Below are positions 1 through 64,000 of a stretch of DNA of 64,000 nucleotides, one piece after another. Below the pieces are notes generated by a model. That model searched no databases, was not told where the DNA came from, and saw only the letters and a list, made by a program, of their open reading frames with translations. The stretch is from the NCBI RefSeq assembly GCF_016132445.1, contig NZ_CP046056.1, forward strand, positions 1,116,001 to 1,180,000. Reading direction: 5' to 3'. Source of the DNA: Venatoribacter cucullus (GTDB lineage Bacteria > Pseudomonadota > Gammaproteobacteria > Pseudomonadales > Oceanobacteraceae). The first letter of the stretch is position 1. Each line of letters starts with the position of its first letter. The position numbers and the translations under genes were made by a program.

Positions 1-562
1 CGGCAAAGGGCGCCCGCAGCTGGGTCTGATCCAGCCGCGCCCGTTGTACTAAGGCACTGGCGCGGGCCTGCGCGACCTGAGCATCGGCCTGCAGGCAATT
101 CAGGCGGCTCATTTCGGCACTGGTTTCGATACGGTCGAGTTGTTCGGCCGAGGACAGCTCTTTACGGAATAATTCACGCTGGCGCTGCAGCTCCCGCGTA
201 TCGGCTTCGGCTTTGCGACAGGCGGAATCGCGGGTAAGGCTGGCAATACGGATCTGTGCCTGTGATTGCTGCAGTGAGGCTTTTAAATCCTCGTTCCACA
301 GCTCCAGCAGCAGCGCACCGGCGGCGACTTTATCGCCCTGATCGACGTGCAGCTTGCTGACCTGACCACCCATGGCCAGGGATAACCGTGAACGGTTGCA
401 GGCGCGTACTGTTCCCGAGCGGGTATTGGCCACCAGTGCTTCCACATTGCCGGTGCTGACGCTGGCCATGCTAATGTCTACCGGAGCCGGCGGGCGTAAT
501 ACCCACCAGGCACTTAGGGCAGCGAATCCGGTTACAGCGAGCAGGGCTTTTTTCACGGTCAT
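1..562 (-). CDS. HlyD-family periplasmic adaptor (membrane fusion protein), 3' part missing
   Basis: The reading frame opens at an ATG at 562 and runs off the left edge of the window, leaving about 187 residues. The N-terminus (MTVKKALLAVTGFAALSAWW) is a membrane anchor. A lipoyl/barrel-sandwich half-motif with 'GGQVSKLHVDQGDKVAAGALLLEL' split over residues of about 66-90 follows, and then a long alpha-helical hairpin rich in Gln, Ala and Glu. This is the order seen in HlyD/AcrA-type adaptors that link an inner-membrane pump or ABC exporter to the outer membrane. The partner transporter would lie beyond the window, so substrate and pump class (RND, ABC or MFS) cannot be given. Confidence 0.8.
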   Translation of the reverse strand, partial: MTVKKALLAVTGFAALSAWWVLRPPAPVDISMASVSTGNVEALVANTRSGTVRACNRSRLSLAMGGQVSKLHVDQGDKVAAGALLLELWNEDLKASLQQSQAQIRIASLTRDSACRKAEADTRELQRQRELFRKELSSAEQLDRIETSAEMSRLNCLQADAQVAQARASALVQRARLDQTQLRAPFA

Positions 563-610
563 GTCCTTTGCTATTGATCGCCTTACCTTAGAGCTTTTGC
601 CGCCAACAAA

Positions 611-631
611 AAAGCCCGCACAGCGGGCTTT
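611..631 (-). terminator. Intrinsic terminator downstream of the DUF2058 gene
   Basis: A perfect 9-bp stem (AAAGCCCGC / GCGGGCTTT) with a 3-nt loop is followed, on the minus strand, by a T run. It lies just past the stop codon at 663 and would end the minus-strand transcript purE-purK-DUF2058 before the adaptor gene. Confidence 0.8.
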
Positions 632-662
632 CAGCGAAACAAGACAGCGGACAGGAAATTCC

Positions 663-1217
663 TTACCACATCAGATCGTCGGGAATCTGATAAGCGGCGT
701 ACGGATCATCCTCTGCCATGGCGGCGGCGGTGCTTTCGGCAATATAAATAAAGTGGTTGTCTTTGCGCTGGCGGATTTTTTCAGCAATCTGCAGCGGCAC
801 CACTTCGTATTTTTTCTCGCCGGGTAAATCGAGTGCAATTACCGCCAGCTGACCGCGGCTTAAGCGGTCCCAGATGGCCTGGTCCACATACAGCTGTTTG
901 ATCTTTTTGCCATCCACAAACTGGTATTTGATATCACCACGTTCACTTTTAATGGCGTTGGTCAGCACCAGCTGAGTGACCTGCGCGGCAATGGCTTTTT
1001 TCTGCGCTTCCTGTTCTTTCTGCAGGTTCAGCAGGCGGTCGCGCTCGGCTTTTTCTTTGCGCGTGGCGTCGGCTTTGGCCTTGGCGGCATCAATTTCGTT
1101 GGCCTGGCCGGTGCGCTGCAGGTGATCCTGCATCTTCAGTTCTTTGGCCGCTTTTTTGGCTTTCTTTTTATCCACCAGGCCGGCGGCCAGCAGCTGTTCC
1201 TGTAATGACTTTGCCAT
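663..1217 (-). CDS. DUF2058 family protein (YaiL-like)
   Basis: This 184-residue protein starts MAKSLQEQLLAAGL at 1217. The frame stays open further upstream but that part overlaps purK, and the conserved family start is here. Residues of about 15-90 are a highly charged Lys/Ala/Glu helix ('KKKAKKAAKELK'), and the C-terminal half carries the family core with 'YQFVDGKKIKQLYV' and a terminal acidic tail. YaiL-type proteins are small nucleoid- or ribosome-associated proteins of poorly known role. The gene lies 7 bp after the purK stop and probably shares its transcript. Family assignment is good; function is unknown. Confidence 0.8.
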   Translation of the reverse strand: MAKSLQEQLLAAGLVDKKKAKKAAKELKMQDHLQRTGQANEIDAAKAKADATRKEKAERDRLLNLQKEQEAQKKAIAAQVTQLVLTNAIKSERGDIKYQFVDGKKIKQLYVDQAIWDRLSRGQLAVIALDLPGEKKYEVVPLQIAEKIRQRKDNHFIYIAESTAAAMAEDDPYAAYQIPDDLMW

Positions 1218-1224
1218 GTGCGCC

Positions 1225-2301
1225 TCAGTGTTTGGGTGGCCACACGCCGGCCGGAATAAGATCTGCCAGCTGGTCGATGGTGGCGTCGCGTTCTTCAGTG
1301 CTGTCGGCAACCACGGTGACGTGACCCAGTTTACGCGCCGGACGCGCTTCTTTGCCGTAAGAATGGCGGAACGCATTAGCAATGGTTGCGGCTTGTTCGG
1401 CTGGCGTTTCATCGCCAATCACGTTCAGCATCGCCACGGCCGGGTATTTCGGCTCGGCCGCACCCAGTGCCAGGCCGGCAATGGCCAGCATGTGGTTGCG
1501 GAACTGGCTGGTGGTCGCGCCTTCAATCGACCAGTGGCCGGAGTTGTGCACGCGTGGTGCTACTTCGTTAGCCACTAAGCCTTCAGCCGTTTCAAACAAT
1601 TCCAGCGTAATAGTGCCGACGTAATCCAGGCTGTAAGCCAGCTGACGGATATAGCGTTCGGCCAGAGCCACTTTATCGGCGCTGAGGTTGGCGGCCGGGT
1701 ACAGGGAATAACGCAGAATGCCTTCGTGGTGGACGTTCTCGGTCATCGGGAACACTACGATATTGCCGTTCACATCGCGGCTGGCAATCACGGAGGTTTC
1801 GCGCTCGAATTCCACAAAGGCTTCGGCGATTAATTCGCGGTTGCCAATGGCACGCCAGGCCGGGCCGGCGTCGTCGCTGGTGCGCAGCACATACTGACCT
1901 TTGCCGTCGTAACCTTCGGTGGTGGTTTTCAGCACAATCGGCAGACCCAGGGTGCTGATGGCGGTTTGCAGATCGTCGAGAGAATTCACCGCACAGAAAC
2001 GGGTGGTGGCAATGCCGGCATCACGCAGGGCATTTTTTTCCAGCAAACGGTTCTGGAAGGTTTTCAGGGCTTTCAGGCTGGGGTACACCTTGTCGGCGAC
2101 GTTTTCCAGCCGGGCGACGATATTGGCCGCAATGTTTTCGGTTTCGTAGGACACGCGGTCAACTGAGGCCAGAAAAGCATCCAGCGCTTCATCGCTGTGC
2201 GCGCGGGTGTCGTACAGGCTGATCTCCAGTTCCGGCAGGTCGCGGACACTGTCCATCAGCATCTGGCCCAGCTGGCCATTCCCTAAAATACCAATTTTCA
2301 T
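1225..2301 (-). CDS. purK: N5-carboxyaminoimidazole ribonucleotide synthase
   Basis: The 358-residue product is close to the 355 residues of E. coli PurK. It converts AIR, bicarbonate and ATP to N5-CAIR in de novo purine synthesis. Residues 1-12 (MKIGILGNGQLG) form the N-terminal Rossmann-like motif, and the ATP-grasp glycine loop EGYDGKGQ sits near residues 129-136. A conserved 'NEVAPRVHNSGHWSIEGA' block in the C-terminal third binds nucleotide and metal. It follows purE by 27 bp on the same strand, the usual purEK order, and the DUF2058 gene follows it. No key residue appears missing. Confidence 0.96.
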   Translation of the reverse strand: MKIGILGNGQLGQMLMDSVRDLPELEISLYDTRAHSDEALDAFLASVDRVSYETENIAANIVARLENVADKVYPSLKALKTFQNRLLEKNALRDAGIATTRFCAVNSLDDLQTAISTLGLPIVLKTTTEGYDGKGQYVLRTSDDAGPAWRAIGNRELIAEAFVEFERETSVIASRDVNGNIVVFPMTENVHHEGILRYSLYPAANLSADKVALAERYIRQLAYSLDYVGTITLELFETAEGLVANEVAPRVHNSGHWSIEGATTSQFRNHMLAIAGLALGAAEPKYPAVAMLNVIGDETPAEQAATIANAFRHSYGKEARPARKLGHVTVVADSTEERDATIDQLADLIPAGVWPPKH

Positions 2302-2328
2302 GCGGTCAATACTCTTCAGAGGCCTGCC

Positions 2329-2823
2329 TTACAGGGCAGTGCGCGGATCGGGTTCGGCCAGTACAGATTCGGTCTGAGCGGCGCGGAAAGCGTCGATTTT
2401 GGCCAGTAATTCATTGTCGCTGGTGGCCAGAATCTGAGCCGCCAGCAGGCCGGCGTTTTTCGCCCCGGCATCACCAATGGCCAGCGTGCCGACGGCCACG
2501 CCACCGGGCATCTGCACGATGGACAGCAGGGAATCCAGACCGCTTAAGGCGCGGGATTTAACCGGTACACCCAGCACCGGCAGCGAGGTTTGCGAGGCAC
2601 ACATACCGGGCAGGTGGGCAGCACCGCCGGCACCGGCGATGATGACTTTAATACCACGGGCCTGCGCGGTTTTGGCGTAGTCAAACAGCAGATCCGGGGT
2701 ACGGTGGGCAGACACCACTTTCACTTCATAAGCCACGCCCAGCTTGTCGAGCATATCGGCAGCGTGTTGCATGGTGGGCCAGTCGCTCTTCGAGCCCATG
2801 ATGATTCCAACCGGTACGGTCAT
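2329..2823 (-). CDS. purE: N5-carboxyaminoimidazole ribonucleotide mutase
   Basis: This is a 164-residue class I PurE, converting N5-CAIR to CAIR. The start at 2823 ([14 protein letters not shown]) is fixed by the conserved GSKSD phosphate-binding loop at residues 10-14. The frame extends further upstream into repeat element A, but that extension is not PurE-like. The catalytic histidine motif SAHRTP is at about residues 38-43, and the conserved '[11 protein letters not shown]' is at about 64-74. It is the first gene of purE-purK-DUF2058, with a short leader and a likely promoter just upstream. Confidence 0.96.
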
Positions 2824-2879
2824 TCTGCGTCCTCGTGCGGATTTGGCTGGTGGCAATGCCGCCAGCGGGAAAGCGGCGG

Positions 2880-2885
2880 ATTTTA
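2880..2885 (-). promoter_or_regulatory. Probable -10 box of the purEK transcript
   Basis: On the minus strand the sequence reads TAAAAT preceded by TTGTGG, about 57 bp before the purE start. No good -35 box is visible at the right distance. It lies between purE and the edge of repeat element A (about 2925), so the repeat stops just short of the promoter. No clear PurR operator was found by eye. Confidence 0.4.
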
Positions 2886-2924
2886 CCACAAGGGTGGGGG
2901 AGAGACAGCCCTGGCTGATTTTCA

Positions 2925-3850
2925 GCCCGCCGGGCTGATACGGCCGCCGCTGCCGTGCTGGTTTAGCCGTCACTGCGTGACGGCTTTTTGCGGCTTGCAG
3001 CCGCTGGACAGGCCGCCGTTGGCGGCCTGATGCGGGGCTCCGCCCCTGCGCCCCAATGTAAGGGGATGAATCCCCTTACCAACCCCTCTGGCCCGCGTCC
3101 CAGCTGATCCTTGCTGAAAAAATCCGCTAACGCCCACGGATCGTAAGGTACATCCTGTACCACGATCCTTGCCCGGCATCCCGCCGGGCATGGCTACCGT
3201 CTTTTTTCATCGTCGGGCTGGCCCGAATGGGCCGGAAAAAACCGCAGCAAATTTAATATTTTCTAGCGGCCTGCGGCCGGAAGAATTTTCTTCTTTTGGC
3301 TTTTGGCTTTTGGCTTTTGGCTTTTGGCTTTTGGCTTTTGGCTTTTGGCTTTTGGCTTTTGGCTTTTGGCTTTTGGCTTTTGGTTTTTGGTTTTTGGTTT
3401 TTGGTTTTGCGCGCATAGCGCGCTCAATTAAACCCAGCCGGCGTAGCCGCTACTATTTTACGGCCCATTCGTTCCAGCCCGAAGTTTGGCAAAGCCAATA
3501 GCATCGTTTGGATGACTCCAAACGAGTGGCCAGGGGCATGGACAATTTTGTTGGAACAAAATTGAACAGCCGAAGGCTGGCCCGCAGGGCGAAAGGCAGG
3601 ATGCCTGAAGTCTCCCCCTTGGCCGCGTATGCTTAATTGGCTTTGGTAAACGAGGAACCAGCTGGAACGCGGGCCAGAGGGGTTCGCAAGGGGATACCTC
3701 CCCTTGCAATACCAGCGGCCGAAGGCCGCAAAAAGCCGTCACGCAGTGACGGCTAAACCAGCTGCCATGCAATGGCAGCCAACCAGCCCAACGGGCTGGC
3801 GTACACAATGCAAAGCCAGCGCGCAGCGCGGAAAAAGCAAGCCAGTCTGG
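2925..3850. repeat. Long hairpin-array element, copy A (core reversed)
   Basis: This about 0.9-kb non-coding stretch fills the gap between purE and the acyl-CoA synthetase gene. It is a chain of short hairpins, such as AGCCGTCAC-tgc-GTGACGGCT, GCGGCT-tgc-AGCCGC, GGGGC-tcc-GCCCC and GGATCGT...ACGATCC. Inverted arms at 3081-3110 and 3654-3684 bound the core. The outer left flank matches copy D, but the core (3111-3653) runs in the opposite direction to the cores of copies B and D. It contains a heptamer tract (3294-3405) and a palindrome CAATTTTGTT-gg-AACAAAATTG at 3543-3564 not seen in the other copies. ORFs here are by-products of the palindromes. Confidence 0.85.
3294..3405 (+). repeat. Heptanucleotide microsatellite inside element A
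   Basis: Sixteen uninterrupted 7-bp units: twelve TTTTGGC (3294-3377) then four TTTTGGT (3378-3405). The same place in copies B and D holds other short 7-bp-period tracts (AAAAGAA and GCAAAAA), so period 7 is kept while the unit sequence and copy number change. Confidence 0.95.
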
Positions 3851-3852
3851 CG

Positions 3853-5691
3853 CTACAGACTGATCTCCCCAGCATTGATGGCGGCTTCCACCTCCGCCGT
3901 CAGCGCTTCGTAAGCCGCCTGCTTACCCACCAAAACCAGCACCGGCTCGCTGACTTTATCCAGATGGTAAGCCTCGTTTTTCAGCTCCACCTTGCGGTAT
4001 TTGAAGGTGCCGGTCACTTCTTCCTGTTCGCGCAGGCGCAAAAACAGCGGAATGGCGTAGGCGGGTAATTTTTCGCGTAAATGGCGGGCCAGGGCACCCC
4101 AGTCCGGGCTGGCGCCGGGCTTCAGGGTAATGGCGGCCATGCCGGCGCGGCCATCGGTGTGGGGTATTTCCACGCCGTACACCACCGCGTGTTCGATATC
4201 GTCGAACTCCATCAGAATGGATTCCACTTCGGTGGTGGCGACGTTTTCACCTTTCCAGCGGAAGGTGTCCCCGAGGCGGTCGGCAAAGGCGACGTGCTTG
4301 AAGCCCTGGTTTAATACCAGATCCCCGGTGTTGAACCAGCAGTCGCCTTTTTTGAACACATTGCGGAATAATTTTTTCTGGCTGGCGTCTTCGTCGGTAT
4401 AACCATCGAAGGGCTGTTTGTCGTTCACTTCGGTAATCAGCAGGCCGGTGCCGCCTTTTTTAACCGGCACCATAAAGCCTTTTTTATTGCGCAGCGGTTC
4501 GTCGTTTTCAATATCGTAGGCGACGATGTTGTACGACAGCGGGCAGATACCGGCGGTTTTATCCAGATTTAAGGCGTTGGTAAATACCAGGTTGCATTCG
4601 CTGGCGCCGTAAAATTCGTTGATGTGTTTAATACCAAAACGCTGTTTGAATTCCATCCAGATATCTGGCCGTAAGCCGTTGCCGATCATTACGCGGATTT
4701 TATGCTGGCGGTCGTTGTCGCTGGCCGGGGTATTCAGTAAATAACGGCACAGTTCACCGATGTAGCAAAAAGCGGTGGCGCCGTGGTCACGGATTTCATC
4801 CCAGAATTTCGACACACTGAATTTACGCGAAATGGCAATGCAGGCGCCGGCGCCCAGCACCGCGGCCATGGAAACCGTTAAGGCGTTGTTATGGTACAGC
4901 GGCAGGCTGACGTACAGCACATCGTCTTTGCGCAGTTTCATGGACGCCAGGCCCATACCGGCCATGGATTTAAACCAGCGGTAATGGGTCATTACTGAGG
5001 CTTTTGGCATGCCGGTGGTGCCGGAGGTAAAAATATAATAACAGGGCTGGTGCATCTGCACGGCCGCGGTGGTGCCGGGGTTGCTGTCGGGTTGTGGCGC
5101 GCAGGCAGCGTGCAGATCCTGATAATGCGCCGGACAGTCGCGCTGGCCGGTGTCTTTCACATAATAGAGTTGCGCTTTTAATGCGCGCGGCAGAGCGTGT
5201 TCGACGGTGGCCAGGTTATTCAGCATTTCTTCACCGATCAGCAACGCTTTCGGCTGAATCAGGTTGATGCTGTGTTCCAGCACTTCACCGCGCTGCGAGG
5301 TATTGATCATACCGGCAATGGCGCCCAGTTTTACAATGGCCATTACGGAAATCAGGCTTTCCGGGCGGTTTTCCAGCATTACCCCAACACTATCTCCGGC
5401 ACCGATGCCCTGGCTGATTAATAAATGGGCAATGCGGTTGGCGGCTTCGTTCAGCTGCTGATACGACCAGGTAATATTCTGGTAGCGGATGGCAATATGG
5501 TCGGGCTGACTGGCGGCGTGTTTTTCCAGTAATAAACCAATGGATTTTTTCTTTTCCGGTTTGGTGGTCACCAGTGCCGCCACGCCTTTTAAGGTTACGC
5601 CCAGTTCGGGCAGGCCCTGTACGACACTGCCGAGAATATTCACCAGGCTGACATGACGGGGTTGTAACGGTGCCGGAGAGGTGGTGGTCAT
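3853..5691 (-). CDS. Long/very-long-chain acyl-CoA synthetase, FATP-like
   Basis: ANL-superfamily ligase that forms acyl-CoA from fatty acid, ATP and CoA. I chose the ATG at 5691 (612 residues) over a TTG two codons upstream because AAGG sits 9-10 bp before it. The AMP-binding P-loop TSGTTGMPKA is at about residues 222-231. The motif 'YIGELCRYLL' is typical of the FATP/SLC27-like branch, and 'FNTGDL' and 'FRWKGENVATTEVE' are the hinge and C-terminal domain signatures. It heads a minus-strand fatty-acid block downstream of two acyl-CoA dehydrogenase genes. Its stop codon lies within a few bases of repeat element A, which may serve as its terminator. Confidence 0.9.
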   Translation of the reverse strand: MTTTSPAPLQPRHVSLVNILGSVVQGLPELGVTLKGVAALVTTKPEKKKSIGLLLEKHAASQPDHIAIRYQNITWSYQQLNEAANRIAHLLISQGIGAGDSVGVMLENRPESLISVMAIVKLGAIAGMINTSQRGEVLEHSINLIQPKALLIGEEMLNNLATVEHALPRALKAQLYYVKDTGQRDCPAHYQDLHAACAPQPDSNPGTTAAVQMHQPCYYIFTSGTTGMPKASVMTHYRWFKSMAGMGLASMKLRKDDVLYVSLPLYHNNALTVSMAAVLGAGACIAISRKFSVSKFWDEIRDHGATAFCYIGELCRYLLNTPASDNDRQHKIRVMIGNGLRPDIWMEFKQRFGIKHINEFYGASECNLVFTNALNLDKTAGICPLSYNIVAYDIENDEPLRNKKGFMVPVKKGGTGLLITEVNDKQPFDGYTDEDASQKKLFRNVFKKGDCWFNTGDLVLNQGFKHVAFADRLGDTFRWKGENVATTEVESILMEFDDIEHAVVYGVEIPHTDGRAGMAAITLKPGASPDWGALARHLREKLPAYAIPLFLRLREQEEVTGTFKYRKVELKNEAYHLDKVSEPVLVLVGKQAAYEALTAEVEAAINAGEISL

Positions 5692-5723
5692 AAGCAATTT
5701 ACCTTAATTTTTTATTGTTGGTT

Positions 5724-6932
5724 TCAGCGTAATTCAGCCGAGCTTTTACCCAGTAAACGGCGGGCAATAATCAGCTGCTGAATTTGTTGGGTGCCTTCAA
5801 AGATATCCAGAATTTTTGAGTCGCGTGCCCATTTTTCCAGTAATTCGTCTTCACTGTAGCCCAGCGCCCCCAGCAGCTCGACACAGCCCAGGGTAATGGC
5901 GTTGGCCGTGCGGCCGGCTTTGGCTTTGGCCATGGAGGCTTCTTTGGAGTTGGGCATGCCGTTGTCGGCCATCCAGGCGGCTTTTAAGGTCAGCAGGCGG
6001 GCGGCTTCCCAGTCGGCCTCAAAGCGGTACAGCTGGGCTTCCAGATGGCTGGTATTTTTCAGGTCATGACGGTACTGCGGTTGCAGGCCGTATTCCTTCA
6101 GAATGGCCCAGCTGCGGTCGAGGGCGGCTTTGGCGACGCCCACCGCCATGGCAGCGACCACCGGGCGGGTGTTGTCGAAGGTTTGCATTACGCCGGCGAA
6201 CCCCTGTTCGGGGTTAATGTCGGGGCTGCCGAGCAGGTTGGTGGCAGGGACGCGGCAATCGGTAAAGGTAATGGCAGCGGTGTCGGAGGCTTTGATACCG
6301 AGTTTCTTTTCCAGCCGCACCACGTCCATGCCGGGGGTGCCTTTTTCCACCACAAAGGATTTGATGGCGGCGCGGCCGATACTGCGGTCGAGGCTGGCCC
6401 AGACCACCACTGCCTCGGCGCGCTCACCGGAGGTGACGTAAATTTTTTCGCCGTTCAGAACGTAATGGTCGCCGTCTTTAACGGCGGTGGTGCGGATGGC
6501 GGCGGAATCGGAACCGCAGCCCGGTTCAGTAATGGCCATGGCCGCCCATTTTTTACCAAAACGGGCGAATTGTTCGGCATCGGCCACGGCGGCAATGGCG
6601 GCGTTGCCCAGACCCTGACGGGGCAGGGTAAGGGATAAACCGACATCGCCCCAGCACAGTTCCTGCAGCCCCAGCACGGTCGACATATTGGTGCTGTTGA
6701 CGATGCCATCGGCGTGCTTTTTATCCTGTTTTAATTTACCGGCGCCGGCGCCTTCTCCCATGGTGCCGTCGTTCATGCCATCCATTATGGCGGCCAGTAT
6801 ATCCAGCTCGACCGGGTAGGCGTGTTCGTTACGGTCGTATTTACGCGAAATAGGGCGGAATACGTTGTTGGCCACCTGCCGCGCCTGCTGCACCAGCGGG
6901 CGGAATTTTTTCGGAACTTCCAGATTCAGCAT
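5724..6932 (-). CDS. Acyl-CoA dehydrogenase with intact catalytic Glu
   Basis: The product is 402 residues, starting MLNLEVPKKFRPLV at 6932 with AAGGAG 8 bp upstream. The frame continues upstream but overlaps the preceding gene. It is an FAD enzyme that makes trans-2-enoyl-CoA. Visible signatures are 'AMAITEPGCGSDSAAIRTTA' (flavin/substrate loop) and the C-terminal 'LDIFEGTQQIQQLIIAR', whose Glu at about 379 is the expected catalytic base. It lies 11 bp after the second dehydrogenase gene on the same strand, which suggests co-translation and perhaps a heteromeric enzyme. Chain-length preference cannot be told. Confidence 0.9.
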   Translation of the reverse strand: MLNLEVPKKFRPLVQQARQVANNVFRPISRKYDRNEHAYPVELDILAAIMDGMNDGTMGEGAGAGKLKQDKKHADGIVNSTNMSTVLGLQELCWGDVGLSLTLPRQGLGNAAIAAVADAEQFARFGKKWAAMAITEPGCGSDSAAIRTTAVKDGDHYVLNGEKIYVTSGERAEAVVVWASLDRSIGRAAIKSFVVEKGTPGMDVVRLEKKLGIKASDTAAITFTDCRVPATNLLGSPDINPEQGFAGVMQTFDNTRPVVAAMAVGVAKAALDRSWAILKEYGLQPQYRHDLKNTSHLEAQLYRFEADWEAARLLTLKAAWMADNGMPNSKEASMAKAKAGRTANAITLGCVELLGALGYSEDELLEKWARDSKILDIFEGTQQIQQLIIARRLLGKSSAELR

Positions 6933-6943
6933 GAGTGTTCTCC

Positions 6944-8269
6944 TTACAGGTGCAAACCACTGTTGATGCAACCCAGCACGCGCAAATCGCGGTACCAGCG
7001 TTCGGCCGGATGTTCTTTGGTGAAACCGTGGCCACCCAGTAACTGCACGGCGTTGGTGCCGATTTCCATGGCTTTGTCGGCGCACAGAATATGCGCCAGA
7101 TACGCTTCGCGGTGGAACGCTTTGCCCTGTTCGGCCAGTGCCGCCGCGCGCCAGGTGAGCAGGCGCATGGATTCCAGTTCGATGGCCATATTGGCCAGCA
7201 TAAAGGCCACTGACTGCCGGTGGCTGATGGGTTCGCCAAAGGCTTCGCGTTCATTGCAGTAGGGAATCAGGTAATCCAGCGCGGCCTGGCAGGTGCCGGT
7301 GGCCAGCGCACACCAGTGCAGCTGACCCAGATCGAGAAAATCACGGTAGTGAAAATCGCTGTGCTCGCCGCCGAGCAGGGCGTTGTGGTCAAGTTTGACG
7401 TTGTCCAGAGTCAGGGTGCCGGTTGCTGCTGCACGCAGGCCCATGGCCGGTTGCGCTGCAAAGCTCAGGCCGGCGGTGTCGGCCGGTACAATAAACAGCC
7501 GTGGCTTGCCGTGGTAATGCGCCGCCACCAGATACAGCTGCGCCTTGCCGCCCAGCGGCACCAGGGTTTTTTCACCGTTCAGGGTAAAGCCTTTGCGCTG
7601 ACTGGTAGCACTGCAGCGGAGTTTGTCGGCACTGAACAGCGGGTGTTGTTCCTGCACCGCAATGGCGGCCTGCACCGGTTGTTCGCCCAGCCATAACGGC
7701 AGCCAGCGTTGCTGCTGTTGCTGGGTGCCCCAGCGTACCAGCGCATTGGCCACCGCCACCGGGGCGAGGGTGGCAAACGCCAGGGATAAATCGCCCCAGG
7801 CCAGTTCTTCGGCAATGATGGCGCTGGTGGTCGGACTGTAACCACTGGCGGCACCGCCCATGGATTCGGGCACGGCAAACAGATTCAGCCCCAGTGCCAT
7901 GGCGTCCTGCAGATAAGTGTCGGGCAGGGCACAGGCTTCGTTGGCGTCGTGAGCCAGCCCGCGCACGATATCGCTGGCGTAGGCGCGCACGCTGTCTTTA
8001 ATCATCTGCTGTTCGTCGGTAAGGCTTAAATCAAACAGCTGTTTTTCGCGGCTGTTGGGCAGCCGTTCGCCGGGGGTGGGATCGGGTTGCTGGCGCTTTT
8101 GCAGCAATTTACCGGCGAAGCGGAAACCGGCGCGGGTGGATAAATAGGCGATGCGCTCAACCGGTTTGCGCAGACCGTATTTTTCTGCCCAGCGGCTGCC
8201 GGCGAAGCGGCTGGCCAGCCGTAAGCCGACGCCCTGAATGTCCTGTGCCATCAATACTGCCTCAGTCAT
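6944..8269 (-). CDS. Acyl-CoA dehydrogenase-like partner lacking the usual C-terminal Glu motif
   Basis: A 441-residue acyl-CoA dehydrogenase-fold protein with an extra N-terminal segment of about 75 residues before the first dehydrogenase helix ('FDLSLTDEQQMIKDSVRAYA'). The C-terminus has 'LLGGHGFTKEHPAERWYRDL' but then ends RVLGCINSGLHL, without the EGT motif that carries the catalytic Glu in the neighbouring gene. Together with the 11-bp spacing this resembles heteromeric dehydrogenase pairs in which one subunit supplies the base. It may instead use a Glu elsewhere, or be structural. The start at 8269 (MTEAVLMAQD) could also be the Met seven codons later. Confidence 0.8.
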   Translation of the reverse strand: MTEAVLMAQDIQGVGLRLASRFAGSRWAEKYGLRKPVERIAYLSTRAGFRFAGKLLQKRQQPDPTPGERLPNSREKQLFDLSLTDEQQMIKDSVRAYASDIVRGLAHDANEACALPDTYLQDAMALGLNLFAVPESMGGAASGYSPTTSAIIAEELAWGDLSLAFATLAPVAVANALVRWGTQQQQQRWLPLWLGEQPVQAAIAVQEQHPLFSADKLRCSATSQRKGFTLNGEKTLVPLGGKAQLYLVAAHYHGKPRLFIVPADTAGLSFAAQPAMGLRAAATGTLTLDNVKLDHNALLGGEHSDFHYRDFLDLGQLHWCALATGTCQAALDYLIPYCNEREAFGEPISHRQSVAFMLANMAIELESMRLLTWRAAALAEQGKAFHREAYLAHILCADKAMEIGTNAVQLLGGHGFTKEHPAERWYRDLRVLGCINSGLHL

Positions 8270-8347
8270 TATTCTTATGCGCCGAGGTTGTCGGATTCAG
8301 AACTCAATAGCATTGGCAGCAGTGGCCAAGGCCGGTGGGCGGTTCGG

Positions 8348-9046
8348 TCAGTCGGCTACGCGCAGGCATTGCTGCAGACTGTGCCGGCAAGCCTGTAACA
8401 CCGCCCGGCCAATGTGTTCACCGGCGCGGGTATGTTTGCCGCAGAACGCCAGCGCCGGAGTGTCAGCGCTGGCCGGTGGGCAGATCACGGCGTGGCTGTC
8501 GGTGCCGGTGCCGCTGGCGGGCAGGCCGGATACCGGGCTGAGTAAATTCAGATCACGGATGGCGGTGACCTTGGCTTCGGTCAGCTGAATTAAGGCTTCG
8601 GTCATGGCCGCCGGGGTTAACGGCTGGTGCAGCAGCAGCCAGATATTAATAGTACCCGCCCGCGGCGGTGCATCGGCCCGGTCGCCGGGGCGGCGCAGAT
8701 TGGCCAGCCCGGCGGTAACCCAACATTCGGCGGTAAAATGCGTATCACCGCTGCGGGCATAACCCAGTGATTGCATGGAGGCGGCGGTCATCATACCGCA
8801 GCAGGGTGCGCTTAAATGCAGTTGCTGTGCCTGTTGCTGCAGCGTTTGGGCGGCCGGTGGCCAGGGTGGCGGGGCATTGGCATCGACGCGCAGATTCAGC
8901 AAACTGCGCGCGCTACTGAAACCGCCATTGAGTACGGCCGAGCTGAGAATTGGCCAGCGTTCAGGCAGATGCAGGACGATGTAATCAGGCTGATGCAAAA
9001 ACTCTATGGCGTGGCAGTTGGGCGCCGGACGGTCTGTCGTTATCAT
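8348..9046 (-). CDS. cbiZ: Adenosylcobinamide amidohydrolase
   Basis: The 232-residue protein carries the CbiZ-family pattern '[20 protein letters not shown]' split over residues of about 31-50, '[15 protein letters not shown]' in the middle and a glycine/threonine loop '[13 protein letters not shown]'. CbiZ cleaves the side chain of adenosylcobinamide or pseudocobalamin to adenosylcobyric acid, allowing salvage and remodelling of foreign corrinoids. No other cobalamin gene is in the window, so it stands alone here. It is divergent from yaaA (37 bp between start codons) and lies 78 bp before the acyl-CoA dehydrogenase block. No lipobox or signal peptide is visible. Confidence 0.8.
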
Positions 9047-9082
9047 AGGGGCTGTTTACCACGTCCCGTTACAGGAAACACC

Positions 9083-9871
9083 ATGCTGACGTTATTGTCG
9101 CCGGCGAAAACGCTGGATTTTGACACGCCACCGGTTATCACAACAGCCACCCAGCCCGGATTTACCGATGATTCGGCGGCGCTGGTGGATATTCTGAAAG
9201 GCTACTCCCCGGATCAGCTGGGTGCGTTAATGAAACTCAGCCCGGCGCTGGCGCAACTGAATGTGCAGCGTTTTCACGACTGGCGTCTGCCGTTTACGGC
9301 GGAGAATGCCAAACAGGCCATTCTGGCCTTCAAGGGCGATGTGTATACCGGTCTGGATGCTGATACCTTAACCGCGCAGCAACTGGCATTTGCTCAGCAG
9401 CATGTGCGCATTTTAAGCGGTTTGTATGGGGTGCTGCGGCCGCTGGATTTAATGCAACCGTACCGGCTGGAAATGGGCACCAAACTGGCGAACCCGCAGG
9501 GGAAAGATTTATACGCCTTCTGGGGCGATAAAATCACCGCGGCGCTGAATGCCGAACTGGCGCAGCAGCAGGCTGACGTGGTGGTGAACCTGGCGTCGAA
9601 CGAGTATTTTGGTGCGGTCAAACCAAAACAGCTGCAGGCGCGGCTGATTACCCCGGTGTTTAAAGATGAAAAAAATGGCCAGTACAAAATCATCAGTTTT
9701 TACGCCAAAAAAGCCCGTGGCCTGATGACCCGCTGGATCATTGAACAGCAGCTGGATTCACCGGTCTTATTGGCCGATTTTAACGTTGCCGGTTATCGCT
9801 TCAGTGAAGAAGATTCCCGTGGCGACACCCTGGTATTTAAACGAGCAGAGAAGGATATCCCTCATGCGTAA
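9083..9871 (+). CDS. yaaA: Peroxide stress protein YaaA (UPF0246)
   Basis: A 262-residue protein matching the family length (about 258). It begins [16 protein letters not shown] at 9083. The open frame extends upstream but that part overlaps cbiZ in antisense. Family hallmarks are the N-terminal 'SPAKTLD', '[24 protein letters not shown]' in the middle and 'VNLASNEYF' near residue 175. E. coli YaaA lowers intracellular iron and protects DNA during peroxide stress. Its last 8 bases overlap the start of the following lipoprotein gene, so the two are probably translated together. Confidence 0.93.
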
Positions 9872-10442
9872 ACTGATGTTGGTTGTAGCGGGTCTGGTTA
9901 CCTTGTTATTAAGTGGTTGTGTGCTGGCGCCGCAAACCATTTCCCTGGCCGAACAGGCTGATATTCAGGGCATGACCTCACCGGGCCGTGAGGCGCTGGT
10001 GCGGGTGGTGGACGAACGCCAGGTTGGTTTTGATGTGCTGGGCCACCGCGGCGGCCGCGCACCGGAAAACTCGCCGTTACTGGCCGATAAACCCCTGACC
10101 CAGGCGTTAACCGCGCGCTTACAAAACAGCCTGGCGGCGTTGGGTTTTGGTGCGGCCAATGACCCGCAACCGCTGCGCGTACAGCTGACCGTGGAAGAGT
10201 TTCTGTACCAGTGCAACGAAGGCATTATCGTGAATGAATGCAGTATCTCGATGCGCTTTCAGGTAACCGTTATAGACGGTGAGAAAACCTTTACCAAGCC
10301 CTATGGCATTAATGAAATGCGGTCGCTGGCGACCTCGCCGGTGAAGGAATACAGCCAGCAGTGGGTGAATGATGCGCTCGGACGGCTGTGGTCTTATATG
10401 TTCAATGACGCTGAGCTGAAGCGTTCTTTAGGGGTTATTTAA
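9864..10442 (+). CDS. YajG-like outer-membrane lipoprotein
   Basis: This 192-residue product begins [20 protein letters not shown] at 9864. The LSGC lipobox puts the lipidated Cys at residue 19, and the following Val/Leu does not suggest inner-membrane retention. The body ('LVRVVDERQ', '[18 protein letters not shown]', '[10 protein letters not shown]') matches the YajG lipoprotein family, whose role is not established. It overlaps yaaA by 8 bp. The stop codon is directly followed by hairpin element B, the only terminator-like sequence before the convergent DUF349 gene. Confidence 0.75.
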
Positions 10443-11260
10443 CCGGCAGCCTGCCGGGCTGGGTTTTCAGCCTTGCCGGCTGTCAGCCCTGTCGGGCTGG
10501 TTTAGCCGTCACTGCGTGACGGCTTTTTGCGGGCTGCGCCCGCTGGACAGGCTGCCATTGCATGGCAGCTTATGCGGGGCTCCGCCCCTGCGCCCCAGTG
10601 CAAGGGGAGGTATCCCCTTGCCAACCCCTCTGGCCCGCGTCCCAGCTGATCCTCGTTTACCAAAGCCAATTGAGCATACGCGGCCAAGGGGCATCCATGC
10701 CCCTGGCCACTCGTTTGGAGTCATCCAAACGATGCTATTGGCTTTGCCAAACTTCGGGCTGGAACGAATGGGCCGAAAAAACAGTAGCGGCTACGCCGGC
10801 TGGGTTTAATTGAGCGCGCTACGCGCGCACAGCCCAAAAGAAAAAAGAAAAATTCTTCCGGCCGAAGGCCGCAGAAAACTATTCGGGTTGCTGCGGTTTT
10901 TCCCGGCCCAATCGGGCCAGCCCGCCGCTGAAAAAAGCCGGTAGCCATGCCCGGCGGGATGCCGGGCAAGGATCGTGGTACAGGATGTACCTTACGATCC
11001 GTGGGCGTTAGCGGATTTTTTCAGCAAGGATCAGCTGGAACGCGGGCCAGAGGGGTTGGTAAGGGGATTCCTCCCCTTACATTGGGGCGCGGGGGCGGAG
11101 CCCCGCAATAGGCCAGTCGCGGCAGCGGCGGCCGTATCAGCCCATCGGGCTGACAGCCTGCAAGGCTGAAAACAGCCAGCGCGCAGCGCTGGTGTCACGG
11201 GCATGGCCCGTTCCCACAGAAGCCAACCAGCCCGGCAGGGCTGGCATACCGCATAACCAG
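10443..11260. repeat. Long hairpin-array element, copy B
   Basis: This non-coding element fills the gap between two convergent genes. In order it shows CCGGCAG-c-CTGCCGG (10443-10457), AGCCGTCAC-tgc-GTGACGGCT (10504-10524), GCGGGC...GCCCGC (10529-10543), GCTGCCAT-tgc-ATGGCAGC (10551-10569), GGGGC-tcc-GCCCC and AAGGGGA...TCCCCTT, then inverted arm 10623-10652. The core follows, including GGATCGT...ACGATCC at 10970-11000, then the opposite arm at 11028-11057, which differs from the first by one base, and a mirror-image set of hairpins. Core order and direction match copy D and are opposite to copy A. It begins directly at the lipoprotein stop codon. Confidence 0.88.
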
Positions 11261-11263
11261 CGC

Positions 11264-13783
11264 TCAGGCGCTGAGTTTCTCCAGCGCTTGAATAAAGCGC
11301 TCCTGCTGCTGTAAGTCAGCATTGACCTGCAGCCACCGCTGCAGCAATTGCTGCATTTCCTGCCGGGCATCTAACCCCTTGCCGAGGCCGTCGGCCAGCC
11401 GCTGTACCTGCAGTTCCATGCGGCGCGCTTTGGCGCTGTCGGGGCTGGGCTGGTCGGCCAGAATTTCCATCAGAATGCACAGGTCAGCAGCGGAAGCGCT
11501 GTTGTCCGGCTGCTGCGCGCGGGCTTGTTCAAACCATTCAGCCGCAATGCCCTCCGGCAGCGGCAGGGCGCAGGCTTGCTGCCATTGGGCGTCGTCACCG
11601 CGCAGGTGTTGCAGGCGGGCAAACAGGCCGGCGCGGCGTTGTTGTTGTTCTTGTTGCTGCTGCGCCTGCTGTTGTTGCTGGCGTTGTTGCTCGCTGTCCT
11701 GCAGTTGGCGTAGTAAGCGCTGCTGGGCGGATTTCGGCAGGTTCAGTTCCTGCAGCTGGCGGCGGGCGTCGTTGATGGCGTGGCGGGCGGCGTTGGCATC
11801 GTCCGGCAGTTCGTTCAGTACCGCAGCGACCTGTTGTTCGGCCTGGGCCACCACTTCGTTCAGTTCGGCTTTACGCGCTTCGCGCTGTTCGTCCATGCGG
11901 GCGAACACGGCGTCGCACTGTTTGCGGAATTGCTGCCACAGTTTCTGGTCGGGCTGGCGCGGTGTAACGCCCACGGCTTTCCATTGCGCCTGCAGTTGTT
12001 TGACCTGATCGGCGGCGCCGCGCAGGTCATCGCTGCTGGCCAGCTGTTCTGCTTGTTGCAGCAATGCCTGTTTGGCGGCCAGATTGCGGTCGTATTCCTG
12101 TTTCAGATGGCCGTAAATGCGGTCGCAGACGGCGTTGAAATTATCCTGGGTCGATTTGTGCAGATGACGTTCCACCGGGCCGTAAGTGCGGAACGCATCG
12201 CGGGCGGTATCCAGGGTTTTCTGCACGGTTTTCCAGTCGGCACTGGCCCAGTCCAGGGCTTGTTCGTAATGGTCCAGCTCCTGAATTAACTGCTGACGCA
12301 GCTGCACAAAGCGCTGTCGTTGTTCGGCCTGTTCGGTAAACCAGGCCCGGCAGGGTTCAAAGGCCTGATCGCCGGCCTGCTGAAAGCGTTCCCACAGGTC
12401 GTGGTCGGCCGCCAGTCCGGACAGGGCTTTCCATTCTTCCTGCAGGGCATGAATTTTATCGGCCAGCAGGGCCGGTGCCAGGTCGGCGCCGATTAAGGCT
12501 TCCATGGCTGCCAGCAGGCTTTCTTTTTTCGGGCGGGTGGCAAAGCCGGCCCAGTCGCGCATTTCCTGCAGGCGGGTATTCAGTGCCCGTAAACGACGCT
12601 GCAGCGGCGCAGCGCTTTGGTTATCTAGCTGTTTCAGCTGTCGCTGAATCTGTTGATTCAGTTTGCCGGCGTCTTTCACCTGGCCATTGTTCAGCGCCTG
12701 TTCCAGAGCCGTTAACTGCTCGGTGACCTGCTGCTGACGGGATTTCTGTTGCGCCTGCTGCTGATGCTCCTGCCCGCGTAATTCGTGCATACGCTGCAGC
12801 AGTTGCTGATACCAGCCGGGCTGAGCCACGCCGGCCGGCCAGCTCATGTTTTGTAACCACTGGCTGCCTTGTTGCAGTTGTTGCGCCAGACTGGCGGCAT
12901 CGCTGTGGCTTTGGCTTAACCAGGAGCTTAAGTCCGCCGCCACGCTCTGATATTGCTGCAGGCTGTTAACAATGCTGCGCAGTTGCTGCAGTTGTTGTTC
13001 TACCTGCCGCCCGGTTTGCAGCTCTGGCTTGTGCTGACGCAGGCTGTTGTCCCACTGTTCCTGCAACGACGGCAGTTGGGTTTTTAAGGTTTCAGTATCG
13101 GTCTGAGCGGCATCCTGCAGCAGCTGGCTGAGTTGCTGCTGAATCTGCTGTTGTTGCTGAGCGGCGGCTTCGCGGGCGGCGGCTTCGGCCTGCCGGCGGG
13201 CTTCTTCGTCGGCGTGCTGTTGCAACAGCGCACTGGCGCTGGCCAGTTCGGCCTGCATCGCGCTGACGGTGGCGGCATCGGCGTCGGCCTGCAGCTCGGG
13301 CCATTCTTTCTGCAGCAGTTGCAGCTTGCCGTTAAATTCCGGGTGGTAGCCAATTTTGTTCAGGTAACGGGCCTGAGCCAGTAACTGTTCGATTCGTTGC
13401 TGGCGCGCTTGCTGTTCCTGCTCGCCGGCGCGCAGGGCGGCCAGGCGTTCTTTGCATAAGCGGAACACGGCTTTGTCTTTGCTTTTGGCATGCTGCTGCA
13501 GTTGTTGCAGTAAGTCGCGGTCGTGAATGCCTTCGGCTGCCGCCAGCCGCACCTGCGCCACACTGTGCTGCATGGCCAGGGGCAGGCGCTGTTGTGCAGT
13601 GCTCAGACGGGCCAGCCCCTGCAGGGCAACGCTGGCATCGGTAACGGTAAGAAGCCAGTCGGGCAGCTGGGCGGCCGGAATGCTGTCGGGGTTTGCCGGT
13701 ACGGCGGCCGGAGCCGGGGTTTTGTCCTGGCGCGGTTCGTTTTTAGGTTGTTTTGCCCGGAAAATCTTACTGAAAAATGCCAT
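11264..13783 (-). CDS. Large DUF349 coiled-coil protein
   Basis: An 839-residue, glutamine- and alanine-rich protein starting MAFFSKIFRAKQPK at 13783. An open extension upstream is not protein-like. Several DUF349 units are recognisable from the repeated pattern 'W...G.......LW.+F', for example 'LQAQWKAVGVTPRQPDQKLW' and 'YGPVERHLHKSTQDNFN'. Between them are long Gln-rich coiled coils ('QQQQQIQQQLSQLLQD'). DUF349 proteins of Pseudomonas and relatives are cytoplasmic and of unclear function. There is no signal peptide. It converges with the YajG-like gene across element B. Confidence 0.8.
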   Translation of the reverse strand: MAFFSKIFRAKQPKNEPRQDKTPAPAAVPANPDSIPAAQLPDWLLTVTDASVALQGLARLSTAQQRLPLAMQHSVAQVRLAAAEGIHDRDLLQQLQQHAKSKDKAVFRLCKERLAALRAGEQEQQARQQRIEQLLAQARYLNKIGYHPEFNGKLQLLQKEWPELQADADAATVSAMQAELASASALLQQHADEEARRQAEAAAREAAAQQQQQIQQQLSQLLQDAAQTDTETLKTQLPSLQEQWDNSLRQHKPELQTGRQVEQQLQQLRSIVNSLQQYQSVAADLSSWLSQSHSDAASLAQQLQQGSQWLQNMSWPAGVAQPGWYQQLLQRMHELRGQEHQQQAQQKSRQQQVTEQLTALEQALNNGQVKDAGKLNQQIQRQLKQLDNQSAAPLQRRLRALNTRLQEMRDWAGFATRPKKESLLAAMEALIGADLAPALLADKIHALQEEWKALSGLAADHDLWERFQQAGDQAFEPCRAWFTEQAEQRQRFVQLRQQLIQELDHYEQALDWASADWKTVQKTLDTARDAFRTYGPVERHLHKSTQDNFNAVCDRIYGHLKQEYDRNLAAKQALLQQAEQLASSDDLRGAADQVKQLQAQWKAVGVTPRQPDQKLWQQFRKQCDAVFARMDEQREARKAELNEVVAQAEQQVAAVLNELPDDANAARHAINDARRQLQELNLPKSAQQRLLRQLQDSEQQRQQQQQAQQQQEQQQRRAGLFARLQHLRGDDAQWQQACALPLPEGIAAEWFEQARAQQPDNSASAADLCILMEILADQPSPDSAKARRMELQVQRLADGLGKGLDARQEMQQLLQRWLQVNADLQQQERFIQALEKLSA

Positions 13784-13977
13784 GGTATCCGTCCAGCGAT
13801 GGGAGAAAAAACGCGCCCCATTGTACCCACCAGCCCCGAATAAGGAAGGGGCAGGCCAATGATGGCGCAGGGCAGACGAATCCGCCGGGCTTATGGTAAA
13901 GTCTGGCGCAATTCTGTCGCGCAACGGTGGGCGGCGGGACACAACAATAAAAAATACTCACCATCGCGGGGATCCGT

Positions 13978-14943
13978 ATGAACATTTTCCGACTCGGGCT
14001 GTTGTTCAGCTTTATCTGGCTTACTGGTTGTGCCTCCATGGGCATCGGTTCACGGTCTATGGACGAACTGACGCAGCATTACACCAATCAGCAGTCACGT
14101 TTTGTGAATATTGATGGCCTCAATATCCATTACCGGGATGAAGGGCAGGGCCCGGTGCTGGTGTTGCTGCATGGTGTGGCGTCGTCGCTGCACACCTGGG
14201 ATGGCTGGGTAGAACAGCTGCAGCCGCACTACCGTATTATCCGTCTCGATTTACCCGGCCATGGGTTAACCGGGCCGGATCTGGCGCGTAAGCGTTACGA
14301 CATTGGTTATATGGTGAAGACGCTGGATACCTTTTTAAGCCGGCTGAATATTGAAAAAGCCCATCTGGCCGGTAATTCGCTGGGCGGCTATATCAGCTGG
14401 AAGTATGCGGTGCAGCATCCGCAACGGGTTGACAAGCTGATTCTGGTCGATGCCGCCGGTTATCCGCAGGATATGCCCTTTATTATGAATCTGGCGTCCT
14501 TACCGGTAATTGGTGAAATGAGCCAGCTGATGATGCCGCGCTTTATGGTCGGTAATAATATTAAAGCGGCCTATGGCGACAGCGATAAAGTGAGCAGCCA
14601 GCTGGTGCGCCGTTACCACGATCTGACCTTGCGCCAAGGCAACCGTAAGGCACTGGTGCAGGTATTCCGCACCATGAAAGAACAAAGCCGCAACCCGCAG
14701 CTGGGGGATGAGGTAAAACAGGTGAAAGCCCCGACCCTGCTGATGTGGGGCGAAGAAGACAACTGGGTACCGCTGGATGTACTGGCACAGTTCCGCCGCG
14801 ATTTACCGGTGGCCAGTGTGGTGACGTACGAAGGGGTTGGTCATTTGCCGATGGAAGAGCTGCCGGTACAGAGCGCCCGCGATGCGCATATTTTTCTGCA
14901 GACCGGGCAGTTTTTTTCCATGCCGGTGAGTATGGGTAATTAA
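13978..14943 (+). CDS. Alpha/beta-hydrolase lipoprotein
   Basis: The 321-residue product has a lipoprotein signal (MNIFRLGLLFSFIWLTGC, Cys at 18). An alpha/beta-hydrolase domain follows: oxyanion HG in 'VLLHGVASS' (about residues 62-70), nucleophile Ser134 in GNSLGG, an acid in 'WGEEDNWVP' and the histidine in 'GVGHLPMEE'. It is probably a periplasmic or outer-membrane-facing esterase or lipase-like enzyme of unknown substrate. It is divergent from the DUF349 gene (194 bp between starts), and sbcB follows 38 bp later on the same strand. Confidence 0.85.
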   Translation: MNIFRLGLLFSFIWLTGCASMGIGSRSMDELTQHYTNQQSRFVNIDGLNIHYRDEGQGPVLVLLHGVASSLHTWDGWVEQLQPHYRIIRLDLPGHGLTGPDLARKRYDIGYMVKTLDTFLSRLNIEKAHLAGNSLGGYISWKYAVQHPQRVDKLILVDAAGYPQDMPFIMNLASLPVIGEMSQLMMPRFMVGNNIKAAYGDSDKVSSQLVRRYHDLTLRQGNRKALVQVFRTMKEQSRNPQLGDEVKQVKAPTLLMWGEEDNWVPLDVLAQFRRDLPVASVVTYEGVGHLPMEELPVQSARDAHIFLQTGQFFSMPVSMGN

Positions 14944-14981
14944 TAAAGCCTCTGCATGGGCGGGGGCCTGAGGAACAGCGT

Positions 14982-16424
14982 TTGAACAGTATTGTCTGGT
15001 ACGACTACGAAACCTTTGGTGCTCAACCCGCCTGGGATCGCCCGGCGCAGTTTGCGGCGATCCGCACCGATGAACAGCTGAACGAAATTGCAGAACCGGT
15101 CGAAATTTTCTGCCGTCAGGCGGACGATTATTTGCCGCATCCGCAGGCGGTGCTGATTACCGGCATCGTGCCGCAGGATTGCCAGAGCAAGGGCGTGAAC
15201 GAACACGAATTTATGCGTCGCATTAATGAGGTGTTCAGCGTGCCTGGTACCTGCAGCGCCGGCTATAACAGCATCCGCTTCGATGATGAATTTACCCGCT
15301 ACGGCCTGTACCGCAATTTCTTTGACCCTTATGCGCGCGAGTGGCAGGGCGGTAATTCGCGCTGGGATCTGCTCGACGTGGCCCGCTGCGCCTATGCGCT
15401 GCGCCCGGACGGTATTGAATGGCCGCGCAATGAGCAGGGCCGTATCAGCTTTAAGCTGGAATTATTAACCGCCGCCAATGGCCTTGACCACGGCAAGGCC
15501 CACGACGCGGTGTCCGACGTGCGGGCCACCATTGCCCTGGCGCGGCTGCTGCGCGACCGCCAACCCAAACTGTTTCAGTATTTATATGGCCTGCGCCGTA
15601 AAGAGGCCGTAGCGGACCTGATTGATGTGAATAACCACAAACCGCTGGTGCATATTTCCGGTATGTACCCGGTGGAGCAGGGCTGCATGACCGTAGTGGT
15701 GCCGCTGTGCTGGCACCCCAGTAATAAAAATTCGGTGATTGTGTGGGATTTGCAGCACGACCCGGCTCAGCTGGTGGGGTTAAGCGCCGAGCAGATTCAG
15801 CAACGGTTGTTTGTGAAAAATGCCGATCTGGCCGAAGGCCAGAGCCGCTTACCGTTGAAAGAAATTCATATTAATAAATCACCGGTACTGGCACCGGCCA
15901 AAACCTTAACGCCGGAGCAGGCTGAACGCTGGGCCATCAGCGGTGATGTGTTACGCCAGCATTTAGCCAGCCTGAAAAACGGCCCGGATTTAACCGCTGT
16001 GTTGCAGCAGGTATTTTCCGGCCGGGAGTTTGCCCCGGCCACCGATGTCGACGTGCAGCTGTACGATGGGTTTTTCCCGCCCGCCGATAAACAGGCCATG
16101 CAGTCCGTGCATCAGCTGTCGCCCTGGGATCTGGCCGACTGGCCGGCGCCGTTTAAGGATAAGCGGGGAGAGGAAATGCTGTTCCGTTTCCGCGCCCGCA
16201 ATTACCCCGATACCCTCAACGAAACCGAGCGTGAACGTTGGGAGCAACACCGGGTTGCCCGGCTACTGCATAATAACCCCGACTCGCCGCTGCTGAACTT
16301 TGAACGCTTTGCTCAGGAGTTGCAGCTGGCCGCCCAACAGGTAATGGATGACCCGGTTAAACTGCAGTGGGTGCAGGATTTACAGCTGTACGCAGAATCT
16401 ATTTATCCCTTTGAGGCCTTTTAA
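14982..16424 (+). CDS. sbcB: Exodeoxyribonuclease I
   Basis: A 480-residue 3'-5' single-strand DNA exonuclease (E. coli 475). The start is TTG at 14982 with GAGGA upstream; translation gives NSIVWYDYETFGAQPAWDRP. DEDDh catalytic residues are visible: D8 and E10 in 'DYETFG', an Asp in 'SIRFDDEFTRY' and the His/Asp pair in 'KAHDAVSDVRAT'. The C-terminal SH3-like and helical domains are full length. The stop codon sits in the loop of a palindrome GAGGCC-ttttaa-GGCCTC (16411-16428), which can form a hairpin at the mRNA end. Confidence 0.95.
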   Translation: MNSIVWYDYETFGAQPAWDRPAQFAAIRTDEQLNEIAEPVEIFCRQADDYLPHPQAVLITGIVPQDCQSKGVNEHEFMRRINEVFSVPGTCSAGYNSIRFDDEFTRYGLYRNFFDPYAREWQGGNSRWDLLDVARCAYALRPDGIEWPRNEQGRISFKLELLTAANGLDHGKAHDAVSDVRATIALARLLRDRQPKLFQYLYGLRRKEAVADLIDVNNHKPLVHISGMYPVEQGCMTVVVPLCWHPSNKNSVIVWDLQHDPAQLVGLSAEQIQQRLFVKNADLAEGQSRLPLKEIHINKSPVLAPAKTLTPEQAERWAISGDVLRQHLASLKNGPDLTAVLQQVFSGREFAPATDVDVQLYDGFFPPADKQAMQSVHQLSPWDLADWPAPFKDKRGEEMLFRFRARNYPDTLNETERERWEQHRVARLLHNNPDSPLLNFERFAQELQLAAQQVMDDPVKLQWVQDLQLYAESIYPFEAF

Positions 16425-16445
16425 GGCCTCGTCTAAGACATCTTT

Positions 16446-16484
16446 CCTACGACCTTAGTGGTGTTTTAAGACTAAGGTGTAGGG
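16446..16484. promoter_or_regulatory. Inverted repeat upstream of the permease gene
   Basis: CCTACGACCTTAG (16446-16458) pairs with CTAAGGTGTAGG (from 16472) with one bulged G and a 13-nt loop. It lies about 80 bp before the permease start and could be an operator or an mRNA hairpin. It does not resemble a riboswitch class I know, and no T run follows it. Confidence 0.4.
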
Positions 16485-16560
16485 CGCTTTGCTCGCTTCA
16501 TTCCTTGCTCTTCTTTACTGTGCGCAGCTTCTGAAATAACCCACAACAGGAAGCATATTC

Positions 16561-17967
16561 ATGGCTATTGAACGTGAATACGGTGCCGAACAGCCTTACT
16601 GGCCGGCTGGTCCCTTCAAGATCCGTTTGCCCTTTATCCACTACCGCTGGGAATGGCCGGAAGCCATGCAGGCGATGGTTATGTTCGTGGTCAGCCTGGC
16701 CATGATTCCGCTGCTGGAAAAATATCTGGGTATGCCTTACGAAGCCGCACTGGCCTTTACCTTTATTGCCGGTATCGGTTACCTGTTGCCGGCGTTGCTG
16801 GGTGTACCGCTGGTGCCGGGCTGGATTACGCCAGCAATTCCGGTCGTGATACTGTTCCTCAGTGCCTTTGAACCGGGTCCTGAAGCCATTAAAGCCATGT
16901 TTGCTCTGCAAATTCTGGTTACCCTGATCTTCCTGATTCTCGGCCTGACTGGCTGGGGTGCCAAGCTGGTTAAGGTAATTCCGAACTCACTGAAGGCCGG
17001 TATTATTATCGGTGCCGGTATCGCTGCCATGATGGGCGAGCTGAAAGCCGGTGGTCGTGTGGATAACACCCCGATCTCATTGATCGTCGGCTCCGTATTA
17101 TCTGCCTACATTCTGTTCTCCATGTCGTTTAAAAACATTCTGGAGCAGTCTGCTATCGCCCGTAAAATCGCCAACTTCGGTATGGTTCCGGGCATGATTC
17201 TGGCCATGATCGTGGGTTGGAGCGTGGGTGAATACCCGCTGCCGGATATCCAGTGGGGCATTACTCAGCCGGATTTCGGCCTGATGGCTCAATACCTGGT
17301 ATTTAACCTGGGTTTCCCGGGCTGGGATGTATTCCTGCTGGCGATTCCGACCGCCCTGATCGCTTATGTTATAGCCTTTGGTGACATCATTGTGGGCTTC
17401 ACCCTGTGTGAGCGTGTTGACCAGGTGCGTAAAGACGAAGTGATTGAAACCAACGTTAACCGCGTACACACAGTGACTGCGATCCGTAACGCCATCCATG
17501 CTTTCTTTGCGCCGTGGCCGGGTCTGGCGGGTCCGCTGTGGACAGCGGCACACGCGACGGTGGCTGAGCGTTATGCCATGGGCCGTAAAGCCATGGATTC
17601 CATCTACAGCGGCGGCGGTACTTTCTGGATTATGGGTATGATTGCGGTCTTTATTCTGCCGCTGGTCAGCATCTTCAAACCGGTACTGCCGATTGCCCTG
17701 TCACTGACTCTGATCCTGACGGCTTACATCTGTATTATGGTGGGCATGGAGCAGCTGAAAAACCCGGCTGAGCGTGGAGTAGCTGGTATTGTGGCAGTAA
17801 CCCTGGCGATGCCGGATCCGAAATCCACTGTTTATGCCGTTATTATCGGTGTGGCACTGTACTTCCTGATCGAACGTCCGCGCCTGATGGGCAAACACAA
17901 AACCGAAGATGAGTTTATGTTTGCTGATCCGCAGGAATCGGAAGAAGAAAAAGCGGCTTCTAAATAA
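16561..17967 (+). CDS. Multipass membrane permease, probably of the NCS2/SulP-like fold
   Basis: A 468-residue integral membrane protein with about 12 hydrophobic segments, starting MAIEREYGAEQPYWPAGPFK after AGGAAG. Segments such as 'LVPGWITPAIPVVILFL', 'SLKAGIIIGAGIAAMMGEL' and 'IPTALIAYVIAFGDIIVGF' recall nucleobase/anion permeases with a 7+7 fold, but I cannot place it in a named family. Codon use is clean (CTG, GGT, GTT), suggesting good expression. It stands alone between sbcB and a bidirectional terminator. Substrate unknown; a purine or organic-anion carrier is only a guess. Confidence 0.6.
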   Translation: MAIEREYGAEQPYWPAGPFKIRLPFIHYRWEWPEAMQAMVMFVVSLAMIPLLEKYLGMPYEAALAFTFIAGIGYLLPALLGVPLVPGWITPAIPVVILFLSAFEPGPEAIKAMFALQILVTLIFLILGLTGWGAKLVKVIPNSLKAGIIIGAGIAAMMGELKAGGRVDNTPISLIVGSVLSAYILFSMSFKNILEQSAIARKIANFGMVPGMILAMIVGWSVGEYPLPDIQWGITQPDFGLMAQYLVFNLGFPGWDVFLLAIPTALIAYVIAFGDIIVGFTLCERVDQVRKDEVIETNVNRVHTVTAIRNAIHAFFAPWPGLAGPLWTAAHATVAERYAMGRKAMDSIYSGGGTFWIMGMIAVFILPLVSIFKPVLPIALSLTLILTAYICIMVGMEQLKNPAERGVAGIVAVTLAMPDPKSTVYAVIIGVALYFLIERPRLMGKHKTEDEFMFADPQESEEEKAASK

Positions 17968-17978
17968 GTCGTGATGAT

Positions 17979-18007
17979 AAAAAAACCGGGCAATGCCCGG
18001 TTTTTTT
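17979..18007. terminator. Bidirectional intrinsic terminator
   Basis: CCGGGC-aat-GCCCGG is flanked by seven A's and seven T's. It serves the convergent permease (+) and DUF4010 membrane protein (-) genes. Confidence 0.92.
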
Positions 18008-18023
18008 ATGGCCGTTAAGGCGG

Positions 18024-19310
18024 TTATGACCAGAACAACAGGCCACCGCCCAGCAACAGTGCCAATAGCATGGCCCCGCCAACCTTAATACCCAGCGCCG
18101 CTTTACCAATGCTGAACGCCAGCAGGGTTTTGAACAGATTATTCATATTGGCGGCAATAAAAATGCCCACCACAATGGCTTCGGTATTGAAGGCATCGGT
18201 CAGTGACAGACGCGCCAGCGACAGGGTAATGGCATCAATATCGGTCACGCCCGATACCGCCGCCAATAAATACATACCCTGATCGCCCATGCCTTCGCGC
18301 AGCCATTCGGCCAGCAGCAGAATCATCACCACCAGTGCGCCTAAAATCATGGCCGAACGTAATTCCAGCGGGTTGCTGGCCAGCGCCGGATGCTCTACCG
18401 CCACGCCGCGGTAACGGTACAGCATTAAGGCGGCGGGCAGATACAAGGCCAGCATCATCACCAGCATCGGCCAGAGTAATAACGACAGCAGCGCCGGATT
18501 AATTAAATAGCCATACAGCAAGACCCGCGGAAACATGGTGCCACAGGCCAGTAAAATACCGGCGGCCAGCAGAGAAGAACTTTGCGGAACGCTGCGCGCC
18601 AGGCGGGAAAAGTGCAGGGTGGTGGCGGTGGATGAACTTAAACCGCCAAAAAAACCGGTAAATAACAGCCCTTTTTCCGGCCCGGCAATGCGCACCGAAA
18701 AATAGCCAATAAAGGACACCGAGGCGATTAACACCACCATCCACCAGATTTCATACAGGTTAATCACTTCCCCCGGGCCAATGCCCTGACGGGGCAGCAG
18801 CGGCAGCATTACTACTGAAATCAGCAGTAACTTCAGTGCCGCGTCCAGTTCGTGTTCCTGCAGTTTGCGCAGGGCGTTATGAATTTCCTGCTTGTTATCC
18901 AGAATCATGGTGGTCACCACCGCCGCCATTGCTGCGGTAACGGTTTCACCGGCCATCGCCAGCGCACCAAAGCAAAAGGTGAGCAGCAGGCCGACCATGC
19001 CGGTAATGCTGAAATTCTGCGTGCTGACCGCCTGCGCCCGGTAACCGGCAATGGCCATAGCCGCCACAATCAACAGAAATACCGGCAACAGCCAGATGGT
19101 TAACTGCATGGCCAGCAGGGTGGCAATACCACCGGTTAAGCCGGTTAACGCGTGGGTGCGGATGCCGGCCACCCGCGTTCCCGGCAGCTGTTCACGCACC
19201 ACCCAGCCGCGCTGCAGCCCTACCAGCGCACCCAGTAACAAGGCCACCAGTAACTGCATCGCGGTTTCGGTATGGCCGCTCATTAAAACAGTCAGTTCGG
19301 TTTCGGGCAT
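18024..19310 (-). CDS. MgtC/SapB-like and DUF4010 membrane protein
   Basis: The 428-residue product has an N-terminal MgtC/SapB-like helical region with the typical 'LLVALLLGALVGLQRGW' and 'AGIRTHALTGLTGG' motifs (residues of about 19-62). A C-terminal DUF4010 half follows ('GPEKGLLFTGFFGGLSSSTATT', 'AVSGVTDIDAITLSLA', 'IFIAANMNNLFKTLLA'). About 11-12 transmembrane helices are predicted by eye. The role is unknown; ion-related functions are proposed for relatives. The gene is monocistronic and ends at the shared terminator. Confidence 0.85.
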   Translation of the reverse strand: MPETELTVLMSGHTETAMQLLVALLLGALVGLQRGWVVREQLPGTRVAGIRTHALTGLTGGIATLLAMQLTIWLLPVFLLIVAAMAIAGYRAQAVSTQNFSITGMVGLLLTFCFGALAMAGETVTAAMAAVVTTMILDNKQEIHNALRKLQEHELDAALKLLLISVVMLPLLPRQGIGPGEVINLYEIWWMVVLIASVSFIGYFSVRIAGPEKGLLFTGFFGGLSSSTATTLHFSRLARSVPQSSSLLAAGILLACGTMFPRVLLYGYLINPALLSLLLWPMLVMMLALYLPAALMLYRYRGVAVEHPALASNPLELRSAMILGALVVMILLLAEWLREGMGDQGMYLLAAVSGVTDIDAITLSLARLSLTDAFNTEAIVVGIFIAANMNNLFKTLLAFSIGKAALGIKVGGAMLLALLLGGGLLFWS

Positions 19311-19401
19311 GGGCCTTCCTTATTGGTAATTCCGGGTAACCAACCCATAATCCGGCAAGCATTGGCAAAATGCCAGACTCTTGGTTTAGCGGGGAAATGT
19401 T

Positions 19402-19706
19402 ATGAATAAAGTCATGATGGTGGTGCTGGCCATGCTGCTGGGCGGTTGCCTGGGCATGCCCAAAACCGAGCAGCCGGTGAACAACTTTGAACTCGGCAGG
19501 TACCTGGGCACCTGGTACGAAATAGCCCGCCTCGACCATTCCTTTGAACGTGGCTTAACCCGTATTCAGGCGGAATACAGCCTGCGCGACGATGGCGGCG
19601 TGCGCGTACTCCGCAAGTTGCTCCGGAAGTGCTGGACGCCTTTAAACAAGCCGCCCGCGAGCGCGGGTTTGATACCGAACAGCTGATTTACGTGGCGCAT
19701 GAGTGA
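19402..19706 (+). pseudogene. blc: Lipocalin (Blc-like) gene with an internal deletion and frameshift
   Basis: The first part encodes a good Blc N-terminus: lipoprotein signal MNKVMMVVLAMLLGGC, then 'NFELGRYLGTWYEIARLDHS' and 'YSLRDDGGVRVL'. After codon 70 (about 19611) the sequence jumps to the very end of the family in a different frame: from 19614 it reads QVAPEVLDAFKQAARERGFD, then TEQLIYVAHE and a stop at 19706. The middle beta-strands (about 70 residues) are missing. As it stands the original frame ends in unrelated residues at 19686. An intact Blc is about 177 residues, so this gene is broken. Confidence 0.88.
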
Positions 19707-19739
19707 TGTTCAACAGGAACCAGAAGGCGTAATAGAGCG

Positions 19740-19943
19740 ATGAACGCCACATTCCCGCTGTTGTTATTAGCCGCGTCGCTGCTGCTGGGGTTTATGGCCG
19801 TGGTGCTTGGCTCGTCAGGCTTACTGATACTGGCTGCGTTGTTGTTCGGTGCTACCTGGCTGGCGTTGCTGCTGGGGTTCTGGAATGGGTTTTCTGGTTT
19901 GGTGCAAGCGGTTCGCCGCTGGGAAGACGATCAACAACCCTGA
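19740..19943 (+). CDS. Small two-helix membrane protein
   Basis: A 67-residue protein, MNATFPLLLLAASLLLGFMA onward, with two hydrophobic helices (about residues 5-28 and 29-50) and a short charged tail ending RRWEDDQQP. A GAAGG precedes the ATG at a loose distance. I recognise no family. It follows the lipocalin pseudogene by 33 bp and overlaps the end of the convergent minus-strand gene by 13 bp. Confidence 0.5.
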   Translation: MNATFPLLLLAASLLLGFMAVVLGSSGLLILAALLFGATWLALLLGFWNGFSGLVQAVRRWEDDQQP

Positions 19944-20515
19944 TAACCCGGTCCCAGCCGCAGCAGGGGATTTTCACCATTAAAATCGGTCAGCAGCCAG
20001 ATTTGTTCAAAATGATGCGGTGGTAAGACCAGGTGCCGTACGATGGGCAGAAAATCGTCATGTTGCCACAGCGGGCTGGCGTTGCGGATAACCAGCCATA
20101 CCCGGTTGCTGTGGTAACGTTTGCGTGCCTTGCTGGTTAATATTCTCTGCAACGCGGTATGCAGTTTTCGACCGCTTTCCATACTGGCCAGGTCAGCCAA
20201 ATAAGCCCAAAAATGCTCTTCGCCCTGATACTGGTCGGCCGCCGCAGGGGGCGGGTTGTCGCCGGCGGCAATGCGGGCTTCCTGCTCGCTGGCGTATAAA
20301 TGAGCAATTTCCAGATCCAGTTCTTCACCGTTCAGAAAGCAGGAAATATCCGGCTTGGCCGGTTGGTTGTGCCAGATATGGCGCATGGGCTGATGAAATT
20401 GTTTTTCATAAGCGCGCATAAAAAACTTGGCGGCTTCGCGTTCCAGCCGCCGTTTTTCGCTCTCAGAATGACTGAGCGGTTTGCCCTGTTCATCGTGATG
20501 AATATCCGAGGTCAT
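19931..20515 (-). CDS. Uncharacterised protein with a possible PD-(D/E)XK-like core
   Basis: A 194-residue soluble protein starting MTSDIHHDEQGKPLSHSESE. The middle contains 'KPDISCFLNGEELDLEIAHL' (about residues 53-72), in which an Asp after Pro is followed about a dozen residues later by a Glu-x-Asp-x-Glu strand. This arrangement recalls restriction-endonuclease-like folds, but the final Lys is not evident. 'RVWLVIRNASPLW' and 'IWLLTDFNG' look like core strands. It lies 5 bp downstream of the mechanosensitive-channel gene on the same strand. I do not recognise a named family; function unknown. Confidence 0.6.
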   Translation of the reverse strand: MTSDIHHDEQGKPLSHSESEKRRLEREAAKFFMRAYEKQFHQPMRHIWHNQPAKPDISCFLNGEELDLEIAHLYASEQEARIAAGDNPPPAAADQYQGEEHFWAYLADLASMESGRKLHTALQRILTSKARKRYHSNRVWLVIRNASPLWQHDDFLPIVRHLVLPPHHFEQIWLLTDFNGENPLLRLGPGYQGC

Positions 20516-20520
20516 TGTGT

Positions 20521-21774
20521 TCAGCCCTGCAGCGACCGCAGGCCGTGCTGGATTTCCCGCACGTCCTGACCGCTGGGGTGCTGATACACGCGCAAGCCAA
20601 ACTCCGGAATAATCGACAGTAAATGGTCGAAAATATCGGCCTGAATGCCTTCATAGGCTACCCAGGCCGTGGTGTTGGTAAAGCAGTATATTTCCAGAGG
20701 CAAACCATCGGCGGTTGGGGCCAGCTGACGTACCATCAAGGTCATGTTCTGATGGATACCGGCGTGGTTACGCAGGTAATGGTTCACATAGGCGCGGAAG
20801 GTGCCCAGGTTGGTAATGCGGCGGGTGTTCACCGGCTCTTTGCCCTGTTCCTGCAGCTGGGCATTCCACTCGTCTATTTCCTGCTGTTTTTCCTGCAGGT
20901 AGTCTTTTAATAAACGGAAGCGGCGCAAATGCTGTTTTTCGTCAGCGCTCAGAAAATGCACACTTTGCTGATCAATCATCAGGCTGCGCTTAATCCGCCG
21001 GCCGCCGGACTCCTGCATACCGCGCCAGTTTTTGAACGAATCGGTAATAAAGCGCTTGGTCGGAATGCTGGTAATGGTGTTATCCCAGTTGCGTACTTTG
21101 ACCGTGTGCAGGGCAATATCGATAACATCGCCGTCGGCATTCAGTTGCGGCACTTCGATCCAGTCGCCCACCCGTACAATATCGTTGGAGGAAATTTGCA
21201 CACTGGCAACCAGCGACAGCAGTGTGTCCTGAAAAATTAACATCAGCACCGCCGCCATGGCACCCAAACCAGACAACAGAATCAGCGGCGAACGGTCGAT
21301 TAACAACGCAATCATCATGATGGTGGCGATGGCAAACACCACGATTTTCACCACCTGCAGATAGCCTTTAATGGGCTTATGCTGGGCATCGGGCCGGCGC
21401 TCGTACAGGGTATTCAGCAGGGTTAAAACATGGCTGATGGCCAGCGCCACGGTTAATACGGTAAAGGCCCGGGCGACGTTACTGACCACGGTGGTCAGAG
21501 CTTCCGGCAAGCCGGGGACAAACAGAATGCCTTCCGAAATAATCAGCGCCGGCACCACATTGGCGAGGCGGGCGATAAACTTCAGATTGCCGTCCTGTTC
21601 CAGCTGCCGCACCGGCGTCGAACGCAGAGCACGGAAAATAGCGCGCAGCAGAATGCGATTAACAATCCAGTTACCCAGCCAGGCCAGTACCAATAACCCA
21701 CTCAGGGCTGCCAGGCTGTATAAAAACGGGTTGGCTGATAGTTGTTCGATAAAATCATTAAGTCCGGCAGGCAT
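20521..21774 (-). CDS. MscS-type mechanosensitive channel, YbdG-like
   Basis: A 417-residue protein, almost exactly the length of E. coli YbdG (415). The start is the ATG at 21774 (MPAGLNDFIEQLSANPFLYS) with CGGAG 5 bp upstream, and the longer open frame is not used. About five N-terminal helices lead to the MscS pore-lining region ('GLGAMAAVLMLIFQDTLLSL') and the beta domain 'DIVRVGDWIEVPQLNADGDV'. YbdG relatives give small-conductance responses to osmotic downshock. The C-terminal domain ('WVAYEGIQADIFDHLLSIIP') is also family-typical. Confidence 0.9.
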   Translation of the reverse strand: MPAGLNDFIEQLSANPFLYSLAALSGLLVLAWLGNWIVNRILLRAIFRALRSTPVRQLEQDGNLKFIARLANVVPALIISEGILFVPGLPEALTTVVSNVARAFTVLTVALAISHVLTLLNTLYERRPDAQHKPIKGYLQVVKIVVFAIATIMMIALLIDRSPLILLSGLGAMAAVLMLIFQDTLLSLVASVQISSNDIVRVGDWIEVPQLNADGDVIDIALHTVKVRNWDNTITSIPTKRFITDSFKNWRGMQESGGRRIKRSLMIDQQSVHFLSADEKQHLRRFRLLKDYLQEKQQEIDEWNAQLQEQGKEPVNTRRITNLGTFRAYVNHYLRNHAGIHQNMTLMVRQLAPTADGLPLEIYCFTNTTAWVAYEGIQADIFDHLLSIIPEFGLRVYQHPSGQDVREIQHGLRSLQG

Positions 21775-21896
21775 AAAAACTCCGTTACAGCGGGGGAATA
21801 CGGCAACGCTAAGCCACCGCCGGCGCTGCGTCAAATGCGGCAGCGGCTTTATGGCCGATTTTCGTTAGAATGCACTTTTTCAGCGGGAGCAGCAGC

Positions 21897-22652
21897 GTGG
21901 CAGAACTGGCAGTGGAGTGGTTGGTGGTGTTGGCGTTGGTGGCCATGCTGGCCGGATTTATTGATGCCATTGCCGGCGGTGGCGGGCTGCTGACCATTCC
22001 GGCTTTGCTGCTGGCGGGGCTTAATCCGGTGCAGGCACTGGCCACCAATAAACTGCAGGCCAGTTTTGGCAGCTTTACCGCCACCCGCTTTTTTGTCCGC
22101 GCCGGGTTGGTTAAACCCTGGGCCGAGCGCTGGGCGGTGCTGGCCACCGGCATTGGCGCGGCCCTGGGGGCGCTGACGATTCAGTGGTTTGATACCGCTT
22201 TATTAATGCAGGCCATGCCTTTTGCGTTAATGGCCATTGCTCTGTACCTGTTGCTGGCCCGCAACGTGGGCCGCAGCATCAGCGAACCCCGGTTGAATAA
22301 CGCCGCGTTTAACAGCAGCGCCGTACCGGCGGTGGGGTTTTACGATGGGTTTTTCGGCCCCGGTACCGGTACGTTTTTTACCCTAAGTTATTGCCAGCTG
22401 CGTGGCCTGAACATGGTGCAGGCCACAGCGCACGCCAAACTGCTGAATTTCACCACCAATATCGTGTCGCTGACGGTGTTTATTCTGTCGGGGCAGATCG
22501 TCTGGCTGGTGGGGCTGAGCATGGCCGTGGGGCAGGCCATTGGTGCCCGCCTGGGCGCGGCGACAGCGCTGAAACAGGGGGTGGGGTTTATCCGGTTGAT
22601 GACCGTGGCTGTTTGTGTGGCCATTAGCATCAGCCTGTTGTTGAAAGGCTGA
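21897..22652 (+). CDS. TauE/SafE (YfcA-like) membrane exporter
   Basis: A 251-residue membrane protein with eight likely helices. I chose the GTG at 21897, which has GGGAG 7-8 bp upstream, over an in-frame ATG at 21870 that overlaps a TAGAAT promoter-like box. Family signatures are 'AGFIDAIAGGGGLLTIPALL', 'ALATNKLQASFGSF' and, in the second half, 'GFYDGFFGPGTGTFFTLSYC'. Members export sulfite, sulfoacetate or similar anions, or are of unknown substrate. It converges with dbpA across hairpin element C. Confidence 0.88.
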   Translation: MAELAVEWLVVLALVAMLAGFIDAIAGGGGLLTIPALLLAGLNPVQALATNKLQASFGSFTATRFFVRAGLVKPWAERWAVLATGIGAALGALTIQWFDTALLMQAMPFALMAIALYLLLARNVGRSISEPRLNNAAFNSSAVPAVGFYDGFFGPGTGTFFTLSYCQLRGLNMVQATAHAKLLNFTTNIVSLTVFILSGQIVWLVGLSMAVGQAIGARLGAATALKQGVGFIRLMTVAVCVAISISLLLKG

Positions 22653-22662
22653 CGCCTTTTAT

Positions 22663-23455
22663 GATGTACGCCAGCCCTGCTGGGCTGGCTGATTCCAGCC
22701 TTGCAGGCTGTCAGCCCTATCGGGCTGATTGGCTGCCACTGCGTGGCAGCTTGTGCGGGGCTCCGCCCCCGCGCCCCGATTGCGAGGAACTTATCCTCGC
22801 GCTCCAGCTTTGCGCTGTATAGCACGTATTTCCTCATTCACCGTCATTGCCTGCGGCCACGGATCGTAAGGCGCGTCGTGCGCCACGATCCTCGCCCGGT
22901 CCATCCGGGCGGGCCTGTCAATGACGGTTCATTTCGGCGTGCTATAGGCGCGATTCAAACCCCAGCGGCTACGCCGGCAAAATTTAAGTGGGCGCGCTAC
23001 GCGCGCAAAAAACGAAACCCAAAAATATCCGGCCGCAGGCCGCCAAAATTCTTTCACATTGCTGCGGTTATTCCCGGCCCATTCGTTCCAGCCCGCTGAT
23101 GAAAAAAGCCGGTAGCCATGCCCGGCGGGATGCCGGGCAAGGATCGTGGTACAGGATGTACCTTACGATCCGTGGGCGTCAGCGGATTTTTTCAGCAAGG
23201 CAACGACCAGCGGGAGTAACAGCCGCAGGCTGGCCCGAAGGGCGAGCGAAGCGAGTAACAGCTGGGACGCGGGCCAGAGGGGTTCGCAAGGGGATACCTC
23301 CCCTTGCAATACCAGCGGCCGAAGGCCGCATAAGCTGCCGCGTAGCGGCAGCTTAAACAGCGGCTGTAAGCCGCAAAAGCCGTCACGCAGTGACGGCTAA
23401 ACCAGCCCAACGGGCTGGCGTACAGCGTGGTCAGCCGGGCAGGCAGTAAAGGGCC
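22663..23455. repeat. Long hairpin-array element, copy C (mosaic)
   Basis: The element lies between convergent TauE-like and dbpA genes. Hairpins include CCAGCCC...GGGCTGG, CAGCCT-tgc-AGGCTG, GCTGCCAC-tgc-GTGGCAGC and GCGAGGA...TCCTCGC. The left half of the core is replaced: instead of the module seen in B and D there is a second, reversed GGATCGT hairpin (22861-22891) whose inner stem is GGCGC/GCGCC. The right copy (23141-23171) has GGTACA/TGTACC. The outer right end carries AGCCGTCAC-tgc-GTGACGGCT in reverse. No 7-bp tract is obvious. It adjoins the dbpA stop codon. Confidence 0.85.
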
Positions 23456-23462
23456 AGGCGGG

Positions 23463-24842
23463 TTACACCCGCCGTACCCGTACCGCGCGGTTTTTAATCC
23501 GCGTCTGCTGCAAATGCGCCAACGCCACGTTGGCCACCGACCGCTCGATGGCCACATAGGCCACGTAATCGAGCACGTCGATTTTACCCACCGCTTTGCC
23601 ATCGATGCCGCCTTTGCCGGTTAAGGCGCCGAGAATATCGCCGGGGCGCAGTTTGTCTTTGCGGCCGGCCGCCAGGCACAGGGTGACCATCGGCGGTTTG
23701 CAGATGTCGCTGCGGCCGGTTAATTCGTCAGCCGCCAGCAGCGGAATGTGCTGGCCCATCTGGTCGGCGATGGCGGCGCGTTTGTAGTCTTCTTTGTCGG
23801 TGGCCAGGCTCAGCGCCAAACCCTGTTTGCCGGCGCGGCCGGTGCGGCCGATACGGTGCACATACACTTCCGGATCGCGCGGTAATTCGTAGTTAATCAC
23901 CGCCTGTAAATCATCCACGTCGAGGCCACGGGCGGCGACGTCGGTGGCGACCAGAAAGTGCGCGCTGTTTTGTTTGAAGCGGGCGTACACTTCGTCGCGG
24001 TCGCGTTGTTCTAAATCGCCGTGCAGCGCCAGGGCTAAATAGCCGAGGTTGCGCAGGCTGTGGGTGGTGTCTTCCACCGCTTGTTTGGTGTTGCAGAACA
24101 CTACGGCCTGCTGAATATCAAAGTGCTGCAGGGCGCGCGCCATTACGGCGTCTTTGTTGCCACGCTCGCACAGAATCACGTGCTGTTCGATGCTGCTGGC
24201 CTGATGCACGCTTTCCACCGTAACGGCCACCGGGTTGCGCTGCAGGTTGCTGCTCAGTTGCTCGATATTGTCCGGGTAGGTGGCGGAAAACAGCAGGGTC
24301 TGGCGGCTTTTCGGGGTGAGCGCGGCAATATCCTGAATGGCGTCGGCAAAGCCCATGTCCAGCATTCGGTCGGCTTCGTCCAGCACCAGGGTTTCGACCT
24401 GATCAATGCGCAAGGTGTTTTTGCGCAGGTGGTCCTGAATGCGGCCGGGCGTGCCCACCACCACGTGCGCACCGTGTTCCAGTGAGGCGATTTGCGGGCC
24501 AATGGACACCCCGCCGCACAGCACCACCACTTTTAAATTGGCCTGAAAGCGCGCCAGTTTGCGCAGCTCTTCCGCCACCTGGGTGCTGAGTTCGCGGGTC
24601 GGGCACAGCACCAGCGCCTGCACACCAAAAAAGCGCGGGTTCAGTTTTTGTAATAACGGAATACCGAACGCGGCGGTTTTTCCGCTGCCGGTTTTGGCCT
24701 GCGCGCGGATATCGTTACCCGCCAGCGCCGCCGGTAAGGCTTGCTGCTGAATGGCGGTCATGCTGGTGTAACCCATGCGCTGCAGGTTTTCCAGCTGGGC
24801 GCTGTTCAGCGTGGCTAAGCTGGCAAAAGAAGTATCGGTCAT
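23463..24842 (-). CDS. dbpA: ATP-dependent RNA helicase DbpA
   Basis: A 459-residue DEAD-box helicase for late 50S assembly, activated by hairpin 92 of 23S rRNA. Motif I AKTGSGKT is at residues 49-56, DEAD at 155-158, SAT follows in 'LLFSATYPDN', and motif VI is HRIGRTGRAG. The C-terminal DbpA RNA-binding domain is present ('TLCLAAGRKDKLRPGDILGA'), which separates it from other DEAD helicases. Its start overlaps the trmA stop codon by 4 bp (ATGA), so the two are translationally coupled. Confidence 0.95.
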   Translation of the reverse strand: MTDTSFASLATLNSAQLENLQRMGYTSMTAIQQQALPAALAGNDIRAQAKTGSGKTAAFGIPLLQKLNPRFFGVQALVLCPTRELSTQVAEELRKLARFQANLKVVVLCGGVSIGPQIASLEHGAHVVVGTPGRIQDHLRKNTLRIDQVETLVLDEADRMLDMGFADAIQDIAALTPKSRQTLLFSATYPDNIEQLSSNLQRNPVAVTVESVHQASSIEQHVILCERGNKDAVMARALQHFDIQQAVVFCNTKQAVEDTTHSLRNLGYLALALHGDLEQRDRDEVYARFKQNSAHFLVATDVAARGLDVDDLQAVINYELPRDPEVYVHRIGRTGRAGKQGLALSLATDKEDYKRAAIADQMGQHIPLLAADELTGRSDICKPPMVTLCLAAGRKDKLRPGDILGALTGKGGIDGKAVGKIDVLDYVAYVAIERSVANVALAHLQQTRIKNRAVRVRRV

Positions 24843-25966
24843 GCGGATGTTTTCCGGGTTAATACCACACCGGTTTCGGCATGATCGGTGTAGGGGAACT
24901 GATCGAACAGCGTAAAAGCGGTTATTTCGTGGGTTTGGGTCAGTACCTGCAGGTTATTGAACAGGGTGTCCGGGTTGCAGGAAATATAAATAATGTTTTC
25001 GTACGCCTGTACCTGGCGCACCGACTCATCGTCGAGACCAGCGCGTGGCGGGTCAACCAGAATGGTGCGGAAATCGTACTGGTTTAAATCGACGTCGCGC
25101 AGGCGTTCAAACTCGCGTTCACCGCGCAGCGCCTGCACAAATTCTTCGCTGGATAAGCGCGCAATAATCAGATTATCCAACCCATTGTCGGCAATGTTGA
25201 TTTGTGCCGATTGTACTGAGGGTTTGGCAATTTCGGTGGCCAGCACCTTGCGGAAGCAATCGGCCAGCGCCACGGAAAAATTACCGTTGCCGCAATAGAG
25301 TTCAACCAGATCATGCTCGCCTGCTTTGGCAATAATGGCTTTGGCTTGCTTGCGCGCCCAGCTGAGCATCTGCTGGTTTATGCCACCGTTGGGCTGAGTA
25401 AAGGCGCCTTCCATTTGCCGGTAGTGCAGGGCTTTGCCATCGACGTGCAGGGTTTCGTTTACCCAGTCACGCTGCAGCATAATTTTCTGTTTGCGTGAGC
25501 GGCCGATAATGGGAAAACCCAATTGCTGTTGCAGGGCTTCGGCGGCGGCAATCCAGTCGTCGTCCAGCGGCTTGTGATAAATAAGCGTAATTAAGGCATC
25601 GCCGCTGAGGGTGGTTAAAAACTCCACCTGAAATAATTTCTGCCGCAGCAGCTCATGCGGCTGAATGGCGTTCAGCAATTCTTTCATCAGCCGGTTGATC
25701 AGCTGGCTGGCGATGGGGAAATCCAGGACTTCGTAGGCTTTGCTTTTGTTGCCCGGCTCAAACATGGCGTAAAAGCAGCGCTCGCCTTCGTGCCACAGAC
25801 GGAATTCGGCGCGCAGGCGGAAATGGCTGGGTTCACTGGCGTGTATCTGCAGAGCTGGCGGGTTGAACTCCGCAAACCGCTGGCGCAACCAGCCTGCTTT
25901 TTCGTCCAGCAGGCTCTGGTATTCGGCGGTGTTGACGTTATGTTGGTAAATCTCAAGCTGCTGCAT
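24839..25966 (-). CDS. trmA: tRNA (uracil-54)-C5-methyltransferase
   Basis: The 375-residue product (E. coli 366) makes m5U54 in the T-loop of tRNA. The SAM-binding motif 'LVELYCGNGNFSVALA' is near residues 220-235. The catalytic nucleophile is Cys330 in 'YISCNPDTL' and the general base Glu364 in 'HAETGVVL'. There is no iron-sulfur cluster motif, as expected for TrmA rather than RlmD. It is upstream of and overlaps dbpA, pairing tRNA and ribosome maturation genes. A TATAAT box lies 36 bp before the start. Confidence 0.95.
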   Translation of the reverse strand: MQQLEIYQHNVNTAEYQSLLDEKAGWLRQRFAEFNPPALQIHASEPSHFRLRAEFRLWHEGERCFYAMFEPGNKSKAYEVLDFPIASQLINRLMKELLNAIQPHELLRQKLFQVEFLTTLSGDALITLIYHKPLDDDWIAAAEALQQQLGFPIIGRSRKQKIMLQRDWVNETLHVDGKALHYRQMEGAFTQPNGGINQQMLSWARKQAKAIIAKAGEHDLVELYCGNGNFSVALADCFRKVLATEIAKPSVQSAQINIADNGLDNLIIARLSSEEFVQALRGEREFERLRDVDLNQYDFRTILVDPPRAGLDDESVRQVQAYENIIYISCNPDTLFNNLQVLTQTHEITAFTLFDQFPYTDHAETGVVLTRKTSA

Positions 25967-26001
25967 GAACGGGCCGACCCGGAACTGAAAAATGGGCCGG
26001 T

Positions 26002-26007
26002 ATTATA
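26002..26007 (-). promoter_or_regulatory. -10 box of the trmA-dbpA transcript
   Basis: A perfect TATAAT on the minus strand, 36 bp upstream of the trmA ATG. The -35 region is weak. The tesB gene diverges from here, leaving 203 bp between start codons. Confidence 0.5.
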
Positions 26008-26169
26008 CGGATTGCGGCAGTTTCTGCACCCGGTTGTGCATCTTTTAACCGGTCAGGCCGGGCGGTTAGGTAAGTTGTGGCAGCGGTTAACGTCATTTCG
26101 GCCAATGTTCCACGGCGTATTATCCGTATCGTGCGCGCTCTGCGCGTGTCTGTTTCAAACGAGGTAACC

Positions 26170-27051
26170 ATGAGCGACGTATTACAGGAATTACTGTCTC
26201 TGCTGAAACTGGAGGCCATTGGCGTTAACCGCTTTCGCGGCCATAGCCAGGATCTGGGGTTCCGCAATCTGTTTGGTGGCCAGGTGCTGGGGCAGAGTTT
26301 GTCGGCCGCCATGGAAACCCTGCCGGATGAACAGTGGGTGCCACACTCGCTGCACGCTTATTTTCTGCGCCCGGGTACGGTGCAGGACAGCGTTGAATTT
26401 GAAGTGGAAATAGTCCGCGATGGCCGTACCTTCTGCACCCGCCAGGTAACCGCCAGCCAGAACGGTAAAGCCATTCTGACCATGCTGTGTTCGTTTCAGC
26501 AGCCGGAAGAGGGCTTTGAGCATATGGCGCCGATGCCGCAGGTTAAAGGCCCGGACGGAATACCCTCGCAGCTGGAACTGGCGCGGATGTTCCGGGATTA
26601 TTTTCCTGAGCGCGTGCGCGATATTTATACCGCCGATAAACCCATTGAAATGCGCGTACTGGACCCGGTGAATATTTTTGCACCAACCAAAAAAGAGCCG
26701 CTGAAATATGTGTGGATGAAAGCCGATGCGCCGATGGGTGATAACCGCACCGAACACCAGACCATGCTGGCCTATGCCACCGATTTCAATTTAATTCCGA
26801 CCGCGCTGCACCCGCATGCGGTATCGGTAACGCAAAAAGATATGCAGGTGGCCAGCCTCGATCACAGCATCTGGTTTCACCGGCCGTTCCGTATGGATGA
26901 ATGGCTGCTGTACGCCATCGACAGCCCGGCGGCAGCCGGCGGCCGGGGTTTGTGCCGGGGGCAGATTTTTAATCAGGCCGGTGAACTGGTGGCTTCGGTG
27001 GCACAGGAAGGCTTAATCCGTAAAGTGCCGGCAGCCGGAAAGCCGGCATGA
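26170..27051 (+). CDS. tesB: Acyl-CoA thioesterase II
   Basis: A 293-residue double-hotdog thioesterase (E. coli TesB 286) that hydrolyses medium- and long-chain acyl-CoA. The ATG at 26170 follows GAGGTAACC; the longer open frame lacks family similarity. Conserved blocks are 'RNLFGGQVLGQSLSAA', 'SLHAYFLRPG', 'YATDFNLIPTALHPH' (with the catalytic Asp) and 'ASLDHSIWFHRPF'. It overlaps the following thioesterase gene by 4 bp. Confidence 0.95.
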   Translation: MSDVLQELLSLLKLEAIGVNRFRGHSQDLGFRNLFGGQVLGQSLSAAMETLPDEQWVPHSLHAYFLRPGTVQDSVEFEVEIVRDGRTFCTRQVTASQNGKAILTMLCSFQQPEEGFEHMAPMPQVKGPDGIPSQLELARMFRDYFPERVRDIYTADKPIEMRVLDPVNIFAPTKKEPLKYVWMKADAPMGDNRTEHQTMLAYATDFNLIPTALHPHAVSVTQKDMQVASLDHSIWFHRPFRMDEWLLYAIDSPAAAGGRGLCRGQIFNQAGELVASVAQEGLIRKVPAAGKPA

Positions 27052-27626
27052 TGCGGTCGTTATTGTTGTTGCTGGCGCGGCCGTGGCGCCGGCCGATGTC
27101 GGCGCTTAGTGTCACCCGTCATCGCTTCCGGGTAATGCCCTGGGATTGTGATCTGAATGTTCACTTAACCAATGGCCGCTATCCGCAATGGCTGGATCTG
27201 GCGCGCACAGAATTTTTTCTGCGCATTGGTGCCGGGCCTTTATTTGTGCGCTTTGGCTGGCGTTCGGTGCTGGCCAGCCAGACCCTCACCTTTGTGCGAG
27301 AAATCAAGCCGCTGGCGGCAGTGGATGTGGAAAGCCGGGTGCTGCACTGGGATAAAAAATACTTTTATATGGAGCACCGTTTTCTGGTGGACGGGCGTTT
27401 ACACGCCAAGGCGCTGGCCCGTATTGCCATGCTGAAAGGCGGTAAAGTGCGGTCGTTCGGGGCGTTACAACAGGCCATTGCCCGCTATCAGCAGCTGCCC
27501 GGGATGGAACAACCGGAAACCCCGGTTGCACCTCTGGAAGTGCTGGCGAAAATTGAACTGCTGGGGGCCAAACGGCTGGCGGAAGAAGAGCGGGAAGCCC
27601 GGCATGCTGCCCGGCCGCAGGGGTAA
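27048..27626 (+). CDS. Single-hotdog acyl-CoA thioesterase
   Basis: The 192-residue product shows the 4HBT hotdog start 'FRVMPWDCDLNVHLTNGRYP' (about residues 28-47), where Asp and the NVHLTNGRY segment resemble THEM6/FadM-type thioesterases. A short hydrophobic N-terminus (MMRSLLLLLARPW) may associate with the membrane. The last 35 residues are charged and unconserved-looking. It overlaps tesB (ATGATG), so the two form an operon for acyl-CoA hydrolysis. Substrate not known. Confidence 0.82.
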   Translation: MMRSLLLLLARPWRRPMSALSVTRHRFRVMPWDCDLNVHLTNGRYPQWLDLARTEFFLRIGAGPLFVRFGWRSVLASQTLTFVREIKPLAAVDVESRVLHWDKKYFYMEHRFLVDGRLHAKALARIAMLKGGKVRSFGALQQAIARYQQLPGMEQPETPVAPLEVLAKIELLGAKRLAEEEREARHAARPQG

Positions 27627-27644
27627 GGGCTTATACGGCTGAAA

Positions 27645-28471
27645 TCAGCCTAAAAAGTCATTCAGGCGGATATTCCATTTATCCGCATCCACCGCGCGCT
27701 CAATTTCGTCCTGCACGCTGGGTTTGCTCAGATCGATAATTTCCACCGGCAGGTAACGCTTACTGGTGGCGTGGTAAATCACTTTAACCACCGGCGAACG
27801 TTGATCGCTGTCAGAGTTTTCCAGCACCACCGCCAGCTTGCCGCTTTTCAGCTTAACCAGCGTGCCGACCGGATAAATACCCATTGAGCGGATAAACCGG
27901 TGCACCAGTTTTTCATCCAGATGGGTGCCGCTCCATTCCAGCAGTTTTTTCAGCGCCATGGTCGGCGGTAAACCCTTGTGATAGACGCGGTCGGCGGTAA
28001 TGGCATCGTACACATCGGCAATGGCGCACATTTTCCCTTCGCGGCAGATATCGCAGTCGTGCAGGCCATCGGGGTAGCCCGAGCCATCAATGCGTTCATG
28101 GTGCTGGGCCGCCACTTTAATGGTGAGTTCACCCACGCCGGGGGTTTGTTTTAACAATTCGCGGCTTAACACCACGTGCTGACGCATAACGGCAAATTCA
28201 TCGTCAGACAGTTTGTGCGCTTTGCGCAATTCTTCCTGCACGCTGGTGCGGGCCTGCTGGTCGGGCTTCAGTTGGGCGGCTTTTTCCAGCCGTTGCTGGC
28301 TGGTGATGGCTGGGGTTTTTCTGCAACAGATTCTTCCTGCGCTGGCAACAATGTGGCGGCGGCGGAAAAATCAAAACCGGTATCGGCGCCCAGCTCATCA
28401 AGGTCGGGGCGGATGCCGCAACCCGTGCCTTTTACCGGCATGCTGCCAGCGGTACCGGGGTGTTTTTTCAT
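27645..28471 (-). pseudogene. Decayed HD-GYP phosphodiesterase-like gene
   Basis: The 3' part (27645-28241) encodes the second half of an HD-GYP domain: 'LSDDEFAVMRQHVVLSRELL', 'AAQHHERIDGSGYPDGL', 'DVYDAITADRVYHKGLPP' and the usual 'SMGIYPVGTLVKL' tail. The stretch before it that should hold the HD pair and helix of about 95 residues is absent: a linker-like segment ('SQQRLEKAAQLKPDQQARTS') joins straight to it. Further upstream an ATG at 28471 opens 58 residues in another frame, the shift lying near 28290-28330 by an A5C4 run. With HD missing, c-di-GMP hydrolysis is unlikely. A short expressed remnant cannot be excluded. Confidence 0.75.
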
Positions 28472-28484
28472 GGTTATGCTCCCG

Positions 28485-29327
28485 TTAAGGTTGGGCAACG
28501 GCCGGGCTGTGGGGCTGGTCGGTGGCCAGTAATAAACGCGGGTCAATGCGGGCGTTATTGAGGCTGACGGTCCAGTGCAGGTGCGGGCCGGTGGCGCGGC
28601 CGGTGGCACCGACGGTGCCAATAACATCGCCGGCCTGAAGTTCGCTTCCTTCTTTTACGTCAATGCTGTGCAGGTGGCAAAGCATGCTGATTAAGCCCTG
28701 GCCATGATCAATAAAAACGCTGTTGCCATTAAAAAAGAACTCGTCGGTTAATACCACGGTGCCGGCCGCCGGCGCCACAATGGGGGTGCCGGTAGGGGCG
28801 GCAATGTCCAGACCGCTGTGTGGGTTGCGTTCTTCGCCATTAAAAAACCGGCGCAAGCCAAAGGCGCTGCTTTCACGCCCATGTAGGGGCCAGATCATGG
28901 CCTGAAAATCCGGCGCCGGGCTGAAACTTTTATACACCTGCAGCATGCGCTGCATTTCCTCGCGGATACGGGCCAGCTGCTGCGGGTCGGGGTTAACGTG
29001 CTTCTTTTGTACGGTTAACCGCTGTTCCGGATAGGCGTGCGGCTGAATGTTGAGCGTATGGGGCTGGTCGCCCAGCTGCACCGTGGCCGGGCCGGGTTTC
29101 TGGCTGAGCGGAATGCCGGCCAGCGCCAGCGCCGGTTGTTGCGGACCGGGGCGGATGATCATCAGCGGCTGGTTATTGAAGCGTGCTTCGCCGCTGAAAT
29201 TAGCCGGTAATTCCAGCACGGCCAAGCCACCGGGAATTAGCTGTTGCTGGGGCAGTGCCGAGGCCTGTACCAGAAAGGTCTGGCACAGCAGTGTTGTCAG
29301 GGCAATACGCAGAATGGTTAGGGTCAT
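28485..29327 (-). CDS. Secreted M23-family (LytM) endopeptidase
   Basis: A 280-residue protein with a cleavable signal (MTLTILRIALTTLLCQTFLV, ending ASA). An N-terminal beta-rich domain of about 100 residues is followed by an M23 domain with zinc ligands in 'NPHSGLDIAAPTGTPI' (His and Asp) and 'TGPHLHWTV' (His). It is expected to cut peptide cross-links in peptidoglycan, or to regulate amidases. The metal ligands look complete, so it is probably active. A strong GGAGG precedes the ATG and overlaps the xseA stop, only 3 bp apart. Confidence 0.9.
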   Translation of the reverse strand: MTLTILRIALTTLLCQTFLVQASALPQQQLIPGGLAVLELPANFSGEARFNNQPLMIIRPGPQQPALALAGIPLSQKPGPATVQLGDQPHTLNIQPHAYPEQRLTVQKKHVNPDPQQLARIREEMQRMLQVYKSFSPAPDFQAMIWPLHGRESSAFGLRRFFNGEERNPHSGLDIAAPTGTPIVAPAAGTVVLTDEFFFNGNSVFIDHGQGLISMLCHLHSIDVKEGSELQAGDVIGTVGATGRATGPHLHWTVSLNNARIDPRLLLATDQPHSPAVAQP

Positions 29328-29330
29328 TAT

Positions 29331-30737
29331 TTATTCCTCCGGGCTGGCCTGGCTGCGGGTAACCTCGGCGTCCAGCCAGCCATGTTGCAGGCGGGTGCGG
29401 ATACGGTCGCCGGGTTGCACGTCGGCGGCATTATTGACCACCCGGCCATCACTGAACTGCGTAATAGAATAGCCGCGCGCCAGTACGTTCAGCGGGCTTA
29501 AGCTGTGCAGCAGTTTGGCTTGCGCTGCCAACTGTTGCTGCCACTGTTGTTGCTGCTGCTCCATGCTGTGCTGCAATCGTGCCGGTAACGGCTGCAGCTG
29601 TTGCTGGGCATGGCGCAGCTGTTGGCGCTGGGCTCGTAACAATTGCTGTTGCAGTTGCTGCAGGCGCAGCTGTTGTTGTTGCAGCTGCCGTTGCGGGTGT
29701 TGTTGTTTCAGCGCTTGCTGTACGGCCTTTACCCGGCTTTGCTGTTGTTGCAGCCGTTGGTGCAGGGCGCGCTGCAGGCGCAGTTCCAGCTGATCCAGCT
29801 GCTGGGTGCGTTGCTGCAGCAGCTGCCCCGGTGCCCGCAGCCGTTGTTGCCAGTAGTGCAGTTGTTGCTGCCAGCGGGGCAGCAGGCGTTGCAGGCTGTG
29901 GTTCAGCCGCTGCTGCAGCTGCTGCAGTTGTTGCAGGCGTTCGTTGCGGTCGGTGCTGACCAGTTCGGCGGCGGCCGACGGGGTGGGGGCGCGGGCATCG
30001 GCGACAAAATCGGCGATGGTAACGTCCACTTCATGGCCGACGGCGCTGATCATCGGCAGTTGTGACTGAAAAATGGCCCGGGCCACCGCTTCTTCGTTAA
30101 AGCACCACAGGTCTTCCAGCGAACCGCCGCCACGGCCGACAATTAAGGCATCGACACGCTGGTCACGGTTGGCCCGTTCAATGGCCGCCACAATCTGGGC
30201 CGTCGCTTCTTTGCCTTGCACGGCGGTGGGGTAAATATCCACTTCCAGTGACGGGTCGCGGCGGGCCAGAACGGTCAGAATGTCGTGAATGGCGGCGCCA
30301 GTCGGCGAGGTGATCACACCGATGCGGCGCACTGGCGGCAGGGGTTTTTTACAGGCCGGATCAAACAGACCTTCCAGCGCCAGCCGCTCTTTTAATTGCT
30401 GAAACGCCAGTAACAGCGCCCCTTCACCAGCCGGCTGCATGCTGTCGACAATTAACTGATAGTCGCCACGGTTTTCATAGAGGCTGACTTTGCCACGCAG
30501 CTCTATTTTATCGCCTTCTTTTGGCTGAAATCTGAGCAGCGCCGTGCGCGACCGGAACATGGCACAGCGGATCTGGGCGGCGCTGTCTTTGAGGGTGAAA
30601 TACCAGTGCCCGGAGGAAGGACGGGACAGATTGGAAATTTCACCTTCCACCCGCACGCTGGCAAATGAAATCTCCAGCAACTGACGGGCGCGCTGATTCA
30701 GCTGACTGACGGTAAAAACGGCAGGAAGGGTGCTCAC
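29331..30737 (-). CDS. xseA: Exodeoxyribonuclease VII large subunit
   Basis: A 468-residue product if the GTG at 30737 is used ([20 protein letters not shown]), which fits the family N-terminus. The frame stays open to 30818 and no clean ribosome site marks either start. The OB-fold '[20 protein letters not shown]', the catalytic region '[15 protein letters not shown]', '[16 protein letters not shown]' and '[17 protein letters not shown]' are all present. The C-terminal coiled coil is exceptionally Gln-rich, with runs such as [14 protein letters not shown]. It degrades single-stranded DNA together with XseB, which is not in this window. Confidence 0.93.
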
Positions 30738-30951
30738 AACATTAATAATCCGGCGAAAACTGGGGTAAAGGGTGCCACGAAGCCGCTGTGGATGCCAGTT
30801 GCCGGGCAGAATCTGCATTGTGTCACAAAGAGTTTGATCAATAGTCTTACTGGCAGTATGGGGACGTAGACAGCCATAAAAAAAGATATTAGGGTGGCTC
30901 CATGTCAGCAGGTGCTGGCAGTTTAAAAAAGGCTTTTAAAGGATACAGCCC

Positions 30952-31422
30952 ATGAAAAAAATTATTGCAGGTGTAGTTTTAGCTTCCGCTTCCACCATGG
31001 CTTTCGCTAACGGTCCGGCTGGTTGTGGTCTGGGTACTGCTGTTGTGTTCCCGGATGCCAACGAATGGTACGAGCACGTACTGGCAGCCACCACTAACGC
31101 TACTTCTGGCAACCAGACTTTCGGTATGACTTCCGGCACTCTGGGTTGTGAAGGTGCCAATGGCCCGCTGAAACTGGCTCAGGCCTTCATGGAAGACAAC
31201 ATGGACCAGCTGGCTGCTGACGTAGCTCGTGGCGAAGGCGAAACTCTGGCTGCTCTGGCTGAAGTGATCGGCGTAGAAGCTCAGGATACTGCTGCGTTCA
31301 ATCGCACTCTGCAGTCTAACTTTGATAACCTGTTCAGCACCGAAGCCACTTCTGGCTCTGCTTATGAAGCCATGAAAGCCGCTATGGCGTCTGACGTTGC
31401 TCTGCAGAAATACCTGGGTTAA
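30952..31422 (+). CDS. DUF3015 secreted protein
   Basis: A 156-residue exported protein with a signal peptide cleaved after AFA (MKKIIAGVVLASASTMAFA). The mature part starts NGPAGCGLGTAVVF and has two cysteines likely to form a disulfide (the second in 'GTLGCEGANGPL'). This pattern is typical of DUF3015, a family of unknown role. Codon use is strongly biased to GCT, GGT, CTG and GAA compared with neighbours, indicating high expression. The gene is monocistronic with its own terminator. It diverges from xseA. Confidence 0.85.
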   Translation: MKKIIAGVVLASASTMAFANGPAGCGLGTAVVFPDANEWYEHVLAATTNATSGNQTFGMTSGTLGCEGANGPLKLAQAFMEDNMDQLAADVARGEGETLAALAEVIGVEAQDTAAFNRTLQSNFDNLFSTEATSGSAYEAMKAAMASDVALQKYLG

Positions 31423-31437
31423 TTTTTACCCGGTAGT

Positions 31438-31465
31438 AAAAAAGCGCGCTGCGGCGCGCTTTTTT
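31438..31465 (+). terminator. Intrinsic terminator of the DUF3015 gene
   Basis: Stem GCGCGC-tgcg-GCGCGC preceded by A's and followed by six T's, 16 bp after the stop codon. Confidence 0.9.
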
Positions 31466-31532
31466 ATTGTCTTTATTTTGTCGTTTTATGCGCACATGAT
31501 GATCGCCAGCTTGTAAACAGGGAGTCTTCCGC

Positions 31533-33413
31533 ATGCGCGGTGCCGTGGTTCTGTTCTTATCTGTATTGTTACCCGCAGTTTCTTCGGTGGTGTCGGCCGC
31601 CATGCCAGATACCCAGCGTTTGCAGCAACTGGCCGACAGCCAGCAATGGCAGCATTTGCTGCATTATCGTTTGCACCCTTTTACCGACCGTACCATGAGC
31701 CAGAATGACAGCCCGGAATTTTTTCTGGCGGCCGATGGCAAGCGCAATCTGCTCAGCGAATTAACCACCGATTTACAGGCTTTTTTGCACACCGGACTGG
31801 CGGATAACGAATCGGCTCAGTGCCGCTTTCCGGCCCGCTATTTCTGGCTGAAACAACAGTTGCCGGAGGTGGCTTTTGTGGATCAGCCTTGTCCGGAATT
31901 TACCGCCTGGCGTGATGAGCTGGACGCGCATTATTTAACCCTTATTTTTCCTGCGTCGCATATTAATTCGCCATCTTCCATGTACGGTCACACGCTGGTG
32001 CGGCTGGACCGCGAAGATGAAAGCCGCAGCAAGTTGCTGGCCTACAGCGTGAACTTCGCCGCCAATGCCGATACCACCGATAATGAACTGGTGTTTACCT
32101 GGAAAGGCCTTACCGGTGGCTACCCGGGGGTGGTATCCGTAATGCCGTATTACGTGAAAACCAACGAATACCAGCACATGGAATACCGCGATGTGTGGGA
32201 GTACCGGCTGAATTTCAGCAAGGCGGAAGTCGATCAGTTTGTCCGCCATATCTGGGAAACGGATGACACCTTTTTTGATTATTTTTTCTTTGATGAAAAC
32301 TGCTCGTACCGTTTGCTGGCGTTACTTGACGCCAGCTCTGAACGCGCGGATATGACCGATGATTTTGTGCTGACGGCGGTGCCGGTGGAAACCATCCGTG
32401 CGCTGCAGAAAAATAACCTGGTGGCTTACAGCGAATACCGTGCGTCAGCGGCCAGCGATATGGAACATAAAAGCAGCGAAGCCCCGGTAGCGGTGCTGAA
32501 CACGGCCCGCGAACTGGTGGAATCCGGCCTTGCTATTGAAACCTTGCTGCAACCGCTGCCGCAACAGCAGCAGGTACAGGCGCTGGAGCTGGCACACGCC
32601 TATGCGCGCTACCTGGCGATTAAAAAGAAACAGGCGAATCCGGTATTGCGCGCCCGTACCATTGCCTTGTTGTCGGCCCGCGCCAAACGGCCGGTAACGG
32701 CTGGTTTCAGTGAGATACCGGTGCCGGCTTACCGCGATGATGAAGGCCATTTAAGCCGCCGGGCCGGTATCCGGGCCGGGGCTTTATCCGGTGATGATCA
32801 GGCTGAATTTGTCGACCTCCGCTTCCGGGCGGCCTACCACGACGTACTGGATCTGCCGCAGGGTTTTGTACCTGGTTCGCAGATTCAGATGGGTAAGCTG
32901 GATGTGCGGGTGTGGGATGACGGCGATGTGCAGGTACAGCATTTCACCGTGGTGGATGTGTTATCGCTGAGTCACCGGACGTTTTTTCAGCGGCCGGTCG
33001 CCTGGGGTGTCAGCGGTGGTCTGGATCGTTTTAATGGTCGGGAGGCTGAACTGCACGGCTTTATACATGTGGCTTTGGGTCGCGCCTGGCTGAACAGTGC
33101 CGGCCGTTTTTATGGGCTGGCCGAAACCCAGCTGCGCGCTGATAACCAGTTTGATAAGGGCTACCAGTGGAGCATTGGCCCGCGGCTGGGCTGGCTGTGG
33201 CAGGGCCGCCGTCTGCAGGCGCAGCTGGAAGCCAACTGGCAGCCGCTGAGCCTGGGTGACGATACCGACCGCACGCAGCTGAGCGCTCAGCTGGGCTGGC
33301 GTCTGGGCAATAATGTTCAGCTGCGCGCCGAAGCCAGCCGCCAGTGGTTTGAGCAGGACAGTGCAGAAACCGCGGTGAACGAAGTGTCGGCTGCTGTGCA
33401 GTGGTATTTTTAA
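31533..33413 (+). CDS. DUF4105 envelope protein with C-terminal beta-barrel-like domain
   Basis: The 626-residue product has a signal peptide (MRGAVVLFLSVLLPAVSSVV, cleavage near residue 22). A DUF4105 region with His153 in 'SSMYGHTLVRLDRE' and Cys257 in 'FDENCSYRLLALLD' follows, a Cys/His arrangement like NlpC/P60-type enzymes. The last 200 residues alternate polar and hydrophobic ('RRLQAQLEANWQPL') and end in Phe, as outer-membrane strands do. From memory, a DUF4105 protein has been linked to lipoprotein N-acylation in another genus; whether that applies here is unknown. The following hydrolase gene starts directly at the stop codon. Confidence 0.8.
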   Translation: MRGAVVLFLSVLLPAVSSVVSAAMPDTQRLQQLADSQQWQHLLHYRLHPFTDRTMSQNDSPEFFLAADGKRNLLSELTTDLQAFLHTGLADNESAQCRFPARYFWLKQQLPEVAFVDQPCPEFTAWRDELDAHYLTLIFPASHINSPSSMYGHTLVRLDREDESRSKLLAYSVNFAANADTTDNELVFTWKGLTGGYPGVVSVMPYYVKTNEYQHMEYRDVWEYRLNFSKAEVDQFVRHIWETDDTFFDYFFFDENCSYRLLALLDASSERADMTDDFVLTAVPVETIRALQKNNLVAYSEYRASAASDMEHKSSEAPVAVLNTARELVESGLAIETLLQPLPQQQQVQALELAHAYARYLAIKKKQANPVLRARTIALLSARAKRPVTAGFSEIPVPAYRDDEGHLSRRAGIRAGALSGDDQAEFVDLRFRAAYHDVLDLPQGFVPGSQIQMGKLDVRVWDDGDVQVQHFTVVDVLSLSHRTFFQRPVAWGVSGGLDRFNGREAELHGFIHVALGRAWLNSAGRFYGLAETQLRADNQFDKGYQWSIGPRLGWLWQGRRLQAQLEANWQPLSLGDDTDRTQLSAQLGWRLGNNVQLRAEASRQWFEQDSAETAVNEVSAAVQWYF

Positions 33414-34265
33414 ATGCCTTGGCAGCAGGCTTTGTTGGTGCTGTTGCTGACGGCCTTGCTGAGCGCCTGCACGGCCACCACCGGGCTGTTTTTTTATCCG
33501 CAGACGGTCTGGATTGCCACCCCGGCCGACGCGGACTTGCACTATGAGGATGTGTGGCTGACCGCTGCTGACGGTACGCAGCTGCACAGTTGGTGGCTGC
33601 CGGCGCAATGGGATGAACCCGATACCGGTATGATGGTGCTGTACCTGCACGGCAACGCGGAAAACATCAGCAGCCACAGCCGCAGCATATATTGGTTGCC
33701 GGCCTCCGGGGTGAGTGTGCTGGCACTGGATTACCGTGGCTTTGGCGCCTCCGAAGGGCAGGCGCTGTTACCGGCCGTTCTGCAGGATGTGGAAGCCGCC
33801 GCCGCCTGGCTGCGCAGCCGCTTTCCGCACAAAAAACTCATCGTGTTGGGACAGAGCATGGGTACCGCGCTGGCAATTAATTTTGTGGCCGCGGCCGGCC
33901 CGCAGTATCAGGTGCAGGGGCTTATTCTGGATGCCTCGTTTACCGGCTTCGGGACGGTGGCCCGCGATGCCATGAGCAGCAGCTGGCTGGGTTGGCTGGT
34001 GTGGCCGTTCACCGTGCTGGTGCCCGCTGACTGGGATCCGCAGGATAAAACCCTGCCGGCGGATGTGCCGGTACTGATGCTGCACAGCCCCGACGATGCG
34101 GTGGTTCGTTATCAGCAGGGACGGCGGCTGTTTGAACACTGGCAGCAACAGCAACGCCGTGCGCCGCTGTGCTGGCTGGACAGCCAGGGGCCGCATATCG
34201 CCTCGTTCGCGTATCCGGAACTGCGCGCGGCGACGCTGGCGTTTATGCACAGTGGTGGTTGTTGA
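33414..34265 (+). CDS. Alpha/beta-hydrolase lipoprotein, ABHD12/13-like
   Basis: The 283-residue product has a lipobox LLSAC (Cys19) after MPWQQALLVLLLTA. The hydrolase fold shows 'YLHGNAENISSHS' (oxyanion loop), 'DYRGFGASEG', nucleophile Ser in 'GQSMGTALAINF', an acid in 'LHSPDDAVV' and His in 'GPHIASF'. This is the ABHD12/13/YfhR-like group (serine hydrolases, esterase or lysophospholipase-like). Its ATG directly follows the TAA of the DUF4105 gene (TAAATG), so translation is coupled. Confidence 0.85.
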   Translation: MPWQQALLVLLLTALLSACTATTGLFFYPQTVWIATPADADLHYEDVWLTAADGTQLHSWWLPAQWDEPDTGMMVLYLHGNAENISSHSRSIYWLPASGVSVLALDYRGFGASEGQALLPAVLQDVEAAAAWLRSRFPHKKLIVLGQSMGTALAINFVAAAGPQYQVQGLILDASFTGFGTVARDAMSSSWLGWLVWPFTVLVPADWDPQDKTLPADVPVLMLHSPDDAVVRYQQGRRLFEHWQQQQRRAPLCWLDSQGPHIASFAYPELRAATLAFMHSGGC

Positions 34266-34267
34266 GC

Positions 34268-35819
<1,552 letters not shown>

Positions 35820-35972
35820 GCGTTTCCGGTTTCCGTGTTAAGCGTTCTGAGTGTGCTGGTAGGGCTTACCTTACACCCGGAATGCTGAACGCCGAACCAT
35901 TACAACAGGCAGTTTTTATCGGGGTGGCCAGGAGTCGCCCTTATTACTATTAAGTGCAGGAATTTTCCGCTT

Positions 35973-37553
35973 ATGTCTCAAGACATTCACGCTCAACGTA
36001 TCCTGATTCTGGATTTCGGTTCGCAATATACCCAGCTGATTGCCCGCCGCGTGCGCGAAATTGGCGTATTTTCTGAAATTCGTGCCTGGGATATGGACGA
36101 AGCGGAAATCCGTGACTACAACCCGACCGGTATTATTCTGGCCGGTGGCCCGGAATCGGTAACCGAAGCCGGTTCACCGCGCGCCCCGCAATGTGTGTTT
36201 GAACTGGGCCTGCCGGTACTGGGTATTTGTTATGGCATGCAGACCATGGCCGAACAGATGGGCGGCAAGGTAGAAAGCTCTACCATTCGTGAATTTGGCT
36301 ACGCCCAGATTCAGGTGGAAGGCAACAGCCGTTTACTGCACGACATTAAAGACCATGTGGACGCGACCACCGGCAAAGCACTGCTGGATGTGTGGATGAG
36401 CCACGGCGACAAAGTGGTGCGCATGCCGGAAGGCTTCGAGCTGATGGCCTCGACGCCCAGCTGTCCGATTGCCGGTATGTACCATGCAGAGAAAAATTTC
36501 TTTGGTGTGCAGTTCCACCCGGAAGTAACCCATACCCTGCAGGGCCAGCGCCTGCTGGAGCATTTTGTGCTGGAAATCTGCGGCTGCGAAGCGCTGTGGA
36601 CGCCGGCCAAAATTATTGAAGACCAGATTGAAAAAGTCCGCGCTCAGGTCGGTAAGCAGAAAGTATTGCTGGGCTTGTCGGGTGGGGTGGATTCCTCGGT
36701 AGTGGCGGCCCTGCTGCACAAAGCCATTGGTGATCAGCTGACCTGTGTGTTCGTGGACAACGGCCTGTTGCGCAAAAATGAAGGCGACATGGTGATGGAC
36801 ATGTTTGCCAAAAACATGGGCGTCAAAGTGATTCGCGCCGATGCCGAAGAACTGTTCCTGGGCGCGCTGGCCGGTGTAGCCGAGCCGGAAGCCAAGCGTA
36901 AAATTATTGGCGGTAAATTCATCGAAGTCTTCGATGCCGAAGCCACCAAACTGACCGACGTAAACTTCCTGGCGCAAGGCACCATTTACCCGGATGTGAT
37001 CGAGTCGGCCGCTGCCAAAACCGGCAAAGCCCATGTGATTAAATCGCACCATAACGTCGGCGGTTTGCCGGACGATATGAAAATGGCGCTGGTCGAACCG
37101 CTGCGCGAACTGTTCAAAGACGAAGTGCGGAAAATCGGTCTGGAACTCGGTCTGCCCTACGACATGGTGTACCGCCATCCGTTCCCGGGCCCGGGCCTGG
37201 GCGTGCGCATTCTGGGCGAAGTGAAAAAAGAATACGCCGATATTCTGCGTGAAGCCGATGCCATCTTTATTGAAGAACTGCACAACGCTGGCTGGTACCA
37301 CAAAACCTCGCAGGCCTTTGCGGTCTTTATTCCGCAGAAATCCGTCGGTGTGGTGGGTGATGCCCGTCGTTACGAATGGGTAATCGCGCTGCGTGCCGTG
37401 GAAACCATCGACTTTATGACGGCGCGCTGGGCGCACCTGCCGTACGAACTGCTGGAAAAAGTGTCGAACCGTATCATTAACGAGATTGAACACGTTTCCC
37501 GCGTTACGTACGACGTCTCCAGTAAGCCGCCAGCAACGATAGAGTGGGAATAA
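35973..37553 (+). CDS. guaA: GMP synthase (glutamine-hydrolysing)
   Basis: A 526-residue enzyme (E. coli 525) making GMP from XMP, ATP and glutamine. The class I amidotransferase domain has its catalytic Cys in '[17 protein letters not shown]' and the His/Glu in 'FHPEVTHT'. The ATP pyrophosphatase P-loop is '[18 protein letters not shown]', and the C-terminal dimerisation domain ends '[11 protein letters not shown]'. The 153-bp gap after guaB contains no terminator I can see. A weak stem AATAAACC-gcta-GGTTTATT overlaps the stop codon. Confidence 0.97.
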
Positions 37554-37602
37554 ACCGCTAGGTTTATTCTCACTCGGTGACAAAACGTCAGGACAGACGT
37601 TC

Positions 37603-37718
37603 CGGCTCGCTCCCACGCTTCCGCCTCGCTCCCACGCTCTGCGTGGTAGCGCCTGCCTCTTTATCTCGATGGCTCGCTCCCACGCTCCGCGTGGTAATGC
37701 CTGCCTCTTTATCTCGAT
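37603..37718. repeat. Tandem 48-bp REP-like repeat behind guaA
   Basis: Two nearly identical 48-bp units (about 37621-37670 and 37671-37718) and a truncated first unit (37603-37619). Each full unit contains the hairpin CCACGC-tct/tcc-GCGTGG followed by a shared segment CTGCCTCTTTATCTCGAT. The hairpin core resembles the common CACGC...GCGTG intergenic repeats of pseudomonads and relatives. It lies between guaA and the higBA module. Confidence 0.85.
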
Positions 37719-37756
37719 TAAACGTTCGCCCAGCAAAATCATGCCGGATTAAGGTA

Positions 37757-38041
37757 TCAACCAGCTGGTTGTAGCGCCTTGACCGGTGGTTGTGGGTGCT
37801 GCCTGGCTTGGGCCAGATCATAGTTCACCTGCATGGCGAGCCATGCTCGGGCCGTGCTCACTCCTGCCATTTCAAGACGAAGAGCAAGATCAGGGCTGAT
37901 CGCCGCCCGGCCATTCAATACACGGGACAGAGCGACACGGGACATACCCAGTCGCTCAGCCGTTTCCTTAACGGACAGGCCCAGTTCAGCAATAACGTCT
38001 TCGCGCAGCAATTCGCCAGGGTGCGGAGGGTTCATCATCAT
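37757..38041 (-). CDS. higA: HigA-type antitoxin
   Basis: A 94-residue protein with an N-terminal HTH of the XRE/HigA type: 'PPHPGELLREDVIAELGLSV' then 'KETAERLGMSRVALSRVLNG'. Three ATG codons stand in a row at the start; GGAGAAT lies 8 bp before the first at 38041. It follows higB by 12 bp, the toxin-first order typical of higBA. It should bind its own promoter and neutralise HigB. Confidence 0.93.
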   Translation of the reverse strand: MMMNPPHPGELLREDVIAELGLSVKETAERLGMSRVALSRVLNGRAAISPDLALRLEMAGVSTARAWLAMQVNYDLAQARQHPQPPVKALQPAG

Positions 38042-38053
38042 GGTTTATTCTCC

Positions 38054-38332
38054 TTAGTGGTAATCGACGTAATTGACCAATTCGACATCCACTCCAATGA
38101 ATCGAAAGGTCACACGCCAGTTGCCGTTTACCCGAATTGACCAGTGCCCGTTCAGCTCACCTTTCAACTGATGCAGTCTGAACGAAGGAATGTTGAGGTC
38201 GTCCGGGCTGGCGGCAACGTCCAGTAACGCCAGGATACGACTTAGTTTGGCCGCATGTGCCGCCTGAATGCCTCGGGTCGTCCCAGTCTTGTAGAAGGCT
38301 TCAAGCCCTTTATGTTGGAATCCTGTGATCAT
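38054..38332 (-). CDS. higB: HigB-type toxin (RelE superfamily mRNase)
   Basis: A 92-residue RelE-fold protein: 'FQHKGLEAFYKTGTTRGIQA' at the N-terminus, 'FRLHQLKGELNGHWSIRVNG' and 'NWRVTFRFIGVDVELVNYVD' near the end, ending in YH. These match HigB toxins that cut mRNA on the ribosome. There is no Shine-Dalgarno before the ATG, and the proposed promoter would start transcription almost at the ATG, so the message may be leaderless. Confidence 0.93.
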   Translation of the reverse strand: MITGFQHKGLEAFYKTGTTRGIQAAHAAKLSRILALLDVAASPDDLNIPSFRLHQLKGELNGHWSIRVNGNWRVTFRFIGVDVELVNYVDYH

Positions 38333-38338
38333 GGCTGG

Positions 38339-38367
38339 AGTGTATCCCGTAGCGATACGCTTTACAA
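38339..38367 (-). promoter_or_regulatory. Putative higBA promoter with palindromic operator
   Basis: On the minus strand TTGTAA and TACACT are 17 bp apart. Between and across them is the inverted repeat GTATC-ccgtagc-GATAC (38342-38358), a plausible HigA binding site for autoregulation. Confidence 0.5.
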
Positions 38368-38413
38368 ATATCCCGAGCCTGCGAGCATCATCAACCGATG
38401 GGGGCCCAGCTTA

Positions 38414-38437
38414 AAACCACCTTCGGGTGGTTTTTTT
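38414..38437 (+). terminator. Orphan plus-strand terminator behind higBA
   Basis: AAACCACC-ttcg-GGTGGTTT followed by T's. It points in the plus direction, but the nearest plus-strand gene upstream is guaA, 0.86 kb away beyond the reversed higBA module. It may be the original guaA terminator. Confidence 0.85.
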
Positions 38438-38496
38438 ATTGGTTCGGCCATTGCCTGCTGTATTAATCTGTCTGCGCTACGCCAAGGAACACGTCC

Positions 38497-39357
38497 ATGT
38501 CTGCTGCCCGTATTATTGTTTTAACAACCCTGGCCATGCTGGCCTTTGCCGGTAATTCGCTGCTGTGCCGGTTGGCGCTGCAGGATACCGCCATAGATGC
38601 CGCCAGCTTCACCAGCATTCGCTTAGTATCCGGAGCCATGGTGTTGTGTCTGATTGTTGCCGTGCGCCGCAATCTGCCGGCGGGCAAGGGCAACTGGCCG
38701 TCGGCGCTGGCGTTGTTTGCTTATGCGGTGGGCTTTTCCTTTGCCTACATCAGTTTGCCGGCCGCCACCGGGGCATTGCTGTTGTTCGGTGCTGTGCAGG
38801 CCACCATGATTGGTTTTGGTCTGTACGCGGGTGAGCGGTTGCAGAGTGCGCAGTGGCTGGGGTTGGTGCTGGCACTGGCCGGATTGGTGGGATTGTTGTT
38901 ACCGGGCTTATCGGCACCGCCGCTGGCCGGCTCGCTGCTGATGCTGGGGGCTGGGGTAGCCTGGGGTATTTATTCGTTGCGCGGCAAAGGAGCGGGGGAT
39001 CCGACCCGGGTCACCAGCGGCAATTTCCTGCGCAGCGTACCGCTGGCGTTGGTAATGAGCTTGCTGTTGCCCGATCAGGCCGTGTTTGATAGTGCGGGTT
39101 TCTGGTATGCCGTGGCCTCGGGGGCGCTGGCTTCTGGCATGGGGTATGCCATCTGGTACCGCGTATTGCCGGCGTTAAAAGCCACCAATGCCGCCACCCT
39201 GCAGCTGAGCGTGCCGGTGATCGCCGCCGTGGGCGGTGTGTTGCTGTTGGGCGAACCCATTACACCCAGGTTATTGCTGGCGTCGGTTGCCATTTTAGGT
39301 GGCATCGCACTGGTGATTCTGGGCAAAGAGCGTAGGCTTTCTGCTCTACGTGAATAA
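38497..39357 (+). CDS. EamA/DMT-family exporter
   Basis: A 286-residue membrane protein with ten likely helices in two EamA halves. It begins MSAARIIVLTTLAMLAFAGN after AAGGAA. The first half contains 'FAYISLPAATGALLLFGAVQ' and the second 'GVAWGIYSLRGKG' and 'LQLSVPVIAAVGGVLLLGEP', all typical of DMT carriers. Substrate unknown; relatives export amino acids or metabolites. It is 16 bp from the next gene and probably co-transcribed with it. Confidence 0.88.
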   Translation: MSAARIIVLTTLAMLAFAGNSLLCRLALQDTAIDAASFTSIRLVSGAMVLCLIVAVRRNLPAGKGNWPSALALFAYAVGFSFAYISLPAATGALLLFGAVQATMIGFGLYAGERLQSAQWLGLVLALAGLVGLLLPGLSAPPLAGSLLMLGAGVAWGIYSLRGKGAGDPTRVTSGNFLRSVPLALVMSLLLPDQAVFDSAGFWYAVASGALASGMGYAIWYRVLPALKATNAATLQLSVPVIAAVGGVLLLGEPITPRLLLASVAILGGIALVILGKERRLSALRE

Positions 39358-39372
39358 TCTGAGGTTACGGCT

Positions 39373-40179
39373 ATGAATACCCAGCGACAACCGGTGCTGT
39401 ACATTCCCCACGGCGGCGGGCCGTGTTTTTTTATGGACTGGACACCGGCCGATACCTGGACGGGCATGGCTGCCTTCCTCAGCAACCTTGCTGCCACGCT
39501 GCCCGAACCACCGCAAGCCATTGTGATGGTGTCGGCGCACTGGCTGACGCCCCGGTTCAGTGTTACCGGCCACGCGCAGCCCGAACTGATTTACGATTAT
39601 TACGGTTTTCCGGCTCACACTTACGACATTACCTACCCGGCCCCTGGTCAGCCGCCGCTGGCCGGGCGGGTTGCCGCCTTGCTGAGCGCTCAGGGCGAAT
39701 CAGCAACCGTGGATGCCAGCCGTGGCTTTGACCACGGTATGTTTATTCCGCTGAAGCTGATGTTTCCGCACGCCAATATTCCGGTTGTTCAGCTGTCGTT
39801 ACGGCAGGATCTTGACCCGCAGGCGCATATTCAGGCCGGTAAGGCACTGGCGCCGCTGCGCGATGAAGGGGTGCTGATTATTGGCAGCGGCATGAGTTTT
39901 CATAATATGCGCGCTTATGGCGACCGGCGTTTCTCACCCTTGTCCGATGAATTTGACCACTGGTTAACCGCCGCCGTGGCCAGCCCTGCTGCTGAACGTG
40001 AGCTCATGCTGCAACAGTGGGCGCAGGCTCCCCATGCTTACCAGTGCCACCCGCCGCAGCACGAAGAACATCTTATTCCCTTAATGGTGGCGGCCGGTGC
40101 CGGGCATGATGAGGTGGGCGAAAAGATTTATTCGCAGCGGGTGATGGAAACCACCATTTCCGCGTTCCGTTTCGGCTGA
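39373..40179 (+). CDS. DODA-type (YgiD/LigB-like) extradiol dioxygenase
   Basis: A 268-residue protein with the DODA/LigB metal-site pattern: 'LYIPHGGGPCFFMDW' (His13), 'VMVSAHWLTPRF' (second His), 'ASRGFDHGMFIPLKLMFP' and 'HEEHLIPLMVAAGAG'. E. coli YgiD is a zinc-dependent 4,5-DOPA extradiol dioxygenase. The natural substrate in bacteria without betalain synthesis is unclear. GAGGT precedes the ATG. It lies in a plus-strand cluster between the EamA exporter and the flavoprotein. Confidence 0.88.
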   Translation: MNTQRQPVLYIPHGGGPCFFMDWTPADTWTGMAAFLSNLAATLPEPPQAIVMVSAHWLTPRFSVTGHAQPELIYDYYGFPAHTYDITYPAPGQPPLAGRVAALLSAQGESATVDASRGFDHGMFIPLKLMFPHANIPVVQLSLRQDLDPQAHIQAGKALAPLRDEGVLIIGSGMSFHNMRAYGDRRFSPLSDEFDHWLTAAVASPAAERELMLQQWAQAPHAYQCHPPQHEEHLIPLMVAAGAGHDEVGEKIYSQRVMETTISAFRFG

Positions 40180-40267
40180 TCTTTTCACCGCCACGACGGC
40201 TTCTATATTCTTGTTTGGTTATATTGGCTATAGTGCTGAACAACGAAACGGAACAATGGAGCAGCGT

Positions 40268-41392
40268 ATGAACATCACCATTCTTGGCTCGGGCTTTGCC
40301 GCCCTGACCGCCGTTAAAGAGGTGCGTAAACAAGCCCCGCAGGCCGAGATTACGGTGGTATCGCCGCAAGCGGAGTTGATTTATCTGCCCAGTCTTATCT
40401 GGTTACCGTCCGGATTGCGTAAGGGCAGTGATCTGCGCATTCCATTACCGAATTTCTTCCGCCGTCAGCGCGTACAGCACCATGCCGCCACCGTACAGAG
40501 CATCAGCGCCGATGGCCGCACGGTACATACCGACGCCGGGGATATTGCCAACGATGGTCTGATTATCGCCAGTGGTGGCCGCTTTCTGAAAAAGCTGCCG
40601 GGCATTGAGCATGTGATTACCCCCTGTGAAGGCATTAAGGCCGGCGAGGCCATCCGTGACCGGCTGGCGGCCATGCCGGGCGGCACCATTGCCATTGGTT
40701 TTGCCGGTAATCCCAATGAGCCGGCGGCGATGCGCGGTGGCCCGATGTTCGAGTTTTTGTTTGGCATCGATACCTTGCTGCGCCGGCAAGGCCGCCGGCA
40801 GCGCTTTGAACTGGTGTTTTTTAATCCGGCTTTGCGCCCGGCGCAGCGCCTGGGGGATACGGTGCCGGAAGCGGTACTGAAGATGATGGCAGAGAAAGAT
40901 ATCCGCACGCATCTGGGTCATAAAATGCTGGGTTTTGCCGCGGATAAGGTGCTTACCGAAGGTGGTGAGATCAGCGCTGACCTGATTTTATTTATGCCGG
41001 GTATGACCGGCCCGGCCTGGGCGGCTGAGTCTGCCTTGCCAAAATCGCCGGGTGGTCTGATTCAAGCCGATGCCCATTGTCAGGTGGAAGGTTTGCCGGC
41101 GGTGTATGTGGCGGGTGACAGCGGCAGCTATCCCGGCCCCGACTGGCAGGCTAAACAGGCACACATGGCTGATCTGCAGGCGGTGGCGGCAGCGCGTAAT
41201 CTGGTGGCTGAATTGCAGGGCCAGCCGGCCCGGGAAACCTTTAAACACGAATTGCTGTGCATTGTGGATACGCTGTCGCACGGCATGCTGATAAAACGCA
41301 CGGAAGAAAAAAGCCTGATGCTGCCACCGTTACGGCTGCTGCATTTTGCCAAGCGCTTTTTTGAATACTGGTATTTACGCCAGTACCGCTGA
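40268..41392 (+). CDS. SQR-like FAD/NAD(P)-dependent oxidoreductase
   Basis: The 374-residue product starts MNITILGSGFAALTAVKEVR at 40268, with GGAG 7 bp upstream; the frame opens 57 bp earlier. The N-terminal dinucleotide motif is GSGFAA. 'AELIYLPSLIWLPSGLRKGS', 'PEAVLKMMAEKDIRTHLG' and 'GLPAVYVAGDSGSYPGPDWQ' are found in sulfide:quinone oxidoreductase and type II NADH dehydrogenase relatives. The cysteine pair needed for sulfide oxidation is not obvious, so sulfide activity is doubtful. The C-terminal amphipathic stretch ending 'FFEYWYLRQYR' could anchor it to the membrane. Confidence 0.8.
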   Translation: MNITILGSGFAALTAVKEVRKQAPQAEITVVSPQAELIYLPSLIWLPSGLRKGSDLRIPLPNFFRRQRVQHHAATVQSISADGRTVHTDAGDIANDGLIIASGGRFLKKLPGIEHVITPCEGIKAGEAIRDRLAAMPGGTIAIGFAGNPNEPAAMRGGPMFEFLFGIDTLLRRQGRRQRFELVFFNPALRPAQRLGDTVPEAVLKMMAEKDIRTHLGHKMLGFAADKVLTEGGEISADLILFMPGMTGPAWAAESALPKSPGGLIQADAHCQVEGLPAVYVAGDSGSYPGPDWQAKQAHMADLQAVAAARNLVAELQGQPARETFKHELLCIVDTLSHGMLIKRTEEKSLMLPPLRLLHFAKRFFEYWYLRQYR

Positions 41393-41432
41393 ACATGGGG
41401 TAGAAATAAAAACGCTGTTTAAAAAATAAACG

Positions 41433-41460
41433 TTGACAGGCTGGGGAATGGGTATAGACT
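41433..41460 (+). promoter_or_regulatory. Promoter of the cold-shock gene
   Basis: TTGACA, a 16-bp spacer and TAGACT. It lies about 170 bp before the start codon, leaving a long 5' leader as in cspA-type genes. Confidence 0.65.
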
Positions 41461-41630
41461 GCCCCCAGCTTGTTAGTTCGACCTTTTATTTATGTTCATC
41501 TCCAGATGTCCTGCCAGTGGCTTAAGCCGTAAGCGTTTCATCCTGTTTTGTTTTCCATAAGTATTCAGACCGTCTTCCAGCATACCGGCCGTATGGCCAC
41601 TACTTTTGAAAAAATACAGGAATACTGATT

Positions 41631-41840
41631 ATGTCTAATCAAATCACCGGCACCGTAAAATGGTTCAACGAAGCAAAAGGTTTTGGTTTTATTGAGCGTG
41701 AAGGCGGCCCGGATGTGTTTGCACATTTCAAAGCCATCACCGGTACTGGTTTCAAAACTCTGACTGAAGGTCAGCGTGTAACCTTTACTGTTACTCAAGG
41801 CCAGAAAGGCCCGCAAGCTGAGAACATCGTTCCGGCTTAA
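41631..41840 (+). CDS. CspA-family cold-shock protein
   Basis: A 69-residue single cold-shock domain. RNP1 is KGFGFIE and RNP2 is VFAHF, with Ala where Val is usual. '[14 protein letters not shown]' is the standard start. It binds single-stranded RNA and DNA. The long leader (about 160-170 nt from the proposed promoter) and its own terminator fit temperature- or growth-dependent control at the RNA level. Codon use is strongly biased, suggesting high expression. Confidence 0.96.
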
Positions 41841-41880
41841 TCTTTCTGCCGCTGCACCTTGGTGCAGCTTCAGAACGAAG

Positions 41881-41910
41881 AAAAAGCGAACCGACGGGTT
41901 CGCTTTTTTT
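41881..41910 (+). terminator. Intrinsic terminator of the cold-shock gene
   Basis: AAGCGAACC-gacg-GGTTCGCTT with A's before and seven T's after. Confidence 0.92.
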
Positions 41911-41980
41911 ATGCCTGTCGTTCCGCCGGGGCAGCCATTCAGAAAGCCCGAAAGTAATACCATGACAGTACCGGGGCGGA

Positions 41981-42841
41981 TTAATCGTCCGCCTCTTCCT
42001 GTTCCAGCAGCCGTTGCCGGCGCGCTTCTTCTTCAGCCAGTACGGCGCGTATTTCCTCCATCACACTGCCGACGTCGGCTTCGTGTTCGTCGGCCTCATG
42101 CTCACCGGTTAAGACGCTGTCGGCGGTTAATTCGCCGGCTTCATAGAGTGCCCACATTTCACCGGCATAGTCGGTCTGCAATAAATCCGGTGCGAACAGA
42201 CCGTAGTATTCGGTCATATTACGCACGTCACGTTGCAGCATGCTTTTGGCGTGCATATTGGCAGCGGCATCCACCGCCTGCGGCAGGTCGATAATGACCG
42301 GGCCGTAATCGTCTACCAGCACGTTAAATTCGGATAAATCGCCGTGTACCAACCCTTCAACCAGCATCAGTTTGACGTATTCCATCACCTCGGCGTGGTC
42401 TTCCCGGGCTTGTTCAGCGGTCATGCTGACATCGTTCAGGCGCGGCGCAGCACGGCCCTGGTCATCGGTTATTAATTCCATCAGCAGTACGCCATCAAAG
42501 CAGCCGTAAGGCTGTGGCACCCGCACACCAGCGGCGGCCAGCCGGTACAGGGCTTCCACCTCGGCGTTATGCCAGGCGTCTTCCTGTTGTTTGCGGCCGA
42601 ATTTTGAGCCTTTTTCCATCGCCCGCTGGCGCCGGCTGTTGCGGACTTTACGCCCCTCCTGATATTGCACGGCCTGTTTAAAACTGCGTTTATCGGCTTC
42701 TTTATAAATTTTGGCGGCGCGGATCTCATTACCGCAGCGCACCACAAATACCGCGGCTTCTTTGCCGCTCATCAGCGGGTGCAGCACTTCATCGATCAGA
42801 CCATCGTCCACCAACGGCTGCAGACGTTTCGGAATTTTCAT
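41981..42841 (-). CDS. RIO1-type serine kinase
   Basis: A 286-residue RIO-fold protein kinase. The flexible ATP loop is in 'LMSGKEAAVFVVRCGNEIRA' with Lys in 'AAKIYKE'. The catalytic loop is 'VHGDLSEFNVLVDD' and the metal-binding Asp is in 'VIIDLPQAVD'. The C-terminus is very acidic (HEADEHEADVG, ending EEADD). Bacterial RIO1 homologues occur in pseudomonads and relatives with unknown targets. It follows the saccharopine-dehydrogenase-like gene by 4 bp and is surely co-transcribed with it. Confidence 0.9.
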   Translation of the reverse strand: MKIPKRLQPLVDDGLIDEVLHPLMSGKEAAVFVVRCGNEIRAAKIYKEADKRSFKQAVQYQEGRKVRNSRRQRAMEKGSKFGRKQQEDAWHNAEVEALYRLAAAGVRVPQPYGCFDGVLLMELITDDQGRAAPRLNDVSMTAEQAREDHAEVMEYVKLMLVEGLVHGDLSEFNVLVDDYGPVIIDLPQAVDAAANMHAKSMLQRDVRNMTEYYGLFAPDLLQTDYAGEMWALYEAGELTADSVLTGEHEADEHEADVGSVMEEIRAVLAEEEARRQRLLEQEEADD

Positions 42842-42845
42842 GCGT

Positions 42846-44117
42846 TCAGCTCAGTACCTCAAAAGTCAGGCCGGCATTGGCTTGCAGGCGGGTCAGGTAG
42901 CCTTCGCCCAGCGCTGAGGCCGGAGTCCAGAAACCACCTTCGCGGCCGGTTTTGTTGCCTTGCGGATCGTGCAGATCACAGGCCAGCGAAACAATGGCTT
43001 CGCCCAGCATTTTGGCGGTTGAGCCATAGCCCGGGTCTTTATCACCCTTTACCCGGGTAATCAGGGTTTCACGTTTGCTGGTGCGGCCAACAAAGCGCAG
43101 ATCAAAAAAGCCCTGTTCCTGCGCCTGCGGGCTGGGGCCTTCGCCGGGTTTCGGCAGCAGGAATTTTTCCAGCAGCCAGCGGGTGGGCGGCAGTGCCGCG
43201 GCCAGCAGAAACAGGCTGATACCGCCGGTCATTACGGCTGCCCCCAGCCAGCCTTTAAAACCACGCCCGGTTAGTACCGCTTCATTGTAGGAAAAATCTT
43301 TGCCCCAGCTGCTGCCCAGTAAGGCGTTGGAGCGGTGCACAATGCGGGTGTTAATGGCAGCCATGATAAAGGGCGCGGTGTAGCTGAGCAGATCGGTGTC
43401 TTTACCAATGCCGCTCATTGGATTCTGGCGCCGGCTAAAGCCATGCTGGGGCGGGCACAGAGAGTAGGGATTGGCCAGTTCTTTGCGCAGCGCGGGGTTG
43501 GCCATCACTTCTTTGGTCAGTTGCAGCATGCTGGCGTAGGTGCCGCCCGACAAGCCGCCTTTACCGGCTTTAAAGCGCATCTGTACCTGGCTGGCCGGAG
43601 CGCCGAAACGCTGGCTGCATTGCTGTTGCAGAAACAGCACGCCAAGGTCAGAGGGCACGGAATCAAAGCCGCAGCAATGCACAATACGCGCGCCTGAGGT
43701 TTTTGCCGCGGCTTCGTAGCGGTTCAGCATCAGCCGTATCCACTGTGGCTCGCCGGTTAAATCGCAGTAATCGGTACCGCTTTCCGCACACACTTTAACC
43801 AGGGTTTCGCCGTACAGCGCGTAAGGGCCAACGGTGGAGACTACGGCGCGGGTTTGCGCGCACAGCGCCTGCAGTTGTTCTTCGTTGCCGGCATCGGCCA
43901 GCAGCACGGGCAGTGCAGCAGTTTTATCACCCAGCACGGGTTGCAGCGCGTCTTTTACCTGCTGCAGTTTGGCCTGTGAACGACCGGCAATGGCCCAGCG
44001 TAAATCACCATCAACACCATAGGTGGTGGCCAGATAACGGACCAGAATCTGACCAACAAAACTGGTGGCGCCGAACACAATCAGGTGGTAGCCGGAAGGG
44101 GAGCTGGGGTGGTTCAT
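42846..44117 (-). CDS. Saccharopine-dehydrogenase-like oxidoreductase
   Basis: A 423-residue protein with an N-terminal Rossmann domain: 'YHLIVFGATSFVGQILVRYL' and 'ARAVVSTVGPYALYGETLVK'. 'YCDLTGEPQW' and 'HCCGFDSVPSDLGVLFLQQQ' are typical of the SCCPDH-like group, which includes trans-acting enoyl reductases, rather than true lysine-pathway saccharopine dehydrogenases. A hydrophobic segment near residues 290-310 ('GAAVMTGGISLFLLAAALPP') suggests membrane association. The substrate is unknown and lipid-related by family. Operon with the RIO kinase. Confidence 0.82.
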   Translation of the reverse strand: MNHPSSPSGYHLIVFGATSFVGQILVRYLATTYGVDGDLRWAIAGRSQAKLQQVKDALQPVLGDKTAALPVLLADAGNEEQLQALCAQTRAVVSTVGPYALYGETLVKVCAESGTDYCDLTGEPQWIRLMLNRYEAAAKTSGARIVHCCGFDSVPSDLGVLFLQQQCSQRFGAPASQVQMRFKAGKGGLSGGTYASMLQLTKEVMANPALRKELANPYSLCPPQHGFSRRQNPMSGIGKDTDLLSYTAPFIMAAINTRIVHRSNALLGSSWGKDFSYNEAVLTGRGFKGWLGAAVMTGGISLFLLAAALPPTRWLLEKFLLPKPGEGPSPQAQEQGFFDLRFVGRTSKRETLITRVKGDKDPGYGSTAKMLGEAIVSLACDLHDPQGNKTGREGGFWTPASALGEGYLTRLQANAGLTFEVLS

Positions 44118-44274
44118 GAATCGACCTGTTTACTTATGCTTATGATGCGCTGACGTTACCCGTTATTGCCCCTGAATGTAAGGGTCTGATCGCTTGCGGA
44201 CGTAGCGAATGGGGCAGCCGGCGTGTATTGTAAGTCTTTTTCGGGTTTATTTTCTGTGGCTGCGAGGTGATGGG

Positions 44275-45018
44275 TTGGACACACAGATCGGGTGGCTGAA
44301 TTGGTTCAGTCTGGGCTGGTTTTTATTCTGCTGGGTCAGTTATTCATTATTTGCCCGGCGCATGGCGAAAAAGAGTGCTTGTCTGGCGTCGGTGATGCAC
44401 GTACACCGTATTAACTGGATGCGCCGGTTATTACAGCGGGAAATGCGGGTAGGCGATGCGGCATTGCTGGCCAATATTGAACGTAATGTGAATTTTTTTG
44501 CCTCCTCCTGTGTGCTGATTCTGGCGGCTTTGGTCACGGCATTAACGGCGGTGGCTCAGCTTGAGGGGGTGCTCAGCAGCATTTCCTTTGCGATCAGCTC
44601 CAGTGTGCTGGAGCTGGAACTGAAGGTGATGACCCTGATCGTTATTTTTATTTATGCGTTTTTCACCTTTACCTGGTCGATGCGCCAGTTCGGCTTTGCC
44701 TCGGTGCTGGTGGGTGCTGCGCCCATTCCTGGCGATACCACGGTGACGGCAGCAGAACGGCGCAGCTTTGCGATTTATGCAGCCAAAGTGATTGATCAGG
44801 CCAGCCACAGTTATAACTTTGGCTTGCGCGCCTATTACTTTTCGCTGGCGGTGCTCAGTTGGTTTTTGCACCCGTTGTTGTTTATTGTTACATCGGCGCT
44901 GGTGGTGCTGGTACTGTACCGGCGCGAATTTCACTCTACGGTACTGGATGCTATGAAAAAAGTGGAAAATGTTGGCACTAAATTATTCGTAACCGATAAA
45001 GAATTATCCCGTTTTTAA
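44275..45018 (+). CDS. DUF599 membrane protein
   Basis: The 247-residue product starts at a TTG at 44275 preceded by GAGG. The open frame begins at an ATG 66 bp earlier, without a ribosome site. Four hydrophobic helices ('WLNWFSLGWFLFCWVSYSLF', 'NFFASSCVLILAALVTAL', 'MTLIVIFIYAFFTFTWSMRQ', 'FSLAVLSWFLHPLLFIVT') and the 'SYNFGLRAYYFSLA' motif match DUF599, an uncharacterised family. The FKBP gene follows 10 bp later. Confidence 0.78.
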   Translation: MDTQIGWLNWFSLGWFLFCWVSYSLFARRMAKKSACLASVMHVHRINWMRRLLQREMRVGDAALLANIERNVNFFASSCVLILAALVTALTAVAQLEGVLSSISFAISSSVLELELKVMTLIVIFIYAFFTFTWSMRQFGFASVLVGAAPIPGDTTVTAAERRSFAIYAAKVIDQASHSYNFGLRAYYFSLAVLSWFLHPLLFIVTSALVVLVLYRREFHSTVLDAMKKVENVGTKLFVTDKELSRF

Positions 45019-45027
45019 GGAAGCACC

Positions 45028-45504
45028 ATGACCAATCTTATTTTCTGGCTATTAGTCGCTGCGCTGGTTATTTATGCACTGTACCGGGCTGGTGTCGGCA
45101 GCAATAAAATCGCCGCCAGGCAGCGCAGCAAAGCGGCTGAATTTCTGGCCACTAACGGCCAGCGCGAGGGCGTAGTTACCACCGCATCGGGCTTGCAGTA
45201 CGAAGTGCTGCAACCGGGCCAGGGGGAGGTGCATCCGAAGGCTACCGATACGGTGCTGGTGCATTACCACGGCACGTTAATGAGTGGCGAGGTATTCGAC
45301 AGCTCGGTTGAGCGTAAAGAGCCTATCCGCTTTGCTCTGAACCAGGTGATTCCGGGCTGGACCGAAGGCCTGCAAACCATGGTGGAAGGGCAGAAAACCC
45401 GGCTGTTTATTCCGCCGGAGCTGGCTTACGGCAATCAGCGTGCCGGCAGTATTCCGCCCGGCTCGCTGCTGATTTTTGACGTGGAATTATTGCAGATCGA
45501 CTGA
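45028..45504 (+). CDS. Membrane-anchored FKBP-type prolyl isomerase
   Basis: The 158-residue product has one N-terminal transmembrane helix (MTNLIFWLLVAALVIYALYR). A short basic linker and an FKBP domain follow: 'GLQYEVLQPGQG', 'VLVHYHGTLMSGEVFDSS', 'VIPGWTEGLQTMVEGQKTRL' and 'IPPELAYGNQRAGSIPPGSL'. The aromatic pocket residues look intact, so prolyl isomerase activity is likely. Orientation of the anchor cannot be told from sequence alone. It shares a transcript with the DUF599 gene. Confidence 0.9.
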   Translation: MTNLIFWLLVAALVIYALYRAGVGSNKIAARQRSKAAEFLATNGQREGVVTTASGLQYEVLQPGQGEVHPKATDTVLVHYHGTLMSGEVFDSSVERKEPIRFALNQVIPGWTEGLQTMVEGQKTRLFIPPELAYGNQRAGSIPPGSLLIFDVELLQID

Positions 45505-45526
45505 TCGGTAATCGCCGTGGCCCCGT

Positions 45527-46072
45527 TTATTCGGGGCGCTGCCGCACCTGCAGGTTCAGTTCCACACTGCTGTCGCTGTTACCCAGCCACAGGCTGCCAT
45601 CCTGAATGCTGGCCTGCAGGCGCATGGTGCGGTCGCACAAAGCATTCAGCTGACTGATGGCGGTGGCATCAAATTCCAGCACGCTCAGGTTGCGGAAACG
45701 CCGGCAGGTGCTTTCCATTTGCTCCCACCAGATTTGCGCCGAGCGGCCGTGGTACAGGTAAATAATCACCTGTTTCGAGCGGTTGCAGGCTTTGCGGATG
45801 CGTTTTTCATCCGGCTGCCCCAGTTCAATCCACAGCTCAATTTCATCACTTAACGAATGCGTCCATAAATCCGGCTCATCGTCGGTGCTGATGCCCCGGG
45901 TAAATTCCAGTTGCTCGCTGGCATTGAAGGCAAAAGCCGCCAGCCGCACCATCATCCGTTCGGTGGTTTCCGACGGATGCTGGGCGATGGTGAGCGGGTA
46001 AGTGTGGTAATGGTGACGGTCCATATCGGAAACCGTCAGCTCTGCTTTGTAAACCGTGGCTTTCAGTGCCAT
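45527..46072 (-). CDS. yaeQ: YaeQ family protein
   Basis: A 181-residue protein, the same length as E. coli YaeQ. The start is the ATG at 46072 (MALKATVYKAELTVSDMDRH); the frame opens earlier within trhO. Family blocks: 'HHYHTYPLTIAQHPSETTER', 'DLWTHSLSDEIELWIELGQP', 'KRIRKACNRSKQVIIYLYHG'. The fold is a PD-(D/E)XK nuclease variant and the role is uncertain. It lies 10 bp after trhO on the same strand. Confidence 0.92.
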   Translation of the reverse strand: MALKATVYKAELTVSDMDRHHYHTYPLTIAQHPSETTERMMVRLAAFAFNASEQLEFTRGISTDDEPDLWTHSLSDEIELWIELGQPDEKRIRKACNRSKQVIIYLYHGRSAQIWWEQMESTCRRFRNLSVLEFDATAISQLNALCDRTMRLQASIQDGSLWLGNSDSSVELNLQVRQRPE

Positions 46073-46082
46073 TGCCGATTCC

Positions 46083-47084
46083 TTATGCGTCTTTTTGCTG
46101 GCGCTGCTTATTTTTAAACGCCAGTTTTTCCTGCCGGCGTTGCTCAATAATGCTGCTCAGGTCGTTGCCCAAATGCTGCTCGCCGCGTTCTCGCGCCAGT
46201 TGCATCTGGCGTTCGCGCTGACGGAAACGCTCGCGCTGTTCTTCGTCGTATTCATCAAAGCAATGGTGGCAGCTGACGCCCGGCACATAATGTTCGTGCG
46301 CTTTGTCGGCTTCGGTAATGGGCCGGCGGCAGGCGTGACACTGGTCATAATCGCCTTTCTGCAGCTGGTGATTCACCGTCACGCGGTTATCGAACACAAA
46401 GCATTCGCCTTCCCACAGGGATTCCTGCTGCGGAACCTCTTCCAGATACTTCAGAATGCCGCCTTCCAGGTGGTAAACCTCGTCAAAGCCCTGTTCTTTT
46501 AAATAAGCGGTGGATTTTTCACAGCGGATACCACCGGTGCAGAACATCGCTACTTTTTTATGTTTGGCCGGGTCGAGGTTTTCTTTTACATACTGCGGAA
46601 ATTCGCGGAAGGTTTTGGTGCGCGGATCGAGCGCGCCCTTAAAGGTACCGATGTCCACTTCGTAATCGTTGCGGGTATCCACCAGCACCACCTCGGGGTC
46701 GGAAATCAGCGCGTTCCAGTCCTGCGGTTTGACGTAAGTACCCACCACCCGTTTGGGGTCGATGCCTTCTACGCCCATGGTGACGATTTCTTTTTTCAGC
46801 TTCACCTTGGTGCGGTAAAACGGCATCTCATCGTCGTAGGATTCTTTCCAGCTGATATCGGCCAGACGCTCATCCTGACGCAGCCAGTTCAGCAGCGCAT
46901 CAATGCCTTCACGGCTGCCGGCAACGGTGCCGTTAATGCCTTCCACAGCCAGCAGCAATGTGCCTTTAACATCGAGTTTCAGCATTTCGTCCAGCAGCGG
47001 CTGGCGCAGTTGTTCAAAGTTGTCGAGGGTGGCGAATTTATACAGCGCGCACACCACGACCGGAGTCGGTTGGGTATTGCTCAT
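46083..47084 (-). CDS. trhO: tRNA uridine(34) hydroxylase, rhodanese-type
   Basis: The 333-residue TrhO/YceA protein takes part in forming 5-hydroxyuridine at tRNA position 34. An N-terminal acylphosphatase-like domain ('[20 protein letters not shown]') precedes a rhodanese domain with '[20 protein letters not shown]' and the catalytic cysteine in '[15 protein letters not shown]'. A C-terminal cysteine-rich part follows ('CHACRRPI', '[10 protein letters not shown]'). The last 50 residues are a charged helix. GAGGA lies 4 bp before the ATG. Confidence 0.93.
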
Positions 47085-47287
47085 ACAGTCCTCAGCTGGC
47101 CGGAACGTAAATCCGGTGCGTTATGGCGTTAAATCAGGCCGCCGGTCGCGGCGGGCGCGGATTATAGCGAATTAATCCGACCGTCGCAGTCGGAATAGGG
47201 CAGCTGTCTGAATTGCCCGGTCTGCAGGTTGGACAAACCGGGTGAGGCTTTTAGCGTAGCGCTTCAGTGTTTTTACCGGGAGGCGTT

Positions 47288-48007
47288 ATGCGCTGTTGGC
47301 TGGCCGTGGTGTTGGGGTGCTGGATATTGCATGGATGGTCGAACACCGTCAGCCTGACCTATTCCGGCGCCAGTCTGGTGGATGTGTGGCTGCAGCTGCC
47401 TGACGGCCGGATTTTACGCGCCACCCAACCCTATGCCGAAGACCTGCCGCTGTGGCTGGAATACCAGCCCGGCAGCACCCGTTTGCATATTGATGGGCCG
47501 TTACCAGCGGGTAACTACCGGCTGGGCGTGTCGCGCTGGTTTGCCGTGCAGCCACTGGACTACCGGCTGCAGCTGCCTGCCGGGGCCATTGTGGATGGGT
47601 TGCTGGATAACGATGCACAGGTAGTCGACTGGCTGGCCGAACTGTCCGCTGACGAATTATGGCCAGCAGCGCAGCCCGCACCGGATTATCAGCAGCGTGC
47701 GCAGTTGCGTGGCGATTGGGAGGTGATGACCGCTGCCGGTACCCTGCGGCTACAGCTGGATGCAGAGCAGTTACGGCTGTGGTGGCAGCCGGTGCATGAG
47801 CAGGACTGCATGGCGTATGAATTTAAACCCGGGCCGGGGTTGCCGGGTGGGCTGCGCTGGCGGGATGGTTTGCGGTTGCATCGGGGGTTGTTATTGGAAG
47901 TGGCGGAGGCGGAGGTTATTGCCAGCCTGCCGGAGTGGCTGCTGTTGCAGCCGGTTTCTAACGGCCTGCAGGCGCTTGGCTGTTGTGGGAACGGGCCATG
48001 CCCGTGA
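47288..48007 (+). CDS. Unrecognised exported protein whose 3' end lies in repeat element D
   Basis: A 239-residue protein starting MRCWLAVVLGCWILHGWSNT at 47288 with GGGAGG just upstream; an in-frame GTG 21 bp earlier is less likely. The N-terminus is a plausible signal peptide. The rest is rich in Trp, Leu and short beta-like segments ('TVSLTYSGASLVDVWLQLPD', 'GDWEVMTAAGTLRLQLDAEQ'). I recognise no family. From codon 231 (47978) the gene runs inside the 49-bp terminal repeat of element D, which encodes GCCGNGPCP and the stop. The original C-terminus may therefore have been replaced. Confidence 0.7.
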   Translation: MRCWLAVVLGCWILHGWSNTVSLTYSGASLVDVWLQLPDGRILRATQPYAEDLPLWLEYQPGSTRLHIDGPLPAGNYRLGVSRWFAVQPLDYRLQLPAGAIVDGLLDNDAQVVDWLAELSADELWPAAQPAPDYQQRAQLRGDWEVMTAAGTLRLQLDAEQLRLWWQPVHEQDCMAYEFKPGPGLPGGLRWRDGLRLHRGLLLEVAEAEVIASLPEWLLLQPVSNGLQALGCCGNGPCP

Positions 48008-48835
48008 CACCAGCGCTGCGCGCTGGCTGTTTCCAGCCTTGCAGGCTGTACGCCAGCCCGTTGGGCTGGTTTAGCCGTCACTGCGTGACGGCTTATGCGG
48101 CCTGCGGCCGCTGGACAGGCCGCCGTTGGCGGCCTGATGCGGGGCTCCGCCCCTGCGCCCCAGTGCAAGGGGAGGTATCCCCTTGCGAACCCCTCTGGCC
48201 CGCGTTCCAGCTTTATCCTCGTTTACCAAACCCAATTGAGCATACGCGGCCAAGGGGCATCCATGCCCCTGGCCACTCGTTTGGAGTCATCCAAACGATG
48301 CTATTGGCTTTGCCAAACTTCGGGCTGGAACGAATGGGCCGGAACAACCCTGGCGGCTACGCCGGCGTGGTCTTATTGGGCGCCCTGCGCGCGCAAAATT
48401 GAAAGCAAAAAGCAAAAAGCAAAAAGCAAAAATAAAAAAATAAAAAATTCTTCCGGCCTCAGGCCGCCAAAAGCGATTCAGGTTGCTGCGGTTTTCCCGG
48501 CCCATTCGGGCCAGCCCGCAGGTAAAAAAAGCCGGTAGCCATGCCCGGATGACTCCGGGTAAGGATCGTGGCACAGGACGTGCCTTACGATCCGTGGGCG
48601 TAAGCGGATTTTTTTAGCCAGGATCAGCTGGAACGCGGGCCAAGGGGTTCGCAAGGGGATTTTCCCCTTGCATCCGGGGCGCGGGGGCGGAGCCCCGCAT
48701 AAGCTGCCATGCAATGGCAGCCAATCAGCCCTATAGGGCTGACAGCCTGCAAGGCCAGCGCGCAGCGCTGGTGTCACGGGCATGGCCCGTTCCCACAACA
48801 GCCAACCAGCCCGGCAGGGCTGGCGTGCAGCATTT
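47978..48835. repeat. Long hairpin-array element, copy D, with perfect terminal inverted repeats
   Basis: The element is bounded by a perfect 49-bp inverted repeat, 47978-48026 and 48755-48803, each containing CGGGCCATGCCCG and CCAGCGC-tgc-GCGCTGG-type hairpins. Inside are AGCCGTCAC-tgc-GTGACGGCT, GCGGCC-tgc-GGCCGC, AGGCCGCC-gtt-GGCGGCCT, arms at 48188-48218 and 48621-48649, and the GGATCGT hairpin with inner stem GGCAC/GTGCC. Core direction equals copy B. It separates the convergent unknown gene and rsxE and replaces the place where nth often follows rsxE. Confidence 0.9.
48405..48432 (+). repeat. Heptamer tract inside element D
   Basis: Four GCAAAAA units, then A-rich degenerate units with interspersed T. 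It corresponds in position (reverse orientation) to the TTTTGGC tract of copy A. Confidence 0.85.
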
Positions 48836-48858
48836 AAGGCTTGAAAAGCCGGGAAAAA

Positions 48859-49572
48859 TCAGCTGATTTTTCCGGTCACCCGCACACGCTTACTGCCCGC
48901 AGTCACCGGCTGCTGGCGCGCCAGCGCCCGCTGCTTCAGCTGATCATCGATGATATTTTTCAGCGCAATAATCAGCCCCATTGCCATAAAGGCCCCCGGC
49001 GGCAGAATAGCGAATAAGAAGTCGGGGTAGTCTTTCACCAGTTCGATTTTCCAGCTGGCGGCGGCCGGGCCGAACAGGAGTTGCATGTCGGAAAAAATCA
49101 CGCCCTGACCGAGAATTTCGCGCATAGCACCCAGTAACACCAGTACCAGACCAAAGCCGAGTGCCATCATAAAACCATCGACCACCGACGGCAGAATCGG
49201 GTTTTTGCAGGCGAAGGCATCAGCACGACCAAGGATGATGCAGTTGGTAACGATCAGCGGAATAAAAATCCCCAGCACTTCGTACAGTTCGTAGGTGAAG
49301 GCCTGCATCACCAGTTCGGCGACGGTGACGAACGACGCAATAATCATCACAAACGCCGGCAGACGCACGGCATCGGGGACGTGGTTGCGGATTAACGACA
49401 CCGAGAAGTTAGACCCTACCAGGACCAGCATGGTGGCCAGCCCCAGGCCCAGCGCATTCACCACCGAGCCGGTGACCGCCAGCAACGGACACAGGCCGAG
49501 CAGCTGCACCAGCGCGGGGTTGTTTTTCCACAGTCCATCGACGGTGATGTCGGTTAAGGATTTGCTCGACAT
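48859..49572 (-). CDS. rsxE: Rsx/Rnf electron transport complex subunit E
   Basis: A 237-residue inner-membrane subunit with six helices ('[20 protein letters not shown]', '[20 protein letters not shown]', '[20 protein letters not shown]'). Conserved cysteines for the intramembrane iron centre are visible in 'LLGLCPLL' and '[18 protein letters not shown]'. It is the last gene of the operon, 2 bp after rsxG. Element D follows directly, with no nth gene. Confidence 0.94.
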
Positions 49573-49574
49573 GA

Positions 49575-50243
49575 TTATTCTCCGGTGGCCGTGGCCGGTT
49601 GTTTGGCCACCTGCCGGTTAAGCAGAATATTCTGGTGCTGGCGGAAAAACAGCTGCGCGTGTTTAACCGCTTTCACCACCGCGCGTGGGGTGATGGTGGC
49701 GCCGGTAAACTGGTCGAAATCACCGCCGTCTTTTTTCACCGCCCAGCGTTCTTCGGCCGGATTGCTCAGGCTTTTGCCATTAAATTCCAGCACCCAGGGG
49801 GATTTTTTCAGGTCGATTTTATCGCCCAGTCCCGGGGTTTCCCGGTGTTCGGTAATGCGCACGCCGGCGATGCTGCCATCGGCATGAATGCCAACCAACA
49901 GGCGGATTTCCATGGTATAACCATCGGGTGCTACCACCGGCAGAATCACGGTGCTCACTTCGCCATCGCGGCGCGCCAGGTGGATTTTATCGCTGGCTTT
50001 TAACGGCCCTAATAATTGCTGATTAAAGCGCTGGTCGATGGCCAGAGTGTCGTTCAGCAGGTCGTTGTTGTAGCTGCCAACGGCGACAATTTCATTCAGC
50101 GCGCGGGCCTGGGCCATTTCAATGTTGCGCTCAATACGCTCTGAAGTGGCCACCTTGGCCACGGCAATGGCGCCGGCGGTCACCAGGGCAAATAAGCCCA
50201 GACCAATGGCATTGCGACGGATGGATTGCAGTAAGTCGTTCAT
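49575..50243 (-). CDS. rsxG: Rsx/Rnf complex subunit G, covalent FMN protein
   Basis: A 222-residue protein with one N-terminal helix ('[20 protein letters not shown]') and a periplasmic FMN domain. The flavinylation site is the Thr in '[19 protein letters not shown]'. It relays electrons between RsxC/D and the quinone or SoxR-directed side. It lies 9 bp after rsxD. Confidence 0.93.
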
Positions 50244-50252
50244 ACGGAATCC

Positions 50253-51302
50253 TCAGCGCGTCTTCGGCGGTAAACCGCGTTTGGCTTTGGCATGACCATA
50301 GCTGCGCGGTTGGGTGTAAGCGTCGATAAAGGGCGCGGCAAAGTTCATCAGCAGCACGGCGAAAGCCACGGCATCCGGGTAGGCGCCCCAGGTGCGGATC
50401 ACATACAGCAGAATGCCGATGCCGGTGCCGTAAATCAGTTTGCCGCGTGGTGTGGTCGAGGCTGACACCGGGTCGGTGGCAATGAAAAACGCGCCCAGCA
50501 TGGTGGCACCGCTCAGCAGATGCAGCGACAGCGGGGTGTACATGTCTTCGTCCCAGCCGAACAGCAGCGAACACAGGCTCAGCGCCAGCAGCATGGAGAC
50601 CGGAATGTGCCAGCTGATGATGCGCCGCCACAGCAGGAACAGACCGCCGGCCAGAAACGCCAGATTCACCCATTCCCAGCCACCATTCAGCCAGCCATTA
50701 AAGGTGGCGGTAGCGCGTACGCTGTCGGCGGTACCGGTACCGATCAGATGTTTGTAAGCATCCAGCGGCGTGGCACCGCTGTAGCCATCGGCTACCGGTA
50801 TGCCGGCAAAAATCACCTGCAATGTATCGGCGAAGCTCAGCAGCGGCTGGCCGCTCATTTGTACCGATAAGGCCCAGGTGGTGGTCATTTGCACCGGAAA
50901 CGACACCAGCACCAGCGCATAGCCGACCATGGCCGGGTTAAACGGATTATTGCCGATGCCGCCGTACAGCTGCTTGGCAAAGACGATGGCAAAACTCACC
51001 GCCACAATAGTGACCCAGAAGGGGGTAAAGGGCGGCAGCGCCAGGCCCAGTAACACGCCGGTGAGCAGAGCGGTGTTGTCGCGCAGGAAAAAGCCCAGCG
51101 GGCGCTTACGCAGTTTTAAAATCAGCGCCTCGCTGGCGATGGCGGTGAGCGCTGCCAGCACTACGTTAATGAGTGTGCCCCAGCCGAACAGGCCGGTGAG
51201 TACCAGCAGGCCGGGCAGGGTAGCCAGCGTAACGGTCAGCATCAGCCGTGGGGTGCTGTTGCTGCCGTGGGTGTGGGGGGAAGACAGTGTCAGCAATGCC
51301 AT
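50253..51302 (-). CDS. rsxD: Rsx/Rnf complex subunit D
   Basis: A 349-residue membrane subunit with about nine helices and a covalent FMN site at the Thr in '[12 protein letters not shown]'. Other family blocks: '[20 protein letters not shown]' and '[20 protein letters not shown]'. It is related to NqrB. Stop and start codons within the operon are only a few bases apart, so it is translated with rsxC and rsxG. Confidence 0.95.
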
Positions 51303-51304
51303 GA

Positions 51305-53557
51305 TCAGGCCTCATTCGCCGGTGTGGAACGGCCCGGTAAGGCGGCCAGTTCCTGTTGCAGTTGATGCAGTTTGTCCTGTTGCTTCTGCACGCCCAGCGC
51401 CAGTGCCTCGACCGTATCCAGCCCTTCGGCTTTGGCCATGTCGTGACGTTCCTGCATTTTGGTGACGCGATCCTGCTGCGCCAGAATTTTCTTCTGCAGA
51501 GCGTCGATGGCGTCCGCACTGGCCTGAGCCTGAGCGGCCGCATCCGGCGCGGCAGTAGCGGCTGGAGCCTCGCCATTCAGGGCGGCTTGCCAGGCGGCGT
51601 GCGCTTCGTTAACGCGCTCCTGCTGTTTGTCGATGCCCGCCTGCAGCGCGGCGATGGTATCCAGTCCTTGTGCCTGGGCTTCCGCCAGTCGTTGCAGGGC
51701 GGTATCCAGCCGGGCTTTGGCGGTTTCCCATTTGCGCTGCAAACGCTCGGGACTGTTCGGGTCGCCTTTATCGGTGGCGGTCAGGGCCGCATCCGCTGCA
51801 GGAGCCGCTGCCTCTGCGGCCTTGGCGGCTTTTTTCGCCGCGGCGATGTCTTTGGCCAGCGCTTTCAGTTTGTCCTGAGTTTTGGCCAGCGCTGCTTCCA
51901 GTACCGGTACTTTATCGGCCTGAGTCTCATCGGCGCGGGCGGCTTCCAGTTTTTCTTTGGTTTTGGCAATGGCGCTCTGGGTGGCGTCCAGTTGCTTCTG
52001 CAGCTTGTCCAGATCCGCACTGCTGCTGACGGCGGCGGCTGATGCAGCAGCGGTGTCGGCGACGGCGGGTTTTTCTGCCTGCGCTTTGGCTGCGGCTTCC
52101 GCGCGGGCTTTACGTTTGGCTTCTTTTTCGGCGGCTTCGCGTTCCTGCCGCGCCAGACGTTCTTCAAAACGCAGACGGGCGCGCTCGGCTTTGGCTTTGG
52201 CGGCACGGTCTTCGCGGATGGCACCTTTGGCGTAGCGGTAATACTGCACCAGCGGAATATGGCTTGGGCACACGTATGAACAGGCACCGCATTCAATGCA
52301 GTCGAAAATATTGTGCTGTTCGGCCTTCTCAAATTCCTGCGCCTTGCTGAACCAGTACAGCTGCTGCGGCAGCAGGTCGGCCGGGCAGGCATCAACGCAC
52401 AGGCCGCAGCGGATACAGGCCATGGCGATGTCGTTAGGCGGCAGTTCCTGCTCGGTCGGCGCCAGCAGGCAGTTGCTGGTTTTGGTAATCGGCAGCTGCA
52501 GTTGTGGCAGGGCAAACCCCATCATCGGGCCGCCCATAATCACCCGCTCGCGCTTTTGGGCGCGGTAACCAGCCAGTTGCAGCAGGTGCGCCACCGGCGT
52601 GCCGATTAAGGCCTCAAAGTTGCCCGGTTGCTGCACCGCGTCACCGGTGACGGTGGTGATGCGGGAAATTAACGGCTCGCCGAATTGCACCGCGCGATAC
52701 ACAGCGGCGGCGGTGCCGACGTTCTGGCACACCAGCCCGAGGTTGGCGGGAATGCCACCGGCCGGAACTTCTTCGCCGGTTAAAATTTTAATCAGCTGCT
52801 TTTCGCCGCCGGACGGGTATTTGGTGGGAATGCTCACCACGTCGATATGATGCTGCTGGTCCAGCTGTACCAGCGCCTGTTCCAGCGCGGCCACGGCTTC
52901 GGGTTTGTTGTCTTCCACGCCGATTAAGCAGCGCTTGCTGCCGACAATGTGCTGCAGAATCAGCGCGCCCTGAATAATTTCGGCGGCGCGTTCGCGCATC
53001 AGCATGTCATCGGCGGTGATGTACGGCTCACATTCCGCGCCGTTCAGAATCAGGGTATGAATGGGGTTCTGACCGACGTTCAGTTTCACCGCGGTGGGGA
53101 AACCGGCGCCGCCCATGCCGGCGATACCGCTGTTGCGGATGTGCTCAACCAGCTGGCGCGGGCTGATGTCGGCCAGATGCTCAACGCCCAGCTGCGCATA
53201 CAGGCTCTGGTGCTCCAGCCACTGGTCGCGGCCATCGGGACGGATCACGATGCACAATTCTTCCAGACCGGAGGCGTGCGGTACCGCGCGATCTTCCACG
53301 GCTACCACGGTGCCGGAGGTTGGCGCGTGCAGCGGCACCGAGACAAAGCCTTCCGCTTCGGCAATCCGCTGACCTTTCAATACGGTATCACCGGCCTGCA
53401 CCAACGGGCGGGCTGCGGCACCAATGTGCTGATGCACCGGCAGAATCAGTTCGTCCGGCAGGCTGGCGACCCGGATCGGCGTTTGGGTGGACTGAGCTTT
53501 GTTCTCGGCCGGATGAATACCGCCATCAAAGCTGTGCAGACGGATCAGGTTGGTCAT
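51305..53557 (-). CDS. rsxC: Rsx/Rnf complex subunit C
   Basis: The 750-residue product (E. coli 740) starts [20 protein letters not shown] at 53557, overlapping the rsxB stop by 4 bp. The NADH/FMN-binding part has '[13 protein letters not shown]' and '[13 protein letters not shown]'. Two 4Fe-4S motifs follow ('[12 protein letters not shown]', '[12 protein letters not shown]'). The C-terminal 300 residues are a low-complexity Ala/Lys/Gln/Glu coiled coil with a loosely repeated pattern 'LDTxxALxxGxxKQQ', such as '[20 protein letters not shown]' and '[20 protein letters not shown]'. Such tails are common in gammaproteobacterial RsxC. Confidence 0.95.
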
Positions 53558-54162
53558 GCTGCGTCTCCGGCCTGGTGATGGTGACGGTCGGTGGCGATCA
53601 GTTCCACACCGCTGGTGGGCGCCTGCCAGTACCAGGTGGTGGTGTCCACGCCGACGGGAATCATGTCGATGCAATCCACCGGGCAGGGTTCTACGCACAG
53701 GTCGCAGCCAGTGCATTCCTCAGCAATTACGGTGTGCATTTGTTTGGCCGCGCCCAGAATGGCGTCGACCGGGCAGGCCTGAATGCACTTGGTGCAGCCA
53801 ATGCACTCGTCTTCGCGGATAAAGGCGACGGTGGGCACGGCTTTTTCGGCGCCGTGTTCGGCGTCCAGTGGTTCCGGCTCAACGCCGAGCAGATCGGCCA
53901 GTGCTTCAATGGTGCTTTCGCCGCCGGGTGGGCATTTGTTGATTTTCTCGCCGTTGGCAATGGCTTCGGCGTAAGGCTTACAGCCCGGAAAGCCACACTG
54001 ACCGCACTGGGTTTGCGGCAGCAGGTTGTTGATCTGGTCAACAATGGGGTTGCCTTCCACTTTGAAACGCACAGCGGCAAAGCCCAGCACGGCGCCAAAG
54101 ATAATGGCCAGAATGGCCAGCACGCTGACCGCAATCACAATGGTCCAGAGAGCAGGTGTCAT
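53554..54162 (-). CDS. rsxB: Rsx/Rnf complex subunit B, polyferredoxin
   Basis: A 202-residue protein with one N-terminal helix ('[20 protein letters not shown]'). An N-terminal cluster site '[16 protein letters not shown]' is followed by two 4Fe-4S motifs ('[12 protein letters not shown]', '[12 protein letters not shown]'). The C-terminus after '[16 protein letters not shown]' is short and histidine-rich (RHHHQ). It passes electrons between RsxC and the membrane subunits. It lies 8 bp after rsxA. Confidence 0.95.
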
Positions 54163-54170
54163 GGAATCTC

Positions 54171-54752
54171 CTAGATACTGACCAGACCGGTGAAACCGAG
54201 AAACGCCAGCGCCATCAGACCGGCAGTGAGCATGGCAATAGAAGAACCCTGGAAGGGTTTGGGCACATCGGCCACCGCCACCCGTTCACGCAGGGCGGCA
54301 AACAGCACCATCACCAGCGAGAAACCCACGGCGGCGCCAAAACCGTAGAGGATGGATTCGACAAAACTGTTATCGCGTTTGATGTTAAGCAAGGCTACGC
54401 CCAGTACCGCACAGTTGGTGGTAATCAGCGGCAGGAAAATCCCCAGTACCCGGTACAGCAGCGGGCTGGTTTTGCGGATGGCCAGTTCGGTAAAACCCAC
54501 CACCACAGCAATCACCATAATAAAGCTGATGGTTTTCAGGTAGGCGAGGTCGAACGGCAGCAGAATGTAGGTGTACACCAGGTAGCTGCACAGCGACGCC
54601 AGCGTCAGCACGAAGGTAGTGGCGGCGCCCATGCCGATGGCGGTTTCCAGTTTGTTGGACACGCCCATAAAGGGGCACAGGCCAAGAAACTGCACCAGCA
54701 CGAAATTGTTCACCAGAATGGTGCTTACCAGAATCAGCAGGTATTCGCTCAT
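54171..54752 (-). CDS. rsxA: Rsx/Rnf complex subunit A
   Basis: A 193-residue, six-helix subunit, the same length as E. coli RsxA and paralogous to RsxE. '[20 protein letters not shown]' and '[20 protein letters not shown]' carry the intramembrane cysteines. It is the first gene of rsxABCDGE. The complex either drives ion-coupled electron transfer from NADH or keeps SoxR reduced; the sequence does not decide which. The likely -10 box (GATAAT on the minus strand at about 54802-54807) lies 50 bp upstream. Confidence 0.95.
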
Positions 54753-55112
54753 CAGGGGTTCCGCCAGTGTCCAGTCAGAATCGGGTGAATAAATGGGCGC
54801 GCATTATCCCAAAACTGTGTTATTTCATACAAGGAGGTTTTCTGCATTGCTTAATACTATTTGGAATAAGCTTAGCCGTTGTTACACCGGCAACCCCCGT
54901 TATGCCGCTCGCTGGCGCAGCATAGCGCGATTGGCCGGCGTTATGCTGATGCAGATCATCAATATAAATAGCCAGGCATATTGTATGGCCGCCGGAAAGG
55001 CTTGCAGGGACCGGAAATCTTGGCACACTCTGCGGTCATAACGACGCACTGGTCAGCGCTGCGGCGCCGGCCCAATAACAACAAGGATTCCCGTCGGGAA
55101 CATCGGTACGTC
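54753..55112. other. 360-bp divergent intergenic region with a possible short reading frame
   Basis: The region lies between rsxA (-) and the peptide-binding protein gene (+). It contains a GATAAT box for rsxA and a palindrome TGATG-cagat-CATCA (54947-54961) followed by TATAAA. A strong AAGGAGG at 54831-54837 lies 9 bp before a TTG at 54847, which would open a 64-codon frame (LNTIWNKLSRCYTGNPRYAA...) ending at 55041. The frame has no recognised family and an unusual start, so I do not call it a gene. Confidence 0.4.
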
Positions 55113-57323
55113 ATGACATTACGAGGCACATTGGGGCGCAGGGGCTGGCTGGCCATACTGGCGGCTGCTGCTTGGTTGCCGTTATCCGGTTGCAGTGAGC
55201 AGGCCTGGAATAACCCGCATCCACAGGCGGAAAGCGGCCAGAATATTCTCTATTCCAACTTTGCCGAGCGGCCCAAGCATCTGGACCCGGCACGTTCTTA
55301 CAGTTCGGATGAATCGCGCTTTATCGATCAGATTTACGAGCCGCCGCTGGATTATCACTACCTGAAGCGGCCCTACGAGCTGATTCCCAATACCCTGACG
55401 GCGATGCCGGATATCCGCTACAGCGATGCCAATGGCAACGAGGTGGCGGCGGATTCGCCGGCGGTGGCCTTCAGCACCTATCACTTTGCCATTAAGCCCG
55501 GCATTGTGTACCAGCCGCATCCGGCCTTTGCCCGTAATGAAAAGGGCGAGCCGGTATACCGGTTTAACAGCGCCGCTGAAGCGCAGGCATTTTCCACCAT
55601 CGCTGATTTTACCCACACCGGTACGCAGGAATTGCGCGCCGAGGATTACCTGTACCAGATCCGCCGCCTGGCTGACCCCAAATTACTGGCGCCATTGCGC
55701 GGTTTGCTGAGCGAATACATCGTTGGCATGAAAGAATTTTCCGGGCAGGTAACGACCGCGCGGGAGCAGCTGGAAGCGGAACAGGGCAAAGGCGCCTGGC
55801 TGGATTTACGCACCATTCCGTTTGCCGGGCTGGAACAGCAGGGGCCGTACGAATTCAGCATCCGCTTACGCGGCAAATACCCACAATTCAAATACTGGCT
55901 GGCGTTCCATTTCTTTGCCCCCATTCCGGTGGAAGTGGATATTTTTTATCACCAACCAGGGCTGGCGCAGCGCAATATTTCCCTCGACTGGTATCCGGTG
56001 GGTACCGGCCCGTTCATGATGACGCGCAACAACCCTAACGAAGTGATTATTCTGGAACGCAATCCGAATTTCCGCGCCGATTTTTATCCGTCCGGGGGCG
56101 CAGAAGGCGATGCAGAAGCGGGTTTATTGGCCGATGCCGGTAAACCCCTGCCACTGATCGACAAAGCGGTGTACCGGCTGGAAAAAGAAGCCATTCCGCT
56201 GTGGACCAAATTTATGCAGGGCTACTACGACCGTTCCGGTATCGGCAGCGACAGCTTCGATCAGGCGGTGCGTATCAGTGCCGATGGCATTGGCCTGAGC
56301 GACGATATGACCAGCCGCGGCGTAACGCTGGAAAAAGAAGTGGTGCTGGGCACCTATTATCTGGGCTTTAACATGCTCGATCCGGTGGTGGGCGATACCG
56401 GCACGACGGCTGAACGCGCGCGCAAACGCAAGCTGCGGCAGGCCATTGCCATTGCTTACGACCAGTACGAAATGATCTCGATTTTTGCCAATGGCCGTGG
56501 CGAAGTGGCACAGGGCCCGATTCCGCCGGGAATTTTCGGTTACCAGGAAGGTGAAGCCGGTATTAACCCGTACGTATTTGATTGGGTAAACGGCAAGCCG
56601 CAGCGGAAATCACTCGATGCTGCCAAACAACTGCTGGCCGAAGCCGGCTATCCGGGTGGCCGTCACGCCCGCACCGGTGAGCCGTTGGTGCTGAATCTGG
56701 ACACCACCACCGGCGGCAGCACCGCCATCCAGAATTGGATGATCCGCCAGTTCCGTAAGCTGGGTATTCAGCTGAATATCCGGGGCACTGATTACAACCG
56801 CTTTAAAGAAAAAATGTCGGCGGGTAATGCGCAGCTGTTTCAGTGGGGCTGGCTGGCGGATTATCCGGATGCCGAGAATTTCCTGTTTTTATTACACGGC
56901 CCTAACAGCCAGGTAAAAACCGGCGGCAGCGGGGTGAACTCGGCCAACTACGATAACCCGGAATACAACCGTCTGTTCGATAAAATGCAGCTGATGGAAG
57001 ACTCGCCGGAGCGTCTGCAGATTATCCGTCGCATGCTGGATATTGTGCAGCGCGATACACCCTGGGCGTCCAGCTGGCATCCGCATTCTTATGTGCTGAA
57101 CAACCAATGGGTGCGCAATACCAAGCCCCATGGCATCAGCAAAAGTGTGCTGAAGTATTACGCCGTTGATCCGGATTTACGCCAGCAGAAACAGCAGCAA
57201 TGGAACCAGCCGGTACTGTGGCCGCTGGGTCTGGTGCTGGTGGTGATATTGATTATTGTAGTGCCCGGTGTACTGGCCTGGCGTCGCCGTCAGCAACAAC
57301 GTATTGCGGCCGCGCGCCACTGA
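55113..57323 (+). CDS. Peptide ABC transporter substrate-binding lipoprotein with C-terminal membrane helix
   Basis: The 736-residue product has a lipoprotein signal ending LSGC (Cys27). A SBP_bac_5 domain follows ('SNFAERPKHLDPARSYSSDE', 'DWYPVGTGPFMMTRNNPNEV', 'FQWGWLADYPDAENFLFLLH'). Unlike most such proteins it ends with a hydrophobic helix ('LWPLGLVLVVILIIVVPGVL') and a basic tail. The long insertions explain the size over the usual 530-600. It is the first gene of a five-component set; the start at 55113 was chosen for its signal peptide, as the frame opens 132 bp earlier. Confidence 0.88.
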   Translation: MTLRGTLGRRGWLAILAAAAWLPLSGCSEQAWNNPHPQAESGQNILYSNFAERPKHLDPARSYSSDESRFIDQIYEPPLDYHYLKRPYELIPNTLTAMPDIRYSDANGNEVAADSPAVAFSTYHFAIKPGIVYQPHPAFARNEKGEPVYRFNSAAEAQAFSTIADFTHTGTQELRAEDYLYQIRRLADPKLLAPLRGLLSEYIVGMKEFSGQVTTAREQLEAEQGKGAWLDLRTIPFAGLEQQGPYEFSIRLRGKYPQFKYWLAFHFFAPIPVEVDIFYHQPGLAQRNISLDWYPVGTGPFMMTRNNPNEVIILERNPNFRADFYPSGGAEGDAEAGLLADAGKPLPLIDKAVYRLEKEAIPLWTKFMQGYYDRSGIGSDSFDQAVRISADGIGLSDDMTSRGVTLEKEVVLGTYYLGFNMLDPVVGDTGTTAERARKRKLRQAIAIAYDQYEMISIFANGRGEVAQGPIPPGIFGYQEGEAGINPYVFDWVNGKPQRKSLDAAKQLLAEAGYPGGRHARTGEPLVLNLDTTTGGSTAIQNWMIRQFRKLGIQLNIRGTDYNRFKEKMSAGNAQLFQWGWLADYPDAENFLFLLHGPNSQVKTGGSGVNSANYDNPEYNRLFDKMQLMEDSPERLQIIRRMLDIVQRDTPWASSWHPHSYVLNNQWVRNTKPHGISKSVLKYYAVDPDLRQQKQQQWNQPVLWPLGLVLVVILIIVVPGVLAWRRRQQQRIAAARH

Positions 57324-57332
57324 GGATTTGTG

Positions 57333-58310
57333 ATGCTTGCTTATATTATCCGCCGCCTGCTGTATGCCGTGCCGATTCTGATCGGGGTGAACCTGTTAAC
57401 CTTCGCGTTGTTTTTTATGGTGAATACCCCCGACCAGATGGCGCGGGTGCAACTGGGTGACAAGCACGTTACCGAAGAAGCCATTCAGCAATGGAAAGCG
57501 CAGCGCGGTTACGACAAACCGCTGTTTCTGAATACCACCGAGGGCAGTCAGGGCGTTCTCACCGACACCATCTTTTTTGAAAAATCCGTGCGTTTGTTTG
57601 TGTTCGATTTTGGCCGCTCGGATGAAGGGCGCATGATCGGAGCGGATATTGCCCAGCGCATGTGGCCGAGCCTGGCACTGGCCATTCCGACCTTTATCAT
57701 CGGCATTGCCGTGAACATTGTGTTTGCGCTGTTTGTGGTGATGTTCCGTGCCACCGCCATTGATACCGCCGCCATGGTGCTGTGCGTGGCGTTGCTGTCG
57801 ATCTCCGGCATTTTCTACATTCTGGGTGGGCAATATTTCTTTGCCAAACTCTGGCATCTGGTGCCGATTTCCGGCTATCTGGCCGGGGCCGATGCCTGGC
57901 GTTTCCTGATTCTGCCGGTGCTGATCGGCGTGATTGCCGGTATCGGTGGCGGCACCCGCTTATACCGCACGTTATTTCTGGAAGAAGCCAGTAAAGATTA
58001 TGTGCGTACTGCCCGTGCCAAAGGCATTTCCGAAACGGCGGTGTTGTTCCGCCATATTCTGCCCAACGGCCTGATTCCGATTTTAACCAGCGTGGTGGTG
58101 GTGATTCCGTCGCTGTTTATGGGCAGCCTGCTGATGGAGTCTTTCTTCGGTATTCCGGGGCTGGGCAGCTATACGCTGGACGCTATTCAATCGCAGGATT
58201 TTGCCATTGTGCGCAGCATGGTGTTCCTGGGTTCGGTGCTGTACATCCTGGGTCTGATTCTGACCGACATTTCCTACACATTGGCTGATCCACGGGTGCG
58301 ACTGTCATGA
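57333..58310 (+). CDS. Peptide ABC transporter permease (DppB/YejB type)
   Basis: A 325-residue permease starting MLAYIIRRLLYAVPILIGVN at 57333, with GAGGA 6 bp upstream; a GTG one codon earlier is the alternative. The BPD_transp_1 EAA loop is visible as 'EEASKDYVRTARAKGISETA', then 'HILPNGLIPILTSVVVVIP'. About six helices. It overlaps the next permease by 4 bp (ATGA). Confidence 0.92.
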   Translation: MLAYIIRRLLYAVPILIGVNLLTFALFFMVNTPDQMARVQLGDKHVTEEAIQQWKAQRGYDKPLFLNTTEGSQGVLTDTIFFEKSVRLFVFDFGRSDEGRMIGADIAQRMWPSLALAIPTFIIGIAVNIVFALFVVMFRATAIDTAAMVLCVALLSISGIFYILGGQYFFAKLWHLVPISGYLAGADAWRFLILPVLIGVIAGIGGGTRLYRTLFLEEASKDYVRTARAKGISETAVLFRHILPNGLIPILTSVVVVIPSLFMGSLLMESFFGIPGLGSYTLDAIQSQDFAIVRSMVFLGSVLYILGLILTDISYTLADPRVRLS

Positions 58311-59689
58311 TCGAAAACTGGCTCTCCGTTAAACCCGTTCTGCTGTGGAGCGATGTGCTGATTGCGGTACTGGTGCTGAGCATCGGCTTGTTTTTCCGCC
58401 ATTTGCGCAAAAATCCGTTAGCCCGGGCGCGCTGGCGCGCGGTGTTTGAATCCCGCGCCGGTATGGCCTCCTTTGTGGTGATTTTGTTTTATGTGCTGAT
58501 TGCCTTGCTGGATTCCATTCATTACCGCGAACCCTTGCCGGCGGTGGATGAACAGGAAGGCGTGCATTACAGCCAGGATGTGCGCAGCGTACTGGATTGG
58601 GTGCTGCAGGATTTACGCCGCCACGATGAAAAAACCTACTCCGAACCGCTGTCGTTGTATTCCTTCGCCAAGGAAAACATGCAAACCGACGACGGTACGG
58701 TCTACCGCGATTTTCCGCGCCTGCGTCACGGCGGCCAGCATTTAAGTGACGATGCCGATAAGGCTGCCGATATTCTGTGGCGCAGCCTGCAGTCCATTGT
58801 GCTGGGTTTGCTGGGCAGTGCGGTGCTGATTGGCCTGCATATATTCTGGCGTCGGCGTTATCCGGACAGTGGCCGCACCTTACCCTGGTGGAGTGCCTAT
58901 TTAACCATCACCTTACTGCTGGTGTGCAGCAGCTGGGTGCTGGGATTGGGTGGCTATTATCATCTGGCCGGTACCGATATTGTCGGCCACGATGTGCTGT
59001 ATCAGAGCATCAAAGCCATCCGTACCGGCGTGTTGATCGGTACCTTAGCCACGCTGCTGACGCTGCCGCTGGCCATTGTGCTGGGAATTTCAGCCGGCTA
59101 TTTCCGTGGCTGGGTGGATGATGTGGTGCAGTATATTTACACCACCTTAAGTTCCATTCCGGGCATCCTGTTAATTGCCGCCTCGGTGCTGTTAATCGAT
59201 GTGTATATCGAAACCCACCCCGAGGAATTTAATTTAACGGCGGTGCGCGCCGATTTTAAATTCCTGGCCCTGTGTTTCATTCTGGGCTTAACCAGCTGGA
59301 CCGGCTTGTGCCGGTTATTACGTGCCGAAACCTTAAAGGTCAGCCAGCTTGATTACGTGCAGGCGGCGCGGGCCTTTGGTGTCAGCCAACCGCGGATTAT
59401 TTTCCGCCATATTCTGCCCAATACCATGCACATTGTGCTGATTGCGCTGGTGCTGGATTTCAGTGTGTTTGTTCTGGCGGAAGCGGTGCTGTCGTACATC
59501 GGCGTGGGCGTCGACCCGTCGATGGCCAGCTGGGGCAATATGATTAACGAAGCCCGGGCCGAATTGTCGCGTGAGCCGGTGGTGTGGTGGCCGGTGTTGT
59601 CGGCCTTTGTATTTATGTTTGTGCTGGTGCTGGCGGCGAATCTGTTTTCCGATCGCGTCCGCGATGCCTTCGACCCCCGTTCGCGCTGA
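58307..59689 (+). CDS. Peptide ABC transporter permease (DppC/YejE type) with extra periplasmic segment
   Basis: A 460-residue permease. The C-terminal 270 residues are the standard permease core, with the EAA loop 'DYVQAARAFGVSQPRIIFRH' and 'ILPNTMHIVLIALVLDFSVF'. The N-terminal part is larger than in DppC (about 300) or YejE (about 340). It has a soluble stretch between helices at about residues 68-160 ('VDEQEGVHYSQDVRSVLDWV', 'KENMQTDDGTVYRDFPRLRH') and an added helix pair. The insert probably faces the periplasm and could contact the large binding protein. Confidence 0.9.
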   Translation: MIENWLSVKPVLLWSDVLIAVLVLSIGLFFRHLRKNPLARARWRAVFESRAGMASFVVILFYVLIALLDSIHYREPLPAVDEQEGVHYSQDVRSVLDWVLQDLRRHDEKTYSEPLSLYSFAKENMQTDDGTVYRDFPRLRHGGQHLSDDADKAADILWRSLQSIVLGLLGSAVLIGLHIFWRRRYPDSGRTLPWWSAYLTITLLLVCSSWVLGLGGYYHLAGTDIVGHDVLYQSIKAIRTGVLIGTLATLLTLPLAIVLGISAGYFRGWVDDVVQYIYTTLSSIPGILLIAASVLLIDVYIETHPEEFNLTAVRADFKFLALCFILGLTSWTGLCRLLRAETLKVSQLDYVQAARAFGVSQPRIIFRHILPNTMHIVLIALVLDFSVFVLAEAVLSYIGVGVDPSMASWGNMINEARAELSREPVVWWPVLSAFVFMFVLVLAANLFSDRVRDAFDPRSR

Positions 59690-59697
59690 GGTAAATC

Positions 59698-61329
59698 ATG
59701 ACGGAATCCAACGCATTACTGCAGGTTCAGGGGTTAAGTATTGAGGTGCTGCCGGGCAAGCATTCGGCACAGGCACAGCCTCTGGTACAGAATATTTCCT
59801 TCAGTCTGAAAGCCGGTGAAATTCTGGCTCTGGTGGGCGAGAGTGGGTCGGGTAAATCCATTACCTCACTGGCACTCATGCGCCTGTTACCGGATGTCTT
59901 AGCCATTCGTGCCGGTTCGGTCACCCTGGGCGATACCGATGTCTTTGCTCTCACCGAACGGCAGATGAACGATGTGCGCGGCCGCCAGGTAGCGATGGTG
60001 TTTCAGGAGCCGCAAAGCTCGCTGAACCCGGTGCAGACCATCGGCAAACAAATCGGCGAAGTGCTGCAGTGGCATCAGGGGTTAAGCGGTACTGAACTGC
60101 GCCAGCGCGTGACCGCGCTGTTGCAGGAAGTGGGAATTCCCGATCCGGCGCAGCGCATCGACTGGTATCCGCACCAGTTATCCGGCGGCCAGAAACAGCG
60201 GGTGATGATTGCCATGGCGCTGGCCTGTGAACCGCAGTTACTGATTGCCGATGAGCCGACCACCGCGCTGGATGTGACCATTCAGAAACAGATCCTGAGC
60301 CTGCTGAACGATATCCGCCGCCGGCGCCAGCTGGCCATTCTGCTGATTACCCACGACATGGGCGTGGTCGCAGAAATGGCCGACCATGTGGCGGTGATGC
60401 GTCATGGCCAGATTATTGAACAGGAACGTGCCACCGATTTTTTCCGCGCCCCGCAGCAGGAATACAGCCGTCAGTTATTGGCCGCGTTGCCGGATACCTC
60501 GCGGTTTTTAACCGCCGCTGACGATGAGCCGTTGCTGCGTTTGCAGAATGTCAAAGTCTGGTTTGCCCAGCGTGCCGGCATTCTGCAGCGGGTAAAAGAT
60601 TACACCCGCGCCGTGGATGGCATCAGTCTGGATATCCGCCGCGGTGAAACGCTGGCGCTGGTGGGTGAGAGCGGTTCGGGAAAATCCACCGCCGGTCGGG
60701 CGATTCTGGCGCTGGAACCATTGGCGGGGGGTGACATTCATTTTGCCGGCCAGCGCATTGATACCCTGAGCAGCAAAGAATTTTTGCCACTACGCAAAAA
60801 AATTCAGGTGATTTTTCAGGACCCGTTTTCGTCCATGAATCCGCGCTTCAGTGTGCGCGATATTCTTACCGAAGGTATGCAGGCGCTGGGTGTTGGTAAC
60901 GATGACGCCGACCGTGAACAGCGCGCCCGCACGCTGCTGGAAAAAGTAGGGTTATTACCCGAGCATTTAGACCGTTATCCGCATGAGTTTTCCGGCGGCC
61001 AGCGCCAGCGTCTGGCCATTGCCCGGGCGTTGGCGGTGGAGCCGGAGCTGATTATCTGCGATGAGCCGACCAGCGCGCTGGATGTGTCCATTCGCGGGCA
61101 GGTACTGGCGTTGCTGCAACAACTGCAGCAGGAACTGGGGCTGGCGTATCTGTTTATCACCCACGATCTGTCCATCATTCCGCAGATCGCTCATCGCGTG
61201 GCGGTGATGAAAGACGGCCGTATTGTCGAGCAGGGGCCGGCAGCAACTATTATGACCGCTGCTGAAAATACCTACACCCGTGAGCTGCTGGCCTCGGTAC
61301 CCAGGCTGCTGGATCCTGCTAATGGCTGA
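59698..61329 (+). CDS. Fused dual ATPase of the peptide ABC transporter (YejF-like)
   Basis: The 543-residue protein carries two complete ABC ATPase domains. Walker A is GESGSGKS in both halves ('[20 protein letters not shown]', '[20 protein letters not shown]'), the signatures are LSGGQKQR and FSGGQRQR, and Walker B is '[13 protein letters not shown]' and '[13 protein letters not shown]'. This matches YejF (529). With the binding protein and two permeases it gives a complete importer in Yej order. GAGGT lies before the ATG. Confidence 0.94.
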
Positions 61330-61387
61330 GCAACAGGCCTGTTTCTGCCTGCTACCCTGAGGCAAGCGAAAACAGCCGGAGGCAGGT

Positions 61388-62587
61388 ATGCGTTACGGAT
61401 TACTCTTATTGCTGACAGTTTGCACGGTTAACGTGCAGGCCACAGAAACCATGCAACTGCGTACCACCCAATCCCCGCCTTATCAGTTTCTGGTCAATGG
61501 TGAATTGTCGGGCGTATCGGTGGATATTCTGCGTTGTGTGATGGGGCGGCTGGACTGGCCTTATGATATTCACCTGCTGCCCTGGGCCAGAGCGGTGGAA
61601 GACCTGCGCCAGCAAGCCTCGGACGGTATTTTTACCGCCACTCCCGAGCCGGCACTCGACCGGCTGGCCACCATGTCTGCGCCTTTTGCGCTGGAAAAAT
61701 GGCACTGGTACCACCGCAGTGAGGGCATTTTTCAGCCACAGGGCAAAACCCTGGGGGTGATACGTTCCAGCAATGCGGCCAGCTGGTTAAAACGCCAGGG
61801 CCTGAATGCCGCGGTGGAAGTAAACTCCATGCAACAGCTTATTTATTTGCTGCAGCGTGGCCGTATTGATGCCTTTCTGGGCGATGAGCTGGTGGTGCAG
61901 GAACAACTGCACAGCATGAAACTGCCCGCCACTGAATTCCGCGCCGAATTTTCCCATTACATGCCCTTGGGTATTTATTTTTCCCATGATTTTCTTGGTC
62001 GCCATCCGCAATTCCTGGCCCAGTTTAATCACCAGCTAAAACGTTGCGCCCCGGCGGCACTGCAGCTCAGTGACACAGAGCAACAGCGCATTCGTCAGCA
62101 GCTGCAGGACACATTGCAGCCGCAGCTGCCGTCCAGCCGGCTGTTGCCGGCCCTGCAAGCGGAGAACAAACGCCTGGGAGTTCTGACCGTGGCAGCCAAA
62201 ATGGCGCTGGATAAACAGTGGGTCGGTGAGACACAGCTCGGCAGCGGGCCTTTGCTGGAGCGGGTAGAGCAACAGCCGATATCGGCCTGGTTGCGGGAGT
62301 TGCAGCAGCAGTCTGAAGGGCTGATCCGGGAAATTTATATTACCGGTGCTCAGGGCATCAACCTGGCCCAGAGCCTGCCAACCAGTGATATTGACCAGTC
62401 GGATGAAGAGGCCTACCAGCAGCTGGTGGTGCAGCAGCAGCCGCTGTGGATTGGCCCGATTGAATACGATGAATCGGCCCGTTCGTTTCAGATCAAAGTT
62501 GCCTGGCCGGTGCCGGAACAAGGGCCGCGGCAAGGGATGGTGGTGCTGGGGCTGGATGCAGAGCACGCGCTGCGCCGCAGCCAATAG
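61388..62587 (+). CDS. Periplasmic SBP family 3 domain fused to a Cache-like domain
   Basis: The 399-residue product has a signal peptide (MRYGLLLLLTVCTVNVQATE). Residues of about 20-235 form an amino-acid-type solute-binding domain ('TTQSPPYQFLVNGELSGVSV', 'LPWARAVEDLRQQASDGIFT'). Residues of about 262-395 resemble a single PDC/Cache sensor: 'VLTVAAKMALDKQWVGETQL', 'REIYITGAQGINLAQSLPTS' and 'SARSFQIKVAWPVPEQGPRQ'. There is no transmembrane helix or signalling domain. It may be a soluble two-site binding protein for a partner elsewhere. It follows the peptide transporter by 58 bp. The Cache call is by pattern only. Confidence 0.72.
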   Translation: MRYGLLLLLTVCTVNVQATETMQLRTTQSPPYQFLVNGELSGVSVDILRCVMGRLDWPYDIHLLPWARAVEDLRQQASDGIFTATPEPALDRLATMSAPFALEKWHWYHRSEGIFQPQGKTLGVIRSSNAASWLKRQGLNAAVEVNSMQQLIYLLQRGRIDAFLGDELVVQEQLHSMKLPATEFRAEFSHYMPLGIYFSHDFLGRHPQFLAQFNHQLKRCAPAALQLSDTEQQRIRQQLQDTLQPQLPSSRLLPALQAENKRLGVLTVAAKMALDKQWVGETQLGSGPLLERVEQQPISAWLRELQQQSEGLIREIYITGAQGINLAQSLPTSDIDQSDEEAYQQLVVQQQPLWIGPIEYDESARSFQIKVAWPVPEQGPRQGMVVLGLDAEHALRRSQ

Positions 62588-62689
62588 CCCTGCCATTGCT
62601 GGGGCTTTGTGGCGGTGGTAATTCCGCCGCTGCAGCGTACAATTCCGTCGTTTATGTTGTTGGCGGATGTATGCCGAGGAGTTTCTGTC

Positions 62690-63784
62690 GTGTCTGATCT
62701 TTCCCGTTCTCAGGTTGAAGCCGCACTGGCGGCTTACACCGATCCTTATCTGAATACCGATCTGGTCAGCGCTGGTTGCGTGCGCGATATCCGCATTACC
62801 GGCGCGCAGGTGGCGGTGGATATTCATCTGGATTATCCGTCTGAATTTCTCAAAGGCGGCGTGGCACAACTGCTGCAGACGGCGCTGGAAAATCTGGATG
62901 GTTGCCACACGGCGACCGTTAACATCCGCTGGGCCGTGCAGCCCAATAAGCGCCAGAACAGCGTGGAAGCCATTGCCAATGTGAAAAATATTGTTGCGGT
63001 GGCATCCGGTAAAGGCGGTGTGGGTAAATCCACCACCGCCGTGAACCTGGCCATTGCACTGGCCAAAGACGGTGCCAAAGTAGGCCTGCTGGATGCCGAT
63101 ATTTATGGCCCCAGCCAGGGCATTATGCTGGGCGTGGCCGATGGTACCCGCCCGCAAACCATCGACAATAAATGGTTTGTGCCGATTGAAGCGCACGGCG
63201 TAAAAAGCATGTCGATGGCCTACCTGATTACCGAAAGTACGCCGATGGTGTGGCGTGGCCCGATGGTGTCCGGTGCCTTAATGCAGATTCTCACCCAGAC
63301 CCAGTGGGGCGAACTGGATTACCTGATTATTGATATGCCGCCGGGCACTGGTGATATTCAGCTGACGTTAAGCCAGAAATTCCCGGTGTCTGGCGCCGTT
63401 ATTGTTACCACCCCGCAGGATATTGCCCTGGCCGATGCCAAAAAAGGCGTGGAAATGTTCCGCAAGGTGCATATTCCGGTGCTGGGCATGATCGAAAATA
63501 TGAGCATGCACATTTGTTCCAACTGCGGGCATGCCGAGCATATTTTCGGCGAAGACGGCGCCGAGCGTTTGGCTGAAACCTACCACACCGAAGTACTGGG
63601 CTCGCTGCCGTTATCCAAATACATCCGTGTGCAGGCCGATGCCGGTACCCCGGTGGTGGCGGCTGATGACTGCTCGGAAGTGTCGATGATGTACCGCCAC
63701 GCCGCCCGCCGGCTGGCCGTGGCACTGGCCCGGCAGGCAGCGCAAAGCGACGCCATACCCACCATTGAAGTCAGTGACGAGTAA
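62690..63784 (+). CDS. apbC: Iron-sulfur cluster carrier, Mrp/NBP35 ATPase
   Basis: The 364-residue product (E. coli Mrp 369) starts at GTG 62690 (VSDLSRSQVEAALAAYTDPY), with GAGGAG 8 bp upstream; the frame opens 81 bp earlier. An N-terminal DUF59/MIP18-like domain is followed by the deviant Walker A 'ASGKGGVGKSTTAVNLA', 'DADIYGPSQGIML' and 'IIDMPPGTGDIQLTLS'. The Cys pair for the bridging cluster is 'HICSNCGHAEHIFG'. It loads or transfers Fe-S clusters. Confidence 0.95.
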   Translation: MSDLSRSQVEAALAAYTDPYLNTDLVSAGCVRDIRITGAQVAVDIHLDYPSEFLKGGVAQLLQTALENLDGCHTATVNIRWAVQPNKRQNSVEAIANVKNIVAVASGKGGVGKSTTAVNLAIALAKDGAKVGLLDADIYGPSQGIMLGVADGTRPQTIDNKWFVPIEAHGVKSMSMAYLITESTPMVWRGPMVSGALMQILTQTQWGELDYLIIDMPPGTGDIQLTLSQKFPVSGAVIVTTPQDIALADAKKGVEMFRKVHIPVLGMIENMSMHICSNCGHAEHIFGEDGAERLAETYHTEVLGSLPLSKYIRVQADAGTPVVAADDCSEVSMMYRHAARRLAVALARQAAQSDAIPTIEVSDE

Positions 63785-63955
63785 CGGAGAATCTGGTGCC
63801 CGTGTCACTGGCTTGTGTCACTAATAGTCATTACATTGCTAAGTACGATCATTTACCGGCCGGTCAGGCCGGGTAAACTGCAGGTCATTCGTAAAGGGCT
63901 GCGCTAACAGACAGCCCGCTATAACAACAGATAACCGACTGGTGAGAGCAACCTG

Positions 63956-64000
63956 ATGAGCAAGTATCCCCACATTCTGCAGCCGCTGGATTTAGGCTTC
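63956..64000 (+). CDS. fadH: 2,4-dienoyl-CoA reductase, first 15 codons
   Basis: The frame ATG at 63956 reads MSKYPHILQPLDLGF and leaves the window. This matches the start of NADPH-dependent 2,4-dienoyl-CoA reductase (E. coli begins MSYPSLFAPLDLGF), which removes conjugated double bases of unsaturated acyl-CoA in beta-oxidation. Other old-yellow-enzyme relatives begin similarly, so the name is likely but not certain. The 171 bp before it show no other feature. Confidence 0.65.
   Translation, partial: MSKYPHILQPLDLGF

What the first reader, a model, noticed from the sequence alone, without database searches (positions are those of the whole stretch)
2925..48835. Family of four long hairpin-array elements with covarying stems
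Elements A (2925-3850), B (10443-11260), C (22663-23455) and D (47978-48835) share a fixed order of short hairpins. Corresponding stems differ by paired changes. The hairpin inside GGATCGT...ACGATCC has inner stem GGTACA/TGTACC in A, B and C-right, GGCAC/GTGCC in D, and GGCGC/GCGCC in C-left. The next-to-first stem is GCGGGC/GCCCGC (B), GCGGCC/GGCCGC (D), GCGGCT/AGCCGC (A). The arm stem is GTAAGGGGA/TCCCCTTAC, GCAAGGGGA/TCCCCTTGC or GCGAGGA/TCCTCGC. Such compensation points to selection on the fold, as RNA or as DNA cruciform. I know of no described family with this layout; it could be a large structured RNA, a terminator array or a mobile repeat.
Basis: partly seen in the sequence, partly recalled or inferred. 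Interest (0 to 1): 0.82.

Follow-up and report, generated by a model that had tools for sequence, protein, structure and literature searches.

The report
Paired back-to-back RNA hairpin repeats
This bacterium carries about 28 scattered copies of an intergenic repeat, most of them two different RNA-like hairpin domains set back to back, and the domains are relatives of a known RNA motif of unknown function, so a poorly understood RNA turns out to belong to a multi-copy genomic repeat.

Summary
In detail: the four elements exist and their stems change by paired substitutions. What is conserved is a ~200-nt half-element. The genome has at least 28 element places with 49 halves of three sequence types; 20 places hold two halves back to back, always of two different types (permutation P about 0.0003). 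Read outward from the centre, each half is a stem capped by two hairpins, related to the Rfam TwoAYGGAY RNA (RF01731): a model made from other genomes finds 15 of 20 beta and 6 of 15 alpha halves; widened once, it finds 19 beta, 10 alpha and 3 of 14 gamma, all on the predicted strand. Rfam's own model stays below its cut-off here but passes it in 12 of 55 genomes searched. Neighbouring hits elsewhere also point apart (17 divergent, 0 convergent, 9 same-way). G·T outnumber A·C mismatches on the outward strand, favouring selection on RNA. At the four matching sites in a congener I saw no element, so these copies are dispersed, not shared. I read them as a REPIN-like mobile repeat carrying RNA domains; CsrA binding is plausible but weakly supported.

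The parts
2925..3850 (.). Element A (alpha half on -, beta half on +), with a (TTTTGGC)n-like microsatellite in its centre
3031..3233 (-). A, alpha half read outward: stem, two capping hairpins, H2, H1; cap 3128-3194
   Evidence: R1 23.9 bits, E 1.4e-5; R2 38.1 bits, E 2.5e-7
3462..3714 (+). A, beta half read outward; second capping hairpin split by a nested hairpin insert (about 3543-3614)
   Evidence: R2 over 3501-3636, 27.8 bits, E 9.8e-5; insert recurs in G002, G004, G005, G006, G007
10443..11260 (.). Element B (beta half on -, alpha half on +) between convergent genes
10573..10774 (-). B, beta half; TwoAYGGAY-like cap 10670-10739
   Evidence: R1 36 bits, E 2e-9; R2 55.5 bits
10905..11107 (+). 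B, alpha half; TwoAYGGAY-like cap 10944-11010
   Evidence: R1 23.9 bits, E 1.4e-5; R2 38.1 bits; Rfam RF01731 35.2 bits, below cut-off 43 (not listed)
10775..10904 (.). B, centre between the two halves (no promoter-like match)
22663..23455 (.). Element C (gamma half on -, alpha half on +) between convergent genes
22754..22953 (-). C, gamma half read outward (first capping loop ATGGAC, second loop ACGAC without GGA)
   Evidence: not found by R1 or R2
23076..23314 (+). C, alpha half; cap 23115-23181; a second kind of nested insert at about 23200-23259
   Evidence: R1 22.8 bits, E 3.2e-5; R2 36.6 bits; RF01731 36 bits over 23113-23181, below cut-off
47978..48835 (.). Element D (beta half on -, alpha half on +) next to an Rnf/Nqr subunit gene
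48138..48340 (-). D, beta half; cap 48236-48305
   Evidence: R1 36 bits, E 2e-9; R2 55.5 bits
48499..48699 (+). D, alpha half, diverged subtype (loops ATGACT and AGGAC)
   Evidence: not found by R1 or R2

Best explanation
The elements are copies of a dispersed, non-autonomous repeat whose unit is a ~200-nt half-element. Read outward from the centre, a half is a long stem capped by two small hairpins, a derived form of the TwoAYGGAY RNA, followed by one or two further hairpins (H2, H1) and an array of short hairpins. A full element is two such halves of different type, back to back, so that whichever strand is transcribed carries one domain in its RNA sense. Shown: anatomy, number, the back-to-back and two-type rule, kinship of beta and most alpha caps with TwoAYGGAY, covariation, and no element seen at the same four sites in a congener. 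Supported but not proved: selection acts on the outward strand as RNA. Inferred: the copies spread like REPINs and settle mainly at gene 3' ends; two identical halves are not kept because they would make a long, unstable palindrome; two GGA-bearing loops bind a dimer of the CsrA/Rsm protein, so that read-through transcripts carry a CsrA-binding 3' element. The CsrA step is the weakest (about 0.3).
For: Genome count and halves. Two-type rule: 20 of 20 pairs in G000, P 0.0003; 9 of 9 typed pairs in G003 with three other types, P 0.044; 4 of 4 pairs in G212/G322/G416 by eye. Kinship: RF01731 hits of 33-40 bits in G000 elements and relatives' loci; over the cut-off in 12 of 55 genomes (own included) and in 15 of 369 genomes of the class, 0 of 14 controls. 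Model R1, without any G000 sequence, hits 15 of 20 beta (14 at E 6e-10 to 7e-8, one at 0.001) and 6 of 15 alpha caps (E 1e-5 to 0.0014), on the outward strand. Model R2 (51 caps, 6 of them G000 beta, no alpha or gamma) hits 19 of 20 beta, 10 of 15 alpha, 3 of 14 gamma; its 32 matches with E up to 0.013 all lie on halves, outward strand. Covariation. RNA strand: on pairs common to the folds of both strands 16 G·T types against 3 A·C (P 0.004); in the arms of 19 G018 copies 50 against 19 (P 0.0002). Pairs elsewhere: 17 divergent, 0 convergent, 9 same-way. Dispersal. CsrA: gene present once; TwoAYGGAY was proposed as CsrA-binding (PMC4333381, passages); CsrA bridges two sites (PMC7652899, passages).
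Against: No G000 match reaches the Rfam cut-off (best 39.8 of 43); the B alpha hit is not listed. R2 misses 5 of 15 alpha, 11 of 14 gamma and 1 of 20 beta halves. R1 also scores hairpins outside the domains: 19.2, 17.3 and 16.3 bits in L050, L032, L048 and 22.7 and 16.9 in the window, as high as some alpha caps, so R1 alone does not settle alpha. GGA in both loops is kept only in part of the alpha halves; gamma loop 2 is mostly ACGAY and beta loop 1 TGAY. ANGGA is not enriched on the outward strand in beta (28 against 25.0 shuffled) or gamma (16 against 17.0), only in alpha (29 against 15.5). No promoter-like site in B or D, the two scanned. No Y1 transposase in the genome, so the agent of spread is unknown. 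Copies are related, so cells in the mismatch counts are not independent. In G010 the copies stand the same way round (6 of 6 neighbouring pairs), and so do the halves in L037 of this genome.
Confidence: 0.55

Rival explanations
1. Ordinary REPIN/BIME-like DNA repeats: palindromes kept by their DNA behaviour (copying by a transposase, cruciforms, gyrase or nucleoid protein sites), with no RNA function; the likeness to TwoAYGGAY is convergence of hairpins with similar loops.
For: Multi-copy, intergenic, mosaic, at convergent or tandem gene ends with none between divergent genes in 28 automatic calls; nested hairpin inserts; a different hairpin repeat occupies the site of D in relatives; R1 also scores some outer hairpins.
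Against: No Y1/RAYT transposase in this genome; R2 matches fall on the predicted strand of the halves; G·T exceeds A·C; conserved two-hairpin caps with covariation across genomes.
Confidence: 0.2
2. Two-way 3'-end elements: terminators and mRNA-end stabilisers for convergent genes, with the GGA loops irrelevant.
For: Gene context 15 convergent, 13 tandem, 0 divergent of 28; strong hairpins; by eye some outer hairpins end in TTTTT when read inward.
Against: Terminator scan of B and D hardly above shuffles; does not explain the conserved two-hairpin cap or the two-type rule; G003 does without them at the same sites.
Confidence: 0.15
3. Recombination scars: elements mark where genes were lost from this small genome, by recombination between half-elements, which also makes the mixed pairs.
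For: Between the flanks in G003 and G008 lie one large open frame at A (in G003 a 787-aa hybrid histidine kinase), three open frames at C, and about 84 kb at B; the genome is 2.83 Mb against about 4.1 Mb in G003.
Against: D lies at no gene loss; four other places in the window are shorter than in G003 and one is rearranged, without an element; no elements seen at the matching sites in G003; at A, G005 has a 166-bp gap, neither gene nor element.
Confidence: 0.1

Closest known systems
TwoAYGGAY RNA (Rfam RF01731, clan CL00106)
   Same: Stem with two capping hairpins, GGA-bearing loops in many copies; several congeners pass the Rfam cut-off.
   Different: Below the cut-off in this genome; loops partly changed; here joined to H2/H1 and hairpin arrays, in pairs of unlike halves back to back, at 28 or more places in one genome.
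CsrB/CsrC/RsmX/RsmY/RsmZ decoy RNAs
   Same: Hairpins with GGA loops; the alpha cap contains CAGGATG, near the SELEX consensus RUACARGGAUGU but one R shorter.
   Different: Not one or two dedicated genes with promoters (recalled), but many intergenic repeats with two capping hairpins each; function untested.
REPINs / BIMEs (recalled; abstract starts seen)
   Same: Dispersed, intergenic, inverted pair of hairpin units, many copies, at gene ends.
   Different: Units about 200 nt with an RNA-like domain; paired units always unlike; no RAYT (Y1_Tnp) found.

Membership tests
TwoAYGGAY RNA (RF01731) | Score at or above Rfam's gathering cut-off (43 bits) | tested here: not met
   0 in G000; best 39.8 bits; met in 12 of 55 genomes searched
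TwoAYGGAY RNA (RF01731) | Two hairpins side by side on a common stem | tested here: met
   consensus folds of alpha, beta, gamma
TwoAYGGAY RNA (RF01731) | AYGGAY in both terminal loops | tested here: not met
   beta: loop 2 only; gamma: loop 1 only, mostly; alpha: variable
TwoAYGGAY RNA (RF01731) | Homology through intermediate genomes | tested here: met
   R1: 15 of 20 beta, 6 of 15 alpha, 0 of 14 gamma; R2: 19, 10 and 3
CsrA-sequestering RNA | Binds CsrA/RsmA | not testable with these tools
   only csrA presence shown
CsrA-sequestering RNA | Excess of ANGGA motifs on the RNA strand | tested here: inconclusive
   alpha yes, beta and gamma no
REPIN | Dispersed inverted pair of palindromic units | tested here: met
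   20 two-half elements
REPIN | RAYT (Y1_Tnp) transposase in the genome | tested here: not met
   PF01797: 0 matches

The most novel reading that the evidence does not exclude
TwoAYGGAY is not a cis-regulatory leader but the RNA part of an unrecognised class of mobile repeat, found across gammaproteobacteria, built of two unlike RNA domains back to back. It spreads to gene 3' ends by an unknown route that in some genera leaves long, site-specific inverted arms (G018), and the population of copies buffers the Csr/Rsm system of the host.
Probability: 0.2. Interest if true: 0.85.

Novelty: new variant of a known kind. Interest (0 to 1): 0.62.

Why it matters
TwoAYGGAY was listed as a probable RNA without known role in 2010 (PMC2864571, table line seen). 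Finding it as many dispersed copies, often as pairs pointing apart, changes what it can be: a repeat with an RNA domain rather than a regulator of one gene. The rule that the two halves differ is a clean, testable statement, and the small set of types per genome makes direct binding and deletion tests feasible.

Tried and rejected
Rejected: one large RNA over the whole element (the halves have their RNA sense on opposite strands and fold alone). Rejected: RAYT-driven REPIN in the strict sense. Considered: the arms of G018 copies are inverted duplications of the target made on insertion. At the one site tested (L110, between frames that I take for eno and ftsB, recalled) the relative G013 lacks cap and both arms, so this neither shows nor excludes it. 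Considered: GGA enrichment as proof of CsrA binding; it failed for beta and gamma. The G·T/A·C test was first done on a fold that favours G·T (24 G·T against 3 A·C types) and on the other strand's fold, which favours A·C (20 A·C against 17 G·T types); I use only the pairs common to both. The genome-contig scan for names found 21 stretches, none of which I recognise as a relative, the own genome being possibly left out. The organism is therefore inferred: size 2,827,114 fits Venatorbacter cucullus ASxL5, 2.82 Mb (PMC8560859, passages), not proved. Rfam with relaxed thresholds was run on the window and on 12 of the 23 G000 loci and on L048 and L052, not on the rest. Rows dropped: two wrong-strand duplicates of 51 extracted halves; L135 of 19 G018 cores from A1; in A2 two alpha halves, C and L033, were given as shorter references.

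Full report
What is there. The window holds four intergenic elements (A 2925-3850, B 10443-11260, C 22663-23455, D 47978-48835). The whole genome (2,827,114 bases, one contig) holds at least 28 places. I took 23 stretches around the hits and cut out the repeating unit: 49 halves, 15 of type alpha, 20 beta, 14 gamma, after two wrong-strand duplicates of 51 were dropped. Twenty places hold two halves in inverted order; nine halves stand otherwise, among them three in L037, all the same way round.

Anatomy of a half, read outward from the element's centre: a closing stem, a longer stem, two capping hairpins, then hairpin H2, in most halves hairpin H1, and one or more short hairpins. Alpha and gamma share the second hairpin (GGATCGT..ACGATCC) but have unrelated stems. 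H2 and parts of the caps change by paired substitutions: alpha 11, beta 4, gamma 4 pairs with more than one Watson-Crick type. Five beta halves (A, L034, L046, L047, L051) have a nested hairpin insert in the second cap; matches to it of 64-96 bases occur in five other genomes of the genus at 84-90% identity.

Two-type rule. All 20 two-half elements join different types (10 beta-gamma, 6 alpha-beta, 4 alpha-gamma); random pairing of the same 40 halves gives this with P about 0.0003. In G003, same genus, three quite different types occur; 9 of 9 pairs whose types I could assign by BLAST, out of 15 loci looked at, are mixed (P 0.044). In four pairs of G212, G322 and G416 all four are mixed by eye. 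The simplest reason is that two equal halves would be a long, nearly perfect palindrome, which cells tend to lose (recalled); but a need for two different domains is not excluded.

Kinship. A scan of all Rfam families gave nothing over the cut-offs. With relaxed thresholds one family came back several times: TwoAYGGAY, RF01731, at 35-40 bits in G000 elements (B alpha, C alpha, L039 and L041 beta) and 33-38 bits in two relatives' loci. In 55 genomes (own, 8 of the genus, the rest of family and order) the same model is over its cut-off in 12 and has matches at E up to 0.1 in 25, up to 41 in one genome; 14 control genomes gave none. In the class 15 of 369 genomes are over the cut-off. I aligned 26 caps, 18 of 19 from G018 and 8 from G003; 12 of 15 pairs have changes on both sides, and all five measures exceed all 500 shuffles. 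A model of these (R1, no G000 sequence) searched against the window and 23 loci found 15 of 20 beta halves (14 at E 6e-10 to 7e-8, one at 0.001), 6 of 15 alpha halves (E 1e-5 to 0.0014) and 0 of 14 gamma halves, on the outward strand. It also gave 16-19 bits to three hairpin stretches outside the halves and, over the window with filters off, 22.7 and 16.9 bits to two more, so alpha scores of R1 (19-26 bits) are not decisive alone. I therefore widened the model once: R1 over 50 loci gave 51 matches at E up to 1e-6, six of them beta caps of G000, none alpha or gamma; 13 of 15 pairs have changes on both sides and the covariation score is 0.624 against 0.135 in shuffles, on an alignment fitted to the structure. 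This model R2 finds 19 of 20 beta, 10 of 15 alpha (E 1.5e-7 to 0.0012) and 3 of 14 gamma halves (E 0.0017 to 0.013); all 32 lie on halves on the outward strand, and the first match elsewhere has E 0.062. Two defining features of the Rfam family are not met, so I call the elements relatives of TwoAYGGAY and do not file them as members.

Back-to-back order elsewhere. Among listed RF01731 hits with a neighbour within 650 bases, 17 pairs point apart, none towards each other, 9 the same way, six of these in G010 (rows copied, whose lists are cut). The family was listed in 2010 as a probable RNA of human gut, gammaproteobacteria and Clostridiales (PMC2864571, one table line). In the passages I saw of the four papers naming it that I opened there is no mention of pairs or many copies; seven papers hold the name, three I did not open, and supplements were not open to me.

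RNA or DNA. If the RNA of one strand is selected, its stems tolerate G·U, seen as G·T on that strand, but not A·C. On pairs present in the folds of both strands there are 16 G·T and 3 A·C types (18 and 3 cells; P 0.004 and 0.0015). In G018 the arms give 50 against 19 (P 0.0002). Copies are related, so these values are indicative. Both favour the outward strand. A strand bias of mutation could mimic this.

Sites in relatives. D: in G002, G003 and G008 an open frame of 270-274 codons (in G003 29% identical to the left neighbour of D over 212 aa, E 1e-17) and the rnf genes flank another hairpin repeat. A: G003 and G008 have an open frame of 787-788 codons between the flanks, in G003 a hybrid histidine kinase; in G001, G002 and G006 the gap is 2.7-3.0 kb, in G004 1.5 kb, in G005 166 bases. 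C: three open frames in G003 and G008, the first an EAL/GGDEF protein in G003. B: the flanks lie about 84 kb apart in both. In the intergenic stretches that I printed I saw no element; for G008 at B and C I have only the absence of a BLAST match to the window. Compared with G003, four other places in the window are shorter in G000 (about 44.1, 45.1, 45.5 and 55 kb) and one is rearranged (46.1 kb), without an element. So the elements are not shared at these sites and do not mark every gene loss; three of four at places where G003 has genes is suggestive only.

Gene context. 15 convergent, 13 tandem, 0 divergent of 28, by automatic calls of open frames of 100 codons; by eye some calls are wrong where a frame lies inside an element (L031, L033, L043).

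Function. One csrA match is present. PMC4333381 proposed that TwoAYGGAY binds CsrA (passages), and a CsrA dimer can bridge two sites 10-63 nt apart (PMC7652899, passages), which suits two caps. The alpha cap GGTACAGGATGTACC resembles the SELEX consensus RUACARGGAUGU but is one nucleotide short. Against this, many caps in this genome have lost GGA, and ANGGA is in excess only in alpha. In G018 all 18 aligned copies keep GGA in both loops, so a Csr role may be alive there and decaying here.

Verdict. A real and unusual repeat, related to a known orphan RNA; kinship of the caps about 0.85, RNA-level selection about 0.65, CsrA about 0.3 (my estimates).

Noticed in passing
L109-L113, L130-L143 (G018): 19 TwoAYGGAY-type copies (of 22 loci looked at) have conserved two-hairpin caps on stems of 20-30 bp and more whose sequence differs at every site (outer parts 26% identical on average, near chance) while staying paired (432 Watson-Crick columns of 530).
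   Followed up: partly
window 41464-41911 (+): Match to the cspA thermoregulator RNA, 60.7 bits, below the cut-off of 78, E 7e-13.
   Followed up: no
window 3543-3614 and 23200-23259: Two kinds of small hairpin inserts nested inside the elements; the first recurs in five congeners.
   Followed up: partly
L148-L150, between the left flank gene and the rnf genes: A different hairpin repeat (CACGCTCTGCGTGG..CCACGCAGAGCGTAGG) occupies the site of D in G002, G003 and G008.
   Followed up: no
gamma halves; L236, L238: Hairpin H2 after the domain has a YAAG-like loop in gamma halves and in copies from G017 and G010 (GGATAAGTTCC, GGACAAGGTCC, GGTAAGACC), so it may be a conserved 3' part missing from the Rfam model (by eye).
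   Followed up: no
L237, L238 (G010): Copies in G010 stand the same way round, separated in L238 by a microsatellite.
   Followed up: no
window 3293-3406; L047, L049, L050: Short tandem repeats such as (TTTTGGC)n, (GGGTTTT)n, (CCAAAAA)n in element centres, of very different length between copies.
   Followed up: no
L228-L231 (G212, G322, G416): Outer short palindromes, some with TGC loops, flank the pairs in a distant family too (by eye).
   Followed up: no
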